DNA from: Pseudomonadota bacterium
GTDB lineage: Bacteria > Pseudomonadota > Gammaproteobacteria > Acidiferrobacterales > Acidiferrobacteraceae
Length of the DNA stretch: 62,083 bases
Direction: 5' to 3'
Assembly: GCA_021819245.1 (NCBI GenBank)
Contig: JAKARI010000008.1
Span: forward strand, 28,225 to 90,307
The notes under the pieces were generated by a model. That model was not told where the DNA came from, searched no databases, and saw nothing but the letters and a program-made list of their open reading frames with translations. Made by a program: the position numbers and the translations under genes. The stretch's first letter is position 1. The number at the start of each line of letters is the position of its first letter. Positions 1-62,083 of the stretch are shown here, piece after piece.

Positions 1-90
1 GCCAAGGCCCAGGCACTGGCCAAGGCCCAGGCACTGGCCAAGGCCCAGGCACTGGCCAAGGCCCAGGCACTGGCCAAGGCCCGAGCCCGG
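1..90 (+). repeat. 18-bp in-frame tandem repeats in tolA
   Basis: The unit GCCAAGGCCCAGGCACTG occurs four times without a mismatch at 1-72. A diverged fifth copy lies at 73-90, and the array continues out of the window. Each unit encodes AKAQAL in the helical stalk of TolA. Identical copies at DNA level suggest recent slippage or expansion, so copy number probably varies between strains. Confidence 0.95.
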
Positions 91-543
91 GCCGAACAGG
101 CCGCACGTGAAGCCGCTCAAAAACGCCTAAAGGCCGAAGAGCAGGCAGCTGCCGCGCGTGCCCGTGCGAACTTGCAGCATGAGGTGGCTCAGGCCATGGC
201 AAGGGCGCGGGAGAGGGCGGCCGCACGTGCCGCGGCGGCTGCCCAAGCGCGGGGCATTGTGGATCGCTATAAGGCCCTCATAGAGGCTCGGGTGAGTGCG
301 GCCTGGGTTGCCGTTCCCCAGTCCAGAGGACTGCATTGTACTGTGCGGGTTCGTCTTATAGCCGGGGGGCAGGTTGTAGGCGCCCACATCGTTCAGGGCA
401 GCGGTAATCAGGTATTTGATCGTTCCGTGATCGCGGCGATCTATAATGCTGCGCCACTCCCCGTTCCGCGTTCGGCGGCCAAGCTCCGCTACTTGAACCC
501 GTTGACGTTTATCTTTACGGCCCCGAAGGGATCTTTACCATGA
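1..543 (+). CDS. tolA: TolA, C-terminal part (5' truncated by window edge)
   Basis: The open frame runs in from base 1 and ends at the TGA at 541-543, so only the C-terminal 180 residues are visible. TolA links the TolQR proton channel in the inner membrane to Pal at the outer membrane during cell constriction. The visible part starts with an Ala/Lys/Gln-rich helical region made of AKAQAL repeats, typical of TolA domain II. It is followed by a compact C-terminal domain (about the last 100 residues, 'GGQVVGAHIVQGSGN'-like) that fits TolA/TonB C-terminal domains. It overlaps tolB by 4 bases (ATGA). The identification rests on this architecture together with tolB-pal-cpoB downstream. Confidence 0.85.
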   Translation, partial: AKAQALAKAQALAKAQALAKAQALAKARARAEQAAREAAQKRLKAEEQAAAARARANLQHEVAQAMARARERAAARAAAAAQARGIVDRYKALIEARVSAAWVAVPQSRGLHCTVRVRLIAGGQVVGAHIVQGSGNQVFDRSVIAAIYNAAPLPVPRSAAKLRYLNPLTFIFTAPKGSLP

Positions 544-1853
544 ATCGTATTGGACTGGGTTTTGTGCCCTTATTGGTCATGCTGGTGGTTATGCCGCTTG
601 TAGCGCGGGCCGTCACGATCCACATCAACCATGGCTATGGACAAAGATTTCCGATTGCCATCGTGCCGTTCAAGGGCGAGAAGGCCTGGCCACAGGATCT
701 GCGGCCGTCGGCTGTCATCATCAAGGATCTGGACGGGAGCGGGTGGTTCAATGTGCTGCCCAGCGCCGATTATCTGACCCAACCCCACCACGACCGCCAG
801 GTCGAGGGTCACTTCAATGATTGGCGGCTCCTAAAGGCGTCAGGGCTCCTGATTGGGCGTATCGAGAGGCAGCCAGGGGGGCGTGTCAAGGTGGCGTTTC
901 GGCTCTATGACGTCAATCTGGGGACCCAGCTCAAGGCCCTTCAGTATGTCGTGCCTGCCGGGCAGCTGCGCACCGTGGATAACGCCATCGCCAATATCGT
1001 CTACAAGCACTGGACCGGCGTGCGCGGGGTGTTTAATACACGCATTGCGTTTGTCACTATGTACCCCGACGGGGCGCCCGGCCACTTTCTTTACGAACTC
1101 AAGGTGGCGGATGCTGAGGGTCATGGGGTGCATGTCATCTTGCGGTCGCATGAGCCTATCATGTCGCCGCGCTGGTCGCCCCATGGGCGGCGCCTTACCT
1201 ATGTGTCATTTGCGACTGGGTGGCCAGCCGTTTATATTCAGGACGTTGCCACCGGGGATATCCGACGAGTGGCGGCCTTTCATGGCCTAAACGGCGCACC
1301 CTCGTTTGCGCCAGACGGTACCCATATCGCGCTCAGTCTATCTAAGACCGGGTACCCTGAGATCTATGTGATGAACCTGATGACCGGCCGGTTGCGCCAG
1401 TTGACTTTCGGGCCGAATATTAATACCGAGCCCTCCTGGTCGCCCCATGGGGGGCATATCGTGTTTACCTCGGACCGAAGCGGAGGGCCCCAGATCTATG
1501 AAATGACGGCTTACGGGAACCATAAGCATCGTCTAACCTTCCGTGGCCGGTACAATGCCGGGGCCTCATTTTCCCCAAACGGTAAATGGCTGACGCTGGT
1601 AAGTCGGCGCGCGGGCCAGTATCATGCAGCAGTGTTTGAGTTGGCGGACTCGACCCTGGAGATTCTGACTGCCACAAGCCTTGATGAATCCCCAACGTTT
1701 GCACCAAACGGGCAGGAAATACTGTATAGCACGGTGGTGGGGGGGCATAGGGTGTTAGCCACGGTTTCGTTAAACGGGCGGGGGCGTCGTATACTGGGGT
1801 TAACAGGGGGGGATGTCAGTGATCCTGCGTGGTCGCCATTTCGTCACCCGTGA
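540..1853 (+). CDS. tolB: Tol-Pal system beta-propeller protein TolB
   Basis: A 437-residue periplasmic protein of normal TolB length. It has an N-terminal signal peptide (hydrophobic stretch about residues 7-24, cleavage near ARA), an N-terminal alpha/beta domain (about 25-150), and a C-terminal WD40-like six-bladed propeller. The propeller is shown by repeated 'SPRWSPHGRRLTYVS', 'EPSWSPHGGHIVFTS' and 'GASFSPNGKWLTLVS' segments. TolB binds Pal and the TolA C-terminal domain at the septum. The ATG at 540 overlaps the tolA stop as ATGA, implying translational coupling. Pal starts 41 bases downstream. Confidence 0.96.
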   Translation: MNRIGLGFVPLLVMLVVMPLVARAVTIHINHGYGQRFPIAIVPFKGEKAWPQDLRPSAVIIKDLDGSGWFNVLPSADYLTQPHHDRQVEGHFNDWRLLKASGLLIGRIERQPGGRVKVAFRLYDVNLGTQLKALQYVVPAGQLRTVDNAIANIVYKHWTGVRGVFNTRIAFVTMYPDGAPGHFLYELKVADAEGHGVHVILRSHEPIMSPRWSPHGRRLTYVSFATGWPAVYIQDVATGDIRRVAAFHGLNGAPSFAPDGTHIALSLSKTGYPEIYVMNLMTGRLRQLTFGPNINTEPSWSPHGGHIVFTSDRSGGPQIYEMTAYGNHKHRLTFRGRYNAGASFSPNGKWLTLVSRRAGQYHAAVFELADSTLEILTATSLDESPTFAPNGQEILYSTVVGGHRVLATVSLNGRGRRILGLTGGDVSDPAWSPFRHP

Positions 1854-1894
1854 CTACTTACATTATCAATAGGTTAAAGGAAAGGAGTGGTGTA

Positions 1895-2431
1895 ATGAAA
1901 ATGAATAAAGGCATGCTCGTTGTGGTCGGGCTCGCCGCTCTGGCGGGTTGCGCAGGCAAGCAGGCGGTAAAACCGAGCGGGTCATCGGCGACAGCGTCGC
2001 GTAGCGGGACTCAGGCAAGCGGTGCAGGGCAGAGCAGCAGCGCGCAGGGGAGCAGCATGGCGAGCACGAGCAGCCCGACACTGAGCAGCTTCTCGCATAT
2101 GGTGCATTTCCGCACCAATAGCTCGGCGATCATCGGCGTGAACCGCCAGATCGTGAAGGAAAATGCCAGCTATCTCGAGGCCCATCCCAGCGTGCGCGTG
2201 CGTCTGGAAGGCAATACTGATGAGCGCGGTACCGCCCAATACAATATGGCGCTGGGTTGGCGCCGTGCCGATGCCGTAAAGCACATGCTCGAGGTGCTGG
2301 GTGTGTCGGGCAGCCAGCTTGCGACGATTTCTTTCGGCAAGTCGCGGCCGCTTGCCCTGGGTCACAATCCAAAGGCGTGGGCCGTAAATCGCCGCGTCTA
2401 CTTCAACTACAAGTATTTCGCTAGCAAGTAA
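1895..2431 (+). CDS. pal: Peptidoglycan-associated lipoprotein Pal
   Basis: A 178-residue outer-membrane lipoprotein. The start at 1895 is chosen over the longer in-frame start at 1829 because it has a strong ribosome site (AAAGGAG, 1881-1887) and gives a proper lipoprotein signal with lipobox LAGC near residue 18. A Ser/Gly/Ala-rich linker follows, then an OmpA-like peptidoglycan-binding domain (about residues 75-178). That domain carries the family motif 'GNTDERGT...YN..L..RRA', whose Asp and Arg bind diaminopimelate. Pal anchors the outer membrane to murein and partners TolB. Confidence 0.95.
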   Translation: MKMNKGMLVVVGLAALAGCAGKQAVKPSGSSATASRSGTQASGAGQSSSAQGSSMASTSSPTLSSFSHMVHFRTNSSAIIGVNRQIVKENASYLEAHPSVRVRLEGNTDERGTAQYNMALGWRRADAVKHMLEVLGVSGSQLATISFGKSRPLALGHNPKAWAVNRRVYFNYKYFASK

Positions 2432-2436
2432 GGCTT

Positions 2437-3363
2437 GTGGGCGAGCGGTCCAGGGTTTTTTGCGGGACAGCGCTGGCGTTGGCGGGGATCGTGGCGATCC
2501 CCGCCGTCGCTTATGACCGCCAACCCCCTATTATCTCCATTCCCACAAATGGGACGGGTTCTTCTTCGCGAGCGGGGCTCCTGAGCCTCCTTGAGACGTT
2601 GCACGCAATACGCCAGCAGCTTCGCAGTCTCGAAAACCAAGTGGAGATCGAGAATCACAAGATCAGCCGGCTGCGCCAGCAGCAGCAGGCATTTTTCGCG
2701 GATATTGACCGGCGGCTGCGCCATCTTCAGAAGGTAACGGCCGCGCCGGCAGTGGCGCCGCAGGGTCCTTCAGTGGCAGTCGCCCCCCAGGCTGGGTCTG
2801 GGTCCGGCACCGCGGGCAGCGGGTCGGGGATCGTGGTCATTCCCCCGAACACTACCCCTGCAGCGGTGTCACCCCCGGCCAGTACGGGGACGGTGGTGGG
2901 CGCCACCAGTGCGGCCAGCCCTAGCGCGGCATCTACCACGTCAGGCGGAGGGGTCGCCGCAAGCCAGGGCCATGTATCGGCCAAGGAGATGTACGCCAAG
3001 GCCCTTAATCTCCTGCGAGCTGGGCGTTACCAGCATGCGGTTGCCGCGTTCCGGGTATTCCTGCAGGCCTATCCAGAGGACAAGCGGGCTGCCAAGGCCC
3101 AATATTGGGTCGCGGAGACCGACTATGTGGAGCGTGATTATCCCGACGCCGAGCAGGCCTTCAAGACGCTTGTGGCGCGGTATCCCGGGAGTCGGAAGGT
3201 GCCGAGCGCCCTCCTGAAGATGGGTTATATCGCCAAATGGCAAGGGCATGCCAATAAGGCCCGGATCATCTGGAAGGGGTTGATTGCGCGGTATCCCAAG
3301 GCGACGGCAACTCAGGTAGCGCGAAATGCCGTAAAGAATCTCGGGGCCAAGGGCACCAAATAA
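2437..3363 (+). CDS. cpoB: Cell division coordinator CpoB (YbgF)
   Basis: A 308-residue periplasmic protein encoded five bases after pal. The start is a GTG at 2437, leading into a signal peptide ending near AVA-Y. After it come a short coiled coil (about residues 45-90, Gln/Leu/Arg rich, the trimerisation segment), a long low-complexity Gly/Ser/Ala/Pro linker (about 95-180), and TPR-type repeats (about 180-300) with the typical 'AKEMYAKALNLLRAGRY' and 'AKAQYWVAETDYVERDY' helices. CpoB binds TolA and coordinates PBP1B activity with outer-membrane constriction. The linker is longer than in E. coli. Confidence 0.92.
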   Translation: MGERSRVFCGTALALAGIVAIPAVAYDRQPPIISIPTNGTGSSSRAGLLSLLETLHAIRQQLRSLENQVEIENHKISRLRQQQQAFFADIDRRLRHLQKVTAAPAVAPQGPSVAVAPQAGSGSGTAGSGSGIVVIPPNTTPAAVSPPASTGTVVGATSAASPSAASTTSGGGVAASQGHVSAKEMYAKALNLLRAGRYQHAVAAFRVFLQAYPEDKRAAKAQYWVAETDYVERDYPDAEQAFKTLVARYPGSRKVPSALLKMGYIAKWQGHANKARIIWKGLIARYPKATATQVARNAVKNLGAKGTK

Positions 3364-3416
3364 GGCGTTTTGGCGGGGTCGTCGCATCCGCTCGTGGGGC
3401 CGCGGTAGAATGGACC

Positions 3417-4061
3417 ATGCTGCGGGATCTGCGGATCACTGAAATCTTCTACTCCCTCCAAGGAGAGGCGCGCACCGTGGGCTGGCCCACGGTTTTTGTG
3501 CGCCTGACCGGCTGCCCTTTGCGTTGCCGATACTGCGATACCGCGTATGCCTTTCAGGGGGGCGAGCGCGTTTCTATCGCAGGCATTTTAGAGAAAGTGA
3601 GTAATTACACGCCAAGGTTTGTGACAGTGACCGGCGGTGAGCCCTTGGCGCAACCCGCGGTTTTGTTGCTCTTACGGGAACTCTGTGACCAAGGCTATGA
3701 GGTCTCGCTTGAGACGAGCGGGGCCTTGTCGACGCGCGATATCGATCCACGGGTGAGTGTTGTGCTTGACCTCAAGACCCCGGGTTCCGGGGAATCGGCG
3801 CGCAACCTCTACGAGAATGTTGACCGCCTGCGCGCCGTTGATCAGGTGAAATTTGTGATTACGAATGCCGAGGACTATGAGTGGGCCCGGGAGGCTGTGG
3901 ATAAGTATCAGCTCACCCAGTGTTGCGATGTCCTATTCTCGCCTGCCCAAGGTAGCCTTGCGGCACAGGATCTCGCTGACTGGATCCTGCGGGATCGGCT
4001 CGCGGTGCGCTTTCAGATTCAGTTGCATAAGGTTCTCTGGGGGGATACTCGTGGCCGGTGA
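3417..4061 (+). CDS. queE: 7-carboxy-7-deazaguanine synthase QueE
   Basis: A 214-residue radical SAM enzyme that converts 6-carboxytetrahydropterin to 7-carboxy-7-deazaguanine in queuosine/preQ0 synthesis. The cluster-binding CxxxCxxC motif is visible as '[12 protein letters not shown]' near residues 31-42, followed by '[11 protein letters not shown]', the SAM-binding GGE motif. Length fits the short proteobacterial QueE type. A TAGAAT element lies about 10 bases before the start and may be a -10 box. It overlaps queC by 11 bases, so the two are co-translated. Confidence 0.94.
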
Positions 4062-4725
4062 CAAAAAGGCCGTACTCTTGCTGTCCGGCGGGCTCGATTC
4101 GGCGACGACCTTGGCAATCGCTCGTCACGAGGGATTCGAGTGCCATGCCTTGTCGTTCGATTACGGGCAGCGCCACAAAGACGAACTCAAGGCGGCGGCA
4201 GCCGTCGCGAGGGCGGGGGGGGCTTATGAGCATAGGGTTGCAAGCCTGGATATGGGTTTTGTCGGTGGCTCGGCCTTGACGGACCCGGGTCTGGCGGTCC
4301 CCGAGGTACCCACGACCGGCATCCCTGTGACCTATGTGCCAGCGCGTAATACGGTGTTTTTGGCGGTAGCCCTCGGCTGGGCGGAGGTGCTGGGGGCGCG
4401 GGATATCTTTATTGGCGTCAATGCGGTCGACTACTCGGGTTACCCGGACTGTCGTCCGGAATACCTGACGGCGTTCGAGGCGCTCGCCAATCTTGCGACC
4501 AGGGCCGGTGTCGAGGGCGAGCGATTCCATGTCCGTGCGCCCTTGTTGCGGCTTACGAAGGCCGAGATCATTCAGATCGGTCTTGGGCTGGGTGTGGATT
4601 ACACCCCAACCCTTTCGTGCTACGCCCCGCGCGAGGGGCGGTCTTGCGGTGTGTGCGACGCCTGCCGTTTGCGAGCCAAAGGCTTTGCTGAGGCCGGTGT
4701 CCCGGACCCGGCAATCTTGATTTGA
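4051..4725 (+). CDS. queC: 7-cyano-7-deazaguanine synthase QueC
   Basis: A 224-residue ATP-dependent enzyme making preQ0 from 7-carboxy-7-deazaguanine and ammonia. The PP-loop motif '[11 protein letters not shown]' lies at residues 10-20. The zinc-binding cysteine cluster is near the C-terminus ('[16 protein letters not shown]'). The GTG at 4051 is used because it places the PP-loop at the normal position; the upstream in-frame ATG would add about 60 unrelated residues lying inside queE. No other queuosine gene is in the window. Confidence 0.94.
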
Positions 4726-4762
4726 CAGCATCTGCGACAGTCCCAATAATGACCAGCTTTTG

Positions 4763-4838
4763 GGGCCGTTAGCTCAGTCGGTAGAGCATCTGACTTTTAA
4801 TCAGGTGGTCGCTGGTTCGATCCCAGCACGGCCCACCA
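4763..4838 (+). tRNA. tRNA-Lys (anticodon UUU)
   Basis: A complete cloverleaf can be drawn. The acceptor stem GGGCCGT (4763-4769) pairs with ACGGCCC (4828-4834), the D-arm is AGCTCAGTCGGTAGAGC, and the anticodon loop CTTTTAA (4794-4800) has anticodon TTT at 4796-4798. The T-arm is GCTGGTTCGATCCCAGC and CCA is encoded at 4836-4838. An integrase gene begins 90 bases downstream, making the 3' half of this tRNA the probable integration site. Confidence 0.98.
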
Positions 4839-4886
4839 ATAAAAACAAGCACTCACCTATCATCCCGCCAGCCCCATCCTTGAATA

Positions 4887-4916
4887 TGCCATAATCCTGC
4901 CATAACACGTATGGCA
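4887..4916. promoter_or_regulatory. TGCCATA repeat cluster upstream of integrase
   Basis: Three copies of a 7-bp motif sit within 30 bases: TGCCATA at 4887-4893 and 4898-4904 (direct, 11-bp period) and the inverted copy TATGGCA at 4910-4916. They lie between the tRNA 3' end and the integrase start, just before its ribosome site. They could be arm-type binding sites of the integrase or an operator for its own expression. The function is inferred from position only. Confidence 0.55.
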
Positions 4917-4928
4917 AAAGGCGATGGC

Positions 4929-5945
4929 ATGGCAACATTGCGCAAGCGCCCGGGTCCGGGCGGCCGCACCGCATGGCAGGCCCAGATCATCCGGCGAGGG
5001 TATGAGCCCCAATACCGAACCTTTGATACGAAGACGGAGGCCGAGGCGTGGGCTGTGACTATCGAATCAGAAATCGCGCGGGAGGTGTTCGTCTCGCGTA
5101 CCGAGGCCGAGGCGACAACCTTGGCCGAGGCACTGAACCGATACGAGCGAGACGTAAGTAGCACAAAGAAAAGCGGCGGTCGGGAGCGTTTTACCATCGC
5201 GGCGTGGCGTACATCGCCGCTCGGCGGACGGGTGTTGGCGAGCATCCGGGAAAAAGACATTGCTGGTGCTATCCAAGAAAAAGAACGAAATGGCTTAAGT
5301 CCAAACACAATTCGCATCCATCTGGCCTTACTTTCGCATCTCTTCAATACCGCCCGCACCGCGTGGGGCATGGAATCCCTCTCAAATCCCGTAGATATGG
5401 TCAAGGGTCGGCGGCCGAAGTTGCCGCCCGGCCGCGAGCGCCGCTTAGGTGATGGCGAGGAGGCCCGCCTCCTGAAAGAGGCCGGCGCCGGGTTCGCGCC
5501 CGTCATCCGCTGGGCGCTGGCGACGGCCATGCGTCGCGGCGAAATCGCGTGCCTGCGGTGTGAGCATGTCGATCGCGGAAAGCGGTCGGCGTTTCTACCC
5601 GAAACCAAGAATGGTCAGGCGCGGTCCGTGCCGCTGTCGCGGGAGGCACTTGCCGTGCTGGACAGCCTCCCCCGCCGCATCGATGGATCCATGTTCAACA
5701 TGACCGAAAACGCCATCACGCTCGCCATGAAGCGCGCCTGCGCCAAGGCCAAGATCACGGGACTGACGTTTCACGACCTCCGGCACGAGGCGGTGTCCAG
5801 GCTTTTCGAGAACACCGACCTGGATGCCATGGAGATCGCTCGTATTTCCGGCCATCGGACACTCTCAATGCTGAGCCGCTACACTCACCTGCGAGCACAT
5901 CGATTGGCAGAACGGCTGGATGGGGCGCGGCGAGGTAAACCATGA
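4929..5945 (+). CDS. Tyrosine-type site-specific integrase
   Basis: A 338-residue phage/island-type recombinase. The start at 4929 ('MATLRKRPGPGGR', a common integrase N-terminus) is preferred to the ATG at 4911 because AAAAGG (4916-4920) is at good spacing. An N-terminal arm/SAM-like DNA-binding region (to about residue 160) precedes the catalytic domain. Catalytic residues are visible: Arg in 'ATAMRRGEIACL', His-x-x-Arg in 'FHDLRHEAVSR', His in 'SGHRTLSM' and the Tyr nucleophile in 'SRYTHLRA'. It sits right behind tRNA-Lys, the usual attachment arrangement. No excisionase or further element genes are recognisable, so the element is probably reduced. Confidence 0.93.
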   Translation: MATLRKRPGPGGRTAWQAQIIRRGYEPQYRTFDTKTEAEAWAVTIESEIAREVFVSRTEAEATTLAEALNRYERDVSSTKKSGGRERFTIAAWRTSPLGGRVLASIREKDIAGAIQEKERNGLSPNTIRIHLALLSHLFNTARTAWGMESLSNPVDMVKGRRPKLPPGRERRLGDGEEARLLKEAGAGFAPVIRWALATAMRRGEIACLRCEHVDRGKRSAFLPETKNGQARSVPLSREALAVLDSLPRRIDGSMFNMTENAITLAMKRACAKAKITGLTFHDLRHEAVSRLFENTDLDAMEIARISGHRTLSMLSRYTHLRAHRLAERLDGARRGKP

Positions 5946-6137
5946 GGCTACGCTTCAATAAAGAGGTTCGACGTTCTATTGCGGAGGAGCTAAGAAAGCG
6001 TCCACTTATGGTGGGATCGGCCTCGATCTGCTGGGGTATTCAATACGTGCCCCGTTGGTGATGATGACAGCTTTTTTGTAGTGGATTGCGTGCCAGATTC
6101 TCGCCAACGTGCTTTTAGCGATAGAGGACTAAAAGAT

Positions 6138-6278
6138 ATGGATATGACAACGGCTGTTTTTATTGGGATGGGGGCTGTCGTGGCCTATGGGATAGCCGCT
6201 GTGGTTGTGGCGCTCTTGGTGTCCAGAAGGCAAGACCACCGCCACAGCCACAAGGCCTCCCATCGGTCATCACCGTGA
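6138..6278 (+). CDS. Small predicted membrane protein (unknown)
   Basis: A 46-residue reading frame with one strong hydrophobic helix (about residues 4-27, 'AVFIGMGAVVAYGIAAVVVALLV') followed by a basic, His-rich tail. The start at ATG 6138 is chosen over 6081 because the shorter form puts the helix at the N-terminus and has a purine-rich stretch (GAGGACTAAAAG) in front. No family is recognised. It lies in the debris behind the integrase and could be non-functional. Confidence 0.35.
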   Translation: MDMTTAVFIGMGAVVAYGIAAVVVALLVSRRQDHRHSHKASHRSSP

Positions 6279-6381
6279 CCTACCAATCTACTCTACGCGT
6301 TTTCCAGCGATGGCTCCCGGACCTGCTGGGGCGTTGACGATCACGCCCATGCGCCTGTTTTTGGACCCTGAAAAGCGCCTG

Positions 6382-6420
6382 TATGGTCATGAGCGCGGGC
6401 AGCCCGCGCCCATGACCATA
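6382..6420. repeat. Long 18-bp inverted repeat (hairpin) in element debris
   Basis: The left arm TATGGTCATGAGCGCGGG (6382-6399) and right arm CCCGCGCCCATGACCATA (6403-6420) pair with a single mismatch around the 3-base spacer CAG. No T tract follows on either strand, so it is not an intrinsic terminator. It lies in a 750-bp stretch without convincing genes, between the integrase and the transposase remnant. It may be an IS end, a recombination site or a REP-like element. Confidence 0.7.
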
Positions 6421-6579
6421 CGCGAGTGGATCGTGCCATCAACGCGTCAAGGGTGCGCTGCGCCGGTCTGAAAGCCCGCCCGTGACCCGGATAGGGGATC
6501 GCCTCCCGTTGCGTAAAGGCAATCATCATGCCCGAAAAACGCGTATGGCCAGAGTTACGCGGATTCCCATGATCGTTGA

Positions 6580-6693
6580 CAGGCGCGGGGCTTTCGACAG
6601 TTCCTCTTGCGCGGACTGCGGAAAGTGCAGGGCGAATGGGGCCTGATCTGCTCCGCCCACAACCTCTTGACGCTGAAAACGGCGATGGGCTGA
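6580..6693 (+). pseudogene. Transposase remnant, IS1182-type C-terminus
   Basis: In frame 1 the 114 bases before the TGA at 6691-6693 read as the last 37 residues of a DDE transposase. The characteristic ending includes 'RGFRQFLLRGL', 'VQGEWGLICSAHN' and 'LLTLKTAMG'. An in-frame stop (6577-6579) cuts the frame immediately upstream and no further transposase sequence was recognised. It is a decayed insertion-sequence end, consistent with an old mobile element behind tRNA-Lys. The IS family is assigned from memory of the C-terminal pattern. Confidence 0.65.
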
Positions 6694-7027
6694 CGGCCTT
6701 TTGCCGTCGCAGCACCCGAAACCGGTATTCATTCCATCCCTCCGGCCACCATTGTCATCCCTGTCGGGATGGGTTAGTCGGGCGGGCTCGTCGGGATCAA
6801 AATGCCTAGTGTTCCGCCGCACAGCGGCTCCGTCCAACGCCCCGATGACGATCAGCGTTTTGGCTGGTTACGATCAGCGAAATACGCAATGCGTCATAAA
6901 CGTAACATATTCGTATGCCATAAAAGGCACGAACTCGTCGAGCTACCAGGGCTTTTTAAGGCCGGACCCACCCAGATCGCGGCCTTGACCCTCGACCAAC
7001 CGACTGAGCAACATAAGGGATCGGCGC
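6694..7027. other. Non-coding stretch before glycosyltransferase
   Basis: No reading frame here has recognisable protein character. The last 150 bases become AT-richer and should hold the promoter of the glycosyltransferase gene. A ribosome site AAGGGA precedes the start at 7028. Confidence 0.5.
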
Positions 7028-8203
7028 ATGCGCGTACTGATGGTCTCCGACACCTATTTCCCGCGCATCAGCGGTGTAGCGAGCTCCATCCGAAGCTTCC
7101 GTGCTGGACTTGCCAGGCTCGGCCACGAAGTCGATTTGATTGTCCCGCGATACGGGGTCGACGACATGAACGAGCCCGGGGTGTTTCATGCTGATGCTTG
7201 GCGCATACCCTTGTATCCGGAAGAGCGCATCATGGCGCCAGGAAAACACGCATTTTGGGAACAATGCGGTAAGACGCTCGGCTATGATGTCATCCATATC
7301 CAGACACCATTCGTCGCCCATATTTATGGCCTGCGCCTCGCCCGTAAGTGGGGAATCCCGGTCGCCGTCTCATACCACACACACTTTGAGGCCTATATTG
7401 GGCATTACTATCCATGGCTCTCGAGAACAGGGGGGCGGGCTATGGTGCGCGCCATATCCCGCCGTCAATGCCAAAGCGCAGATGTAATCATAGCACCATC
7501 TACCGCCATGGCCCGAGTATTAGGGTCCTACGGAGTGCGAACGCGCATCGACGTCATACCGACCGGAATCGACATGTCATCGAGTTATGGAGGTGACGGA
7601 TCAGATTTTCGGATTCGCAACGGCATAAATCTTACACGGCCCATAATACTCTATGCGGGGCGCCTGGCGCCTGAGAAAAATATCCCCTTTCTCCTCGAGG
7701 TCACAGCAAGACTACGAACCGCAATACCGGACATCCTCATGCTGATGGCGGGGGACGGTCCGGCACGGCCCGCCCTCGAGGCCTTCGTTCACGAACATCA
7801 TCTTACGGACGCCGTCCGTTTTCTTGGTTATGTAGATCGTGACACCACACTCAAAGAGATATACCGGGCCGCCGATCTTTTCGTATTTGCCTCCCAGACA
7901 GAGACGCAGGGCATGGTCCTCTTGGAGGCGCTTGCCGCGGGGCTGCCGATTGTTGCGATATCGGCACTGGGTGTGGCCGATCTCTTAGCTAGCCACCAAG
8001 GCACGTGTAGCAGCAAGGCGGACCCGGATAAGTTCAGCGCCGCGTGCCTTGAGATTCTAAAAAACCCCGCTTTGCATGCACGCATGGCCACAGAGGCCGT
8101 TCAGCATGCGATGCGCCTGTCTCAGGATGCCATGTCGCGACGGCTCGGGGAGACGTACGCGGGGCTGGTTGGTGTAGCTGACGCCATACGGGGGGTCGCA
8201 TAG
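7028..8203 (+). CDS. GT4-family glycosyltransferase
   Basis: A 391-residue GT-B fold glycosyltransferase of the GT4 group, resembling GDP-mannose-dependent lipid mannosyltransferases. The N-terminal acceptor domain begins 'MVSDTYFPRISGVASSI', with the usual Gly-rich loop for substrate contact. The C-terminal nucleotide-sugar domain has 'LYAGRLAPEKNIPFLLE' and the family E-x7-E motif in 'ETQGMVLLEALAAGLP'. The sugar donor and acceptor cannot be read from sequence. AAGGGA before 7028 supports the start. An LpxH-like phosphoesterase follows 175 bases later, so a role in glycolipid or envelope glycan synthesis is likely. Codon use is less GC-rich than the flanking Tol genes. Confidence 0.88.
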   Translation: MRVLMVSDTYFPRISGVASSIRSFRAGLARLGHEVDLIVPRYGVDDMNEPGVFHADAWRIPLYPEERIMAPGKHAFWEQCGKTLGYDVIHIQTPFVAHIYGLRLARKWGIPVAVSYHTHFEAYIGHYYPWLSRTGGRAMVRAISRRQCQSADVIIAPSTAMARVLGSYGVRTRIDVIPTGIDMSSSYGGDGSDFRIRNGINLTRPIILYAGRLAPEKNIPFLLEVTARLRTAIPDILMLMAGDGPARPALEAFVHEHHLTDAVRFLGYVDRDTTLKEIYRAADLFVFASQTETQGMVLLEALAAGLPIVAISALGVADLLASHQGTCSSKADPDKFSAACLEILKNPALHARMATEAVQHAMRLSQDAMSRRLGETYAGLVGVADAIRGVA

Positions 8204-8377
8204 GGAATGCCAGAATCTTAGGCATTCAAATATATGGGCTATGAGTTACTGGCTCGCTCTGGAGCGGAATCGCCGTGAAAATCAAGGTGAACCATGCCTA
8301 GATGCTGCGTAAAAGAAACCAATAACCACGAACACGACAGCTGGACGCCACTAATTCCGAATGATTAGGAGAGTGTT

Positions 8378-9172
8378 ATGAGCGATGTCCAGTACCGCGC
8401 AATTTTCATATCAGACGTACACCTCGGTACCCGCGGATGCCAAGCGGAAAAGCTCCTTGATTTTCTGCGGGCTCATCCTTGTCAGCGGTTATACCTAGTA
8501 GGAGACATTATCGATCTATGGCGCCTTAAAAGCCGTTGGTATTGGCCACAAAGCCACAACACGGTCATTCAAAAAGTTCTGAGAATGGCAAGAAACGGGG
8601 TGAAGGTGTCCTATGTGTGCGGCAATCACGATCCGATATTCGAATTTCTCTCGGGACTCATTCCGGCGGGACAAGAGATAGGTCCTTTTGGGGACATCGC
8701 GATTCTCGATGAGTGTATTCATGAGACGGCTGATGGGAGAAGGCTCTGGGTTATCCATGGAGATCAGTTTGATGCCGCAATGCGCTACGCCAGATGGCTT
8801 ACCCACCTGGGGGATCGTGGCTACACGGCTCTCCTTTGGATAAACCGTTATTTGCATAAAATGTTCCGCATTTTCGGAGTACGCTACCGCTGGTCTCTTA
8901 GCGGTTATGTTAAGTATCACGTCAAGAGGGCTGTGCAGTTTATCAACGACTACGAGTCACTGCTTGCAAGCGAAGCCATACGCCGCAACTACGATGGCGT
9001 GATCTGCGGTCACATTCATCACGCTGAGAAAAAGAGCATAGATACCGTGTCGTATTTCAACAGTGGAGATTGGGTGGAAAGTTGCACGGCCCTTGTGGAA
9101 AATGTGGATGGGCGTATGGAAATTATACGATGGACGGACGTTGCGGACATGGGCAGAAAACGAGCAGCCTAG
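8378..9172 (+). CDS. LpxH-like metallophosphoesterase
   Basis: A 264-residue calcineurin-like phosphoesterase of the UDP-2,3-diacylglucosamine diphosphatase-like family. Metal-binding motifs appear in order: 'ISDVHLG' (Asp-x-His), 'VGDIIDLW' (GD), 'CGNHD' (GNHD), 'VIHGDQFD' and 'CGHIHH' (GH-x-H). It is longer than E. coli LpxH and belongs to the related group often found beside glycosyltransferases, so its substrate may be another pyrophosphate-linked lipid. Start supported by AGGAG six bases upstream. The gene is visibly more AT-rich than most of the window, suggesting transfer along with the glycosyltransferase. Confidence 0.87.
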   Translation: MSDVQYRAIFISDVHLGTRGCQAEKLLDFLRAHPCQRLYLVGDIIDLWRLKSRWYWPQSHNTVIQKVLRMARNGVKVSYVCGNHDPIFEFLSGLIPAGQEIGPFGDIAILDECIHETADGRRLWVIHGDQFDAAMRYARWLTHLGDRGYTALLWINRYLHKMFRIFGVRYRWSLSGYVKYHVKRAVQFINDYESLLASEAIRRNYDGVICGHIHHAEKKSIDTVSYFNSGDWVESCTALVENVDGRMEIIRWTDVADMGRKRAA

Positions 9173-9629
9173 CGTGGGCATCCTGTTATGTCATAGCGCA
9201 CTACTCTGGGGCCCGTATCTATCGTATTGGGCGCGGTAAGCCGGCGGACGGTCGGCCTATCGTTTAGGCGTTTGGGGAAACGACATGAAGAGAGATCGCC
9301 ATTATAAAACATGGTCTGTGGTTTGGCGGGTGCCATAGTTTTCAAAGACGCATAGAAAATGGTACGCCATGAAAGGCTCGGTGGCTGCTGGGCCGGCGGG
9401 TAGTTGTCGGAATATGCTAGCGGGTCTCATTGGAAGGATGGTCCATGGCGGATGCGGGCCCGGCTGGGTGGTCTTTATGTGGCGAAGGTGATTGGCAAAA
9501 CGGCATACCAAGGCGTGGAGCGTGTCTTCTGCGCGCTCCACGCCGGCACCATTGGGAAGAAATGGCGTTGCTGTGTGGGCGCACGGCCCGCGTCCAGCGG
9601 GTGCGCCCCGCCCACACCGGTATGTCCTG
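9173..9629. other. Intergenic region with two strong hairpins
   Basis: No credible gene was found in these 457 bases. One hairpin has an 11-bp stem, GGCGTGGAGCG (9512-9522) and CGCTCCACGCC (9534-9544), with an 11-base loop. A second imperfect stem (GTGTGGGCG near 9574 with CGCCCACAC near 9610) lies just beyond the stop of the minus-strand DsrC-family gene and may help end its transcript, though no T run follows. Confidence 0.5.
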
Positions 9630-9971
9630 CTAGTATCCGCCCTTGCGCATGCTCTCGGGCAGGCCCGCGATGCGCCCGGCCTGTTTCGATGGGTTGCCGG
9701 GAAACAGATCGAAGAGCGTCTTGTTATCGACCTTCCGGTCCGACCAGACTTCCTGCATTCCCTTCAGAATATGACGGTTGTTTGGCAGTTCGCCACCATG
9801 ATTGAAGTATTGGTCGCGCAAGTACTCGATCACATCCCAATGATCCTGCGTCAGTGCCAGGCCGTCGCTTTTGGCGATCTCTACCGCGACATCCTTGTCC
9901 CAGTCGCCCTGATTGACGAGGTACCCTGTTTCTGTGGTTTCTACGGATTTTCCACCCACTTGATAGGCCAT
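9630..9971 (-). CDS. DsrC/TusE-family protein lacking both C-terminal cysteines (RspA-like)
   Basis: A 113-residue member of the DsrC/TusE fold. Family landmarks are present: 'GYLVNQGDWDKDVA', 'LTQDHWDVIEYLRD' and the C-terminal 'QAGRIAGLP' segment. In sulfur-trafficking DsrC this region reads CxIAGLP...C, with two redox cysteines. Here both positions are Gly, and the protein contains no Cys at all. It therefore cannot carry a trisulfide or persulfide. Cysteine-less DsrC paralogs have been called RspA and suggested to be regulatory. It stands alone, divergent from its neighbours, in a genome with Sox genes. Confidence 0.88.
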   Translation of the reverse strand: MAYQVGGKSVETTETGYLVNQGDWDKDVAVEIAKSDGLALTQDHWDVIEYLRDQYFNHGGELPNNRHILKGMQEVWSDRKVDNKTLFDLFPGNPSKQAGRIAGLPESMRKGGY

Positions 9972-10271
9972 CGTGTCATCAACTCCCGAAAATAGTGTTG
10001 AGCCGCTAGGATTATTCCAATTATAAGTTTAGTACACCGAGTGTGCTTTTTACCGAATCGATGGCGCATTGTCTAATTGCGATATGCCAGGGTCTATGGT
10101 TATGAGGGGGGTTTATCTCTTAATGGATAGGACGGGAGGGTTACGCAAGGACAAAGGCGGCGTATGACCTGCCTCGATACGGTCTGGCGGCCGGCGTTGC
10201 GCAGCTGGGCAGCCAGGAGAGGGGCCCCTTGGCGGTTGTGCGACGAAATGCGCTGGCAGGCCCGTGCTGCG
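9972..10271. other. Intergenic, presumed promoter of DsrC-family gene
   Basis: 300 bases without a gene. An AT-rich patch at about 10000-10080 upstream of the minus-strand DsrC-family gene is the likely promoter area. No repeat or RNA structure was recognised. Confidence 0.4.
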
Positions 10272-11678
10272 CTAGCCGGCCAATGGTTCGCGCGCCGGGC
10301 GCATAAAGGCACGCAGCGCCATCTCATCGATTGTGGCGCGGTCAATTTTGAGATAGGCCACGCCCTCATCAGGCGCGATCGCGACGTCGGCTACGCCGCG
10401 AATGGAGGTGAGTGCGGCTTTGAGGGCGTTGGCCTCCTGCGCATCCGATGCCTTGATCGGGAGGACATAGCTCGACAGGTACTGGGGTTCGGCCATTCCC
10501 GCCGCGGCCAGTAGCCATAAAAGTACCACCCCGGCGCTCGTCAGAATGGCGCCATGAATGCCCCAGGCCCCATAGGCGATGCCGCCGACTGTGCCGCCCG
10601 TGAATACTCCCAGGAACTGGGATGTGGAATAGGCGCCCATGGCCGTACCCTTCTGGTCCGCCGGTGCCACCTTGGCGACGAGGGAGGGGAGGGTCGCCTC
10701 AAGGATACTAAATGCCGTAAAGAAGATCAGCAGCCCCGTCGCCATGCCGAATACAGACCGGCCGGCGTAGACGTATGCCAGGTCCGAGAGGCCAAGAACG
10801 GCGATTGCGCCAAGCAGGATCTGACGCATCTTGCGCCGCCTTTCGGCGATGACGATGAAGGGGACCATGAGCAGGAATGCCAATACCATGATCGGGAGAT
10901 AGAGCTCCCAACTGCGGTTTACGGGAACGCCGGTCACATGCGTGAGCAGAACGGGCAGGACCACGAAGTTCGATGTCAGCACGAACTGCATGATGAAGAT
11001 ACCGAGATCGAGTCGTAGTAGCTCCCGGTTTCTGAGGACGTTGCCAAATGAGGCCGCGACAACCCCGACATCGCGATGGTGGCTATGTGATCGAGGATTG
11101 GGGACGACACCGATGGCGACGCCCATGGCCAGGAGACCCATCACTGCGGTCGACCAAAATATCCCCGAAACACCGATCCAGGCGTTCAGGACGGGGCCGA
11201 GAATCATGCCTGTGGTAAAGGCAATACCGATACTGACGCCTATGGTGGCCATGATCTTTGTGCGATGTTGTTCGCGCGTCAGATCGGCGGCGAGCGCCAT
11301 TACTGTGGATGACATGGCCCCGGCTCCCTGCAGGGCGCGGCCTACAATGACGCCGATGATGGTGTGGGACAGCGCGGCGACCGTGCTGCCGGCAATAAAC
11401 AGCGTAAGCGCGAGCAGGATCACGGGTTTGCGGCCGATCCGGTCCGATAGCGCCCCCAGGGGGACCTGGAAGGTCGCCTGCGAGAGCCCATAGATGCCGA
11501 GGGCAAGCCCGATCAAAAGCGGGGTGTGACCTTTAAGTTCGGCGCCGTAGATGGTAAAGACCGGCAGGATCATGAACAGACCCAGCATACGAACTATGTA
11601 GATTGTGGCTAGGGAGTAGGCGGTGCGCCGCTCCTGCGGCGACATTTTGTCGTCGAGTCCCAGTAGGTCTTCTGGCAT
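10272..11678 (-). CDS. MFS transporter with C-terminal YAM domain (YajR-like)
   Basis: A 468-residue major facilitator protein with 12 hydrophobic segments and the MFS signature after TM2 ('GALSDRIGRKPVILL'). A soluble tail (about the last 65 residues, 'SDAQEANALKAALTSIRGVADVAIA') looks like the ferredoxin-like YAM domain of E. coli YajR, a drug/proton antiporter-like protein of unsettled substrate. The ATG at 11678 is used because AAGGA sits 11 bases before it; the TTG at 11687 would be too close to that site. No partner genes adjoin it. Confidence 0.85.
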   Translation of the reverse strand: MPEDLLGLDDKMSPQERRTAYSLATIYIVRMLGLFMILPVFTIYGAELKGHTPLLIGLALGIYGLSQATFQVPLGALSDRIGRKPVILLALTLFIAGSTVAALSHTIIGVIVGRALQGAGAMSSTVMALAADLTREQHRTKIMATIGVSIGIAFTTGMILGPVLNAWIGVSGIFWSTAVMGLLAMGVAIGVVPNPRSHSHHRDVGVVAASFGNVLRNRELLRLDLGIFIMQFVLTSNFVVLPVLLTHVTGVPVNRSWELYLPIMVLAFLLMVPFIVIAERRRKMRQILLGAIAVLGLSDLAYVYAGRSVFGMATGLLIFFTAFSILEATLPSLVAKVAPADQKGTAMGAYSTSQFLGVFTGGTVGGIAYGAWGIHGAILTSAGVVLLWLLAAAGMAEPQYLSSYVLPIKASDAQEANALKAALTSIRGVADVAIAPDEGVAYLKIDRATIDEMALRAFMRPAREPLAG

Positions 11679-12030
11679 GGCAAACAATTTCCTTATGAGG
11701 ACGTGGCCGGGCAGGGGGATGCCGTCCGGCCCTTCTGGCGCGACAAGTATAACCCGTAAAGACGGGGCGCCGAAGTCGCTTGATCGAGGCGGTCACGGGT
11801 CGCGGCCTAGACCCCTTGAGTGCGGCGCTGGGGCTTGATTTGGCGCGCAGCTTCGGGTCTCGCAATCAGTGCTGGCTGTCCGGGCCTGTCGTGCGGCCGG
11901 CCGGGGCGTGCGGGCGTATAGCGGGGTTGTCAGTGGCTCTACCATAGGGCGTGCCGTGCCGGTATCTTTAAAACGGGGGCGTTGGGCACTAGGCAGGGTT
12001 TCGGCGCAGGGCGCTTAAAAGGGGTGATCG
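11679..12030. other. Divergent intergenic region (MFS / cytidine deaminase)
   Basis: About 350 bases separating divergent genes; both promoters must lie here. Apart from GC-rich runs, no operator, riboswitch or small gene could be recognised. Confidence 0.4.
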
Positions 12031-12465
12031 ATGGTGCAAGATGATGCGACAAGGCTTTTGAGGGCCGCGCGCGAGGCAATAGTGCACGCCTATGCGCCCT
12101 ACTCAGGGTTTCCTGTCGGTGCGGCGGTTCTTACCGGGGCAGGCGACATTTTTGCGGGTTGCAACGTGGAAAATGCCGCCTATCCCTTAGGATTGTGCGC
12201 GGAGGCTGCCGCGCTCGGCGCCATGGTTTCGGCGGTTGGTGCGCAGCGTGTACGCGCGGCCCTGGTGGTAACGGCACGGCGCCATCCATCCTGGCCGTGC
12301 GGGGGGTGCCGCCAGCGTTTGCAGGAGTTTATGGCGCAAGACGCCATAGTCTATGCCGCCGGTTGCGAGGGCGAACCGATCAGTATGCCATTTACGCGGC
12401 TCTTGCCTTTGGCTTTCGGGGCCACTGATATCGCGTCGAGCATGAGGCCAGACCACGGCCTATGA
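12031..12465 (+). CDS. cdd: Cytidine deaminase
   Basis: A 144-residue zinc-dependent cytidine/deoxycytidine deaminase of the short homotetrameric type. The zinc site is visible: 'GLCAEAAALGAM' supplies the Cys ligand and catalytic Glu, and 'PCGGCRQRLQEF' supplies the other two Cys ligands. The substrate-binding 'GCNVENAAYP' is also conserved. It acts in pyrimidine salvage (cytidine to uridine). It is convergent with the phosphoesterase downstream. Given the nucleobase region that follows it could feed that pathway, but cdd is common everywhere. Confidence 0.94.
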   Translation: MVQDDATRLLRAAREAIVHAYAPYSGFPVGAAVLTGAGDIFAGCNVENAAYPLGLCAEAAALGAMVSAVGAQRVRAALVVTARRHPSWPCGGCRQRLQEFMAQDAIVYAAGCEGEPISMPFTRLLPLAFGATDIASSMRPDHGL

Positions 12466-12567
12466 CCGGGTCGGTAGCCGCCCTGCGCGTTTGGCCTGCC
12501 TTTTCCGTCCTCGCCGGGCTGGCGGCCGCGCGCGGGCAACCTGTGATCTCCCGGTAGGTCCGCCCTT

Positions 12568-15345
12568 TTAGGGTGTCGCCCCCGCCTCGTAGGCGGCGAG
12601 TGGCGCGCCGTGCCGGCGGGCGTAGCGCCTCAGGTAACGCTGCACGGCCATATATGCGGCCTTGCCTCGTGAGGCGACCCACTCCTGGCGCATCTGCACG
12701 GGCCCAGGGACCTTAAGCAGGGTCGTTGGGGCGTAGGCCTCGCGCGCCGGTGGGGCAGTCCCCGCGCCGTGCGGATCGGTGTGGGCCCTGTACCACTGCG
12801 GGGACAGAATATGGCCCGCGGCGCCGGCCTCGCGGCGCAGGAGGGTGTAGTGCGTGCAGACACCTGCATTGAACGTAACGGGGACCTGCGATGGGTAGAC
12901 GCGGGTCGGCCCAAAGTCCGGGTGTTGTGTCCAGATGCCGGAAAAGACGGCCGCGTTCTGATCCCACTGAGATAGTGGTGGGAGCCCGAAGACGGCTTCC
13001 GTGGTTTTTAGGATGTTCACCTGCGAGTATGAGCGGGTATCGAGCAGGCCGCGCCTGACCCATGGCCCCATGGCCAGCGCGAACGTGCGATGGGCATTGA
13101 TATGATCCGCCCCGGATTGGGCATCGTCTTCGGTCAGAAAGACGACCATGTGACGCCATTGCGGCGTGGTCGATAGATAATGGATGAAGCGCGCGGTCGC
13201 GAGGTCGTTGTTGGCGACGTAGTAGTCCGGGCTGTAGTAGCACGGTTCGCGCCCGGCTGTGTGGTCATCAGGCAGCCAAATGTAGATAAAGTGCGGGAAT
13301 GCCTGTCCCGGATGCGCCTTGAGCCAATGGATGGCCAGGGCCGCGCGCCGGGTATCCAGCAACATGCGGTCCCATCCAGGAAAGCTTGTCGCAAGGTGCG
13401 CCTTCATGGCGTGCGATATGGCGCCCTCGCGGGCGCGGGACACGAACTCTCCAAAGTCCTCGAACGATACGTGGTGACTCAGAAGGTCATTGAAGAGAAA
13501 GAGCCGGCCGGGATAGCTGATCCAGGGGTTGGACCATTTCCCCAGGGCCGAGAGGTTTTCGTAGATTGCGTAGGGATTGTCCACGCCAAGCGGGACGCCC
13601 CCCGTTCCTGTCGCCCCACCCGGGATCAGCGATTGGGTCCAGCCGGGGTTTGCCACAAAGCCGCGATGCGAGTAGTACTCGGGCCAGGTCCGCTGGACGA
13701 AATCAGAGTCCGAGGCCGCTGTGGTCCATTGGTGGCCTTGCGCCGTGACCTCGCCGTCGGCCATGAAATTCGCAAATAAGGTGTAGTGGTGCGCAAGACT
13801 ATAAAGATTTGGCAACTCGCGCGGACCATAGAGGTCGAGCTGTGGGTCGGCATAGGGTCCGGCCGCCCGGTATTTGCCAAGGTCCTCGTCGAAGGTCTTG
13901 TTCTCGCGCAGGATGAATACCACGTACCGGATATGTTTGCGCACAAAGGCAATGGCCGCCTTGTCATCGCGTACCCGCGCCGCGCGCTCGCGGCGGGTAA
14001 AGCCGTCGTGGCGCAGCGCCAGCCGGGTCCACCGGGGAAGTTTTTCGGCTAATGCCGCTAGCCGCACTTTTTGCACGAGACCATCCATCATGTCGCCCAC
14101 CCATTGATGGTGGATATTGGGTCCTGAACCCAGGCCCTTGGCCGCGACCACGTAGAGGGCGCGCGCGGTGGTGACAAGCGCCGTCGGGTACCATCCGGTG
14201 GGGATCAGGCCCAGGCGGCGGCCGGAATGCAGATTGAATACGGCAACATCATTGTTGCCGGCGTTGGCGACGAACAGCTGCCTGCCGGCAATCGCCAATG
14301 CGTCCGGATAGCTACCCGGCGGGGCACCCCGATAAGGGCTGTCGTCGATCCATCGCACGACCTTGCCGGTTGCGGTGTCGATCTGGGCGATACGATCGAC
14401 ATTGGCGAGCGTAACATAGACGTCCGCGCCTCCGTGGTCTGCAACCATCGCGGTGGGATGCAGGCCCGCGGCGGTGTCCGCGGCGGTGGCCGGTGGCCCG
14501 ACCTCAATCCGGCCGAGGAGCGCAAAGCGGCGCGGATTCACGATCGCTACGGCATTGGCGCCCCATAGGCTTACCGCAAGACGCCGCCCGTGATCGGCAA
14601 GCGCCAGGGCATAGGGGTAGGGGCCGATATTGAGATAGCGCACATGCCCGGTCTTGAGATTGATGCGGGCGAGGCTATTGGCGAGCAGTCCCGTGACGTA
14701 GAGATGGTGGCCGCGCATACCGCGGGCTATGGCATCCGGGTAAAACAAGCGCGGCTTGCCGATGTGATGGCCCTGGTAATCGTAGGGGTACTGGGTCTTG
14801 GGGAATGGCTGCCAGGTGAGCGGGTAGCGGCGTATTAGCGTCAGCCGTCCACTGTTCTGGCGCAACGCCACGACGTCATTGGTAGCGCCGCCTGCGGCGT
14901 AGACAAGCCCATCGGACGCGGCGGCAAGCCCCTGAAAGAGGTTCTGGTGGCCAAGCACCAATGTCGAAGGTGCGGGGGCCGACGCACCCTTTCCATGGCC
15001 GCGGTAGGCCGCCAGCTGTCCAATGCGTACGAGGGTGCGGGCATCGTAGGATGTTATGGTCTGCGCGCGCGCAGCCCCGTTGGCAAGCACCAGGAGGTCG
15101 TGGCCGGATACCGCCACTGCCGTCGCCAGGTTCGGTGTACCGTTTATCCTGCCGACTGGGCTCGTCACGCGGCCAGTCGGCAGGATATGAGTATAGTTCG
15201 CGCGATTCACGGGGCTTATGATTACGGGCCGCGAGACGTCTCTGTCGTTGGGGATGGGCCGCGCCTGCGCCGTCAGGAACCCGCCGCCCACAGCGAGACC
15301 CAAACCCCATGCAGTCCGGATGACCACCACCAATCGCTTACGCAT
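12568..15345 (-). CDS. Secreted YncE-like propeller / phosphoesterase fusion
   Basis: A 925-residue protein. The start at 15345 (ATG after a GGGGGG ribosome site) gives a clear signal peptide ('VVVIRTAWGLGLAVGGGFL', cleavage near AQA). The N-terminal half (about 60-470) is a YncE/YVTN-type beta-propeller ('GNNDVAVFNLHSGRRLG'). The C-terminal half (about 500-900) is a phosphoesterase/alkaline-phosphatase superfamily domain with 'VVFILRENKTFDEDLG' and 'TEDDAQSGADH', the metal-binding motifs. The probable role is hydrolysis of an exported phosphoester. It lies directly downstream of a TonB receptor, on the same strand, with a hairpin between them. The substrate is unknown. Confidence 0.87.
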   Translation of the reverse strand: MRKRLVVVIRTAWGLGLAVGGGFLTAQARPIPNDRDVSRPVIISPVNRANYTHILPTGRVTSPVGRINGTPNLATAVAVSGHDLLVLANGAARAQTITSYDARTLVRIGQLAAYRGHGKGASAPAPSTLVLGHQNLFQGLAAASDGLVYAAGGATNDVVALRQNSGRLTLIRRYPLTWQPFPKTQYPYDYQGHHIGKPRLFYPDAIARGMRGHHLYVTGLLANSLARINLKTGHVRYLNIGPYPYALALADHGRRLAVSLWGANAVAIVNPRRFALLGRIEVGPPATAADTAAGLHPTAMVADHGGADVYVTLANVDRIAQIDTATGKVVRWIDDSPYRGAPPGSYPDALAIAGRQLFVANAGNNDVAVFNLHSGRRLGLIPTGWYPTALVTTARALYVVAAKGLGSGPNIHHQWVGDMMDGLVQKVRLAALAEKLPRWTRLALRHDGFTRRERAARVRDDKAAIAFVRKHIRYVVFILRENKTFDEDLGKYRAAGPYADPQLDLYGPRELPNLYSLAHHYTLFANFMADGEVTAQGHQWTTAASDSDFVQRTWPEYYSHRGFVANPGWTQSLIPGGATGTGGVPLGVDNPYAIYENLSALGKWSNPWISYPGRLFLFNDLLSHHVSFEDFGEFVSRAREGAISHAMKAHLATSFPGWDRMLLDTRRAALAIHWLKAHPGQAFPHFIYIWLPDDHTAGREPCYYSPDYYVANNDLATARFIHYLSTTPQWRHMVVFLTEDDAQSGADHINAHRTFALAMGPWVRRGLLDTRSYSQVNILKTTEAVFGLPPLSQWDQNAAVFSGIWTQHPDFGPTRVYPSQVPVTFNAGVCTHYTLLRREAGAAGHILSPQWYRAHTDPHGAGTAPPAREAYAPTTLLKVPGPVQMRQEWVASRGKAAYMAVQRYLRRYARRHGAPLAAYEAGATP

Positions 15346-15431
15346 AATACCCCCCATGCAGGCGTGTGAGCCGCTCATGGCCGCGCAGCGTACCATCGCC
15401 CTATGTCGATTGTGTGGCAAAAACACCGCCC

Positions 15432-15459
15432 ATAGGGGGCGCGACGGCGCGCCCCCTAT
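15432..15459 (-). terminator. 12-bp stem hairpin between TonB receptor and phosphoesterase
   Basis: ATAGGGGGCGCG (15432-15443) pairs perfectly with CGCGCCCCCTAT (15448-15459) around a 4-base loop. On the minus strand it lies just after the receptor stop, and a short T run (GTTTTT) follows about 9 bases later. It may be a partial terminator or a stability element that sets the ratio of receptor to phosphoesterase transcript. Confidence 0.55.
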
Positions 15460-15490
15460 TCGGACGTCGGGTGCCGCGCATTCCGCTTTT

Positions 15491-17866
15491 CTAAAACCGC
15501 ACTGTCGCACTCCCATATACCGAAAACGGCATCCCCTCGAACACCGACAGATAAGGGTTCCCATAGTAGTCGGTGTTGCTGGTGGCGGCCACGACGTAAT
15601 GGTGATTGAAGACATTGTCGATGTTCAAGGCAAATTTAATGCTTTTGACGCCGACCTCGTGGAGCGCAAGGGTATCGAACACGCCGATGTTGGTAACCGT
15701 GTAGCCGGGTATCTTGAGACCCCCCGGGACCCCTGCGAATTGCTGGTTCACATATTGTGGCCCGACATATTTGGCGTCGATGCGCGCGTGAACGGGGCCC
15801 AGGTGCCAGCCCAGGCCCACGTTCACCATGTTCTTCGGGACATTGGCAAGCGGCTGGCCGGCCGAGACCGGGCCGACGGCGCTGGAGTTAAAAGACGAGG
15901 TGAACACCGCCTGGTTGTAGGAGTAGTTGGCAAAGCCCAGCCAGCGGCCGACGAAGAGGCGCCCGAAGTGCTGCTCGAGGGTAAGCTCCAGGCCCTGATA
16001 GCGCGAGCGCCCGCCGTTGGTGGTGGTACTGAGCGCGGTCGTGGGATTGGTGACGGTCACGAAGGTGTTGGTGAAGTACTCGCGATAGGCATCGATGCTG
16101 CCCAAAAAGCCCGCGTGCCGGTAGCGGGTCCCCAACTCATAATCTGTAACGTATTCGGGCTTGATCGAGACCGGTACGACGACATACTGCCCAGCGGCGT
16201 TTTGTTCGGCGATGTTGTTGTAGTAGGCGCCGATGTTGGGGAACTTGATGTTCCGGCCCCAGGAGGTATAGAGACTAAAGCCCGGTAGCGGCGCATAGCT
16301 AAGGCCCAGGGTGGGCGAGACGAAGCGCTGGTTGTTGGCCACCGTCCCACCGATCGGGTAATAGATGCCGATGGCGTCCGAGCTTATGGTATAGGCATCG
16401 AGGAACTTGACGCCGGGGGTGATGTGGACAGTGCGATCAAAAAGACCCACGTCGTCTTGCGCATAAGCTGATGCCAGCAGGCGCTGGTCGTGTTCATACC
16501 AGGCATTATTATAGCCTGGAATCTGCGGCACCGGCGCCGATCCGTACCAGTATTCCGCAGAGCGCAAAAGACCGTAGGTGACGTTTCCGCCGATGGTTAT
16601 GGTGTTGTGCGGGGCGAGGATCTTGAGGCTTGGGCTGTAGCCGAGGTCGCTCGATCTGTCCTCGTAGAGGTGATAGTCGGTGCCATTTAGCACCGACCCG
16701 AAGATCGCTGCCGGGTCGTATGTCGGGGGATCGGGATAGGAGCTCCAGAAGTCGTAGCCCGTGCCCTGATTGGGGAGATAGTAGGGTTGGCTTGCGCTCT
16801 GGCCGAAGGCCGGATTGCTGTAGGAGGTGCGCTGATAGGTGTCGCTCTGATAGAACACCTTGGAGTCCGTGATCACCATACGGTTGATAAGGCTTCGGGC
16901 GTCTATGATCGCTGTAATCTCAGTGTCCTTGTTATTGGACTGGTCGTAGTTCAAGGGCCAGTCGTAGGAAATTCCGTACTGGTCGACCAGCGGCTCGGGA
17001 ACGCTATGCGGGGTATAGCCGGTGTTGCGATTGACGATCAGATAGGTCGAGATCCGTGAGCGTCCGCCGTCATAGGGCAAGAGCCCAGCGTAGTAGAAGT
17101 TGTTGTTCTGGTCTGCGGAGTTCTCGACCCAGCCGCGGCTCGTTTCGCGATGGAAACCGAACACCGACCGGAAGCCGTCGAGCGAGCCGGTGTTAAGAGT
17201 CGCGCCCCAGTTGAATGTGCCAAAGCTGCCATAACCGACTGAAAGCGATCCGCCACGATGGCGCGCGGGTTGGCGGGGCTCGTAGTTGATGGTTCCCCCA
17301 AGCGAATTATAGCCATTGACCGTTGGGTTATTGATGCCATTGTAGATCCGTATGCCCGAGGCATCAGCAAGTGTAAGCGGGATATTGTTGCGCAGCGATG
17401 CGCTATTGGTCGTACCGCCGTTGAACATATCATTCAACGGGATGCCGTCAAAGGTCTCTGTGAACTGGCCACTCGTAAATGCCCGGAAGGTGATGGTGCT
17501 GCGTACTCCGTTGGGACCGGTGCTAAACGCGTTAATTGATGGCTTTCGCGCGAGGATCGTCTGCGCGTTCTGCGCCGGCGAGGCATGGCGGATAGCCTGC
17601 GTTCCGATCGCATGCTCTGTATATGGGGCGTTTAGCGGGGCATGGGTTTTGGATAACGGGGATCTTTTTGCGTGCGCGCTCACTTCACCGATATTGACGG
17701 ATGCGTTCTTTGCCAATAGTGGTGAATGATTTGCCGATATCGTGCCCACTTGAGCGTCGGCGATCACGGGGGTTACGGACAAGCCTAGGCCTATGGCCAA
17801 CGCCAGAGGTGTCCGACGGAGTTGATGACCCTTGAGGCGAGTGTAGCGTAAGCCCTTATTCCACAT
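15491..17866 (-). CDS. TonB-dependent outer-membrane receptor (1)
   Basis: A 791-residue receptor. The start at 17866 follows GGGGG and gives a signal peptide with cleavage near ADA-Q. The N-terminal plug domain (about 85-200) contains 'FDGIPLNDMFNGGTTNSAS' and 'YNSLGGTINY'. The rest is a 22-strand barrel with many aromatic Tyr/Asn-rich strands, ending in Phe ('GSATVRF') as outer-membrane barrels do. TonB-dependent receptors import scarce ligands using proton-motive force. The ligand is unknown. It forms a unit with the secreted phosphoesterase and is a distant paralog of the receptor at 18949-21222. Confidence 0.93.
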   Translation of the reverse strand: MWNKGLRYTRLKGHQLRRTPLALAIGLGLSVTPVIADAQVGTISANHSPLLAKNASVNIGEVSAHAKRSPLSKTHAPLNAPYTEHAIGTQAIRHASPAQNAQTILARKPSINAFSTGPNGVRSTITFRAFTSGQFTETFDGIPLNDMFNGGTTNSASLRNNIPLTLADASGIRIYNGINNPTVNGYNSLGGTINYEPRQPARHRGGSLSVGYGSFGTFNWGATLNTGSLDGFRSVFGFHRETSRGWVENSADQNNNFYYAGLLPYDGGRSRISTYLIVNRNTGYTPHSVPEPLVDQYGISYDWPLNYDQSNNKDTEITAIIDARSLINRMVITDSKVFYQSDTYQRTSYSNPAFGQSASQPYYLPNQGTGYDFWSSYPDPPTYDPAAIFGSVLNGTDYHLYEDRSSDLGYSPSLKILAPHNTITIGGNVTYGLLRSAEYWYGSAPVPQIPGYNNAWYEHDQRLLASAYAQDDVGLFDRTVHITPGVKFLDAYTISSDAIGIYYPIGGTVANNQRFVSPTLGLSYAPLPGFSLYTSWGRNIKFPNIGAYYNNIAEQNAAGQYVVVPVSIKPEYVTDYELGTRYRHAGFLGSIDAYREYFTNTFVTVTNPTTALSTTTNGGRSRYQGLELTLEQHFGRLFVGRWLGFANYSYNQAVFTSSFNSSAVGPVSAGQPLANVPKNMVNVGLGWHLGPVHARIDAKYVGPQYVNQQFAGVPGGLKIPGYTVTNIGVFDTLALHEVGVKSIKFALNIDNVFNHHYVVAATSNTDYYGNPYLSVFEGMPFSVYGSATVRF

Positions 17867-18948
17867 ATGTCCCCCGCTGTTAATAGAAAGTAAGAAGACA
17901 AGACCACCCGATGCATCTGGCTGTGCCATCGGCGCTTGCATCTTGGTGCGCCACCGTCTTATAGATCGCCGGCCACCCCCTATCATGGATGCCCGTTGTT
18001 GCAGGCACGTTAATGTGTGATGGCTATGCACCTCACGGGGCATCGCCGAATTCGGCGCCTGCGTTCAGGGGCATGTGCGACCATAATCAGTGGGCGCTAG
18101 CCATTGACGCCAACGCGTCCCTCATCGACGTTTTCGGCGCCCCGCCGTTTCGATGACGAGCGCTGCGTACCGCGCTCGAGAGGTAGGAACGCATGATTGG
18201 CCGTGCGGTCTTGCCGTCTAGCCATGCTCTGATAGGTCTCCGTGTGGGCACGAGGTCATGACATACGCTGGTAACCGCGCCCCCGTGCATAGAAAGTCCC
18301 GAACGGCCCCTGCAGTAGTTGCATAGCTTTCTGCCCCACCCGGCGGGTTTCCCATACGTTGTCTAAACCGGGGGCGGTGCTTTGTGAGGACGATCGGGGG
18401 TGGCTAGGAAAACATTCGCGCAGGCCGACTGCGGACAACTACGGCAAATGCGATCCGAGGACTAGCCATTGCGTGCAATGTGAACAGAGGCGGTCTCGGA
18501 AATCGCGCTGAATTAAGCAAGCACATGCCAAAACATCTGTGTGGGCACAGCGCCCGGGAGCGCGGCGGGCGCTGCTTGCCGGCTACGACACGAGAATGCG
18601 CTCAGAAGTGAAACGCTCTAGCGGCAAAACCAATAGCGTGGTGACTGTCTATGAAAGATACGACGTCCATGCGTGGCCAGAGTCCCAGCGAGAATAAACA
18701 TAAAATCCTGCTGGAAATGATTGGCCATATCATAGGCAAGGAATAAGGTCGAAGGTCCTAGCGAGGCGCTGCCCATCGAGGGGGCAATGCATGCCCGCTT
18801 TCGGGGCGGGGGCTCCCCGATGCTGCAAGGACACGACGTTATGATGGCATTTATGCGTAGGAATAGCACATCGCCTGGTATGGCATGGTTAGTGCTTATA
18901 GCGTTGCGTACAACGTTGCGTTGGGTGATCAAACATATGGGGGTAGAA
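17867..18948. other. 1.08-kb intergenic region between divergent TonB receptors
   Basis: An unusually long non-coding stretch for this compact window. The few open frames (for example near 18087-18438 and 18618-18932, minus) have no recognisable protein character. A perfect 14-bp palindrome CGCCGAATTCGGCG lies at 18044-18057. AT-rich patches near 18480-18530 and 18640-18760 are candidate promoter areas for receptor 2. No known riboswitch was recognised. Confidence 0.5.
18881..18896 (+). promoter_or_regulatory. Candidate sigma-54 promoter of TonB receptor 2
   Basis: TGGCATGGTTAGTGCT has GG (18882-18883) and GC (18894-18895) exactly 10 bases apart, as in the -24/-12 consensus TGGCACG-N4-TTGCT. 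It deviates at two consensus positions. It would place the transcript start about 40 bases before the chosen ATG at 18949. Weak without an activator site. Confidence 0.35.
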
Positions 18949-21222
18949 ATGCCGTCAATCGCAATCTCTGTTGGACGTGCGTCTCGGAATATTTTTCACG
19001 CGGCACTCGCAGGCGCCATAGCGGCGGCCTTCCCGGGTCTTGCAAGCGCCCGCGCACGACCTATGGTTGTCGCTGAGCATGGAAAGGTCGTGAAGATTGC
19101 ATCGGTCAGTAAAACCGGCAAGAAGCACAAGGGTCGTGGCCGGCCGGTCGTTATGGGTGGTGTCCACGGGGCGCCGGTGGCAAGCCTAGTCGCTGCGGCC
19201 TTGCATGGCGACGAGATGGCAGAGAATGCGCAGACGGTTCTAAACAGTATGCCAGGGACTAACGTCACTAGCACGAATCCCTTAGGCACGCGGCCCCATA
19301 TCTCGGTCAGGGGTTTTTCGGGGACCCAACTTGGATACACTTTTGACGGCCTGCCGATAGGGGACCTCTTTAGCGGTGGACTGACGGGCGGCAATAATAA
19401 TTACGCCTCTCTTTATAACCTCGTGCCGGTGACCTTGGGCGAGAGTTCGGGGATCAACGTCATTTATGGCCCAGCAGAGCCCTCGGTGGATTCCGTAGGC
19501 GGCATGGGCGGGACCGTGGAATACATGCCGCGTCTGCCGGGAAAGACGTTTTCAGCATCCGTGTTTGGCGGGTTTGGGAGCTTTGATACCAGGAACTATG
19601 GGGCGGAGGTGAATACGGGTGCGTCCAAGAATGGCGGCGCCCTGTTCCTGCGGGCCGCGCACCATAGTACGGGAAATTATCTTGAGAACTCCCCAGACCG
19701 CGGCAATTCCTTCTACGGGGCGTATGTTTTGCCTTCGCGGGGCGGCCGATCGCGGTTTAGTGCGATCGTTCTCTACAATAACAATTCTGGCTACATTCCG
19801 GCGCGCATGCCGGCTGCATTGCTTTCGCTTTACGGGCCCAACTACCAATGGCCGCAAAGCTTCACCTACTCCTATGGCCAAGCGACTCATGAAATGGTCG
19901 TCCTCGGCTACAAGACCGAAATGAATCGCTACATCCTGCTTGATAGCAAGGCCTTTTACGCCTATACCCGTTCCGATCAGCTCACGTATCAGAACCCGGC
20001 GGTGACGCCCACCTATGACGGGAATATCACATACTTTCCGTATGGTAATGGGGCGCCCTATAATCGGTATATCTATGTCACCCGGACCGCAGGCCTAAGC
20101 GAGGCCGTAAACCTCATGCTTGGGCCAGACACGGTGACATTCGGCGGCTTCGGGGCCGCCTCGATCTACCATTCGAGCCAGTACTGGCTCGCAAGTCCAG
20201 GGGCGGCCAGTGTGCCGGGTCAGAATGACGCCTGGGACGAGCATGCCTATCGGCTCTACGGCAAGATCTACGCGCAGGCGGAACTGAAATTCCTGGGCGC
20301 GCTTACGATCGTGCCGGGCGTGAAGGAGGAGTACGCCGATACCGCAATCAACGATATCCCGGGCGCGTACTATCCGGTTGGGGCAAGCAGCGGCAACAAC
20401 TATACCGAGCCGTCACCGTATTTGGGCGCGTCTTATAAGGTGACCCGGGATGTTAAGGTCTATGGCAATGTCGCGCAGGCCTACAAGTTCCCCAATATCT
20501 CCGCATATTATTCGGCCGACTCGTTTGCTACCCCGACCTCGCCGCCACCTGGCATCTCGGTCCTTCCGGAAAGGGTTACGAGCTACCAGATCGGGGTGGC
20601 ATTTCGCAGCCGGCGCACGGCCTTGGGTGCTGCGTTTTACCGCCAGTACTTTGCGCACACCTTTAGTTCGGTATATGACGCCACAAACGGCCTGACGTAT
20701 GAGTACAATTACGGGGCATCGCGCTATACGGGCCTGGACTTGACCGGATCCTATAAGCCAGGCTATGGGCTTAAGATCTATGGGGGCTGGTCTTTGCAGA
20801 GCGCGCAATATACATCCAATGCCACCAACTCGTTTGGCAGCTCGGTCAGCGCCGGCGATCCCAGACAGTATACACCGCATTATTTGGCCAATATTGGCGT
20901 TGAAGAACGATACGCGCGCGTGACGGGCGCTCTCTGGGCCAACTTCGTGGGTTCGCAGGTAATCGGCACATCTGCCGGCGGCCCGACCACGGGTTCGGTG
21001 CCTGCCTATCGGACTGTGAATGCCTCATTGACCTACACCTTGCCCATACACGCCCCGGGCATCAAGTCCTTGAAGGCGTCACTCAACATCACCAACATCT
21101 TGAACAGTCACGCCTACATCTACGAGAAGCAGTTCATCTACCCAAGCGGAACCGGGACCTATAATGAGGCCGAGCCGATGATGCCGCGATTCGTGGGCGT
21201 TGAATTGACGGCCACATTTTAG
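18949..21222 (+). CDS. TonB-dependent outer-membrane receptor (2)
   Basis: A 757-residue receptor. The start at 18949 follows GGGGG and gives a signal peptide ('HAALAGAIAAAFPGLASA'). A basic linker (Lys/Arg rich, about 30-65) precedes the plug (about 75-190: 'ISVRGFSGTQLGYTFDGLPIGDLF', shortened here to its core). The beta-barrel ends with Phe ('VELTATF'). It shares the plug layout of receptor 1 ('FDGLPIGD' against 'FDGIPLND') and the 'NSPDRGNSFYGAYVLP' / 'NSADQNNNFYYAGLLP' region, so the two are paralogs. The ligand is unknown. Position beside the NUP-GGT-GuaD operon and the ExbBD-TonB set suggests a nucleoside, nucleobase or organophosphate. Confidence 0.92.
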   Translation: MPSIAISVGRASRNIFHAALAGAIAAAFPGLASARARPMVVAEHGKVVKIASVSKTGKKHKGRGRPVVMGGVHGAPVASLVAAALHGDEMAENAQTVLNSMPGTNVTSTNPLGTRPHISVRGFSGTQLGYTFDGLPIGDLFSGGLTGGNNNYASLYNLVPVTLGESSGINVIYGPAEPSVDSVGGMGGTVEYMPRLPGKTFSASVFGGFGSFDTRNYGAEVNTGASKNGGALFLRAAHHSTGNYLENSPDRGNSFYGAYVLPSRGGRSRFSAIVLYNNNSGYIPARMPAALLSLYGPNYQWPQSFTYSYGQATHEMVVLGYKTEMNRYILLDSKAFYAYTRSDQLTYQNPAVTPTYDGNITYFPYGNGAPYNRYIYVTRTAGLSEAVNLMLGPDTVTFGGFGAASIYHSSQYWLASPGAASVPGQNDAWDEHAYRLYGKIYAQAELKFLGALTIVPGVKEEYADTAINDIPGAYYPVGASSGNNYTEPSPYLGASYKVTRDVKVYGNVAQAYKFPNISAYYSADSFATPTSPPPGISVLPERVTSYQIGVAFRSRRTALGAAFYRQYFAHTFSSVYDATNGLTYEYNYGASRYTGLDLTGSYKPGYGLKIYGGWSLQSAQYTSNATNSFGSSVSAGDPRQYTPHYLANIGVEERYARVTGALWANFVGSQVIGTSAGGPTTGSVPAYRTVNASLTYTLPIHAPGIKSLKASLNITNILNSHAYIYEKQFIYPSGTGTYNEAEPMMPRFVGVELTATF

Positions 21223-21240
21223 GGATGGCGCCAGATGAGA

Positions 21241-21269
21241 GCCTCCGGCCGATGCGACAGGCCGGGGGC
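21241..21269. terminator. Hairpin between convergent receptor and NUP genes
   Basis: GCCTCCGGCC (21241-21250) pairs with GGCCGGGGGC (21260-21269), with one G-T pair and a 9-base loop. It sits in the 58-base gap between convergent stops, where a bidirectional terminator is expected. No T run is present, so strength is uncertain. Confidence 0.4.
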
Positions 21270-21280
21270 CATGGTTGGTG

Positions 21281-22228
21281 TCAGGGATGGTGCAAGACAA
21301 GACGGGCTATGATGCGCCGCGTGACGAGATAGGCATTGCGGGCGGCGAGTGATCCGGCGTATTCATCACCCTTGGCAATGATAGTGCCGACCGAGGTCGC
21401 AGGCGGCGGGACGTCGATGTCGGACACCGCGCGCACCGACAGGTAGTGGTCCTGAAGGCCGAAGGCGGCAAGGGCAGCGATGTCGCCTAGGTCCTCCATC
21501 GCGGTTGTGGCGTAGCGTGCGCTCCGGTGGGTATAGAGCGCGACGATGTGGCGGGCGATGCGCTGGTTTTGCCGTCCGATCCAGAAGTCGTCCCCCGAGA
21601 CGTTGGCGCCTTGATAGACGCCTGGGTGTTTGTTTAGGCCCAAGGCGGCATCAAGCGGCCGCACAGCGGCGCTGTTGGCAAGCGGCATCGATCGGGTCGC
21701 GGAATAGGCGGCGGATAGGAGCCGCGGGGCCACACGATAGGCGAGCGTATCCCAGGGGTTGTGGGCATAGGGGGGCCGCGGTGGCGCCCAGGCCAGGTGT
21801 CCGGATCGGGTCAGGTAATGGTGGCCAAACCCCCACGAAACGATCCAATTGGCAAGATAGACGGAGCCGAGGGCCGCCTTACCCTGCACGCCGCCTGCGA
21901 TGCCGCTGCGTATGAAGAGCGTGGCGCGCGTGTCGAGCGCCGGGTCGCGCACGATGGCGCTCGTGCGCACGGCGGCGTTGATCTCGCCTTCTCCGGTAAT
22001 CGCCACGCATACGCGGTGCGCATCGCAGATCATGGGCCGGGGAAGTCCCGGAACAGGCACGATCCGGTTGTAGCGCCCGGTGGCCTGCCAGACACGAAAC
22101 TCGGGAGGGAAGGCCGTGAGGACGACGGCCTGGGGGTGGTAAAGGGGCCCCGCCGATGCGAGCGGCGGTGCGCTGAGGATAGCGGCCAGGACTGCATGCC
22201 GTGTCCAATTCCTGCGAATGCCGGTCAT
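21281..22228 (-). CDS. Purine nucleoside permease (NUP) family protein, exported
   Basis: A 315-residue member of the NUP family, which despite its name belongs to the nucleoside phosphorylase superfamily. Family motifs are visible: 'VVLTAFPPEF', 'CVAITGEGEINAA', 'NVSGDDFWIG' and 'TTAMEDLGDIAALAAF'. The start at 22228, after GGGGG, gives a signal peptide ('HAVLAAILSAPPLASA') and no other membrane segment. I infer a periplasmic nucleoside-binding or nucleoside-cleaving enzyme rather than a channel. It is the last gene of the minus operon, 71 bases after the GGT-family gene, and is convergent with receptor 2. Confidence 0.82.
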   Translation of the reverse strand: MTGIRRNWTRHAVLAAILSAPPLASAGPLYHPQAVVLTAFPPEFRVWQATGRYNRIVPVPGLPRPMICDAHRVCVAITGEGEINAAVRTSAIVRDPALDTRATLFIRSGIAGGVQGKAALGSVYLANWIVSWGFGHHYLTRSGHLAWAPPRPPYAHNPWDTLAYRVAPRLLSAAYSATRSMPLANSAAVRPLDAALGLNKHPGVYQGANVSGDDFWIGRQNQRIARHIVALYTHRSARYATTAMEDLGDIAALAAFGLQDHYLSVRAVSDIDVPPPATSVGTIIAKGDEYAGSLAARNAYLVTRRIIARLVLHHP

Positions 22229-22299
22229 GTCTGCACCCCCTGTGTTTTTTTGAAAGGTCATGGGCGCGGGCCCGTGGCGGTCTATCTGCACCCTAGGCG

Positions 22300-23871
22300 T
22301 CAAAGCCCCAAACACAGGCCATCGCTGCGTGGGTCATACGCGCCCAGCAGAAGGCCGCCGCTTGCGTCAATGGTGATCGCGCCCGCCTGCCCGGTGCCCG
22401 GATTCAGGGCCGACACGATTTCTATCGGATAGCCAAATTGCTGCAGATCCTGAATCGCAGTCATGTCGGCATTCGTCTCGATCTTAATGCCTTTACGCGT
22501 GTCAAGAAAGGTGGGTCCGACATGGATGCGCGGCCGTGCGAGGGCGGTAAACGGATCAAGACCGAAATCGACAATGCGTGTCAGGATATGCGCCAGTGCC
22601 TGAGGTTGCCCGTCACCGCCTTGCGACCCATAAATAACGCGCACCTTGCCCTGTTTGCGATAGAGCCCCGGACTGAGGGTGTGGAGTGGGCGTTTTCCGG
22701 GGGCCCAGGCATTGGGGTGGCCTATGGTAGGTGAGAAGGCTGCGCCCCGGTTATGCCACAAGACACCCGTGTCTCCGGCCATGACGCCGCTGCCGAAATC
22801 GAAGAATAGGCTCTGAATGAGGCTTACGGACCCTCCAGCCGGATCGCGCACGCCGATCCAGACGGTGTCTCCCGGCAGTGCCGGGTCCATGGCCTCCGGC
22901 GCGGATGCGCCCGCATCGTGATGGCCATGGACGGGTCCTTCGGAATGGAGCATGGCATGCACGGGCACGGGGACGAAGGTAGGATCCGCCACGAAGCGGT
23001 TGCGGTCGGCTAGGGCTGTTTTTATCGCCTCGATGAGCAGGACGTAAAAGCGTGTATCGTCGCCACGCGCTGGCGGGATCTCGAACCGGTTCAAGAGGTG
23101 CAGAATCTGCAAGGCCGTGACCCCCTGGGTAGGCGGGGGCATATTAAAGGCCACTCCGCCCCGATAGGAAACGGCTAGGGGCCTCACATAGAGGGCCCGC
23201 GTAGCCTTAAGATCCGCGCTTGTGACGACGCTACCCGCGGCACGAAGTCCGGCGGCAAGCCGTGCCGCGAGCGGCCCTTCGTAGAAGTGGCGGGGACCAT
23301 GTTCAGCGAGTTCGCTAAGGGTGGCCGCGAGCGCGCCTTGCGTCTGCCGGCAGCCGGTTTCGCATCGTCCATGCGGCCCATCGAAGGTATCCTTGAAGCC
23401 GGGCTGGCCGCTTAATTCCTCGCGATGGGTCTTGTACCAGAAGGCTTGCGATTGACTTACAGCATAACCGTCCTTCGCGCGCGCGATGGCGGGTGCCATA
23501 ATGGCCGGCCAGCCAAGCCTCCCGGCCCAGGATTCGCGACTGAACTGGTAGGCAAGTCCCCAGCTATCGACGGCGCCGGCGGTCGTGAAGGCGGCGGCAG
23601 GGCCCCGCTGCGCGTGTTCCGCATCTGGCGGTTTGGCGGCGGCCGCCTGTCCGATACCGAGGATGCCAAGCGGTTCGCCTTCGTCTTTGGCGACCAGCCA
23701 GCAGGCGTCGCCTCCCAGCCCCGTCATGTGCGGGTAGACGACGCACAGCATGGCGGCGGCCGCCAATGCCGCTTCTATGGCGTTACCTCCCGCGCGCAAA
23801 ATGGTGAGCCCGGCGCCGGTGGCGTCCGGATGCGGGGTTGTGATAAGCGCGGTGCGCGACTGGGCTAGCAT
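22300..23871 (-). CDS. Gamma-glutamyltransferase-family Ntn hydrolase (HpxW-like)
   Basis: A 523-residue cytoplasmic (no signal peptide) member of the GGT family. It has the N-terminal 'AGLTILRAGGNAIEAALA' and 'VVYPHMTGLGGDACWL' motifs. The self-processing nucleophile Thr is in 'PGDTVWIGVRD', followed by the 'FDFGSGVMAGDTGVL' segment. True GGTs are usually exported. Cytoplasmic relatives include HpxW, an oxamate amidohydrolase of purine catabolism, which fits the neighbourhood. I infer an amidohydrolase acting on a small acid amide from ring degradation. It overlaps the guanine-deaminase-like gene by 7 bases. Confidence 0.8.
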   Translation of the reverse strand: MLAQSRTALITTPHPDATGAGLTILRAGGNAIEAALAAAAMLCVVYPHMTGLGGDACWLVAKDEGEPLGILGIGQAAAAKPPDAEHAQRGPAAAFTTAGAVDSWGLAYQFSRESWAGRLGWPAIMAPAIARAKDGYAVSQSQAFWYKTHREELSGQPGFKDTFDGPHGRCETGCRQTQGALAATLSELAEHGPRHFYEGPLAARLAAGLRAAGSVVTSADLKATRALYVRPLAVSYRGGVAFNMPPPTQGVTALQILHLLNRFEIPPARGDDTRFYVLLIEAIKTALADRNRFVADPTFVPVPVHAMLHSEGPVHGHHDAGASAPEAMDPALPGDTVWIGVRDPAGGSVSLIQSLFFDFGSGVMAGDTGVLWHNRGAAFSPTIGHPNAWAPGKRPLHTLSPGLYRKQGKVRVIYGSQGGDGQPQALAHILTRIVDFGLDPFTALARPRIHVGPTFLDTRKGIKIETNADMTAIQDLQQFGYPIEIVSALNPGTGQAGAITIDASGGLLLGAYDPRSDGLCLGL

Positions 23872-25127
23872 GGCGGCGCCGGGCTTGATGGCCGTGGCCG
23901 AGGGTTCATGAAGACAGGGTAACCGGCGATCCATGTGCCAAGCGGGCGCCGCTCGAGTTCGGCCATGGGGCCTTGCACGAGATCTTCGAACCATGCCTGC
24001 GGTGAGCGTAGGCGTGTCGCGCGCGGCATGAGTACGAAGTCGCCGCGCTTGCCCAGGCTCAAACTACCAGCTATTGCCCCGCGTCCCATGGCGTGCGCCC
24101 CGGCGATGGTTGCATAAAATAAGGCCGCCTCGGGTGTTACATGCACGCCAGCTGCCCGGTGCTGGCTCAGGAATCTCTGCATCACATGCAGCATGCTGTG
24201 ACTGGGCCCTGCGCCCACGTCGGATGCCAGCGCAAACGGGATCTTGTAGCGCCACGCCGTGTCGAGGTCAAAGCGGCCGCTGTCTAGGGCCTCGTTGCTT
24301 GATGGGCAGTGCGCTATCCAGCAGCCGCGCGCCGCGAGACACGACCACTCCCGCTCGCTTAAGTGAATGCAATGGCCGAGTACCGTGCGAGGGCCAAGGA
24401 GTCCTGCCCGGTCGTAGACATCGGTATAGTCGGTGGCCTCCGGGAACAGGCGCTCGACCTCCCGCACCTCGGCCTCCGATTCGGCAAGATGGGTTTGTAC
24501 GGCAAGCCCTTGATACCGCGCAAAGGCGCCCAGGGCGGCGAGATCGCGGGCCGTGCAATTGAGCGCAAATCGTGGCGTGACCGCGTAGTGGGCGCGCCCG
24601 ATGGTGTCTGGCAAAACTGCGAGATCAGACGGCGGCTTGGCGCTCGCGGCCGTGAGGTCGGCGGGCGCGTTCGTGGTCATGATCACATTTCCCGTAATCC
24701 AGTCGCCGCGCCGTGCCTCATGGGCAATGCGAGCTGCCGCGGGGTGTGGGCTTGAATAGCTCATGCCCATTACCGTGCCGGCGGCAAGGCAGTCGGCAAA
24801 AAACATCTCCGCGCGCTCGCGCGCGAGCGCGGTATCGGCGTAGCGCGCCTCTTCCGGCCAGATGTGGGTCGCAAGCCATGGCAAGAGCGCCTGGGCATAG
24901 TGCCCGCGGACGGCGTGCTGAACCCAATGGATATGGATGTCGGCGAAACCGGGCACTATCACTCCATCGAGTTCGATCGGTTCCAGGGGATGGCTCTTAA
25001 CAACTTCGTCGAACCGTCCAAGGGTGCCGATCGCGCCGTCTTCGACAAGGAGACCGCCATCATCCAGGAATTCCCACGATTGGGCATCGATCGGATTGAG
25101 AATGGCGGCGCGAAACAGGGTTCTCAT
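23865..25127 (-). CDS. Guanine-deaminase-like amidohydrolase
   Basis: A 420-residue metal-dependent amidohydrolase closest in pattern to guanine deaminase. It has '[12 protein letters not shown]' (metal His65/His67), '[12 protein letters not shown]', '[12 protein letters not shown]', '[16 protein letters not shown]' and '[15 protein letters not shown]' (metal Asp). Guanine deaminase gives xanthine plus ammonia. Related enzymes act on other aminated heterocycles such as 8-oxoguanine, cytosine derivatives and triazines, so the substrate is not certain. It overlaps the upstream cysteine hydrolase by ATGA, showing a tight operon. Confidence 0.84.
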
Positions 25128-25825
25128 AAGGCGATCAGGCCGGCGAGCGCCGAGCGCAGGTTGGCGGAAGGGGCCGTGGCGCCGAATATCCCCCCCTGCA
25201 TGCTGATCATGGTGATCGCGGCCTCATAGTGGCGCTTCTCTGTGGCGCCCGTGCAGTCTGTCAAAAGCAGGCATTCGAACCCCCGGTCGTTGGCCTCGCG
25301 CATAGTAGTATGCACACACACGTCGGTCGTGATCCCGGTCAAGATCAAGTGAGTCACGCCCAAGGTCCGCAGGATATGCTCGAGATCGGTTGCATAGAAG
25401 CTTCCTTTGCCGGGCTTGTCGATTACGATCTCGCCTGGCGCGGGGCGCAATTCCGGAACGATCTCCCAGCCTGGCTCGCCGCGCACCAGTATCCGCCCGC
25501 ACGGCCCGGGCTCGCCGATACCTGGACATACATTACGGCTGCGCCACCGCTTGTTGGCCGGAAGGTCGACAAGCTCCGGCCGGTGTCCCTCGCGTGTGTG
25601 TATAACGGTCATGCCGGGGACCTTGCGCACGATTTCGAGGGTCTCTTTGATTGGCCCGATGGCCGACCGGGTCAGGCTGAGGTCGTAGCCCATGGCATCC
25701 ACGTAACCACCCTTTCCACAGAAATCGGTCTGCATGTCGATTACGAGAAACGCAGTCTTGGTGGCGTGCGCCACTTTATCGAATGGCCAGACATAAGGCG
25801 TCGCTTCGACATGGTATCCGGTCAT
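25124..25825 (-). CDS. Isochorismatase-family cysteine hydrolase, biuret-hydrolase-like
   Basis: A 233-residue cysteine hydrolase. The catalytic triad reads as Asp30 ('[17 protein letters not shown]'), Lys137 ('IDKPGKGSF') and Cys170 ('[17 protein letters not shown]'). The segment '[19 protein letters not shown]' is, from memory, shared with biuret hydrolase (BiuH) of Rhizobium and its near relatives. Such enzymes cleave N-acyl or N-carboxamide ureas such as biuret and ureidoacrylate. Its partner by logic is the ring-opening amidohydrolase in the divergent operon, whose products are of this type. First strong catabolic gene of the minus operon after the cupin. Confidence 0.85.
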
Positions 25826-25834
25826 TGTGCCCTC

Positions 25835-26266
25835 CTAGGATATTGGGTTGTCATCAATGAAGGCAACCGGACTACGCCATTGTATGAGTACGAGGCACCC
25901 CTCCTCGCTCTGCACAGAATGACTGGTTCCAGCTGGGTTGAAAATATAAGAGCCGGCCGGGTAGTCACCCTGCTCGTCAGACTGGCTGCCTTGAACCACG
26001 AAGATGTGCTCATCGCCGGTGTGGACGTGCATGGGGACGCACGCGCCGGGGATATAGGATAGGAGCGCGATGTGCAGATCCGGTCCCTTGAAAAGATCTC
26101 GAATACGCACCCCAGGCCGTAACGGCCGCCATTCGGACGTGTCGGTCGCGCTATCCTGCGGGCCCAGAAAATAGCGCGATGGCTCATGCGCGGACGGCCC
26201 GCTCGCATCATAGAGGTGGGGGCTTGCGGCACGCGCCCGCTTTTTTGGGTGCTTCATCTGTCCCAT
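25835..26266 (-). CDS. Cupin-domain protein
   Basis: A 143-residue single-cupin protein. The metal-binding motif is visible as 'PMHVHTGDEHIFVVQG' (two His and Glu spaced as in cupin motif 1), with motif 2 around 'PAGSYIFNPAGTSHS'. Cupins of this ChrR-like shape may be enzymes or sensors; no specific function can be named. It is the promoter-proximal gene of the minus-strand operon, 9 bases before the cysteine hydrolase, and therefore probably co-transcribed with the catabolic genes. Confidence 0.8.
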   Translation of the reverse strand: MGQMKHPKKRARAASPHLYDASGPSAHEPSRYFLGPQDSATDTSEWRPLRPGVRIRDLFKGPDLHIALLSYIPGACVPMHVHTGDEHIFVVQGSQSDEQGDYPAGSYIFNPAGTSHSVQSEEGCLVLIQWRSPVAFIDDNPIS

Positions 26267-26544
26267 AGGTCGGTCTCAAGCCAAAATTAAAGATGCGGCG
26301 TCAGGTCAGTCGAAGCAGTAAACGTGCCAATCCGAAAGGCCCCGGGTGGCAAGTCCTTCCCGCTCCATGTGCGCCCCGCGTCCCTGCAGGCTCACCGTTT
26401 TCGTGCATTGGAGAAATGCTCGTGCCCTAGCAGGGGGCGCGGTTTTATCTGGCAAGGCCCAGCGCGTGTGCGTGATACGCGTGCGTCATGTGCAGTGAGC
26501 GGGAAATTTTGCTTGTTTCGGGCCGGCCCCAATAGGGCAGCGCG

Positions 26545-26554
26545 ATGTATACAA
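26545..26554. promoter_or_regulatory. GTATAC palindrome, putative GntR operator
   Basis: ATGTATACAA matches the perfect palindrome TTGTATACAA found upstream of exbB at 9 of 10 positions. It lies in the divergent promoter region, about 64 bases before the start of the molybdenum hydroxylase operon. FCD-type GntR regulators often bind GTATAC-centred palindromes, and one is encoded at 33326-34021. Confidence 0.5.
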
Positions 26555-26604
26555 GATGCCGTTAAGGAAGGTCCTGCCGGCGGCCGCGACGGCACGGAAA
26601 ATGC

Positions 26605-26614
26605 TGTGTACACA
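26605..26614. promoter_or_regulatory. TGTGTACACA palindrome at start of hydroxylase operon
   Basis: A perfect 10-bp palindrome immediately before the presumed ATG at 26618, 60 bases from the ATGTATACAA site. Its centre GTAC differs from the other sites, so it may be a weaker second operator or coincidence. It occupies the place where a ribosome site would be expected. Confidence 0.35.
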
Positions 26615-26617
26615 TCG

Positions 26618-28876
26618 ATGCATGACGACGATAGATCCGGGGCAGTGCCTTTTAAGGAAGCCCCATTACGGAAAGACGGGACCGAGAAGGTGCGCGGCAC
26701 GGCGCGCTACATCGCCGATGTCCGCTATCCGGGGATGCTTTATGGCGCGACGCTGCGCACGCGGCTTCCCGGAGGGACGGTGGTATCGATCGATTTCGAT
26801 GAGAACATAGCCTGGGATGAATATGTGGTCGTGACCGCAAAGGACATACCGGGCGTCAATGCCGTCAAGATGATAGAACAGGATCAGCCGGTCCTTGTGG
26901 AGGCCCAGTACCGGCATGCGGGAGAGCCTGTTATGCTTGTGGCCCATCGCGATCCACAGGCCCTGGGCACCGCTTTGGCCGCCATTCGCATCGAGGAACG
27001 CGCCTGTGATGAGGGACCGGTCTTTACCATAGAAGAGGCCTTGCGGCCAATGACCCGACAGATTGTCGCCGGCAACGTCTACCGGGACTACTGCATGGAA
27101 AAGGGCTCGGTTGCCCGGGCGCTAGGCGAACCTTGCCATGTGTTCGAAGGCGAATATCAGACCGGGGCGCAGGAGCATCTTTACATCGAGCCGCAGGGAA
27201 TGATAGCGCGCGTCGAAGAGGGCGTATTGACGGTCGAGGGGTCGCTTCAGTGTCCATATTATGTGCATGCGGCGCTGGTCTCCATGACGGGTCTTTCGGC
27301 CGATCAGGTGCGTGTTCTGCAGTGCGCAACCGGTGGGGCGTTTGGAGGCAAGGAAGAGTACCCATCGCACATTGCCTGTCATGCGGCACTGCTTTCCTTG
27401 AAGGCCGGCGGGCGGCCTGTGGCGCTTATCTACCAGCGGGCCGAGGATATGGCGGTGACACCCAAGCGCCACCCTTCGCGCACGCGCGTGCGTCTCGGGG
27501 CAGATGGCAACGGGCGTTTGCGATTCATCGACATCGACTTCGTGATCGATGGCGGCGCTTATCTGACCTTGAGTCCGGTCGTGTTGTCGCGGGGTATGAT
27601 CCATGCCGCCGGCCCCTATCGCTGCGACCATGTCAGGGTGCGTGGCCGGGCGGTTGCCACAAGTCATCCCCCATTTGGCGCATTTCGCGGATTTGGCGCT
27701 CCACAGAGCATTTTTGCCCTGGAGACCGCCATGGATGGTCTTGCCCGCACCTTGGGTATGCCCCCGGAGGTGTTGCGCGCCCGTAATGTCCTTGTCCCTG
27801 GCGACTTATCGCCGGCAGGCCAGGGGATCGAGGGGCCGCTTGATATGCATCGCGTCATGGAGGAGGCCCTGGAGGCCAGCCAGTACCACGCCAAGGTCGC
27901 ACGTTGCCGGCAGTGGAACGCGCAGGGTCAGGCGAGCCGCCGAGGGATGGGGATTGCCACCTTCTATCATGGGGCGGGGTTTACGGGGAACGGCGAACTT
28001 GCGCTGCGCTCGCGCGCCGGTCTCCGTGTGAGCGCGGGCGGACTCGTGGAGATTCTGACATCGACGACCGAGATGGGGCAGGGGATGCAGACGACGCTCT
28101 CCGAGATCGTGGCCGAGGCCTTGCAGATCCCTTATGAAGGGGTGTGCGTGGCGAGGCCCGATACCCGCGACGTGCCCAATTCTGGTCCTACGGTTGCGTC
28201 ACGGACCTGTATGGTCGTGGGAAGGATCCTCGCGCAGGCGGCATATAAGCTCATTGCCCGGCTGCGCGCCGGCGCAGCCCTGCCATCCGCCTACGACTAC
28301 GATGAATTTTGTGCGGCATGCGCGCGGCTCCATGCCTCCGGAGATGTCGCCACGGTCATGGCAGACTATCAGCATCCCGTGGACAGTCAGTGGGATGAAT
28401 CGACCTTCCAGGGGAGCCCCTACCGAAGCTTTGCGTGGGCCTGTTATGTGGCGGAGGTCGAGGTCGATACCACGACAGGGGAGGCGCGCGTGCTCGATTT
28501 CACGGCCGTCCAGGAGGTCGGGCGGGTCGTGCACCCGACGGTGGCGGCGGGCCAGATCGAGGGCGGCGTGGTCCAGGGTATAGGTTACGCGCTGTTCGAG
28601 GAGGTGCATTTCGGAACCGATGGCCAAATGGCCAACAACCGCGTGACGAACTACATTATTCCCACGAGCGCCGATGTCCCGCCTATACGTGTGCTTTTCC
28701 AGGAATCCCGCGCGGGCGCGGGCCCGGGCGGAGCGGCCGGTATCGGCGAGTTGCCCATGGATGGGCCGGCGCCAGCCATTATCAATGCCATCAATGCCGC
28801 ACTTGGCACCGAGATCCGGCATGTGCCGGCCATGCCGGAGCATATTCTGGCGGCGATGGATCGGGGGCACCTATGA
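26618..28876 (+). CDS. Molybdenum hydroxylase (xanthine dehydrogenase family), large Mo-binding subunit
   Basis: A 752-residue molybdopterin subunit of the xanthine dehydrogenase family. It begins with the 'RKDGTEKVRGTARYIADV' domain. Cofactor and active-site motifs follow: 'QEHLYIEPQGMIA', 'GGAFGGKEEYPSH', 'TPKRHPSRTRVRLGADGNG', 'AFRGFGAPQ', 'TEMGQGMQTTLSEI' and the C-terminal 'AAGIGELPMDGPAPAI' with the catalytic Glu. It hydroxylates an aromatic heterocycle using water. The start is uncertain; ATG 26618 removes about 98 unlikely N-terminal residues, and GTG 26606 is the alternative. It overlaps the Fe-S subunit by ATGA. The substrate could be a purine or a pyrimidine. Confidence 0.9.
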   Translation: MHDDDRSGAVPFKEAPLRKDGTEKVRGTARYIADVRYPGMLYGATLRTRLPGGTVVSIDFDENIAWDEYVVVTAKDIPGVNAVKMIEQDQPVLVEAQYRHAGEPVMLVAHRDPQALGTALAAIRIEERACDEGPVFTIEEALRPMTRQIVAGNVYRDYCMEKGSVARALGEPCHVFEGEYQTGAQEHLYIEPQGMIARVEEGVLTVEGSLQCPYYVHAALVSMTGLSADQVRVLQCATGGAFGGKEEYPSHIACHAALLSLKAGGRPVALIYQRAEDMAVTPKRHPSRTRVRLGADGNGRLRFIDIDFVIDGGAYLTLSPVVLSRGMIHAAGPYRCDHVRVRGRAVATSHPPFGAFRGFGAPQSIFALETAMDGLARTLGMPPEVLRARNVLVPGDLSPAGQGIEGPLDMHRVMEEALEASQYHAKVARCRQWNAQGQASRRGMGIATFYHGAGFTGNGELALRSRAGLRVSAGGLVEILTSTTEMGQGMQTTLSEIVAEALQIPYEGVCVARPDTRDVPNSGPTVASRTCMVVGRILAQAAYKLIARLRAGAALPSAYDYDEFCAACARLHASGDVATVMADYQHPVDSQWDESTFQGSPYRSFAWACYVAEVEVDTTTGEARVLDFTAVQEVGRVVHPTVAAGQIEGGVVQGIGYALFEEVHFGTDGQMANNRVTNYIIPTSADVPPIRVLFQESRAGAGPGGAAGIGELPMDGPAPAIINAINAALGTEIRHVPAMPEHILAAMDRGHL

Positions 28877-29334
28877 CGGTGTCATGCCGTTTTACCGTGA
28901 ACGGGTCGCCGGTCTACGGGCATTTCGCGCCGATGCGCCGCCTGCTCGACGTGGTGCGCGCCGAGTGCGGATTGACCGCGACCAAGGAGGGCTGCGGGGA
29001 GGGTGAGTGCGGATCATGCGCCGTCTTGCTTGATGGCGCGCTCGTCAATAGTTGTCTTGTGCCGATTGCCGAGGTTGATGGCCGCGAGGTGACGACCCTC
29101 GAGGGCCTGCGCACAGATGACCCCTTGTTTGCGGCATTTGCTGCTTCCGGTGGAACGCAATGTGGTATCTGCACGCCCGGTATGATCATGGCGGCGCGCG
29201 CCTTGCTTAATGACTGTCCGCACCCCGACCTGTCCGAGATCCGCCGGGCGCTGTCAGGCAATCTGTGTCGGTGCACTGGTTACACCGGGATCTACGCGGC
29301 GATTCGCGCGGCGGCGGGACAGGGAGGGGAATGA
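28873..29334 (+). CDS. Molybdenum hydroxylase, [2Fe-2S] small subunit
   Basis: A 153-residue electron-transfer subunit. The N-terminal plant-type [2Fe-2S] motif is 'KEGCGEGECGSCAVLL' and the C-terminal helical-domain motif is 'TQCGICTPGMIM ... NLCRCTGYTGI'; together they give all eight cluster cysteines. It passes electrons from molybdenum to the FAD subunit. Both its start and end overlap the neighbouring genes by ATGA (28873 and 29331), so the three subunits are translationally coupled. Confidence 0.94.
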   Translation: MTVSCRFTVNGSPVYGHFAPMRRLLDVVRAECGLTATKEGCGEGECGSCAVLLDGALVNSCLVPIAEVDGREVTTLEGLRTDDPLFAAFAASGGTQCGICTPGMIMAARALLNDCPHPDLSEIRRALSGNLCRCTGYTGIYAAIRAAAGQGGE

Positions 29335-30197
29335 CCGTGTCCTGGCACGCGCCAAGAAATCTCGATGAGGCGCTGGCGTTGCTAGCCGAACGCCCGGGTC
29401 TGGTGCCGTTTGCCGGCGGTACGGATCTTATGGTTGGGCGCCAGACGCCTGCCTGCGGCCGCCAATATTTGAGCCTTGCCCGGCTTACCGTTTTGCGGGG
29501 CGTGCGCGAAACCGCCTCGGGTGTCGCGATCGGGGCGCTTACAACCATGACCGAGATCGGCTGCCATCCCTACGTTTGCCGGGACTTACCCGCGCTCGCG
29601 GCCTCGGCGCGGGCAACCGGCGCGATCGCGATTCAAAACCGCGCAACCCTCGCGGGCAATATCATGAATGGCTCGCCGGCGGCCGATAACCCCCCGGCCT
29701 TGCTGGCCTATGGGGCAGAGGTCGTACTCATGTCGGCGGCGGGCTCGCGGCGCGTCCCTTATGAGGACTTCCATGGCGGGTACAAGCAGACGGTATGCCG
29801 CCCGGGGGAGATCCTGACAGAGATTCTCGTGCCGGTCCCTCCGCCGGGCGCCCGCCATTATTTTCGAAAGGTCGGGGCAAGGCGCGCCCAGGCGATCAGC
29901 AAGGTTAGTCTCGCGGCCCTGCTCGTCGGCCGTCCCGGATCTTGGGAATGTGTGCGATTCGGGTTTGCGAGCGTGGCACCGATCCCAATCCTTGCCCGGA
30001 CGCTAGCGGTTGCCATTACCGGCTCCGACCGTGGCCTGCCGGACGACGCAGAGCTCGCCATCGCGCTAAGCCGCGACATCATGCCTCGTGACGATATCCG
30101 GTCGACAGCAGACTATCGCCGGCGGGTCGCGATGAATCTGGTGCGGGAGGCCCTCGCGCCCTGGACACGTCAAGGGGGTTCGAATGCTAGTGCCTGA
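29331..30197 (+). CDS. Molybdenum hydroxylase, FAD-binding medium subunit
   Basis: A 288-residue FAD-binding subunit (CoxM/XdhB type). The FAD contacts are visible in 'VPFAGGTDLMVG' and 'AIQNRATLAGNIMNGSPAADN', followed by the CO dehydrogenase flavoprotein C-terminal domain (about 175-285). With the large and small subunits it completes a three-subunit hydroxylase whose electrons presumably go to NAD+ or a quinone. It overlaps the next gene by 14 bases. Confidence 0.92.
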   Translation: MTVSWHAPRNLDEALALLAERPGLVPFAGGTDLMVGRQTPACGRQYLSLARLTVLRGVRETASGVAIGALTTMTEIGCHPYVCRDLPALAASARATGAIAIQNRATLAGNIMNGSPAADNPPALLAYGAEVVLMSAAGSRRVPYEDFHGGYKQTVCRPGEILTEILVPVPPPGARHYFRKVGARRAQAISKVSLAALLVGRPGSWECVRFGFASVAPIPILARTLAVAITGSDRGLPDDAELAIALSRDIMPRDDIRSTADYRRRVAMNLVREALAPWTRQGGSNASA

Positions 30198-30756
30198 GGA
30201 GAAATCTATCTTTCCGGTGCCGATCGTGGACGCCACGGCTGACAACATAAAGGACTACGGCGTCATGATAGGCGCCGATGTTCACAGGCCGGGCCTTGCC
30301 ATCCCGTTCTATGCAAGCGTCGAGGAGGGGCAAAATCTGGAGTTTTCCTACCATGGGCGGGCGGTGGTGCGCACTGCGCGCATCAGCAAGCGGTCCTCGG
30401 ACCTCATATGGTTCGAACGGCACATGCGCATGACGCAAATCTTCATAGGGCTTGGCGATCAGCCATTTGTCATGGTGCTGGCCAGGCCAAACCATGAGTC
30501 GGGCCGCGACGTTCCGGACTTCGCGGACATGGTGGCGTTCCGAATGCCCGCAGGCCACGGGGTCATGATTCATAAGGGAACATGGCATGACTTTCCAATG
30601 GCAATCGATAAGCCGGTGACGGTGTTTACCGCAAACTCCGAGGAGGTCGTGAACGCTCTGTGTGCGGTCCCTGGTCCTCAGGAGATCGATAACGGTGACG
30701 TCTTTAAGATTAATATCGCCGCGCGCACCGGACGAACTCCGAGGGTCCCGTTTTGA
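30184..30756 (+). CDS. Ureidoglycolate lyase-family protein (AllA-like)
   Basis: A 190-residue protein with the AllA/ureidoglycolate lyase cupin-like fold. Signs are 'MRMTQIFIGLGDQPFVMVLA' (core shown) and the motif 'GHGVMIHKGTWHDFP', which carries the active-site His residues. Classical AllA cleaves ureidoglycolate to glyoxylate and urea at the end of purine breakdown. No allantoinase or allantoicase is in the window, so this enzyme may instead act on another ureido acid, such as the ring-opening product of its neighbour. The start has a GGGGG-containing ribosome site, and the stop overlaps the next ATG (TGATG). Confidence 0.8.
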   Translation: MLVPEEKSIFPVPIVDATADNIKDYGVMIGADVHRPGLAIPFYASVEEGQNLEFSYHGRAVVRTARISKRSSDLIWFERHMRMTQIFIGLGDQPFVMVLARPNHESGRDVPDFADMVAFRMPAGHGVMIHKGTWHDFPMAIDKPVTVFTANSEEVVNALCAVPGPQEIDNGDVFKINIAARTGRTPRVPF

Positions 30757-31832
30757 TGCGCGCCGATGTCCATTCATTTAGCGCGTCGGCGCCGGATGAT
30801 GTCGAAGGGCTTACGCAAGCCTTGCGGGACCGTCGTATCGTAGCCGCCGACATCATCGCTGTGATCGGTAAGACCGAAGGAAACGGGGCGGGCAATGATT
30901 TCACCAGGGCGATGGCCACAGACGCATTCACGCGGCTATTGGCCGGTAATCTCGGGATTCCCGAAAGCGAAGTGGCATCACGGATCATGCTGTCGTTTTC
31001 CGGGGGCTCGGAGGGTGTGATAACACCCCATTATCTGGTGTGCACGAAACACGCATCGGCACCGCCAAGCGAGCCCGCGGCGCGCAAGCGCCTGGCGCTT
31101 GCCGTAGGCCGCACGCGGCCCTTCGATCCCGCGGAAGTGGGCACCATGGCAATGCTGCGCGAGACCGAAGCGGCGGTGCGCCGGGCGATGTCAGAGTTGC
31201 GCGTGCCCGCAGACGATATCCATCTCGTACATGTCAAGGCAGCCCTGCCGGCCGCGGAAGCCGGGGCCGCAGGTCTTCCGCGGTGCACCATGGCCCAGGC
31301 GCGGGCCGCCTCGGCACTGGGTGTCGCGGCAGCCCTTGGCGAAGTCGACGCCGATGAACTGACCGCCGATGCTATAGGTGTGCGCCGGGATCTCTATTCG
31401 CGGGTTGCCAATGTTTCGGCCAAACCAGGGTTGCGTGTCAGCGAAATCCTCGTGTTCGCGAACTCGCCCTATTGGAGCAGTCCCTGCCGGATCCATCATG
31501 CCGTCATGCGCGACATCATCGATATCGAGCCGGTGCGCGTGCTTTTGGCATCCGCCGGCCTGTCGGCGTGCGGCCAGCTTGCGCCCGAGCAGACGCGTCG
31601 CATCCGTGCGCTATTTGCCAAGTCTGATGCCGACCCGAGCCATATGATACGCGGCCGCCGCCATACCATGTGGAGCGACGAGGACTTCAGCGACATGCGG
31701 TATTCGCGGTGCGTGGTCGGTGGTGTGCTAGCGGCCCTAACGGGGACTACTGCGGTTTATGTCTCCACGCGTGCCGAACACATGGGGCCATCCGGAGGGG
31801 GTCCTGTGGCGGTGATTGTCGATGATGAGTGA
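30756..31832 (+). CDS. Ring-opening amidohydrolase (barbiturase / cyanuric acid amidohydrolase family)
   Basis: A 358-residue member of the rare 'Toblerone-fold' family, whose known activities are barbiturase and cyanuric acid amidohydrolase. The three repeat units keep all three Ser-Lys pairs: Lys39 ('GKTEGNGAGNDFTR') with Ser82 ('FSGGSEG'), Lys161 ('HVKAALP') with Ser221 ('NVSAKPG'), and Lys289 ('LFAKSDADP') with Ser337 ('VYVSTRAEHMGPSGGGP'). Repeat B is shorter than I recall for cyanuric acid amidohydrolase. The enzyme should hydrolyse a cyclic imide/ureide ring. Barbiturate (from uracil by a molybdenum hydroxylase) or cyanurate are the candidate substrates; which one is not decidable here. 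Confidence 0.87.
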   Translation: MRADVHSFSASAPDDVEGLTQALRDRRIVAADIIAVIGKTEGNGAGNDFTRAMATDAFTRLLAGNLGIPESEVASRIMLSFSGGSEGVITPHYLVCTKHASAPPSEPAARKRLALAVGRTRPFDPAEVGTMAMLRETEAAVRRAMSELRVPADDIHLVHVKAALPAAEAGAAGLPRCTMAQARAASALGVAAALGEVDADELTADAIGVRRDLYSRVANVSAKPGLRVSEILVFANSPYWSSPCRIHHAVMRDIIDIEPVRVLLASAGLSACGQLAPEQTRRIRALFAKSDADPSHMIRGRRHTMWSDEDFSDMRYSRCVVGGVLAALTGTTAVYVSTRAEHMGPSGGGPVAVIVDDE

Positions 31833-32751
31833 GCCAGACCCGCTTATCGAGGTCATCATCACGCAGGTGGCGGGATCGGCGCCCACTGCGATCGGCGATT
31901 CCCTGCATTTGGGCGTGTCCGGGTGGCGCGGCTCAGTGGGTGGTGGCGCGCTCGAGGAGGCCTTGAAGGTCCGCGCTGTGGCGTGCCGCAGGCAGGGGGC
32001 GGGGGCGATCGTAGAATTCCCCCTGAATTCCGAGCGCGACCAATGTTGCGGGGGCCGTGTGACAGCTGTCATTTGCGTGGTGCCGCGGGCCGAGGCGGGA
32101 TGGGTCGAGGATGACGTGCCGCGCCTCTATGGATGGGATCAGGGCAATCCGCCGCACCTCATGGGGGCATGGTGTCGGGGTCTATGGCAAGCAGGTTCAG
32201 CCTGCGGCGAGCCCGATGTAGCGGCGCGTGAATGGCCCACTGGCCTGTGCACGTGGAAAGGACGGATGTATTTTGTAAAGCGTCCTGCGCCCCGGCATCC
32301 GCTCTGGCTTTTCGGTGCCGGCCCTGTTGGCGCGGCGATCGCGGACATGGCGTGCCGCCTCGACTATGATGTATCGGTTTTCGATGCGCGGCCCGAATGG
32401 AACGCCGCCTCGCGGTTTCCGCCCGAAGTCGTACGCCATTGCAATGCCATGCCGCCTGCGGATGATACCGGCCTCACGCCTGCGGCGCTTGTGATGACCT
32501 ATAGTCATGGCCTCGATCTTGCGATCGCCACCACCCTGCTTGCGCGCAGGGCCGCCTATGTCGGCGTCATCGGCAGCCGCACGAAGGCCGCCCTTTTCAA
32601 GAGGCGGCTAAAAGATCAGGGGTTCGGCGAAAAGGACCTTGCCCGGCTGCATATGCCAATGGGGGTCCCGGGTCTTGGCAAGAAGCCCTATGAGGTGGCG
32701 GTGGCGGTCCTTGCCGAACTCTTGCAGGCCCGTCAGGGGGAAGGCCCGTGA
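31822..32751 (+). CDS. xdhC: XdhC-family molybdenum hydroxylase maturation factor
   Basis: A 309-residue XdhC/CoxI protein that binds molybdenum cofactor, helps sulfurate it, and inserts it into xanthine dehydrogenase-type enzymes. The N-terminal XdhC_CoxI domain shows 'VAGSAPTAIGDSLHL' and 'GSVGGGALEEALK'. The C-terminal Rossmann domain shows 'PLWLFGAGPVGAAIADMA' and 'YVGVIGSRTKAALF'. Its presence in the operon confirms that the hydroxylase needs a sulfurated molybdenum site. The start overlaps the ring-opening gene by 11 bases (ATG 31822 or 31825). Confidence 0.88.
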   Translation: MMSEPDPLIEVIITQVAGSAPTAIGDSLHLGVSGWRGSVGGGALEEALKVRAVACRRQGAGAIVEFPLNSERDQCCGGRVTAVICVVPRAEAGWVEDDVPRLYGWDQGNPPHLMGAWCRGLWQAGSACGEPDVAAREWPTGLCTWKGRMYFVKRPAPRHPLWLFGAGPVGAAIADMACRLDYDVSVFDARPEWNAASRFPPEVVRHCNAMPPADDTGLTPAALVMTYSHGLDLAIATTLLARRAAYVGVIGSRTKAALFKRRLKDQGFGEKDLARLHMPMGVPGLGKKPYEVAVAVLAELLQARQGEGP

Positions 32752-33338
32752 TGGCCGTAGTGCTGGCGGGGGGGCGATCGTCCCGCGCGCGCGGCCACAA
32801 GGCCTGCCGGCGCATTGCCGGCCGCCCCTGGCTTCATCATCAGTGCCGCCATTTGCGTCGGCAAGGATTCCGGCAGGTGCGGGTCGTATTAGGCTTTTCC
32901 GCTATGAACACCGCGCGCTGCGTGCCTCCGGGCGTGCGGCGGATCTGGAACCGGAATAGGGCGCTTGGGTCATTTGCAAGCCTGCAGGCGGGAGTGCGGG
33001 CTGCGCGCGGCGGTGTCCTCGTGGTGCCGGTAGACGCCTGGCCCGCGGCACCCTCCACGCTCTATCGCCTCCGCCAGGCGCTGCGCGGGGCGCCCGCCGC
33101 CGTGCCCGCGTGGCGCGGGCAGGGAGGACATCCCGTGCTGCTGTCTGGCCAATCGGCGGCAATCCTTGCCGCGTCCCCGTTGTCCGGCACCGCGCGCTTA
33201 GACCGCGTGCTTGCGGCGGTGCCTGCGCGCCGTATTGCGGTGCGGGACCGGTCCGTACGGGGCAATATGAACCGCCGCCGGGACTGGCTGGTCTATTTGC
33301 GATGCCGAAATCTACGGAGGCCCCTATGGACAGGCTAG
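32751..33338 (+). CDS. MobA/MocA-like NTP transferase
   Basis: A 195-residue nucleotidyltransferase-like protein. The nucleotide-binding start 'AVVLAGGRSSRARGHKACRRIAGRPWL' (cut here to its core LAGGRSSRARGHK) follows the MobA/MocA pattern LAGGxSSRMGxxK. 'VLVVPVDAWPAAPSTL' stands where the metal-binding DxP segment is expected. The predicted role is attaching cytidine to molybdopterin or related cofactor maturation for the operon's hydroxylase. It is rich in Arg and degenerate compared with typical MocA, so activity is less sure. It overlaps gntR by 13 bases. Confidence 0.72.
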   Translation: MAVVLAGGRSSRARGHKACRRIAGRPWLHHQCRHLRRQGFRQVRVVLGFSAMNTARCVPPGVRRIWNRNRALGSFASLQAGVRAARGGVLVVPVDAWPAAPSTLYRLRQALRGAPAAVPAWRGQGGHPVLLSGQSAAILAASPLSGTARLDRVLAAVPARRIAVRDRSVRGNMNRRRDWLVYLRCRNLRRPLWTG

Positions 33339-34021
33339 CCCCGCGCATCGGCGCGGCTGCTATCTATGAGCGTCTCAAGGAGATGATCCTTAACTTCGAG
33401 ATCTATCCTGGAAGCCGCATCACCGAGTCTGATATCGCATCGCATTTCGGGGTGAGCCGGACGCCCGTGCGCGAGGCACTGCAGCGGCTCGCTCAGGAAG
33501 GCCAGATTAGTATCCGCACCAAACAGGGATGCTTCGTGCGCCAGATCAGCATATCCGAACTGTCGCAGTTTTACCGAGTACGCACCGCGCTCGAATGCCT
33601 GTCTTTGGAGATCGCAGCACGATCCATGGCAAAAGACGCACTGCGCGCCCTTGCCGACGAGTGGGATCCAGCGCGATGCACGGCTGCCCCCACGGACCTA
33701 AGCCGCATGGTGGAAAAGGAGGAGTCCTTTCATATGACGCTAGCCTACGGCGGGGGGAACCGGGCGTTGGCAAAACACCTGGATGACATCAATGAGAGGA
33801 TCCGTGTCATAAGGCGGCTCGACTTCACGGCCGGATTCCGCGTCGAACGGACCTATGAAGAGCACAACCGCATAGCGCACCTGCTTTTGGACGGAGATGT
33901 CTCCGCTGCCAAGTCGCTCATGGCGGATCATATACAGCGAAGTGAAAAGTTCGCGCGCAGCGTGACGCTCGAACAGCTCGCCCGCAACGATGCCAAGACC
34001 GCGCAGCTCGCTACCAGATGA
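33326..34021 (+). CDS. GntR-family regulator with FCD domain
   Basis: A 231-residue transcription factor. The winged helix-turn-helix (about 10-75) contains 'ITESDIASHFGVSRTPVREALQRLAQEG', the signature of the GntR family (core: GVSRTPVREAL). The C-terminal all-helical FCD ligand-binding domain (about 85-220) has metal/ligand residues such as 'EESFHMTLAYGGGN' and 'EHNRIAHLLLDGD'. The start at 33326 follows GGAGG (33316-33320). It most likely controls this locus; palindromes of the FCD-GntR type lie upstream of the hydroxylase operon and of exbB. Confidence 0.9.
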   Translation: MDRLAPRIGAAAIYERLKEMILNFEIYPGSRITESDIASHFGVSRTPVREALQRLAQEGQISIRTKQGCFVRQISISELSQFYRVRTALECLSLEIAARSMAKDALRALADEWDPARCTAAPTDLSRMVEKEESFHMTLAYGGGNRALAKHLDDINERIRVIRRLDFTAGFRVERTYEEHNRIAHLLLDGDVSAAKSLMADHIQRSEKFARSVTLEQLARNDAKTAQLATR

Positions 34022-34052
34022 CAGATCCTCGATGCGCGCATATGGTGCGGTC

Positions 34053-34062
34053 TTGTATACAA
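34053..34062. promoter_or_regulatory. TTGTATACAA palindrome, putative GntR operator before exbB
   Basis: A perfect 10-bp palindrome TTGTATACAA, 32 bases after the gntR stop and 236 bases before exbB. It nearly matches ATGTATACAA at 26545-26554. Its place at the head of the ExbBD-TonB-permease unit suggests that the regulator couples transport with catabolism. The rest of the 276-base gap holds no gene. Confidence 0.55.
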
Positions 34063-34297
34063 ATGCCCATGGGCGGGCCCTCAAGCGCTTAAGGGCGAGG
34101 GCGGTATCCGGGCGGCCTGCGCGCGGGTATGCGATTTGGCGACCGAAATCTCTTGAAGGCTCCGGGAGGCGTTTGGCACGAAACATGCTTTGTGTGCATG
34201 CAAGGATGTATTCATGCCCGGCGATGGGATGGCCATAGCCTGGCGTTCGAACAGAGTGCGGCCAGGGTCCTCAAAGGTCCAAGCGAAGGAGACAAAT

Positions 34298-35014
34298 ATG
34301 GTAGTTCTGCAATATATCGTCCATCTGGCCAATTACTCGGATGGCGTGCTGTACGTTTTGGCGCTCGTGATGACGCTGGAGATAGCGGTTATCATCGACA
34401 GACTGTGGTTTCTGCGGCGGGGCCTGAGGAAAGGCAAGGAGGTAATTCAAGACATAGCGCGGCGCGGTAGGGTGCAGCGCGAAGACCTCAAGGAGATCGT
34501 CGAGCGCTGCGCGGATCTCCCAGAGGCGCGCCTTGTCGAGGTGGCACAGCGTTATTTCGGGCTTATTCACCACTACGGGAGTGCGCGCGGCGAGGCGTTT
34601 GCCAATCGTCTCGATGAAGCCATTTTCCTGATCACGCCGACTCTCGACAAGAGGCTGTGGCTTCTTGATACGATAGTGACGCTTGCACCTCTTCTCGGAC
34701 TTTTTGGGACAATCATAGGGATGTTTCACGCATTTTCCATATTGGCCGTACCGGGCCATGCGCCGACATCAGTTACGGCGGGCGTGGCGGATGCCTTGAT
34801 CGCCACCGCGACCGGGCTTTTTATTGCCATGGTGGGTCTTATAAGCTTCAATGCGTTCAATAACGCCATAGAAAAAATCGAGCACCAACTTGAGTCTTTG
34901 AAGGTTCTCTTGCTAAATCGCATGGATGGTGCGCCCGTATGGCCAGAAGACGGTCAGGTATGGCCGGAACATGGTGAAGACCGGCAGCAGGCGGCCGGGC
35001 GAGTGATGATCTAG
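34298..35014 (+). CDS. exbB: ExbB/TolQ-family proton channel protein
   Basis: A 238-residue MotA/TolQ/ExbB protein. Three transmembrane helices are visible (about 13-33, 140-165, 175-205), with the family core 'LLGLFGTIIGMFHAF' and 'VADALIATATGLFIAMVGL'. The start at 34298 follows GAAGGA. With ExbD it uses proton-motive force to energise TonB. Because it is followed by exbD and tonB and then a nucleobase permease, it is a locus-specific energy module rather than the cell's housekeeping set. Confidence 0.9.
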   Translation: MVVLQYIVHLANYSDGVLYVLALVMTLEIAVIIDRLWFLRRGLRKGKEVIQDIARRGRVQREDLKEIVERCADLPEARLVEVAQRYFGLIHHYGSARGEAFANRLDEAIFLITPTLDKRLWLLDTIVTLAPLLGLFGTIIGMFHAFSILAVPGHAPTSVTAGVADALIATATGLFIAMVGLISFNAFNNAIEKIEHQLESLKVLLLNRMDGAPVWPEDGQVWPEHGEDRQQAAGRVMI

Positions 35015-35022
35015 GGGGGCCT

Positions 35023-35424
35023 ATGACGCCACGCACGAGGCGACGCAAAAGGGGCAGGGTGGAAATCATCCCCATGATTGATGTCATGCTGTTTCTGCTC
35101 GTGTTTTTCATCATGATCACGATGCAGATGATCTCGGACCGCGGTCTCCACCTCAATCTGCCAACCTCGAGTCAGGCGCAAGCATTGCCGCGGCCGCATT
35201 TCGTCGTTAACGTGAAAACACCGGGTGAGGTGATCGTAAACGGCAAGCATTACGGCCTGGCGTCGCTTGTCACCATGCTGCATTCGGATGGGGATCCTGC
35301 CAAGACCCAGGTGACGATCGCAGCCGACAAGAAGGTGCCGTTTCAAAAATTCGTGCAGGTCATGGACGCGTGCCGCAAGGCCGGCGTGAGCCAGATCGGG
35401 ATCGCGACGGAGCCTGGACCATGA
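35023..35424 (+). CDS. exbD: ExbD/TolR-family protein
   Basis: A 133-residue ExbD. A basic N-terminus ('RTRRRKRGRVEI') is followed by one transmembrane helix. That helix starts with the conserved proton-carrying Asp in 'IPMIDVMLFLLVFFIM'. A periplasmic alpha/beta domain follows (about 55-130, 'VTIAADKKVPFQKFVQVMD'). It starts 8 bases after exbB. Confidence 0.93.
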   Translation: MTPRTRRRKRGRVEIIPMIDVMLFLLVFFIMITMQMISDRGLHLNLPTSSQAQALPRPHFVVNVKTPGEVIVNGKHYGLASLVTMLHSDGDPAKTQVTIAADKKVPFQKFVQVMDACRKAGVSQIGIATEPGP

Positions 35425-35494
35425 ACGGGGGTGCCCGGCGGGCATGCAGAAGGCGCGCGCGGGGGAATGGGGGGCAAGGGCGCGGGGGGCCGGT

Positions 35495-36190
35495 ATGAGT
35501 GTCTTGAGCTGGTCCGGCGGGCGTGCGCAAGGCAGTGACGATAGCGATGAATCGCGGGTGTTCGCATATGCCCTGGCCGGGGCCCTGGTATTGCAGGCGG
35601 CGCTGGTCGCGACTGTGGCGTTCTGGCCGTATCGTAAACCCCAGACCGTACTGCCAAGCTCAATCGCAGTCGAGATGGTGACTTTACCCCGGCCTGCGCC
35701 ATCTGCGCCCAAGCCCAGGCCTCGGCCTGTGGTACCGGTAGTCCATAAGGTCGAGCCCAAGCCGCTTGTGACCAAGGAACGGGCACGCGAAGTGGTGCCG
35801 CCGCGCGTAAGGTCCAAGGTGGCCCCAAGGTCCATGCCGATAACGAAACCCCGAAAAACCGTGCCGGCAGCCAGTCCCTCGCCGCAGATGATCGCATCAC
35901 TCATGTCGCGCTATGTAGGGCTTGTCAGGCCCATGATAGAAGGGCACCTGCGCGTGCCGGCCCTGCTCAAGGCTATGGGCATGTCCGGGCATTCCACGAT
36001 AGAATTTCGCCTGTCGCCGCGCGGGCGCCTCCTGTGGGCCAAGGTCCTTGTGCCAAGCCGCATCCGCGCCGTGAACGCCGCTGCGCTCGCGGCCGTCGAG
36101 GGCAGCCACTACCCACAGTTTTTGCGGCATATGCCGAGACGGGATACGACCTTCGAGATCACCGTACACATCAGCGGGGACGGTTCGTGA
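35495..36190 (+). CDS. tonB: TonB-family energy transducer
   Basis: A TonB protein of 231 residues from ATG 35495 (an in-frame ATG at 35444 would add 17). It has one N-terminal membrane anchor ('YALAGALVLQAALVATVAFW'), a Pro/Lys/Arg-rich periplasm-spanning linker (about 60-135, 'PKPRPRPVVPVVHKVEPKP'), and a C-terminal TonB domain ('GHSTIEFRLSPRGRLLWAKV') that touches receptor TonB boxes. A GGGGGG run precedes the chosen start. It presumably energises the two receptors at 15491-21222. Confidence 0.87.
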   Translation: MSVLSWSGGRAQGSDDSDESRVFAYALAGALVLQAALVATVAFWPYRKPQTVLPSSIAVEMVTLPRPAPSAPKPRPRPVVPVVHKVEPKPLVTKERAREVVPPRVRSKVAPRSMPITKPRKTVPAASPSPQMIASLMSRYVGLVRPMIEGHLRVPALLKAMGMSGHSTIEFRLSPRGRLLWAKVLVPSRIRAVNAAALAAVEGSHYPQFLRHMPRRDTTFEITVHISGDGS

Positions 36191-36218
36191 CCGGCAGTGG
36201 AAACGGGGAGGACAAGCT

Positions 36219-37628
36219 ATGACACGCGAACGGCATTCTCTGGGCGCGACCGGCACAGACCAGCGCCGCGGGTCGGTGTGGGGGGTGTTCTTCATATGGC
36301 TTGCCGCCACCATGACGGCCTCGACCATCCCCCTGGGAGGCATTATGGCGCAGATGTTTCCCGGGGCGCCGTTTTTGCCGGTGATCCTGGCGGCGTCTGG
36401 GTTTTTCCTGCTGGTCGGCATCATAAGCATCCCGGGATTTGTCTATGGCCTGCCGACGATGGTGGTCTCAGAGCATCTGTTCGGCGCGCGGGTCAATCGC
36501 CTGATATCGGCGGCCAACTGGCTTTCCCAGGTTGGGTGGGAGAGCGTCGTACTGGTGATCGTCATCTATATCGTCCGCAGCCTGCTGTTTCCCGGGGACA
36601 CGGTGTACCCGCTGAGTGCGACATTGACCGCGCTTGTGGTATCGCTGTTTGCCAACTTCACGGTGCCACTTTTGGGGTACCGGGCGATCGTGGTTTCGCA
36701 AAAGGCCGGGGCCATCGTGTTGATGGTCTTTTCCGTGGTGATTTTCCTTCACATCCCCGCGAGGAATAGCCTTATTCTGGGGCATACGGTCATGTCGGGC
36801 ACTACGCTGCGCGATGCCCTCGGGGCCCTGTCCCTGGGGCTCATGGGCGGCGCCTTGTCATGGACGATGTTCTCCTCGGACTATTCGCGGTTTATGCGCC
36901 CGGGGACATCGCTTGCGCGCGTGGCCATGGCGCCGGCCATCGGGGGATTTCTTGGGAATTTCGTTATTCTTCTGGTGTCTGTGGCCCTCTATCAGGCGGG
37001 CGGGGTCGCATTCGGGAAAGACGGTATTGCATTCCCGCGCGGCATGTTCCATAGCGAGTTTTTGTATTACGGTTTTTGCATATTCGCGGTTATCGGACTG
37101 CTCGCCTCAAACTTTCTCAATGCATTTAGCTCGGCCTTCAGTCTCGCCGTTATGCTGCGCCGCGATTTGAATCGCCGATTATCGACCTTCGTAGACGCCT
37201 CCATAGGGACAGCGATCGCCGTGTGGATTCTGTTTTACGCACCGACCTTCCTCGATGTATTTGAGGTCTTTCTGTCGCTTATTATCATTGTCGCTGCTCC
37301 TTGGACTGGCGTGGTCGCAGTCGAGATCCTGGCAGATCGCATTGGCGGCGGCCTGCCCGCCGATCCGGCATCGTGGCTTGCAGGCCGCCGCCGGCGAACG
37401 GTAGTCATGGCGGTGGCGGTTGCGGCAAGCGCGCTTTTTTCGAGCAACCCGCTATGGACCGGTTATGGCGCCCAGGCGCTTGGCGGCGTCGACATTTCGC
37501 CGCTTGTGGGACTCATCCTTGCGGCGCTGCTGACGGGGGCCGCGCGCCTCGTGCGGGGTGCGGGCGCGCAGGATGGGCTTGATCCGGCCAACGCCGGCGC
37601 GCAGGCGTTGCAGGGGCCCTCGCGATGA
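36219..37628 (+). CDS. NCS1-family nucleobase permease (CodB-like)
   Basis: A 469-residue inner-membrane carrier with about 12 hydrophobic helices of the nucleobase:cation symporter-1 family (cytosine, purine, allantoin and related compounds). Family features include the TM1 region 'WLAATMTASTIPLGGIMA', 'ANWLSQVGWESVVL', 'WTMFSSDYSRFM' (the characteristic DYSR motif) and 'APWTGVVAVEI'. It starts 28 bases after tonB and would bring the released base into the cytoplasm. Substrate specificity cannot be called from sequence. Confidence 0.88.
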   Translation: MTRERHSLGATGTDQRRGSVWGVFFIWLAATMTASTIPLGGIMAQMFPGAPFLPVILAASGFFLLVGIISIPGFVYGLPTMVVSEHLFGARVNRLISAANWLSQVGWESVVLVIVIYIVRSLLFPGDTVYPLSATLTALVVSLFANFTVPLLGYRAIVVSQKAGAIVLMVFSVVIFLHIPARNSLILGHTVMSGTTLRDALGALSLGLMGGALSWTMFSSDYSRFMRPGTSLARVAMAPAIGGFLGNFVILLVSVALYQAGGVAFGKDGIAFPRGMFHSEFLYYGFCIFAVIGLLASNFLNAFSSAFSLAVMLRRDLNRRLSTFVDASIGTAIAVWILFYAPTFLDVFEVFLSLIIIVAAPWTGVVAVEILADRIGGGLPADPASWLAGRRRRTVVMAVAVAASALFSSNPLWTGYGAQALGGVDISPLVGLILAALLTGAARLVRGAGAQDGLDPANAGAQALQGPSR

Positions 37629-37760
37629 CGGGGCTGGCGCAGCCCAGGCCTAAGCGGTGCGGCTGGGGGCGGTGGTACGCTAGGGCGCCTGCCAACAGCG
37701 CGCGCGGTGCCCGTGGCCCCTTATGTGCTCACATGGGCGGCACTTGCCGGAGGAGCGTGC

Positions 37761-38273
37761 GTGCGAGGCGCACCCGAATACCACTTTGCGCATATCGATG
37801 ATGCGGCCGCGCTTTCGGGCCTCATCATCGACGCCTATCGCGGGACCGGCCCCGTGAAGGGCTGGACGAGCGAGGCCCATCTGCTGGGCGGGCAGCGCAT
37901 TGATGCGGGCACGCCGCAAGAGATTTTGATGCGCGATGACAGCCGTATCCTGCAGGTGGATTGGGATGGGGCGCTATGCGCGTGTATCCATCTCGCGAAG
38001 ACCTCGCCCAGTCACGTCGAGTTCGGACTTTTCGCGGTGCATCCGGCCCTTCAGGGCCGCAGCCTGGGTCGATCGGTCATGGAGTACGCCGAGCGATGGG
38101 CCAAGGCGACGTGGGGCGCGCGCGGAGCCCTGCTTACGGTGATCGATGCGCGGCGGGATATTGCGGCTTGGTATCGGCGCATGGGTTACGTATTTACCGG
38201 CGAGCGCAGGGCACCCCATACGGCGAGGAGCGCTTTGGTATCCCTAAGCGGCCGGATCTGGTGTTTGCGGTAA
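37761..38273 (+). CDS. GNAT-family N-acetyltransferase, C-terminus frameshifted
   Basis: A 170-residue GNAT protein from a GTG start with a good ribosome site (GGAGGAG, 37749-37755). The acetyl-CoA binding motif is 'VEFGLFAVHPALQGRSLGRSVM', and the 'AAWYRRMGYVFTGERR' segment is typical. After 'GERRAP' this frame runs into an unusual Ala/Ser ending. The -1 frame instead continues with the expected GNAT tail ('YGEERFGIPKRPDLVFAV') to a stop at 38297-38299. A one-base deletion in CACCCC near 38210-38216 explains this. The protein may be degraded, or the base call may be wrong. Role unknown; weak link to the operon. Confidence 0.75.
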   Translation: MRGAPEYHFAHIDDAAALSGLIIDAYRGTGPVKGWTSEAHLLGGQRIDAGTPQEILMRDDSRILQVDWDGALCACIHLAKTSPSHVEFGLFAVHPALQGRSLGRSVMEYAERWAKATWGARGALLTVIDARRDIAAWYRRMGYVFTGERRAPHTARSALVSLSGRIWCLR

Positions 38274-38419
38274 TGCGCAAGGATTTGCGCGGCCCTTGAT
38301 GTCTTTGGCCGTGGCCCCGGGCCGGCATGTCTTGTCAGGCAGCTCATCTGGACTATTCTTATAGGGGAGGGGGCGTGCCCTGAGCCGGACGATGCCAGAT
38401 GACAGATGGGGGGCGGGAG

Positions 38420-39562
38420 ATGGGCGGCGATCCGCCGCCACGGCGGATACTGGTCGTCGATGATGACGACGGATTACGCGCCGGACTCGCCATTGGCCTA
38501 AAGCGCGACGGTTACATCGTGCAGCTTGCGGGTGATGCCCATGAGGCGACCGAGAAGCTCGCGGGCATGGACTTCGACCTTATCCTGCTCGACCTCCACC
38601 TCCCGGGCACTATCAACGGCCTGAGCCTGCTCAATACCATCCGCGCCCAGCGCTCACCCCTGAATCTCCCCGTAATCATCATCTCGGGGTCGTCGGATAG
38701 CGCAAATATCGTCACGGCGCTGCGTGACGGCGCCAATGATTATGTCGTGAAGCCTTTTGATGCGAGCACGGTGCGGGCCCGTGTCCGCACTCAGATTACC
38801 CTGAAGGCGCTGAAGGACGTCAATGATCACTTTCTTCGGACTGCAAGCCACGACCTGAAAAAACCGATCATGCTCATGCTCGACGTCGCAAGCCAGATCC
38901 GGCTGTCGGCGCGAGCCGGAGGGCCTATGTCGGCCGATGACCAGTCAGCCCTGGACCTTCTGATCGACACCGGCAAGTACATGCAGCAGATCATAGGCGA
39001 ACTTCTCGATATGGGCGCTATCCGCGCCGGCCGCATTTGCCTGCAAAGGCAGTCGACGGATTTCGGCGCGATCGTTCGCCAGGCAGTGGCCCACAACTTA
39101 GGCTACGCCCATGGCAAGGGCATAGAGCTTGGTCTTAAGTTCTCGCCAGGCCTGCCCCATATCGTGGCCGACGAACTGCGCCTTTTGCAGGTACTGGACA
39201 ATCTGATCGGCAATGCCATCAAGTTCAGCCCGCCCAAGACCCGCGTCGCCATCTCTACCGTGGCTGATGGCGAGCAGATCGTGTGCGAGGTGACAGATGA
39301 GGGTCCGGGCCTTTCCGCAGAGGATCAGGTGCGGCTTTTTCAGCCCTACCAGGCGCTTAGCAACAAACCGACGGGTAATGAGCAAAGTACCGGACTCGGT
39401 CTTGCGATCTGCAAGGAATTGATCGCGCTTCATCACGGGGACATCGGGGTGCGCAACAATGCCGGCCGCGGCGCCACGTTCTGGATACGAGTCCCTACCA
39501 AGCCGCCGTCACCCGACAGCGCCTTGGCCGAGCCTGCCGTGGTGGGGGGGCGGGCAACCTAG
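38420..39562 (+). CDS. Receiver-histidine kinase hybrid
   Basis: A soluble protein of 380 residues (388 aa minus the shorter start choice; ATG 38399 is an alternative). The N-terminal receiver domain (about 8-130) has the acidic pocket 'LVVDDDDG', the phospho-acceptor Asp in 'ILLDLHLPG' and 'DYVVKPF'. A HisKA-like helix pair follows ('FLRTASHDLKKPI', with the His), then the HATPase domain ('DNLIGNAIKFSPP', 'VTDEGPGLS', 'GLGLAICKEL'). No membrane segment or output domain is present. It stands alone. Its partners are unknown. The stop shares the CTAG tetramer with the convergent phosphoesterase. Confidence 0.88.
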   Translation: MGGDPPPRRILVVDDDDGLRAGLAIGLKRDGYIVQLAGDAHEATEKLAGMDFDLILLDLHLPGTINGLSLLNTIRAQRSPLNLPVIIISGSSDSANIVTALRDGANDYVVKPFDASTVRARVRTQITLKALKDVNDHFLRTASHDLKKPIMLMLDVASQIRLSARAGGPMSADDQSALDLLIDTGKYMQQIIGELLDMGAIRAGRICLQRQSTDFGAIVRQAVAHNLGYAHGKGIELGLKFSPGLPHIVADELRLLQVLDNLIGNAIKFSPPKTRVAISTVADGEQIVCEVTDEGPGLSAEDQVRLFQPYQALSNKPTGNEQSTGLGLAICKELIALHHGDIGVRNNAGRGATFWIRVPTKPPSPDSALAEPAVVGGRAT

Positions 39563-40776
39563 GACGGCCGATCACCAAAGGCGGCCACGCTCGGTGATGA
39601 AGGCGTCTGCCGGGCGGTCTTCGCGTGCGAGGTTATCGTCGGGACCGGCCGCCCTCCGGGATCGGGGTACCCGGGCCCGATGCGAAAGAGCGTGATCTCC
39701 GGCGGCGCAGCCAATCGAAAGGGCGGTCCCCAGGCCCCTGTCCCCCGGCTTACATAAAGATGAGACGTGGGTGTCAGGCGGAAAAGCCCGGCATGCGCCG
39801 GGTAATAGAGGCGCGTCAACAGGCCCAAGGGGAAGATCTGGCCCTTATGGGTATGTCCCGAAAGCTGGAGGTCGATGCGGGTTTCTGCGCCCGGCAGTAC
39901 CTCGGGGCGATGTTTGAGCAGGATCGTGAATGCCCTATCCGATAGGGTGCGCAGGACACGCGCCTCGTTTTGTGCCGATTCACCAGGGCGAGCGGCAGCC
40001 GGGTCGTCAACGCCCGCAATCTGCAGGCCGGCAATGGTCACGACGCTATTGCGCAGCACCGTAAAGCCGGAACGCTCCATGAACGCAAGCGCCGGCACAA
40101 GACCCGCGTAGTACTCGTGATTGCCGACTATCGCAAATTTTCCAAGGCGCGGTTGTAACGCCGACAGAGTGTCGGTTGCCGGTACCGCAAGACCGGCTCG
40201 CGAATCGATCAGATCCCCGGTCGATACCACCACATCCGGATTCTGGTCGCGGAGTTTCTTGACGAGCGCATCGATGCGCCGCCGTCCGTTCATCGACCCT
40301 ATGTGGACGTCCGAGATCTGGGCTATGAGCAACCCTCCGGGGATGCCGATATCCTTGCTGGTCGGTATGTCGATCGTCTCGACGCGAATGCGCGAGCGCT
40401 CGATGAAGGCGTAGATCGCGAGCAGCGCGGTCAGCCCGACGGTGAGCGCAAGGGATAAGGGCCGAGCGGCAGGTGAGGGTACCCCTCCGGTTGCCATGAA
40501 TGCGACCTTCATAACGAAATCGGCCGCGAGTCGCGCCATGACAAACAGCAACACGAGGCCGGCCCAGGTATAGCCCGCCCAGGAAAAGGCCTTGCCCCAT
40601 CGCTCAAGTCCTCGCCGATCCAGGCGCCGCGCGAGGAATGGGGCGAGTCCGAGGCAGAAAATCGCCGTACCCACACTGATGCGTCCGGATAGAGATAGGT
40701 TAAGGCCTACCACCAGCACATGCCAGACAAAGGCCTGGGCGAGACCATAAAAGACCATGAACACCGGAAACAGCAT
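39559..40776 (-). CDS. Membrane-anchored calcineurin-like phosphoesterase (YkuE/YaeI-like)
   Basis: A 405-residue protein. The N-terminal third has about four hydrophobic helices. The phosphoesterase domain (about 145-380) has the metal motifs 'QISDVHIGSMN', 'VSTGDLIDSR', 'IVGNHEYY' and 'LSGHTHKGQIFPLG'. Related proteins (YkuE, YaeI) cleave phosphoesters including UDP-diacylglucosamine-type lipids, but the role here is not known. ATG 40776 is preferred to the TTG three bases earlier. Confidence 0.86.
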   Translation of the reverse strand: MLFPVFMVFYGLAQAFVWHVLVVGLNLSLSGRISVGTAIFCLGLAPFLARRLDRRGLERWGKAFSWAGYTWAGLVLLFVMARLAADFVMKVAFMATGGVPSPAARPLSLALTVGLTALLAIYAFIERSRIRVETIDIPTSKDIGIPGGLLIAQISDVHIGSMNGRRRIDALVKKLRDQNPDVVVSTGDLIDSRAGLAVPATDTLSALQPRLGKFAIVGNHEYYAGLVPALAFMERSGFTVLRNSVVTIAGLQIAGVDDPAAARPGESAQNEARVLRTLSDRAFTILLKHRPEVLPGAETRIDLQLSGHTHKGQIFPLGLLTRLYYPAHAGLFRLTPTSHLYVSRGTGAWGPPFRLAAPPEITLFRIGPGYPDPGGRPVPTITSHAKTARQTPSSPSVAAFGDRPS

Positions 40777-40905
40777 CAAAGGGTCCCCGAAGGCGAGACG
40801 TCATTATCGCACATAGTCCCGGGCATCCCGGGAGGTTCTCGACAATCGCGCCCTGTCCACCGGCAAGCGGGCCTGGGAATTTGGGGTGTCGTCCGGTTTG
40901 CCGGC

Positions 40906-41298
40906 TCAGCCCGCAGCCGCGCGTTCGACGATTTGCGCAAAGAGTGTGTCGAGCTCGGCGCCCATGGCGTCGAGATCGCGATGGTGGTACGGTGCGAAGA
41001 CACGCGAGGGTCGGCGGTAGGCCACCATCGTGTCGTTGTCTGTGGCATAGATGTGGAGACGCAAGGGGATATCGATCCCCGCGGCCTTGCACGCGGCCCA
41101 CACGCGTACCGCGAGGTCCGGCCGGAAGACCTCCAGGATTTGGTCGCACTCGGCGCTCAGGCCCATTTTGGCGGCGTTGGCCTGCCCATTGATATGCGCC
41201 ACGAGGCGCAGGGGTCCCGCGGCAAGCGCCGCCTTCAGGCGCTCGACCGTCTCATCGCACCCGTAAGGCGATACGGCCTGCACAATGTCCTTACTCAT
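40906..41298 (-). CDS. DUF302-family protein
   Basis: A 130-residue protein of the DUF302 family, seen in the fold pattern 'SPYGCDETVERLKAAL', 'INGQANAAKMGLS', 'LEVFRPDLA' and 'PLRLHIYATDNDTMVAYRRPS'. The family is common in sulfur oxidisers and other bacteria but has no firm biochemical role. ATG 41298 has GAGGA upstream. It stands alone on the minus strand. Confidence 0.83.
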   Translation of the reverse strand: MSKDIVQAVSPYGCDETVERLKAALAAGPLRLVAHINGQANAAKMGLSAECDQILEVFRPDLAVRVWAACKAAGIDIPLRLHIYATDNDTMVAYRRPSRVFAPYHHRDLDAMGAELDTLFAQIVERAAAG

Positions 41299-41502
41299 CA
41301 CGTCATCCTCATCCCACCGGTCCGGTCGAGCGCATGGGTCGGGGTGTTAGGGGTCGCGGATGGGGCTTGCCATGCCGCGGATGCGCGTGGCCGACCCCTT
41401 GCCGCCCGCCTGATCATCGGATGTAATGAAAGGCGCGACTGGCATGCTGTAACATGCGCGGTCTTTGAGCCTCCCATAAAATCGCCTTAAGGACAAGATG
41501 CC

Positions 41503-42306
41503 ATGCGCGCGAGGATGTTTCTCATCACAATACCCTGGCTGCTCTGTGCGGCGCCCGTATCTGCCATGGTCACGCCGTCGGTTCCGAATCCCTGCACCGG
41601 GCCTTCGGGCCTGCTTGCGGAGCTCGACCGGCCGACCGTGGCCGATAGCGCCTGTGTTGCCGAGCCGGGACGCGCCATCGTGGAGATGGGCTACGCCCAC
41701 CTCAATACCAATGCCGGCACGCGCCAGAATCTCCCACAAGCCGAGCTGCGGTTTGGTCTTCCGCGTGGCAATGAATTCGTGTTTTTGCCGCCGAATGCCA
41801 CCTATGCCGGCAATGAGGAGGGCGGGGAAACGGATTACAGCGCGACTGTCATGGGACTCAAGCACGAATGGGGTTATACCCGCCGGTGGATCTATACCGG
41901 CGAGGTCTTGTTCACGGCGCCCGGGACACGCAATGCCGACGGGACCACGGATGGCTGGGGAACGGCCATAAACGGCATTGTCGGGTACAGCCTGACATCG
42001 CGTGTCGCATTCGGGCTCATGCTGGGCGTGACAAGCCTGTACGATGAGGCGGGACGGCGCTATACGAGCGTCAACCCCGATTTTACTGCGACATGGCTCG
42101 TCGATCCCCGGTGGCAACTCTATGCCGAGTTCTATGGGCAGACGCATACTGCCCAGGGGGCAGGCAGCGGCTGGGATACCGATGGCGGCGTGCAATATCT
42201 CGTGACGCGCGATATCGAGGTGGACGCCGAGATCGGGCAGCGGCTCTATGGGGCCCTCGGGGGCTACCGCCATTACTGGGGGGTGGGGGCCGGATGGGAG
42301 TTCTAG
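41503..42306 (+). CDS. Predicted outer-membrane beta-barrel protein
   Basis: A 267-residue protein with a signal peptide ('FLITIPWLLCAAPVSA'), then amphipathic beta strands with aromatic ends, closing in 'GVGAGWEF' (terminal Phe, the outer-membrane barrel signal). The pattern 'VEMGYAHLNTNAGTRQNLPQAELRFGL' (core NLPQAELRFGL) resembles the MetA/phenol-degradation and transporter family of small barrels. The ligand is unknown. It overlaps the next gene by 13 bases. Confidence 0.7.
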   Translation: MRARMFLITIPWLLCAAPVSAMVTPSVPNPCTGPSGLLAELDRPTVADSACVAEPGRAIVEMGYAHLNTNAGTRQNLPQAELRFGLPRGNEFVFLPPNATYAGNEEGGETDYSATVMGLKHEWGYTRRWIYTGEVLFTAPGTRNADGTTDGWGTAINGIVGYSLTSRVAFGLMLGVTSLYDEAGRRYTSVNPDFTATWLVDPRWQLYAEFYGQTHTAQGAGSGWDTDGGVQYLVTRDIEVDAEIGQRLYGALGGYRHYWGVGAGWEF

Positions 42307-42995
42307 AAGGCCGCGGCCCGGGTGATCCGCCGGTCCCTGAAGGCGAGGGCGTCACCAAGTTCAGGCTGCATTTCACGCGCCGCCCCCCGCTTTTGGCGGC
42401 GCGTCTGGCCACGCTGCAGGCCTGGCGGCAGAGACTCTTCGATCTCGGGCTGATAGGGCAGGAACTCACCGAGGCGGGGCCCGTTGGTTTCGGGAACGTG
42501 AGCGAGCGCTATGATGGGCCTCGTGACGGGGCGCGCTTTGTGATCACTGCGACTCAGACGGGCCACAAACCCACCCTCACTGCCGACGACTACAGTCTCG
42601 TGACGGGTTTTGATCTGGATGCCAATCGCGTCGATGCCGAAGGGCCTGCGCCGCCCTCTTCAGAGTCTCTGACGCATGCGATTTTTTACGCGTCGTGCGC
42701 GGATGTGCGCTATGTCTTTCATGGCCATTCGCGCGAGATCTGGACGCGCGCCGAGGCCCTAGGGCTTTCGTGGACCGATCGCAACGTGCCTTATGGAACG
42801 CCGGAAATGGCCCGGGAGGTTCAGGGCCTGCTGGAGAGGCCCGAGTGCCGTGCATCCGGCCTGCTGGTCATGGGCGGCCACGAAAACGGGCTCATAAGCT
42901 TTGCCGCGAGTGCCGAGGTCGCCGGCACGATCCTCATTCAGGCCCTGGCGCGCGCACGGGCCTTTGACGATCGCCACGACCCGCCGATCGCCTGA
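42294..42995 (+). CDS. Class II aldolase/adducin-family protein
   Basis: A 233-residue protein with the class II aldolase fold: 'FGNVSERYDG' (the N-terminal GNxS-type phosphate loop), the metal-binding 'VFHGHSREIW', and 'LVMGGHENGLISF' supplying a further His. Relatives include fuculose-phosphate aldolases and many uncharacterised enzymes; the substrate cannot be named. ATG 42294 lies within the end of the upstream barrel gene. Confidence 0.8.
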   Translation: MGVLEGRGPGDPPVPEGEGVTKFRLHFTRRPPLLAARLATLQAWRQRLFDLGLIGQELTEAGPVGFGNVSERYDGPRDGARFVITATQTGHKPTLTADDYSLVTGFDLDANRVDAEGPAPPSSESLTHAIFYASCADVRYVFHGHSREIWTRAEALGLSWTDRNVPYGTPEMAREVQGLLERPECRASGLLVMGGHENGLISFAASAEVAGTILIQALARARAFDDRHDPPIA

Positions 42996-43325
42996 ATAAC
43001 GGTCCCGAGGGCGGCTGCAGGATACGTATCCGTGTCGCGTCCCCGGGGCGCAGTGACCCCGCGGCATCTGGTGCGGGCCGCCTGATCCATGCGCCCACCC
43101 TGGGGTGTGCGGGCGCGTCGTCGCATGATCCTCGAATATCCACCATGTTCTGTCACATGTCCTTAAGGCGCGTCCTGGCGCCTGATCGGTTTGCCCTGTC
43201 CCCAGGGCCGCTGGTGTTGCCGCCATGTGGCAGTGTAAGACGCGGATTTTAAGAGGAAATAGTTTTCGGCATGGGATTTGCTTCCATGGGGGCGCGGGGC
43301 CCGTCCCGCTCGTCTTGGGAGAGAT
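42996..43325. other. Upstream region of the kdp cluster
   Basis: 330 bases with no gene. It holds a perfect 12-bp palindrome GGATACGTATCC (43020-43031), which could be an upstream activator site, and the sigma-54-like promoter listed separately at 43267-43282. Distance between the two is about 240 bases. Confidence 0.45.
43267..43282 (+). promoter_or_regulatory. Candidate sigma-54 (-24/-12) promoter of kdp operon 1
   Basis: CGGCATGGGATTTGCT matches TGGCACG-N4-TTGCT at all but two positions. GG is at 43268-43269 and GC at 43280-43281, exactly 10 bases apart. It would start transcription near 43293, about 33 bases before the first mini-ORF. An NtrC-type sigma-54 activator is encoded at the end of the same cluster (55880-57052), which makes the match more meaningful. 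Confidence 0.55.
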
Positions 43326-43424
43326 ATGCCGATGGCCTGGGTGTATTTCGGCGTGACCGTCGTGTTCTTTGCCGCCTCGATCGGATTTGCGGTGCTGCTC
43401 GAGCGCCTGCGGAGGGGTCCATGA
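43326..43424 (+). CDS. Mini membrane protein preceding kdpF (copy 1)
   Basis: A 32-residue reading frame. It has one hydrophobic helix ('VYFGVTVVFFAASIGFAVLL') and a basic end ('ERLRRGP'). GGGAGAG lies before its ATG. Its stop overlaps the kdpF start as ATGA. The second kdp operon has an equivalent mini-ORF in the same position with the same overlap, which argues that it is real. The function is unknown; it may be a small Kdp accessory peptide or a translational-coupling leader. Confidence 0.6.
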   Translation: MPMAWVYFGVTVVFFAASIGFAVLLERLRRGP

Positions 43425-43513
43425 GCCTCTTTGTCTGGGTGGGGCTTGCCCTGGGGGTCGGCCTGTTCATCTACCTCCTCGTATTTCTCTTGAATCCGGA
43501 GCGCTTCCTATGA
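43421..43513 (+). CDS. kdpF: KdpF, small subunit of potassium pump 1
   Basis: A 30-residue single-helix protein ending in the KdpF hallmark '[12 protein letters not shown]'. KdpF stabilises the KdpABC complex in the inner membrane. GGAGG lies just before its ATG. Both ends overlap neighbours by ATGA. Confidence 0.9.
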   Translation: MSLFVWVGLALGVGLFIYLLVFLLNPERFL

Positions 43514-45282
43514 CCTCGCTTCCTATGACCTCGTCTGTGGAGACGCTGGCGGCCGTGCTGGCGGTGACGATTGCCCTCGGCGTGCCGCTTGGCGCGTATA
43601 TGGCCCGTGTCTATGGCGGCGAGGCCTTTTGGGCAACCCGTGTCCTGGGGCCCATTGAACGCCTCATATATCGCGTGGCCGGCATTCACCCGGCAGACGA
43701 GATGGATTGGAAGCGCTATGCGGTCGCGCTGCTTGTCTTCAATCTCCTGGGCATGCTGTTTCTCTACGGCCTTTTGTTGTGGCAGCAGGATTTGCCGCTC
43801 AACCCCGAGCATTTTCCGGCGGTCACGCATGCCCTGGCCTTCAATACCGCGGCAAGTTTCGTCACAAATACCAATTGGCAGGCCTACGGCGGCGAATCGA
43901 CGATGAGTTATCTTTCCCAGATGCTGGGCCTAGCCGTTCAGAACTTCCTGTCGGCGGCCACCGGTATCGTCATTGTGCTCGCCATCATCCGCGGCATCGT
44001 CCGCTCCAGGAGCCGCCATCTCGGCAACTTCTGGGTCGATATGACGCGCACCGTACTCTACGTGCTGCTGCCGTTGTCGGTCGTTTTCGGTCTCATACTC
44101 ATGGAGCAGGGCGCACCCCAGACCTTGAGCGCCTATGTGCATGCGCATCTGATTGCGCCATTTGTCAGCGGCAAGCTGCATGTCACTCATCAGACCATCG
44201 CCTTAGGCCCGGTCGCCTCGCAGGAGGCGATCAAGCAGCTTGGTAACAACGGCGGAGGGTTTTTCAATGCCAACTCCGCGCACCCCTTCGAGAATCCGAC
44301 GGCGTTTACCAACTTTCTGCAGATGGTCGCGATGATCCTGATTCCGGTAGCGCTCGTGTTCATGTTCGCAGATATGGCCCGCGATCGGCGCCAGGGCATC
44401 ATGATTCTCTCGGCGATGCTGGTCTTGTTCGTGCCGCTTGCGCTTGCAAGCCTGCATTACGATCTTGCGCCCAATCCCTTGTTCCACGGCCTTGGGGTCA
44501 GTCAGGCGACGACTGCAGCCAATGCCGGCGGCGGTAACATGGTCGGCGTCGAGGATCGATTCGGGGCCGGGAGCTCGGCGCTCTTTGGCAGTCTTGCCAC
44601 GGCGACATCGACCGGCGCGGCCAATAGCGCCTACGACTCCTTCATGCCCCTGTCGGGTCTTGTGAACCTGTTTCTCATGCAGCTGGGCGAGACGGCATTC
44701 GGAGGTGTGGGGACGGGGCTTGCGACCATGCTGGCGTTTGTCCTCTTCGCGGTCTTCCTGGGCGGCCTGATGATCGGGCGCACGCCGGAGTATCTGGGCA
44801 AGAAGATCGAGTCCTTCGAGATCAAGATGGTCTCGCTATCCATTCTCGTCATGCCCCTGCTCGTTCTGATCGGGACATCGGTGGCCATGGCATTCGCCGC
44901 CGGCCGCGCCGGGGCGTTCAATCCCGGGGCACATGGATTTAGTGAGATCCTCTATGCTTTCACGAGTTCCGCGAATAATAACGGCAGCGCCTTTGGAGGC
45001 CTCAATGCCGATACCACCTTCTACAATGTCGCAACCGGGCTTTGCATGCTGATGGGGCGCTATTGGAGCTATCTGCCCTTGCTGGCCTTGGGCGGGTCGC
45101 TTGCCGCCAAGCAGAAACTGCCGCCCTCGGCCGGGACCCTCGGGGCCCACGGGCCGCTCTTTGTGGGGCTGGTGGTGGGTGTGGTCCTGCTCGTTGGGGC
45201 CCTGAATTTCTTCCCGGCCCTGGGGCTTGGACCCATCGCCGAGCAGCTGACCCCCGTCCACGCGCTGGCCGCGCTCAAGTAA
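43510..45282 (+). CDS. kdpA: KdpA, potassium-binding subunit of pump 1
   Basis: A 590-residue polytopic protein related to Trk/Ktr channels. The four selectivity-filter repeats can be picked out: '[12 protein letters not shown]', '[18 protein letters not shown]', '[12 protein letters not shown]' and '[13 protein letters not shown]'. It captures K+ at the periplasmic side for the high-affinity Kdp-ATPase. The start at 43510 overlaps kdpF by ATGA. Confidence 0.96.
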
Positions 45283-45295
45283 GCAAGGAGGGAGC

Positions 45296-47368
<2,073 letters not shown>

Positions 47369-47376
47369 GAGGCATG

Positions 47377-47970
47377 ATGACATTGCGCGACATGAGGGCG
47401 GCGGTCGTATTGTTTCTTGGGCTTGCGGTTGCAACCGGGCTTTTATATCCGCTCGCCATGACCGGCGCCGGTCAGGTGTTGTTCCCCCGTCAGGCCAATG
47501 GCTCGCTGATACGCGTTCACGGGCGGATCATGGGGTCGATGCTCATCGGGCAATACCTGCGGGGGCCGGGCCTGTTCTGGAGCCGTCCGTCGGCGACCGC
47601 ACCTGTGCCCTATGACGCCAAGGCCTCGGGCGCCTCCAATCTCGGCCCCGACAACCCCGTGCTGCGTCAGCATGTGGCATCGCGTGTGGCCGCGTTGCGT
47701 AAGGCCGACCCCGGGGTGCGGGGGCCGGTACCGGTAGACCTCGTGACCTCATCCGGATCGGGGCTTGATCCCGATATCAGTATCGCCGCCGCGCACTATC
47801 AAGTGGCGCGCATATCGCGTGCCACCACGATCGCCCGGGGGCAGCTTATGGCGCTCATAAGGCGCTATACCGTGCCTCGCTCGCTCGGCTTTCTCGGGGA
47901 GCCCGTGGTCAATGTCGTGAGGCTCGATCTGGCGCTATGGAGGCGGGAGGGCGCTCGCCGGCCGCGGTAA
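47377..47970 (+). CDS. kdpC: KdpC subunit of potassium pump 1
   Basis: A KdpC of about 197 residues. An N-terminal helix ('AAVVLFLGLAVATGLLYPLAM') is followed by the periplasmic domain with the family motifs 'ANGSLIRVHGRIMGSMLIGQ', 'FWSRPSATAPVPYDAKASGASNLGP' (core YDAKASGASNLGP) and 'SSGSGLDPDIS'. KdpC helps raise K+ affinity of KdpA. AGGAGG at 47367-47372 favours the ATG at 47377 (or 47374) over 47359. An interval of 254 bases without any recognised gene follows. Confidence 0.94.
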   Translation: MTLRDMRAAVVLFLGLAVATGLLYPLAMTGAGQVLFPRQANGSLIRVHGRIMGSMLIGQYLRGPGLFWSRPSATAPVPYDAKASGASNLGPDNPVLRQHVASRVAALRKADPGVRGPVPVDLVTSSGSGLDPDISIAAAHYQVARISRATTIARGQLMALIRRYTVPRSLGFLGEPVVNVVRLDLALWRREGARRPR

Positions 47971-48224
47971 CCCGCGTGATCGATAAGGCGGTGTCCGGGC
48001 GAGAGGCATGGCCTTCCGGCCTTCAGGCCTTCAGGCCAAGGGGTCTGGGACTTATGCCCTCGAGCCGGATGCCCCGGGCCCTAGGACCGCTTGCGCGTTC
48101 GTGATAGATTTCGCCGTTTATCGGATCCCATCCACCGTCTTTCCAGGGCGGGCGGGGGTCCTTGAGTCCGGCCCATAGGGATTCATGGGGGTGTGCGGCC
48201 GGTGGTGAATCAGGAGCGCGGGGT

Positions 48225-48338
48225 GTGGCCTTGTTTTGGATCATGGGGGCGTTGTTCGTGGCCGTCTATGGGCTTCTTTGGGGTCTTGTCCGGTTTTCCG
48301 AGTCCGTGATCCGGACCCGCGAGGGGGGCAATCGATGA
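48225..48338 (+). CDS. Mini membrane protein preceding kdpF (copy 2)
   Basis: A 37-residue frame from GTG 48225 (CAGGAGCG upstream). One hydrophobic helix ('ALFWIMGALFVAVYGLLWGLV') is followed by a charged tail ('RTREGGNR'). The stop overlaps kdpF2 by ATGA, exactly as in copy 1. Sequence similarity to copy 1 is low, but length, topology and position are the same. Confidence 0.58.
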   Translation: MALFWIMGALFVAVYGLLWGLVRFSESVIRTREGGNR

Positions 48339-48415
48339 TCGACGGACTGCTGGCGCTTGTGATCGCGGTGGTGGCCTATCTCGTGTATGCGATTCTCTAT
48401 CCGGAACGGTTCTAA
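48335..48415 (+). CDS. kdpF: KdpF, small subunit of potassium pump 2
   Basis: A 26-residue single-helix protein ending 'YAILYPERF', the KdpF C-terminal signature. It is followed three bases later by kdpA2. Confidence 0.88.
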   Translation: MIDGLLALVIAVVAYLVYAILYPERF

Positions 48416-48418
48416 GGA

Positions 48419-50167
48419 ATGAGCCCCGCGGCCTTTTGGCAGATCGTCCTCGAACTCTTGGCGGCCGGCGCCTTGAGCGTACCCTTCGGCCACTATCTGG
48501 CGCGCGTCTTTCAGGACCAAAAGACCTGGTTGGATCCCATTGTGGACCCCATCGATCGCGCGATCTATCGTCTCATAGGTCCGGATGCCGTCAATCAGGC
48601 CATGGACTGGAAGGGTTATGCGGGCAATATGTTGCTCACCAACCTCCTGATGGGGCTTTTGATCTACGCCATCCTGTCGTGGCAAGGACACCTGCCATGG
48701 AATCCTTTGCACTTTGCTGATGTCAGCCCGTTTCTCGCATTCAACACCGCGGCGAGCTTCATCACCAATACCAATTGGCAGGCCTACGGCGGCGAATCGA
48801 CGCTGTCGCTCTTTAGCCAGATGGCCGCCATCACCTTTCCCATGTTCGCCTCGGCGGCCACCGGCCTGGTCGCGGCCATCGCGTTTTTCCGGGCGCTCGG
48901 GCCGGCTTGCGACAAGGGCCGCAATCTTGGCAACTTCTATCGGGATTTCGTGCGTGCGCTGACCCGGGTTTTTCTGTTGCCCTGCCTTTTCATCACCCCG
49001 ATCCTGGTCTGGGCCGGGTCGCCGGAGACGCTTGCAGGCATGGTCACGGCGCACCTTGTGCAAGGTGGCATACAGCACATACCGATGGGGCCGGTGGCCG
49101 ATCTCGAGGTCATAAAGCACCTCGGCACGAATGGCGGCGGGTTTTTCAACGCCAATTCGGCACACCCCTTCGAGAATCCGACGCCCCTGTCGAACGTCAT
49201 CGAGACCCTGCTCATGATGGTCACACCGATGGCGCTGGTCATCGCCTTCGGGCGTATGGTCGCAAGCCCACGGCTTGCGCGCGTCATGTATGGCGTCATG
49301 GCCTTCATGCTGGTGGTGGCGGTGTCCGTCATGGTAATCGCCGAACAGCGCGGCACGCCGCTTTTGGCCCACGCCGGCCTCATGCAGCATGCCGGCTTCG
49401 GCCAGATGGGCGGCAACATGGTGGGCAAGGAGGTTCGCTTTGGCATCACCCAGAGCGCGATTTTCGATACCGTCAGCACGGCGTTTACCACCGGCAGCGT
49501 GAACTCGCTGCTCGATAGCTATACGCCCCTGGGCGGCATGGTCGCGCTTGTGCAGATGATGTTGAATTGCGTATTCGGGGGTGACGGTGTAGGCCTGCTC
49601 AATTTTCTCATGTATGGCCTGTTCGCGGTGTTCATCGCCGGTCTCATGGTCGGCAGGACGCCGGAGTTTCTCGGCAAGAAGATCGAGAAGCGCGAGATTG
49701 TATTAGCGTCGCTTGCGCTTTTGGTGCATCCGCTCATCATCCTGGCCCCGGCGGCGTGGTCGTTGATGGCCCCCTACGGGGTGAACGCCCTTGGCAACAG
49801 CGGTTCCCACGGCCTGTCCGAGGTTCTTTATGCCTTTGTCTCGGCGGCCGCCAATAATGGTTCGGCGTTTGCGGGCTTAAACGGCAATACCCCTTGGTAC
49901 AACATCGTGCTTGGCCTTGTGATGCTGTTTGGACGCTACGCCTCGATCATCTTCATGCTGGCGCTCGGGGGCTCCCTGGCCGCCAAGCCGCGCGTGCAGG
50001 AGACCATCGGGACCTTGAAGATTGATACCGCGCTGTTCGGAGGATTCTGGCTTGCGACGATCATCGTGGTGGGCGCGCTGACCTTCTTGCCGGCACTCGT
50101 CCTGGGGCCGATCGCTGAGTTTTTCGCGCTCTATGGTCACCATGCCCTGTCGGGGATGGGGCGATGA
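48419..50167 (+). CDS. kdpA: KdpA, potassium-binding subunit of pump 2
   Basis: A 582-residue KdpA. The selectivity repeats are '[12 protein letters not shown]', '[18 protein letters not shown]', 'NCVFGGDGVGLL' and 'AANNGSAFAGLN'. It is diverged from KdpA1 outside these motifs. The filter flank in repeat 3 differs (CVFGGDGVG against AFGGVGTG), so ion affinity could differ between pumps. It overlaps kdpB2 by ATGA. Confidence 0.96.
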   Translation: MSPAAFWQIVLELLAAGALSVPFGHYLARVFQDQKTWLDPIVDPIDRAIYRLIGPDAVNQAMDWKGYAGNMLLTNLLMGLLIYAILSWQGHLPWNPLHFADVSPFLAFNTAASFITNTNWQAYGGESTLSLFSQMAAITFPMFASAATGLVAAIAFFRALGPACDKGRNLGNFYRDFVRALTRVFLLPCLFITPILVWAGSPETLAGMVTAHLVQGGIQHIPMGPVADLEVIKHLGTNGGGFFNANSAHPFENPTPLSNVIETLLMMVTPMALVIAFGRMVASPRLARVMYGVMAFMLVVAVSVMVIAEQRGTPLLAHAGLMQHAGFGQMGGNMVGKEVRFGITQSAIFDTVSTAFTTGSVNSLLDSYTPLGGMVALVQMMLNCVFGGDGVGLLNFLMYGLFAVFIAGLMVGRTPEFLGKKIEKREIVLASLALLVHPLIILAPAAWSLMAPYGVNALGNSGSHGLSEVLYAFVSAAANNGSAFAGLNGNTPWYNIVLGLVMLFGRYASIIFMLALGGSLAAKPRVQETIGTLKIDTALFGGFWLATIIVVGALTFLPALVLGPIAEFFALYGHHALSGMGR

Positions 50168-52233
50168 GCGCCGCCGTGGGTCATAGACCGGAGCCTTTCG
50201 AGATACACCGCAAGGGTACGCGCGAACTCGTGATCGAGGCGGTCGTGGATGCATTTCGAAAGTTTCGGCCCGGGGTGCAGATTCGTAATCCGGTCATGTT
50301 CATCGTATGGCTGTCGATGTTCGTGACCCTGGCGCTCACCTTCGACCCGGGACTTTTTGGCAAGACTACGGTCGGTGCCGCCTATGACGGGTTTGTGACG
50401 GTTATCTTGTTTTTCACGGTGTGGTTCGCCAATTTCGCGGAGGCCCTGGCGGAGGGTCGGGGCAAGGCGCAGGCCGACAGCCTGCGCCAGACAAAGACCG
50501 ACGTGACGGCGCGGCGCATCGTCGACGATGACACATTCGAAGTGATTATGGCCGGCGCGTTGCGCAAGGGTGATCGCGTGCGCGTGGAGTCCGGGGAGAT
50601 TATTCCGACCGACGGCGAAATTCTCGAGGGTATTGCATCAGTCGACGAGTCGGCTATCACAGGGGAGTCGGCGCCCGTGCTGAAGGAACCCGGGACAGAT
50701 ATATTCTCGACAGTGACGGGCGGCACACGCATCTTGTCCGATTGGCTGGTCTTTCGGGTTGCAGCCGATCCCGGACACACGTTTCTTGATCGCATGATTC
50801 ATCTCGTGGAGGGTGCGCGCCGCCAGAAGACACCCAACGAGATCGCGCTGACGGTATTGCTCGCGGTGCTCAGCCTCATATTTGTCATCGTGGTTGCGAC
50901 ACTAAAGCCGCTCGCCGCGTTCCTGCACATCGATCTCGATGTCGCCACCCTGGTCGCGCTGCTGGTGGCCTTGATGCCGACTACGATCGGGGCACTGTTG
51001 TCGGCAATCGGTATCGCCGGCATCGATCGCGCGACGCGCTTTAATGTCCTGGCCATGTCCGGCCGGGCGGTAGAGGCCGCAGGCGACGTGCAAACCCTGA
51101 TCCTGGACAAGACCGGCACGATCACCATGGGCAATCGCCAGGCCACGGAATTCGTACCCTTGCCCGGCCATAGCGAGGCTGACGTGGCATCGATCGCGCT
51201 TGCGGCCTCGTGGTATGACACCACCCCCGAGGGCCGCTCCATAGTGGCGCTGGCGGTAGCGCGCGGGGCCAAGCACGATCCGGCCTGGGAGCGGGGGCAG
51301 GGCGTCTTGTTCACGGCCGAGACGCGCATGAGCGGCACTGACCTGCCGGATGGCCGCAAGGCCCGCAAGGGCGCGGTGGCGGCAGTCGCCCGCTATGTCC
51401 AGGAGGGATTCAAGGCGAGCGCCCCGGCTGAACTCAAGGGGGCTGCGGAACTGGTCGCGCGTAAGGGTGCGACACCCTTGGCGCTCGCCATCGACGGGGA
51501 CCTAGTCGGCGTGATCGGCCTGTCGGATGTCTTGAAGCCGGGCATGCGCGAGCGTTTTGCCCATATGCGCAGCCTCGGCATAAAGACTATCATGGTCACC
51601 GGCGACAACCCGATCACGGCGCGTGTCATCGCCGAGCAGGCCGGGGTCGACGATTTTGTGGCCGAGGCCAAACCCGAGGATAAGATCCGGGTCATCCGTT
51701 CCGAGCAGGCCCGGGGGCGGCTCGTGGCCATGACCGGAGATGGCACGAACGATGCGCCAGCGCTTGCCCAGGCGGATGTCGGTCTGGCCATGCATTCCGG
51801 GACGGTGCCGGCGAAGGAGGCCGCGAACATGATCGACCTCGACTCGGACCCCACGAAGCTGATCGACGTGGTGGCGATCGGGAAGCAGCTCCTGATCACA
51901 CGCGGGGCGCTTACGACGTTTTCGATTGCAAACGATGTCGCCAAGTATTTCGCGATGCTGCCGGCCATGTTCATGCTCGCTCTGCCGGGTGTCTCGGCAC
52001 TCAATGTCATGCGTCTCGCCACCCCTGAGAGCGCGGTCCTGTCGGCACTCATCTTCAATGCGATCATTATCCCGATTCTCATACCGCTCGCGCTGCGCGG
52101 TGTGCGCTTTCAGCCCACCACAGCGAACCGCATGCTGGCGCGCAACGTATTGCTCTACGGACTCGGAGGCCTCATTGTGCCGTTCATCGGCATCAAGGCC
52201 ATCGACCTCCTCTTGAGTCCATTTCTCCATTAG
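50164..52233 (+). CDS. kdpB: KdpB, P-type ATPase subunit of pump 2
   Basis: A 689-residue P-type ATPase subunit with '[11 protein letters not shown]' (actuator), '[14 protein letters not shown]' (phosphorylated Asp), 'KGAVAAVARYV' and '[16 protein letters not shown]'. All catalytic motifs are intact, so this pump should be functional alongside pump 1. Confidence 0.97.
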   Translation: MSAAVGHRPEPFEIHRKGTRELVIEAVVDAFRKFRPGVQIRNPVMFIVWLSMFVTLALTFDPGLFGKTTVGAAYDGFVTVILFFTVWFANFAEALAEGRGKAQADSLRQTKTDVTARRIVDDDTFEVIMAGALRKGDRVRVESGEIIPTDGEILEGIASVDESAITGESAPVLKEPGTDIFSTVTGGTRILSDWLVFRVAADPGHTFLDRMIHLVEGARRQKTPNEIALTVLLAVLSLIFVIVVATLKPLAAFLHIDLDVATLVALLVALMPTTIGALLSAIGIAGIDRATRFNVLAMSGRAVEAAGDVQTLILDKTGTITMGNRQATEFVPLPGHSEADVASIALAASWYDTTPEGRSIVALAVARGAKHDPAWERGQGVLFTAETRMSGTDLPDGRKARKGAVAAVARYVQEGFKASAPAELKGAAELVARKGATPLALAIDGDLVGVIGLSDVLKPGMRERFAHMRSLGIKTIMVTGDNPITARVIAEQAGVDDFVAEAKPEDKIRVIRSEQARGRLVAMTGDGTNDAPALAQADVGLAMHSGTVPAKEAANMIDLDSDPTKLIDVVAIGKQLLITRGALTTFSIANDVAKYFAMLPAMFMLALPGVSALNVMRLATPESAVLSALIFNAIIIPILIPLALRGVRFQPTTANRMLARNVLLYGLGGLIVPFIGIKAIDLLLSPFLH

Positions 52234-52253
52234 GTGTTCTTTAAGGAGGCGCC

Positions 52254-52850
52254 GTGTCGCGTACTTTCGGGACCGCCCTACGTGTGACATTGCTAAGCTG
52301 GCTCATGTTGGGGCTGGGCTACCCGCTGCTAGAAGTCGGGGTCAATCAGCTCATATTCCCGGGGCCGGCAAACGGTAGCCTGGTGCGGGTCGCGGGCCGG
52401 GTGGTCGGTTCGCATCTCATCGAGCAGCGATTCCGGGGAAGCGGCTGGTTCCACGGCCGGCCATCGGTTGTGTATATGGACCCGCTCTCATCCGGGGGCT
52501 CCAATCTGGGCCCGTCGAGCAGGCGGCTCGCGCGCCATCTCGCCTTGCGGCGCGTAAAGCTCGTTGCCCGGCACCCGCGACTTGCCGGCCGGCGCCTTCC
52601 GGCCGACATGATCACGAGTTCGGCATCCGGCCTCGACCCCGATATCACCCCCGCCAATGCCTATCTGCAGGCATCGTGGGTGGCGCGTGCGCGTGGATTG
52701 CCGCTTGCATTGGTGCGCCATCTCGTGACGCGTCATATCCATGGGCCATGGCTTGGGCTTTTCGGGCAGGCCCGCGTCAACGTCCTGTCGCTCAACCTGG
52801 GGCTTTTGCGCATTGTCGGCCGCTTGGGCCGTGCTAGGATGGCGCCGTGA
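52254..52850 (+). CDS. kdpC: KdpC subunit of potassium pump 2
   Basis: A 198-residue KdpC from GTG 52254 (AAGGAGG upstream). It has an N-terminal helix ('LLSWLMLGLGYPLLEVGV'), then 'ANGSLVRVAGRVVGSHLIEQ', 'SSGGSNLGPSSRRL' and 'TSSASGLDPDITPANAYLQA' (core ASGLDPDITPANA). It lacks some of the usual middle segment but keeps the family core. The regulator gene begins about 40 bases later. Confidence 0.93.
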   Translation: MSRTFGTALRVTLLSWLMLGLGYPLLEVGVNQLIFPGPANGSLVRVAGRVVGSHLIEQRFRGSGWFHGRPSVVYMDPLSSGGSNLGPSSRRLARHLALRRVKLVARHPRLAGRRLPADMITSSASGLDPDITPANAYLQASWVARARGLPLALVRHLVTRHIHGPWLGLFGQARVNVLSLNLGLLRIVGRLGRARMAP

Positions 52851-52892
52851 AGGCCTGCGAGGGCTAGGGACCCGGTGGTCCCGGCGGATACT

Positions 52893-54062
52893 ATGAGCGA
52901 ATCACAGGGCACGCTGTCTTCTGTGCAAGAGGATATCCTGAGCACGCTGAAGGAGCGCCCCGCCGGGCGGCTCAAGATCTATATCGGTTCGGCGGCCGGG
53001 GTCGGAAAGACCTACCAGATGCTGCTCGAGGCGCAGAGGTTGCGAAGCGAGGGCGTGGACGTGGTGCTCGGCTATATCGAGACCCATGGTCGCGCCGAGA
53101 CCGCAGCGCTCGTCGGTGATCTCGAAAGCATCCCGTTGCGGCGTGTCCGTTATCAGGACCGGCTATTCGACGAGATGAACCTGCCGGCGATCCTCGAGCG
53201 GCGCCCGCAGATCGTGGTCATAGACGAGCTCGCTCATTCGAATATTCCGGGGACCGAGCACCCAAAGCGCTATCAGGACGTCGAGGACATTCTGAAGGCC
53301 GGTATCAATGTCATCAGCGCCGTCAATATTCAGCACATTGAAAGTCTCAACCCCTACGTCGAGCGGCTGACCGGCGTGAAGGTCCGCGAGACCGTTCCCG
53401 ATCGGGTGCTTGGGATCGCAAGCGAGATCATCAATATCGATCTATCCGTCGAAGATCACAGGGAGCGGCTGCGGCGCGGAAAGATCTACCCCGCGGAGAA
53501 GGTCGAAAGCGCGCTACGCGGATTTTTCACGCCCGAGAATCTCGCGGCCATGCGCGAGATGGCGCTGCGCGAGGTGGCGAGCAAGGTCGAGTATCAGACC
53601 GAGGAGCAGCGTCTGGCACGTGAGGCGGGGCCCTTGCGCCGTCTGGAGCGCGTGGTCGTATGCCTGGGTCCCGATCACGCCACCAATGTGGCCCTGCTGC
53701 GGCGCGGGGCGCGTATTGCCGGCCGTCTCAATGCCGACTGGTTCGCGGTCACCGTGGTCAGGCCCGAGCTTGCACCCGGCAAGGCCTTGAGCCCGGTTCG
53801 CAAGGAATTCCTGAAGCTCGAGCGCCTGGCCGAAGAGCTTGGGGCGCGGTTTGAGGTCCTCGAGGCGCACAGCGTGCTCGATGCCCTGGTGAGCTTCGTT
53901 GAAGAACATGGCATCACCATGGCGATCTTTGGCAAGAACCGGCATGTGGGATGGCGTCTGCGCATGTTCAAGTGGCTGACCCTCGAGTTTCTAAGCCATA
54001 CCGAGGGGGTGGATGTGCAAATCGTTGACACCGACGAACGCGATGCGTCGGCACGTAACTAG
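52893..54062 (+). CDS. kdpD: KdpD sensor module without kinase domain
   Basis: A 389-residue protein corresponding only to the cytoplasmic N-terminal part of KdpD. It has the KdpD domain with Walker A 'GSAAGVGKTYQML' and Walker B-like 'IVVIDELAHSNIPGTEHPKR', then a universal-stress (Usp) domain (about 245-370, 'RVVVCLGPDHATN'). E. coli KdpD (about 890 residues) continues into four membrane helices and a kinase; these are absent, and the frame ends cleanly. A separate histidine kinase follows 8 bases later, so sensing and phosphorylation are split. In-frame GTG 52875 is an alternative start. Confidence 0.9.
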   Translation: MSESQGTLSSVQEDILSTLKERPAGRLKIYIGSAAGVGKTYQMLLEAQRLRSEGVDVVLGYIETHGRAETAALVGDLESIPLRRVRYQDRLFDEMNLPAILERRPQIVVIDELAHSNIPGTEHPKRYQDVEDILKAGINVISAVNIQHIESLNPYVERLTGVKVRETVPDRVLGIASEIINIDLSVEDHRERLRRGKIYPAEKVESALRGFFTPENLAAMREMALREVASKVEYQTEEQRLAREAGPLRRLERVVVCLGPDHATNVALLRRGARIAGRLNADWFAVTVVRPELAPGKALSPVRKEFLKLERLAEELGARFEVLEAHSVLDALVSFVEEHGITMAIFGKNRHVGWRLRMFKWLTLEFLSHTEGVDVQIVDTDERDASARN

Positions 54063-54070
54063 GAAAAGCC

Positions 54071-55876
54071 ATGCTGCGATCACTGAGTAACCGCCTGATA
54101 GTTGCTATTTCCTGTGTCGTCCTGCTTCTTGGCGTTCTGGGCGCATTGCTGGTCAGTCGCATAGGCGGCCTGGGCGGCACCACCCAGGCGATCCTCCGTA
54201 CCAATGCCCAGTCGGCTGCGGCCATGAGCAAGATGCGTGACGCCGCGCAGGCCTACGAGATTGCCACGCGGGCCCGAATTCGGGCGCATATTGCGGCGCG
54301 TTTCGCGGCGGCCTGGCAGGGTTTCAAGGACGATAGTCGCAGGTTGCATGTGGCAGCCGAGCGCGCGCGCGTCGCGGCCACCTGGAAGGCCTACCGGCAT
54401 CACCCCAACGCCGCCCACCTGCGGGCACTCAACGAGGCCCTTGAGGATCTGAAGACGGTGGATCGGGCGGCGATAACCGCCCGCGAACACCATACCATAG
54501 CCGCCATCAAGGACCTTACGATCTTTGCCTCCCTGGGGCTTGCGGCCTCGCTGCTTGTCATTCTGATGTTGTCCGTATGGATGGTGCGGCTCATCATACG
54601 GCCCATGCGCCAGCTCGCCCGCGGTATTCATGACCTGAATCCGTCCGGCGCCCACCGCGAACTCGAACGCTATGGGCTTTCGGAATTCGACGACCTCACG
54701 CGCGAGTTTAATGCCCTCTTGCGGCGCCTCGACAAGCATGAGCGCGGGAATACCGATAAGCTCCTCTACGAGAACGCCAAGATCGATGCGCTCATAAACT
54801 CCATAGACGATGGCCTTGTCCTTCTGGATCGGCAGGACAAGATCCTGCACGTGAACTTCATGGCCGGGATGTTGCTTCAGACTGAACCCGGCGAGTTGCT
54901 CGGGCGCAATATCAACGATCTCAATATCGCCACACGCTTTTATATAAATCTTCGCAACGCGCTCGTATCCTTGCGCAGGGAGGATCGCGATGAGCCGCAA
55001 TACAGCCGCAACGAGTTTTCTCTGACGATACGCGGCCGCCTCCATTCGTACATCCTGAAGACGGTCCCGTTCCGCGACAAGGGGCGCAGCATCATAGGGT
55101 TGATCGTGGTTTTGCAGGACGTGACTGAATTACGCCATGCCGAGCATCAGAGGCGACAGCTCCTGGCGACCTTGTCGCATGAGCTAAAGACCCCCCTTAC
55201 GAGCTTGAGCCTAAGCATCGAGACACTTTATGAGACGGCGCATCAGGACAATTATCCGCATCAGGTCCGTCAGTTGCTTGAGGTTGGCAAGGAGGAGGTC
55301 AATCGCCTCACGATGCTGGTAGAAGACCTTTTGGATGTATCCCGCCCCGATGCGATTCGCACGAGTATCGAGCTAAAGCCCCTGGAGCTGTGCGAATTCC
55401 TGCGCCGCCAGGCGCATTCCTTTCGGCTCCAGGCGGATTTGCAGGACGTGGATCTCGTCCTAAGGTGCGTGCCGGATGTGGCCGTGAATGCCGATCCTGT
55501 GAAGCTCGGTTGGGTCTTTAATAACCTGTTGTCCAATGCCTTGCGGCATACGCCCCTGCACGGACAGATCACCATATCGGTATCGGTGGCCAGCGAAGAT
55601 GAGGTTCTGGTGGAGGTCGCCGATACCGGCCGCGGCATACCGTCCGAGGAGCTTCCCCATATCTTCGACTGGTTCACGCAAGGCACCGCGGACCGCCCGG
55701 GATCCGCGGGCATGGGCCTTGCCATCGTCCGGGAAATGGTGGAGGCCCATGGCGGGCGTATCACCGTCAGCTCCAAAATGAATGAAGGGACACAGTTTCG
55801 AATCACGCTTCCCCGGCACATGACGACGGGCGATCTGCCGATGCAGCCTGTCGTACCGCTTTCCGGCGGGCGCTAG
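54071..55876 (+). CDS. Membrane histidine kinase with HAMP and PAS domains
   Basis: A 601-residue sensor kinase. TM1 (about 9-30) and TM2 (about 157-177) enclose a roughly 125-residue helical periplasmic region. HAMP, then a PAS domain (about 240-350, 'SIDDGLVLLDRQDKILHVN', core shown) follow. The HisKA domain is 'LLATLSHELKTPLTSL' (phospho-His), and the HATPase has 'NNLLSNALRHTP', 'VADTGRGIP' and 'GMGLAIVREM'. It is unlike the kinase half of KdpD. It sits between the KdpD module and the sigma-54 activator and is presumably the phosphodonor of the latter in potassium control. Confidence 0.92.
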   Translation: MLRSLSNRLIVAISCVVLLLGVLGALLVSRIGGLGGTTQAILRTNAQSAAAMSKMRDAAQAYEIATRARIRAHIAARFAAAWQGFKDDSRRLHVAAERARVAATWKAYRHHPNAAHLRALNEALEDLKTVDRAAITAREHHTIAAIKDLTIFASLGLAASLLVILMLSVWMVRLIIRPMRQLARGIHDLNPSGAHRELERYGLSEFDDLTREFNALLRRLDKHERGNTDKLLYENAKIDALINSIDDGLVLLDRQDKILHVNFMAGMLLQTEPGELLGRNINDLNIATRFYINLRNALVSLRREDRDEPQYSRNEFSLTIRGRLHSYILKTVPFRDKGRSIIGLIVVLQDVTELRHAEHQRRQLLATLSHELKTPLTSLSLSIETLYETAHQDNYPHQVRQLLEVGKEEVNRLTMLVEDLLDVSRPDAIRTSIELKPLELCEFLRRQAHSFRLQADLQDVDLVLRCVPDVAVNADPVKLGWVFNNLLSNALRHTPLHGQITISVSVASEDEVLVEVADTGRGIPSEELPHIFDWFTQGTADRPGSAGMGLAIVREMVEAHGGRITVSSKMNEGTQFRITLPRHMTTGDLPMQPVVPLSGGR

Positions 55877-55879
55877 GAC

Positions 55880-57052
55880 ATGGCATCGGTCCTTATCGTC
55901 GATGATGATCGCAAAATCCGCCTGACGCTCGGGATATTCCTCGAGCGGCGCGGGTACCGCGTGCGCGATGTGGCATCGGTGAAGGCGGCGCTTACGACCT
56001 TGAAGGAGTTTCGTGCCGATATCGTGCTTTCGGATCTCAAGATGGAGGGCGCAGGCGGCATCGAGCTGCTCGCCGCGGTCAAGAACGAATATCCTGCATT
56101 GCCGGTGGTCATCATGACCGCCTATGCCACTGTGGAGAAGGCCGTGGAGGCCATTAAGCTCGGTGCCGCCGATTTTATCGTAAAGCCATTTGCCCCAGCC
56201 GAGATCGAGCAGGTATTGAGCCGCAACATCCGGATTCAAGGCCTTGAGACGGAGAATCAGAACCTGCGTGCGCTCATAGGAGAGCCGGACCTCGTGACCC
56301 GGTCGGAGGCGTTGCAGCGCACCTTATCGATGGCCGAGCGCTTCGCGCACAGCGAGGCCACCGTGCTTGTGTTGGGGGAAAGCGGTACCGGCAAAAGCAT
56401 GATTGCCCGTCGCATCCACACCGCGAGCGCGCGCCGCCAGGGCCCGTTTGTCGAGGTAAACTGCGCGAGCCTCTCCCCGACGCTACTCGAAAGCGAGCTC
56501 TTTGGGCATTGCAAGGGGGCGTTCACCGGGGCCGTCAAGGACAAGATCGGGTGGCTCGAGTCCGCGGATGGAGGCACGCTTTTTTTGGATGAAGTGAGCG
56601 AGTTGTCGGCCGAGGGGCAGGCCAAGCTTTTGCGCTTTTTGCAGGACAAGGTGTTCGAGCGGGTGGGGGAACTCAAGACCCGTGCCGTAGACACCCGCAT
56701 CATCGCCGCCACCAATCGTGACCTCCGCCGTCTGGTCGCGGGCGAGGGATTCCGTGAGGATCTCTATTACAGGCTCAGCGTGGCCGAGGTCTTCATGCCG
56801 CCGCTGCGCGCGCGGCGCGAGGATATCCCCTTTCTTGCGGAGCGCTTCCTGGCGCAGGCCGCTGCGCGAAACGGCCTTTCGTCGATCCCGGCCATGGACG
56901 ATGATGTCCGGTCCCATATCGCCCACTATGATTGGCCGGGAAATGTCCGTGAATTGCAGAATGTCATAGAGCGCTGCGTCATACTGGCAGGCCGTGGCCG
57001 CATCACGATGGAGCATCTCCCGGATCGGCTGCTGATGCCCGCGGCACCCTAG
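55880..57052 (+). CDS. NtrC-type sigma-54 response regulator lacking DNA-binding domain
   Basis: A 390-residue regulator. The receiver domain (about 1-120) has the phospho-acceptor Asp52 in 'IVLSDLKMEG'. The AAA+ domain (about 135-375) has Walker A 'GESGTGKSMI', the sigma-54-contacting loop 'GAFTGAVKDK', Walker B 'TLFLDEVSEL' and 'DWPGNVRELQNVIERC'. The protein ends about 20 residues after that motif with no Fis-type helix-turn-helix, and the following 190 bases do not encode one. It may activate from solution, as some HTH-less activators do. It replaces KdpE as the likely regulator of the kdp genes. Confidence 0.92.
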   Translation: MASVLIVDDDRKIRLTLGIFLERRGYRVRDVASVKAALTTLKEFRADIVLSDLKMEGAGGIELLAAVKNEYPALPVVIMTAYATVEKAVEAIKLGAADFIVKPFAPAEIEQVLSRNIRIQGLETENQNLRALIGEPDLVTRSEALQRTLSMAERFAHSEATVLVLGESGTGKSMIARRIHTASARRQGPFVEVNCASLSPTLLESELFGHCKGAFTGAVKDKIGWLESADGGTLFLDEVSELSAEGQAKLLRFLQDKVFERVGELKTRAVDTRIIAATNRDLRRLVAGEGFREDLYYRLSVAEVFMPPLRARREDIPFLAERFLAQAAARNGLSSIPAMDDDVRSHIAHYDWPGNVRELQNVIERCVILAGRGRITMEHLPDRLLMPAAP

Positions 57053-57240
57053 ATCGAGGGGGCATATCAGCCGTTGGGCGCGCCTGTAACGGGGCTTGGT
57101 TCCGTGCCCGACGACAGGGGGGTGGTGAAGGCGGTCGATGGGGCAATGGGAGGCACACAGGTCTTGGGGGATCATGTGCCACGAATGTCTGGTAATCTTG
57201 TTATCATAATAGGCCTAGGGCTATACGGTGATCACCGGCC

Positions 57241-57777
57241 ATGAGTAGGGAGTGTGGTACGCCTTTAGGGCGGGAGCGACTCTTTTTCGCGCTGTGGCCC
57301 AGCACTGAGGTGCGTGCGCAAATCATGGCGTGCGCGAGCGCCACGACCGGCAGGCCGGTGGCCTCGAGCGGCTACCACTTGACGCTTGCGTTCGCGGGCC
57401 TGGTCGCAGGCAATGTCCGCCGCGCGCTCGAGATCGGGGCCGCGCATCTATCGGGGGCGGCGTTTGTGTGCGTCTTAGACGAGATTGCAAGGCTCGGGGC
57501 GGGCGATATCGAGGCGCTTGTCCCCTCGCAATCGCCGCCGGCCCTGCTCGGACTGGCCGATCGCCTGCAGCGGCTGGTCGCAGACAACGGGGGCCATATC
57601 GCATCGCGCGCCTATCGCCCCCACGTGACGCTCGCGCGGTTTGTGGCCGGCGGTGGCAGTCCGGCCCGCAAACCGCCTGAGGCAGTCCTATGGCCCGCGC
57701 GCGAGTATGTGTTGTGCCAGTCCCGGACCGACCGGCCGGGGTCCTACGATATCCTCGCGCAATGGCCGCTGTCATGA
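57241..57777 (+). CDS. thpR: RNA 2',3'-cyclic phosphodiesterase (LigT/ThpR)
   Basis: A 178-residue 2H phosphoesterase. The two catalytic motifs are 'YHLTLAF' (about residue 46) and 'PHVTLARF' (about residue 128), the H-x-T pair of the family. It starts 'RLFFALWPSTEVRAQI', the usual ThpR opening. It acts on 2',3'-cyclic phosphate RNA ends. It overlaps the MarC gene by ATGA. Confidence 0.92.
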   Translation: MSRECGTPLGRERLFFALWPSTEVRAQIMACASATTGRPVASSGYHLTLAFAGLVAGNVRRALEIGAAHLSGAAFVCVLDEIARLGAGDIEALVPSQSPPALLGLADRLQRLVADNGGHIASRAYRPHVTLARFVAGGGSPARKPPEAVLWPAREYVLCQSRTDRPGSYDILAQWPLS

Positions 57778-58400
57778 GGGCCTACGATATCTTCCTCACG
57801 TTTTTTGTCGTGGTCGACCCAGTGGGTCTGGTGCCGCTTTTTGGGGCATTGACGGCGGGCACGAGCCACGAATATCGCCGGCGGATGGCGGTGAAGGGCG
57901 TCCTGATCGCGGCCCTGGTGCTGCTATTTTTCGCTGTGAGCGGCTTTGCCGTGTTGCGGATACTTGGGATAGGGCTTGCGGCCTTTCGAATCGCGGGCGG
58001 CATCCTGCTGTTTCTGCTTGCCATCGATATGGTCTTTGCCCGTCATTCCGGACTGCGCACGACCACTTCACGCGAGACGGAAGAGGCGCGAGGACGCAAT
58101 GATATCTCGGTATTCCCCCTCGCCATCCCGTTGATTGCCGGCCCCGGCGCCCTGACGAGCCTGCTGCTCATGCTTTCCGCCGCCCATGGCCGTTTTATCG
58201 CGATGGGGCTACCCCTTGGTATACTGGCCCTGGTATTGGTCATCACCCTTGTGGTACTCCTTTTGTCCGAGCGCATACTGGCACTGATGGGGGAGACCGG
58301 GGCCAATGTTGTCACCCGCTTATTGGGTGTAGTGCTGACGGCGCTCGCGGTCCAGTATGTCCTGACGGGCATTCGCCTGGGGCTCCTGTACCGTCCTTGA
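57774..58400 (+). CDS. MarC-family integral membrane protein
   Basis: A 208-residue protein with six hydrophobic helices of the MarC/YchE family ('FFVVDPVGLVPLFGAL', 'RIAGGILLFLLAIDM', 'FPLAIPLIAGPGALTSLLLM'). The PLAIPLIAGPGA segment is the family hallmark. Function is unknown; earlier links to multiple antibiotic resistance were not upheld. Co-translated with thpR. Confidence 0.9.
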   Translation: MRAYDIFLTFFVVVDPVGLVPLFGALTAGTSHEYRRRMAVKGVLIAALVLLFFAVSGFAVLRILGIGLAAFRIAGGILLFLLAIDMVFARHSGLRTTTSRETEEARGRNDISVFPLAIPLIAGPGALTSLLLMLSAAHGRFIAMGLPLGILALVLVITLVVLLLSERILALMGETGANVVTRLLGVVLTALAVQYVLTGIRLGLLYRP

Positions 58401-58412
58401 GAGGAGGTCTTG

Positions 58413-58778
58413 GTGGACGTGCGGCCGTTCAATGGCAACCGTGAGCGGGAATTGGTGGTGGTCGCCTATGCCCTGTATGTCGTGGGATTTTTCGGCATGC
58501 TGGCACCGAGTGTGCTGGCGCTGGGACTCAACTATTGGCGGCGGGACCGCAGCGGGAGTTGCTACGGGAGCCATCATCGCTGGATGATACGCACCTTCTG
58601 GTGGGGGATGCTGTGGGCCGCCATCGGATTCTTCCTCTTTTTTGCGGTGATTGGTTACGTCCTACTCGTTATCGTGAGCGTGTGGTGGGTGTATCGCGTG
58701 ATCCGAGGGGTGTTGGCTCTGGCCGATGAACAGGCCATGCCGCTCAGCCTTTTGCGCGCCCCACGCCATTCCCTGTGA
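58413..58778 (+). CDS. DUF4870-like small membrane protein
   Basis: A 121-residue protein with three hydrophobic helices. 'YALYVVGFFGMLAPSVLALGLNYWRRD' and 'GSHHRWMIRTFWWGMLW', plus 'VWWVYRVIRGVLALADEQ', follow the layout of DUF4870 proteins (cores shown). GTG 58413 is chosen because GAGGAGG lies five bases before it. Function unknown. Confidence 0.78.
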   Translation: MDVRPFNGNRERELVVVAYALYVVGFFGMLAPSVLALGLNYWRRDRSGSCYGSHHRWMIRTFWWGMLWAAIGFFLFFAVIGYVLLVIVSVWWVYRVIRGVLALADEQAMPLSLLRAPRHSL

Positions 58779-58786
58779 GAAATACG

Positions 58787-58810
58787 GGGCGCCGACATGT
58801 CGGCGCCCCT
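58787..58810. repeat. 24-bp perfect palindrome after DUF4870-like gene
   Basis: GGGGCGCCGACA followed by its exact complement TGTCGGCGCCCC, with no spacer. It lies 8 bases after the stop of the plus-strand gene and is probably a terminator-like or mRNA-protecting element, though no T run follows. The remainder of 58811-59064 shows no gene. Confidence 0.6.
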
Positions 58811-59064
58811 GCGCTTGGCGGTTTCTTGGCCGGTATTCGGAAAATCTCCTACACTGTGCGGGCGTTTCCCGCATGGCTGGCCATGCGGGGCGCGAACCGC
58901 GTCGCGCGAAGCGGCGTCGTGATGGCACGGGCGGCCCCTTCAGCCCGCTCAAGCGGGTTACGCGGGCGCCTTGGCGGCGGGCCGGTGATCGGCGATGATG
59001 CCGTGTGCGGCATCGCGAGGGCGCATGTCCGCGAGGAGGGCAGGTTGCGATAAGACCCCCGGCC

Positions 59065-59090
59065 AAAAAAAGGACCGCGCGAGGCGGTCC
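59065..59090 (-). terminator. Intrinsic terminator of the sox operon
   Basis: On the minus strand the stem GGACCGC / GCGGTCC (59084-59090 with 59072-59078, 5-base loop) is followed directly by seven Ts (59071-59065). It lies 22 bases after the soxB stop. Confidence 0.9.
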
Positions 59091-59112
59091 TGGCAATGGG
59101 GGTGATGCGGAT

Positions 59113-60894
59113 TTAGGTGCCGGTCATGGTCTTCCGAGGGCTGGGCCACGGCGCGTACCCGGGGTTGTTGGCAATGCCTGTAAGCTTTGGTGTATAGGGG
59201 ACGTCGATGCGCACGGTCTTTTGGTCGCGTAGGTACTCCGTGACCACGTCCCAGATCTTTTTGCCTGGATGTTTGGGGCGATAGACATCCGCCCAGCCCG
59301 ACACCGTATAGCGCTTGTTGGGCTCTATGGGCTTGCCATTGAGCAGGCGCATGTCCGATATCCTGTGCCCGATATTGCGCATAGGCGCCATGGTATAAGT
59401 GAAGCCGCCGACCCGTACCATGTCCCCGCCCTGTTGATAGTACGGATCCTTGTTGAAGAGATTGTCGGCGATCTGCTCGAGCGCGCTTTTTAGCTCCTTG
59501 CCCGTATAGACGTCCAAAGTGGTCGCGGGATAGGTGATCGCCGTCTGGTTCATGACGTCCTCCATCGTGATCGGCTCGCCCGGCAAGAGGCTCGTGCCCC
59601 ACCGGAAGCCCGGCGAGAGGGCCAGTTGCGCCCCCGACACGGCCAGCTGTGCGTCTATGATCAATTGATCGAAGGTGCCATTGAAATTTCCGCGGCGAAA
59701 TAGCAGGCCCTCGGTTATGGCGAGCTTTTCCTCGAGCTTATGCTTGTAGGGCGCGCGCACCTTCTCGATATACGCGGCCATTTCGGGATCGGCCGGCAGG
59801 AGGTCTGCGAATATCGGCATGAGGCGCGACCGGTAGCCCCGGACACGGCCGCCGCGCACGTCGAGGTCCAGGACCAGAAGGAATTTCGTGTTGGAGCCGG
59901 AGTTGAAGACCAGGGTTGTTCCGCCGCTATTATGCACCGGGACCGGCTCGGCCTCGGCGTCGTGAGTGTGGCCGCCCAGGATGACATCGATCCCATGGAC
60001 TTGGCGCGCCATCTTCAGGTCCACGTCCATGCCGTTGTGCGAAAGTACCGCGACCACCTGGGCGCCTTTGGCGCGGACCTCGTCTACGGTCTTTTGCATA
60101 TGTGATTGGTCGATGCCGAACTGCCAGTCAGGGACCATGTATGCGGGGTTGGCAATCGGCGTATACGGGAACGCTTGGCCGATGATAGCGACCGGCACGC
60201 CGTTGACCTCGCGCATCATGTAGGGCGGGAAGATCAATGTGCCCCAGGTGGAGTCATTGACGTTCTGAGCGAGAAATTCGAAGTGGCCCTTAAGCTCGGT
60301 GTTGACCGCTTCCATGACGCGCTTGGCGCCATAGGTAAACTCCCAGTGCGCGGTCATGGCATCGATGCCGAGGAGCTTTTGCGCCCCGATCATGTCGCGC
60401 CCCTCGGTCCACATCGAGGTCGCCGATCCCTGCCAGGTGTCGCCGCCATCGACAAACAGGCTGCGCCCGGCGCGCTCCCCGCGTACCTTCTTCAGGAGCG
60501 TCGCGAGATGGGCAAAGCCGCCGATCTTGCCATAGCGCCGTGAGGCTTCCGTGAAATCGAGGTAGGTGAAGGCATTGGCGCGGCGCCCATCGAATGGCAC
60601 CTTGAAGTATCGCAAATAGTGTTCCCCGACCAGGTGGGGCGGACGCCCCCAGGCATGGCCGACGCCTATATTGATATTGGGCTCGCGGAAATCGACCGGC
60701 AGCAGCTGCGCATGGCAGTCGGTCATGTGCAGAAGGCTCACATTCCCGTAAACCGGCATATCGTAGAGGTGGCTCGCGGCGGCCGCTGGGCTTTCGCTTC
60801 TGTGCATGCGGTCCATGCTGCAGCCGGCCAATCCGGTTCCGGCCGCCCCGGCGACCGCCAACATCTGCAGGAATTCTCGTCGTGACAAGCTCAT
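59113..60894 (-). CDS. soxB: Thiosulfohydrolase SoxB
   Basis: A 593-residue periplasmic di-manganese enzyme that releases sulfate from SoxY-bound S-thiosulfonate. A twin-arginine signal ('SLSRREFLQMLAVAGAAG') fits export of the folded metalloprotein. Metal-site motifs are 'HMTDCHAQLLP', 'FVDGGDTWQGSATS', 'AQNVND', 'VLSHNGMDVDLK' and 'ILGGHTHDAEAEPV'. The C-terminal 5'-nucleotidase-type domain follows. AAGGAG sits 9 bases before ATG 60894 (ATG 60900 is possible). It is the last gene of the minus-strand operon with soxA and soxZ. Confidence 0.96.
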   Translation of the reverse strand: MSLSRREFLQMLAVAGAAGTGLAGCSMDRMHRSESPAAAASHLYDMPVYGNVSLLHMTDCHAQLLPVDFREPNINIGVGHAWGRPPHLVGEHYLRYFKVPFDGRRANAFTYLDFTEASRRYGKIGGFAHLATLLKKVRGERAGRSLFVDGGDTWQGSATSMWTEGRDMIGAQKLLGIDAMTAHWEFTYGAKRVMEAVNTELKGHFEFLAQNVNDSTWGTLIFPPYMMREVNGVPVAIIGQAFPYTPIANPAYMVPDWQFGIDQSHMQKTVDEVRAKGAQVVAVLSHNGMDVDLKMARQVHGIDVILGGHTHDAEAEPVPVHNSGGTTLVFNSGSNTKFLLVLDLDVRGGRVRGYRSRLMPIFADLLPADPEMAAYIEKVRAPYKHKLEEKLAITEGLLFRRGNFNGTFDQLIIDAQLAVSGAQLALSPGFRWGTSLLPGEPITMEDVMNQTAITYPATTLDVYTGKELKSALEQIADNLFNKDPYYQQGGDMVRVGGFTYTMAPMRNIGHRISDMRLLNGKPIEPNKRYTVSGWADVYRPKHPGKKIWDVVTEYLRDQKTVRIDVPYTPKLTGIANNPGYAPWPSPRKTMTGT

Positions 60895-61034
60895 AAGCAT
60901 GTACTCCTTGCGCTTGTTCAAAAGTCTGGTGGTGGCAGCGCCTTGTGGGGAAACTACCGTGCAACGGACCGCGCTTTCAGTAAAGCGGCGTGGTCTCCTG
61001 AGAGACGCCGGTAGGCGGGATTCTATTCCCGGCA

Positions 61035-61064
61035 CGACAAGGCCGCCCGGAAGCGGCCTTGTCG
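61035..61064. other. 12-bp stem hairpin between soxA and soxB
   Basis: CGACAAGGCCGC (61035-61046) pairs perfectly with GCGGCCTTGTCG (61053-61064), with a 6-base loop. No T run follows on the minus strand. It sits just after the soxA stop and may attenuate or protect the transcript between soxA and soxB. Confidence 0.6.
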
Positions 61065-61082
61065 GCATGCGGGGCGGGCCCG

Positions 61083-61931
61083 TTATGGGCGCTGGCTTGG
61101 TGCGCTCTCCGGAAGCCCGGTGTTCATGTACATCTGGTAAAACTCGAGGTCCCGGTATTGGACGCTTTCGGGCTTGAAGGGGGCCGCGCCCACCTTTTTG
61201 TTGCAGCCTTGATAGCGCTTGGCGAGCGTTCCGAGCGTGCCCCATGCCGATCGATAGGCGGGAAAATCCACGCCCTGGCCCAAGGCGGCGCCTATGATGT
61301 TGCCCCGTAGCCGCTTGCCCGCATTCCACACATGGCAGGTCGCGCATGAGAAGTTGAGCTGGCCGCGGCGTGCCCAGAAGAACTGCTGGCCCGCGTAGAA
61401 CGCCTTGACGGCGCCCGGCGAATCGATCTGGATCTCGATGGGCTTGCCGTAGGACAGATGTTTGACATAGGCATCGATATCGGCCATCGGGCCGGTCGTT
61501 ACGTTCTTGTAGGGCGGTGCGCCGTTACGGACCCGGCAGGTGTTGATGTCCATAACCAGGGTCCGCACTTCCCTGGTTGCAGGATCCCAGTAGGGATAAT
61601 GCGTGGCGATACCCACGCCCCCATTCTTAAAGCAGCTCGCGTAGGTGTTGCCGTCCTTGAAGGGCGTGTTCCAGAGCCGCTTGCCGCGGTCCAGCGCGAA
61701 GGTGTAGGGCGGAAACTCCATGATCTGTTTCCATTGCGCGCGCAGATTCTTGGCAGCCGGCATCGCGTAGACGCCATTTGCGTAATCCTTGAATGGCACA
61801 TTCGGAAAGCGCTTACGGAAGTAGGCCTGGAACTTGTGCATGGCTGATTGCGGCGTGGCCTGCGGCGCGGCCTGCGCCATGAGCGGTGCGACCAACGCCG
61901 CGGCTAAGACCAGGGTGGCGGATGTCTTCAT
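61083..61931 (-). CDS. soxA: SoxA, c-type cytochrome subunit of SoxAX
   Basis: A 282-residue periplasmic cytochrome that, with SoxX, attaches thiosulfate to SoxY. A signal peptide ends near AQA-A. Only one CxxCH heme motif is present ('SCATCHVWN'). The N-terminal heme site of diheme SoxA is reduced to 'ASCFKNGG', so it is the mono-heme type. The active-site Cys that carries the persulfide is in 'YQGCNKKVG'. SoxZ lies 24 bases upstream. Confidence 0.93.
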   Translation of the reverse strand: MKTSATLVLAAALVAPLMAQAAPQATPQSAMHKFQAYFRKRFPNVPFKDYANGVYAMPAAKNLRAQWKQIMEFPPYTFALDRGKRLWNTPFKDGNTYASCFKNGGVGIATHYPYWDPATREVRTLVMDINTCRVRNGAPPYKNVTTGPMADIDAYVKHLSYGKPIEIQIDSPGAVKAFYAGQQFFWARRGQLNFSCATCHVWNAGKRLRGNIIGAALGQGVDFPAYRSAWGTLGTLAKRYQGCNKKVGAAPFKPESVQYRDLEFYQMYMNTGLPESAPSQRP

Positions 61932-61955
61932 GGGTTCTTCCTCGCAGGGCCCGCG

Positions 61956-62083
61956 TTAGCTCACATGAGTCTGGGCGTGCCCGGTCATGCCCTTGTTATC
62001 GATCCAATCGACGCTGACGAGGTCACCCTTGCGCGCATGGGTGAGCTTGACGGCGATGAGCGGATCCTTGGAGATGGCGATGC
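61956..62083 (-). CDS. soxZ: SoxZ, C-terminal part (cut by window edge)
   Basis: The reading frame enters from the right edge and ends at the TAA at 61956-61958. The visible 41 residues, including 'KDPLIAVKLTHARKGD' and 'VDWIDNKGMTGHA', match the last strands of SoxZ, the partner of the carrier SoxY. SoxY and SoxX are presumably just outside the window. Confidence 0.85.
   Translation of the reverse strand, partial: IAISKDPLIAVKLTHARKGDLVSVDWIDNKGMTGHAQTHVS

What the first reader, a model, noticed from the sequence alone, without database searches (positions are those of the whole stretch)
18949..37628. Candidate undescribed outer-membrane-to-ring-opening nucleobase scavenging system
One contiguous region joins TonB receptors, an exported NUP-family protein, private ExbB-ExbD-TonB, an NCS1 permease, a guanine-deaminase-like enzyme, a molybdenum hydroxylase with its XdhC and MobA-like helpers, a barbiturase/cyanurase-type ring opener, an AllA-like lyase, a BiuH-like cysteine hydrolase and a GGT-family hydrolase under one GntR regulator. 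The sequence shows the genes and their tight operons. The joint pathway is inference. I know of no described system that powers nucleobase capture with its own TonB module and links it to hydrolytic ring opening. Urate oxidase and allantoinase are absent, so this is not the standard purine route.
Basis: partly seen in the sequence, partly recalled or inferred. Interest (0 to 1): 0.88.

Follow-up and report, generated by a model that had tools for sequence, protein, structure and literature searches.

The report
Nitrogen-scavenging island for nucleobase ring opening
A gene island in an uncultured bacterium appears to import nucleosides or nucleobases, oxidise them and open their rings by an unusual route that ends in biuret and ammonia instead of the usual uric acid pathway; the key ring-opening enzyme belongs to a distinct, untested branch of the cyanuric acid hydrolase family.

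Summary
In four of the 13 other genus genomes searched the 18-gene island is complete and contiguous; two more carry it up to a contig end. A core (molybdenum hydroxylase, AllA-like protein, AtzD-like ring opener, XdhC) recurs in another order and on Acidithiobacillus caldus megaplasmids, with different back ends: TrtA-like/AtzE/AtzH/allophanate hydrolase, or AtzGEH plus a GGT-like enzyme. The window's BiuH passes the biuret-hydrolase equivalog; full-length AtzF lies elsewhere in the genome. The AtzD-like protein keeps the three Ser-Lys dyads and arginines of cyanuric acid hydrolases, lacks the barbiturase glutamine, and belongs to a branch altered beside every catalytic serine. Uricase, HIU hydrolase and OHCU decarboxylase were not found in any island-bearing genome searched. 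Sigma-54-like sites precede the TonB receptor and all three operons and are conserved in the genus, which fits nitrogen control. Best reading: nitrogen scavenging from purine-type nucleosides/bases through a Mo-hydroxylase/AtzD-like ring-opening route to biuret, allophanate and ammonia. What the ring opener acts on is unknown; a triazine or pyrimidine substrate, or two merely neighbouring modules, remain possible. No description was found in the open-licence papers searched.

The parts
15491..18043 (-). TBDT1, TonB-dependent receptor (adjacent block, not part of the island in all relatives)
   Evidence: Pfam; beside the island in G009, in two frames in G005, 51-54% remnant pieces in G012
18880..18896 (+). 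sigma-54-like GG-N10-GC site before TBDT2 (weaker, 10 of 13)
   Evidence: the same place scores 11-12 in G009, G005, G012, G003, G013
18949..21222 (+).
   Evidence: Pfam; 45% identical to the receptor of the A. caldus SM-1 cluster
21281..22228 (-). NUP-family protein with N-terminal hydrophobic signal-like segment (by eye), probable periplasmic nucleosidase/phosphorylase
   Evidence: PF06516; N-termini; homologues inside the Xdh operons of G317, G800, G411
22300..23871 (-). GGT-family N-terminal-nucleophile hydrolase, no obvious signal peptide; HpxW-like candidate
   Evidence: PF01019; fails TIGR00066; 37.6% to the GGT of the A. caldus cluster
23865..25127 (-). guanine-deaminase-like amidohydrolase
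   Evidence: best solved relative 6ohb guanine deaminase, 211 bits
25124..25825 (-). BiuH, biuret amidohydrolase
   Evidence: NF050097 400.5 vs cut-off 370; 6xjm 346 bits; alignment A3
25835..26266 (-). small cupin (ChrR cupin-like)
   Evidence: PF12973; 50% over 98 aa to the cupin of a Rhizobium atzD cluster
26314..26330 (-). sigma-54-like site of the cupin-BiuH-GDA-GGT-NUP operon
26591..26605 (+). sigma-54-like site of the Xdh operon
26645..28876 (+). XdhMo, molybdenum-binding subunit (GTG start proposed from the A. caldus alignment)
28873..29334 (+). [2Fe-2S] subunit (start proposed by eye)
29331..30197 (+). FAD-binding subunit (start proposed by eye)
30184..30756 (+). AllA-like (Ureidogly_lyase family) protein
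   Evidence: PF04115 48.6 bits; profile relation to AllA structures; directly before AtzD, or 1.3 kb before it in G411, in every full-length XDH-linked locus seen
30753..31832 (+). AtzD-like ring-opening amidohydrolase, XDH-linked subfamily
   Evidence: model with CAH fold
31816..32751 (+). XdhC molybdenum-cofactor insertion factor
32748..33338 (+). MobA-like nucleotidyltransferase
33302..34021 (+). GntR-FCD transcriptional regulator (start proposed by eye)
34173..34189 (+). sigma-54-like site of the exbB-exbD-tonB-NCS1 operon
34298..35014 (+).
35023..35424 (+). ExbD
35444..36190 (+). TonB
   Evidence: TonB_C match at window 35957-36169
36219..37628 (+). NCS1-family permease
   Evidence: PF02133 56.8 bits

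Best explanation
The island is a nitrogen-scavenging system, probably switched on through sigma-54. Nucleosides or bases cross the outer membrane through TBDT2, energised by the island's own ExbB-ExbD-TonB. The exported NUP-family protein splits nucleosides; NCS1 carries the base inward. The guanine-deaminase-like enzyme and the molybdenum hydroxylase (with XdhC and MobA-like helpers) deaminate and oxidise it. A distinct branch of the AtzD family, together with the AllA-like protein, then opens the oxidised ring hydrolytically, giving linear ureides. BiuH (perhaps with the cupin) turns biuret into allophanate; an AtzF encoded elsewhere in the genome releases ammonia and CO2; the GGT-like hydrolase takes an amide side product such as oxamate. 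Shown: gene content, conservation, family assignments, promoter-like sites, no detectable uricase, HIUH or OHCU decarboxylase. Inferred: substrate, order of steps, every activity. Which compound the AtzD-like enzyme opens is not known.
For: Synteny: of 14 genus genomes searched, 7 (own included) carry the AtzD gene; all 18 genes TBDT2-to-NCS1 lie together in the window, G009, G005, G012 and G003; the G002 contig starts inside GGT and the G013 contig ends inside AtzD. Core elsewhere: G317 and G800 have XdhMo-NUP-FeS-FAD-AllA-AtzD-XdhC-TrtA-like-AtzE-HpxZ/AtzH-MobA opposite ABC-transporter ATPase and permease genes, a Bmp-type binding protein, adenosine deaminase and AtzF; G411 has XdhMo-NUP-FeS-FAD-AllA-AtzD-XdhC-AtzE-AtzH-MobA-NCS1; two A. 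caldus megaplasmids have TonB receptor-XdhMo-FeS-FAD-AllA-AtzD-XdhC-DUF4089-AtzE-HpxZ-GGT. AtzD, AllA and XdhMo co-diverge (pairwise identities correlate 0.95-0.98 over 36 pairs). Purine side: guanine-deaminase-like, adenosine deaminase over cut-off in G317, NUP in the clusters of three genera, residues at bovine XO E802, R880, F914, F1009 kept (roles and numbering recalled). Ureide side: BiuH equivalog, AtzF over cut-off in 6 of 6 island-bearing genus genomes searched, AtzE/HpxZ over cut-off in G317. Uricase 0 of 12; HIUH and OHCU decarboxylase 1 of 12 each, that one (G226) having only a canonical AtzD. Sigma-54-like sites scoring 10 or more of 13 in 26 of 26 genus upstream regions tested; 7% of random 320-bp stretches of the window reach 10.
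Against: No step is tested. The characterised nearest relatives of the AtzD-like protein open cyanuric acid, and four other XDH-linked members (G317, G411, A. caldus, G069: 394.4, 394.6, 372.3, 392.1) do pass the CAH equivalog cut-off of 360 that the window (353) and the cut-short G013 copy (303) miss, so the family cut-off does not separate the branch. Bmp-type transporters also sit beside atzD in a Rhizobium cluster without purine genes in the stretch seen, so that transporter does not prove nucleosides. No enzyme in the cluster is a known oxidant of urate, and I cannot write a complete, balanced route from urate to biuret. Guanine-deaminase and XDH curated cut-offs are not reached. G069 has only AllA plus AtzD among the genes scanned. 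G411 and A. caldus show no sigma-54-like site before the Xdh operon (best 6 of 13). G411 has no AtzF over the cut-off, and G004, without detected AtzD, has a split one. The genus genomes are related, so promoter and synteny counts are not independent.
Confidence: 0.5

Rival explanations
1. Triazine scavenging: the Mo-hydroxylase oxidises a triazine that still has a ring C-H (such as 5-azauracil, the decarboxylation product of oxonate) to cyanurate, which AtzD opens to carboxybiuret/biuret for BiuH and AtzF. The purine-like front enzymes act on triazine analogues.
For: AtzD best matches are cyanuric acid hydrolases and all three dyads and arginines are kept; four other XDH-linked members pass the CAH equivalog; BiuH and AtzF complete the known cyanurate pathway; uric acid oxidation can chemically give triuret and cyanuric acid (PMC7948467, figure-legend passage); oxonic acid decarboxylates to 5-azauracil (PMC4011208, passages). 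That xanthine or aldehyde oxidase turns oxonate/5-azauracil into cyanurate is recalled only.
Against: Ten XDH-linked AtzDs differ from seven canonical ones at 16 fixed positions, among them positions beside each catalytic serine (13 of the 16 also hold when A. caldus and three further canonical proteins are compared); G411 carries both a canonical copy and an XDH-linked one; adenosine deaminase, guanine-deaminase-like and NUP genes have no need in a cyanurate pathway.
Confidence: 0.2
2. Two neighbouring, co-regulated modules: purine salvage and oxidation (NUP, GDA, Xdh) on one side and ureide or cyanurate use (AtzD, BiuH) on the other, without a shared intermediate.
For: Each half resembles a known module; both halves share sigma-54-like sites, which alone could explain co-location under nitrogen control; G069 keeps AllA-AtzD without Xdh beside it.
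Against: AllA and AtzD lie between the FAD subunit and XdhC inside the Mo-hydroxylase operon in four genera; canonical atzD loci (0 of 12 within about 1.5 kb) lack a detectable AllA; co-divergence.
Confidence: 0.17
3. Oxidative pyrimidine route: uracil or thymine to barbiturate by the Mo-hydroxylase, ring opening to ureidomalonate, then ureide hydrolases.
For: Family homology to barbiturase (5hwe 165 bits); NCS1 carriers often take pyrimidines (recalled); a cytidine-deaminase-family gene lies nearby at 12031-12465. The route itself is recalled.
Against: Position R188 of CAH, Gln in barbiturases (PMC4051656, passages), is Arg here; guanine-deaminase-like and BiuH genes do not fit; barbiturase is the more distant relative.
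Confidence: 0.08

Closest known systems
Cyanuric acid catabolism operon atzDGEHF of Pseudomonas sp. ADP, and the AtzD-BiuH(-TrtA)-AtzF route of Rhizobium
   Same: AtzD-family ring opener feeding BiuH or AtzGE/AtzH and allophanate hydrolase; a related cupin in a Rhizobium atzD cluster
   Different: Here the ring opener is a distinct branch placed inside a Mo-hydroxylase operon with an AllA-like gene, nucleoside/base enzymes and a TonB module; atzE and atzH are not among the island's genes
HPX/allantoin-type purine catabolism (hpx genes of Klebsiella; recalled) and ggt-atzG-atzE-atzH clusters (PMC6219798, section 14 read)
   Same: HpxZ, AtzE/HpxY and GGT/HpxW-like genes beside Xdh genes in A. 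caldus; AllA-like protein
   Different: No uricase, HIU hydrolase or OHCU decarboxylase found in the island-bearing genomes searched; an AtzD-like gene instead
Triuret/biuret gene clusters of nitrifiers (PMC12625717, passages)
   Same: biuH/trtA/atzF with BmpA-NupABC transporters or cytosine permease; the authors suspect an upstream purine link
   Different: The authors report no atzD and no known upstream purine genes in those nitrifier genomes; here the Mo-hydroxylase, deaminase and NUP genes are in the same clusters
Barbiturase / oxidative pyrimidine route of Rhodococcus (recalled)
   Same: Same enzyme fold; oxidation followed by imide hydrolysis
   Different: Arg, not Gln, at the CAH R188 position; different partner genes

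Membership tests
Biuret amidohydrolase BiuH | NCBIfam NF050097 equivalog cut-off | tested here: met
   400.5 vs 370 bits
Biuret amidohydrolase BiuH | BiuH rather than TrtA second-shell residues (Tyr, Tyr, Asp, Val at TrtA F35, N41, E160, I205; PMC7948467) | tested here: inconclusive
   3 of 4 BiuH-type by eye on alignment A3 (Y, Y, D; but Ile at the fourth); the G317 homologue looks TrtA-type at all 4 by eye (sequence against the Rhizobium TrtA-type row)
Biuret amidohydrolase BiuH | hydrolyses biuret | not testable with these tools
   needs enzyme assay
Cyanuric acid hydrolase (AtzD/TrzD) | three Ser-Lys dyads and three Arg (PMC4051656) | tested here: met
   window K40/S83, K162/S222, K290/S338 and R52, R184, R319 invariant with CAHs
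Cyanuric acid hydrolase (AtzD/TrzD) | NCBIfam NF052395 equivalog cut-off 360 | tested here: not met
   window 353, G013 cut short 303; but G317 394.4, G411 394.6, G069 392.1 and A. caldus 372.3 pass; canonical copies 456.8-580. Window protein not filed as a CAH; the miss is narrow
Barbiturase | Gln at the position of CAH Arg188 | tested here: not met
   Arg184 in the window protein
Xanthine dehydrogenase | substrate-pocket residues of bovine XO E802, R880, F914, F1009 (roles and numbering recalled) | tested here: met
   alignment to xanthine oxidoreductase 2ckj; E1261 lies outside the alignment
Xanthine dehydrogenase | NCBIfam equivalog cut-offs | tested here: not met
   best pucD 451.6 vs 783.65
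Ureidoglycolate lyase AllA | NCBIfam equivalog cut-offs | tested here: not met
   best 35.2 vs 260; Pfam family cut-off met 48.6 vs 23
Gamma-glutamyltransferase | TIGR00066 equivalog cut-off | tested here: not met
   297.7 vs 357.85
Oxamate amidohydrolase HpxW | activity on oxamate | not testable with these tools
   only relation and gene company in A. caldus
Guanine deaminase | TIGR02967 / NF006679 cut-offs | tested here: not met
   301.8 vs 375.4 and 333.2 vs 351
Standard uricase-HIUH-OHCU purine route | uricase, HIU hydrolase, OHCU decarboxylase genes | tested here: not met
   0 of 12, and 1 of 12 each (the exception G226 has no XDH-linked AtzD); HpxO only far below cut-off. PuuD-type urate oxidase not tested; G013 not searched

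The most novel reading that the evidence does not exclude
The core Mo-hydroxylase/AllA-like/AtzD-like unit is a uricase-independent purine breakdown route: the oxidised purine is opened by a new branch of Toblerone-fold hydrolases and the AllA-like protein so that its ring atoms leave as triuret, biuret or carboxybiuret (for TrtA, BiuH or AtzE/AtzH, then allophanate hydrolase) and as an oxalyl fragment (for HpxYZ/HpxW-like enzymes). In the window genus and A. caldus it is supplied by a TonB-dependent receptor, in the window genus with its own ExbB-ExbD-TonB and sigma-54 control. This would give triuret, biuret and AtzD-family enzymes a natural origin in purine metabolism.
Probability: 0.3. Interest if true: 0.85.

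Novelty: new variant of a known kind. Interest (0 to 1): 0.62.

Why it matters
The natural role of cyanuric-acid-hydrolase-type enzymes, biuret hydrolase and triuret hydrolase is unsettled: PMC4051656 calls cyanuric acid not known as a natural product (passage), a 2025 paper reports it in Paramecium secretions (PMC12342508, passages), and nitrifier clusters hint at a purine link without the upstream genes (PMC12625717, passages). Here Mo-hydroxylase, nucleoside/base enzymes and these ureide enzymes sit together in several genera. An enzyme assay on one purified protein would decide whether AtzD-family enzymes take part in purine metabolism.

Tried and rejected
GntR operator: a palindrome TTGTATACAA (one exact, one with a mismatch) lies before two operons of the window but was not found within one mismatch in the stretches of six relatives, so I dropped it. 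NtrC-like sites: the consensus scan found fewer matches than shuffles (12 vs 24.3); no claim is made. Sigma-70 and terminator scans were at chance level (5 vs 7.2 and 14 vs 13.3). The idea that NUP location follows transporter type was rejected: signal-like segments are seen by eye in all seven NUP homologues printed. Structure of the AllA-like protein: low confidence (mean pLDDT 63.1); its best fold matches are AllA structures at TM about 0.4, so no metal-site argument is made. Viral contigs: no relative. NUP and NCS1 have no solved relative by sequence at E 0.01. Paper searches bearing on the system: (0 papers); listings and abstract starts seen, plus the passages and sections cited; no description of it found in this open-licence library. 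Three papers asked for by id were not held.

Direct hydrolysis of urate by the AtzD-like enzyme, oxidative C4=C5 cleavage of urate, and oxonate as the opened ring were considered as chemistry; none is tested, and each leaves at least one gene unexplained.

Full report
What was checked. The window lies in a 2.25 Mb genome (G000, 54 contigs, 91.3% complete). The island proper runs from TBDT2 (18949) to NCS1 (37628): TBDT2 rightward; NUP, GGT-like, guanine-deaminase-like, BiuH and a small cupin leftward; XdhMo, FeS, FAD, AllA-like, AtzD-like, XdhC, MobA-like and GntR rightward; ExbB, ExbD, TonB, NCS1 rightward. The phosphoesterase/TBDT1 pair at 12568-18043 adjoins it.

Conservation. The AtzD protein was sought in 96 genomes, own included: 7 of 14 of the genus (own included) have it, plus G069 from another family, and G032 has a weak match with stops. 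tblastn of the window's proteins on fetched stretches shows all 18 island genes together in G009, G005, G012 and G003; in G002 the contig begins inside GGT and in G013 (56-58% AtzD identity) it ends inside AtzD.

The core outside the genus. A search for PF09663 gave 5 of 369 genomes of the class, own included. Stretches around the hits showed, in G317, XdhMo-NUP-FeS-FAD-AllA-AtzD-XdhC-isochorismatase-amidase-AtzH-like-MobA, with ABC-transporter ATPase and permease genes, a Bmp-type binding protein, adenosine deaminase and allophanate hydrolase divergently placed. G800 repeats this arrangement. G411 has XdhMo-NUP-FeS-FAD-AllA-(1.3 kb)-AtzD-XdhC-amidase-AtzH-like-MobA-NCS1. Two Acidithiobacillus caldus megaplasmids have TonB receptor-XdhMo-FeS-FAD-ureidoglycolate lyase-ring-opening amidohydrolase-XdhC-DUF4089-AtzE-HpxZ-GGT beside a LysR gene; in SM-1 an unannotated MobA-like frame fills the gap before GGT. 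An IS5 lies between receptor and XdhMo in both, and in MTH-04 further insertion sequences interrupt the receptor and separate FAD from AllA. The SM-1 receptor is 45% identical to TBDT2. G069 has AllA-AtzD alone among the neighbours scanned. AtzD, AllA and XdhMo identities over the same 36 genome pairs (nine genomes) correlate at 0.95-0.98, as expected of a unit inherited together.

A distinct branch of ring opener. In a sample of 398 genomes of the phylum, 14 match the XDH-linked profile; G000 and G069 score above 600 bits, the other 12 score 300.8-374.2. None of those 12 loci shows an AllA homologue within about 1.5 kb, whereas the full-length XDH-linked loci do. Aligned with seven canonical sequences, ten XDH-linked ones differ at 16 fixed positions, allowing one gap, among them Ser81-Phe82 before Ser83, Lys224-Pro225-Gly226 after Ser222, Thr339-Arg340 after Ser338, and Ala164/Pro166 after Lys162, i.e. 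beside each of the three catalytic serines. When A. caldus and three more canonical proteins are compared, A. caldus departs at 82 (Leu) and 226 (Ala) and G013 at 166 (Ala), while no canonical protein shares an XDH-linked residue at any of the 16; 13 hold throughout. The dyads and arginines themselves are kept (numbering from PMC4051656, passages). The curated CAH cut-off of 360 does not separate the branch: the window (353) and the cut-short G013 copy (303) miss it, but G317, G411, G069 and A. caldus pass at 372-395, canonical copies at 457-580. The AlphaFold model (mean pLDDT 85.4) matches cyanuric acid hydrolases best (6bum); solved members of the family also include barbiturase and an entry titled orotic acid hydrolase, so substrates vary in this fold. 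G411 holds both a canonical copy (nearest to 6bum) and an XDH-linked copy. I therefore do not file the window protein as a cyanuric acid hydrolase, but it may still act on cyanurate.

Ureide end. The window's BiuH passes the BiuH equivalog and is 63% identical to the BiuH-type Rhizobium protein. By eye it has BiuH-type residues at three of four positions that separate BiuH from TrtA in PMC7948467 (sections 3 and 12, part 1 of 2 of each, section 17 and passages read); the G317 homologue looks TrtA-type at all four. Allophanate hydrolase over the TIGR02713 cut-off is present in 6 of 6 island-bearing genus genomes searched, in G317, in G226 and as a split gene in G004, but not in G010, G069 or G411. 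In G000 it lies on another contig beside an APS kinase gene, with no urea carboxylase among the four neighbours scanned. PMC6219798 (section 14 read) already noted that atzG-atzE-atzH clusters occur widely, often with ggt and rarely with atzD or atzF.

Purine end. The guanine-deaminase-like protein is closest to guanine deaminase among solved structures but falls short of the curated cut-offs. The Mo-subunit keeps the residues aligned with E803, R881, F915 and F1010 of xanthine oxidoreductase 2ckj, which I recall as part of the xanthine pocket; curated XDH cut-offs are not reached. NUP homologues have signal-like N-termini by eye in all seven printed. Uricase: 0 of 12 genomes (two control genomes ring). 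HIU hydrolase and OHCU decarboxylase: 1 of 12 each, G226, which has one, canonical, AtzD. HpxO: only matches up to 55.6 bits against a cut-off of 500. Allantoinase: over cut-off in G226 only. G800 was not; G010 was in those but not in 81, 82, 117; G013 was in none. PuuD was not tested.

Control. Three exact GGCACG-N5-TGCW sites occur in the whole window, expected 0.62 by shuffling (2 of 100 shuffles reach 3), and they lie before the cupin, Xdh and ExbB operons. With one mismatch allowed the count (21 vs 14.7 expected) is unremarkable. In 26 of 26 upstream regions of these three operons and TBDT2 in seven genomes of the genus a GG-N10-GC site scores 10-12 of 13 (random stretches of the window: 7% reach 10, 0.9% reach 11). 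The Xdh promoters of G317 and G800 score 11 and 12, the A. caldus receptor 11; the Xdh operons of G411 and A. caldus (6 each) and AllA of G069 (9) have none to speak of. The regions were set by hand from alignments and the genomes are related. Sigma-54 control fits nitrogen scavenging but is not proof of it. I did not check for rpoN in these genomes.

TonB module. Four island-bearing genomes have 4 TonB_C matches each and three genus genomes without a detected AtzD have 3 each at E 0.001, a few of them below the curated cut-off, so the island brings one extra TonB; 'private' is a fair but untested word.

Mechanism. The best-supported account is capture, nucleoside cleavage, base import, deamination and Mo-dependent oxidation, then hydrolytic ring opening and ureide hydrolysis to ammonia. 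The missing piece is chemical: no step that turns urate into a ring the AtzD-like enzyme could open to biuret is known to me, and the AllA-like protein, always near it, has no assigned role. PMC7948467 notes that chemical oxidation of uric acid yields triuret and cyanuric acid, and PMC12625717 (passages) suspects a purine origin of the substrates of biuH clusters in nitrifiers. The clusters described here place the oxidising enzyme and the ureide enzymes together, which makes the question testable.

Verdict. I rate it a new variant of a known kind, with a distinct branch of ring opener at its centre.

Noticed in passing
L052 (Serratia liquefaciens plasmid NZ_OQ821180.1) 8001-15642: A TrzD-like ring-opening amidohydrolase, an NCS2 nucleobase symporter, DUF2877, fdrA and DUF1116 genes (allFGH-type) and carbamate kinase follow an IS5 element; ring-opening amidohydrolases at the same 40.7% identity are listed on many Enterobacterales plasmids.
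   Followed up: no
L033 10410-11273 (G411): An AurF-type N-oxygenase-family gene lies just upstream of the Xdh operon, and a sigma-54 activator gene at 6101-8029.
   Followed up: no
L037 19608-20111 (A. caldus SM-1 megaplasmid): A MobA-like reading frame is not listed in the gene table shown.
   Followed up: partly
G801:C1:467305-467532: A short piece of an AtzD match (75 positions) in a close relative of G317, possibly a decayed cluster.
   Followed up: no
window 12031-12465: A cytidine/deoxycytidylate-deaminase-family gene lies just beyond the phosphoesterase/TBDT1 block.
   Followed up: partly
window 12568-15615: Large phosphoesterase-family protein (PF04185) next to TBDT1, seen beside the island only in G005 and G009 among the relatives whose contigs reach that far.
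   Followed up: partly
window 43369-47368: KdpA and a P-type ATPase gene follow downstream, apparently unrelated to the island.
   Followed up: no
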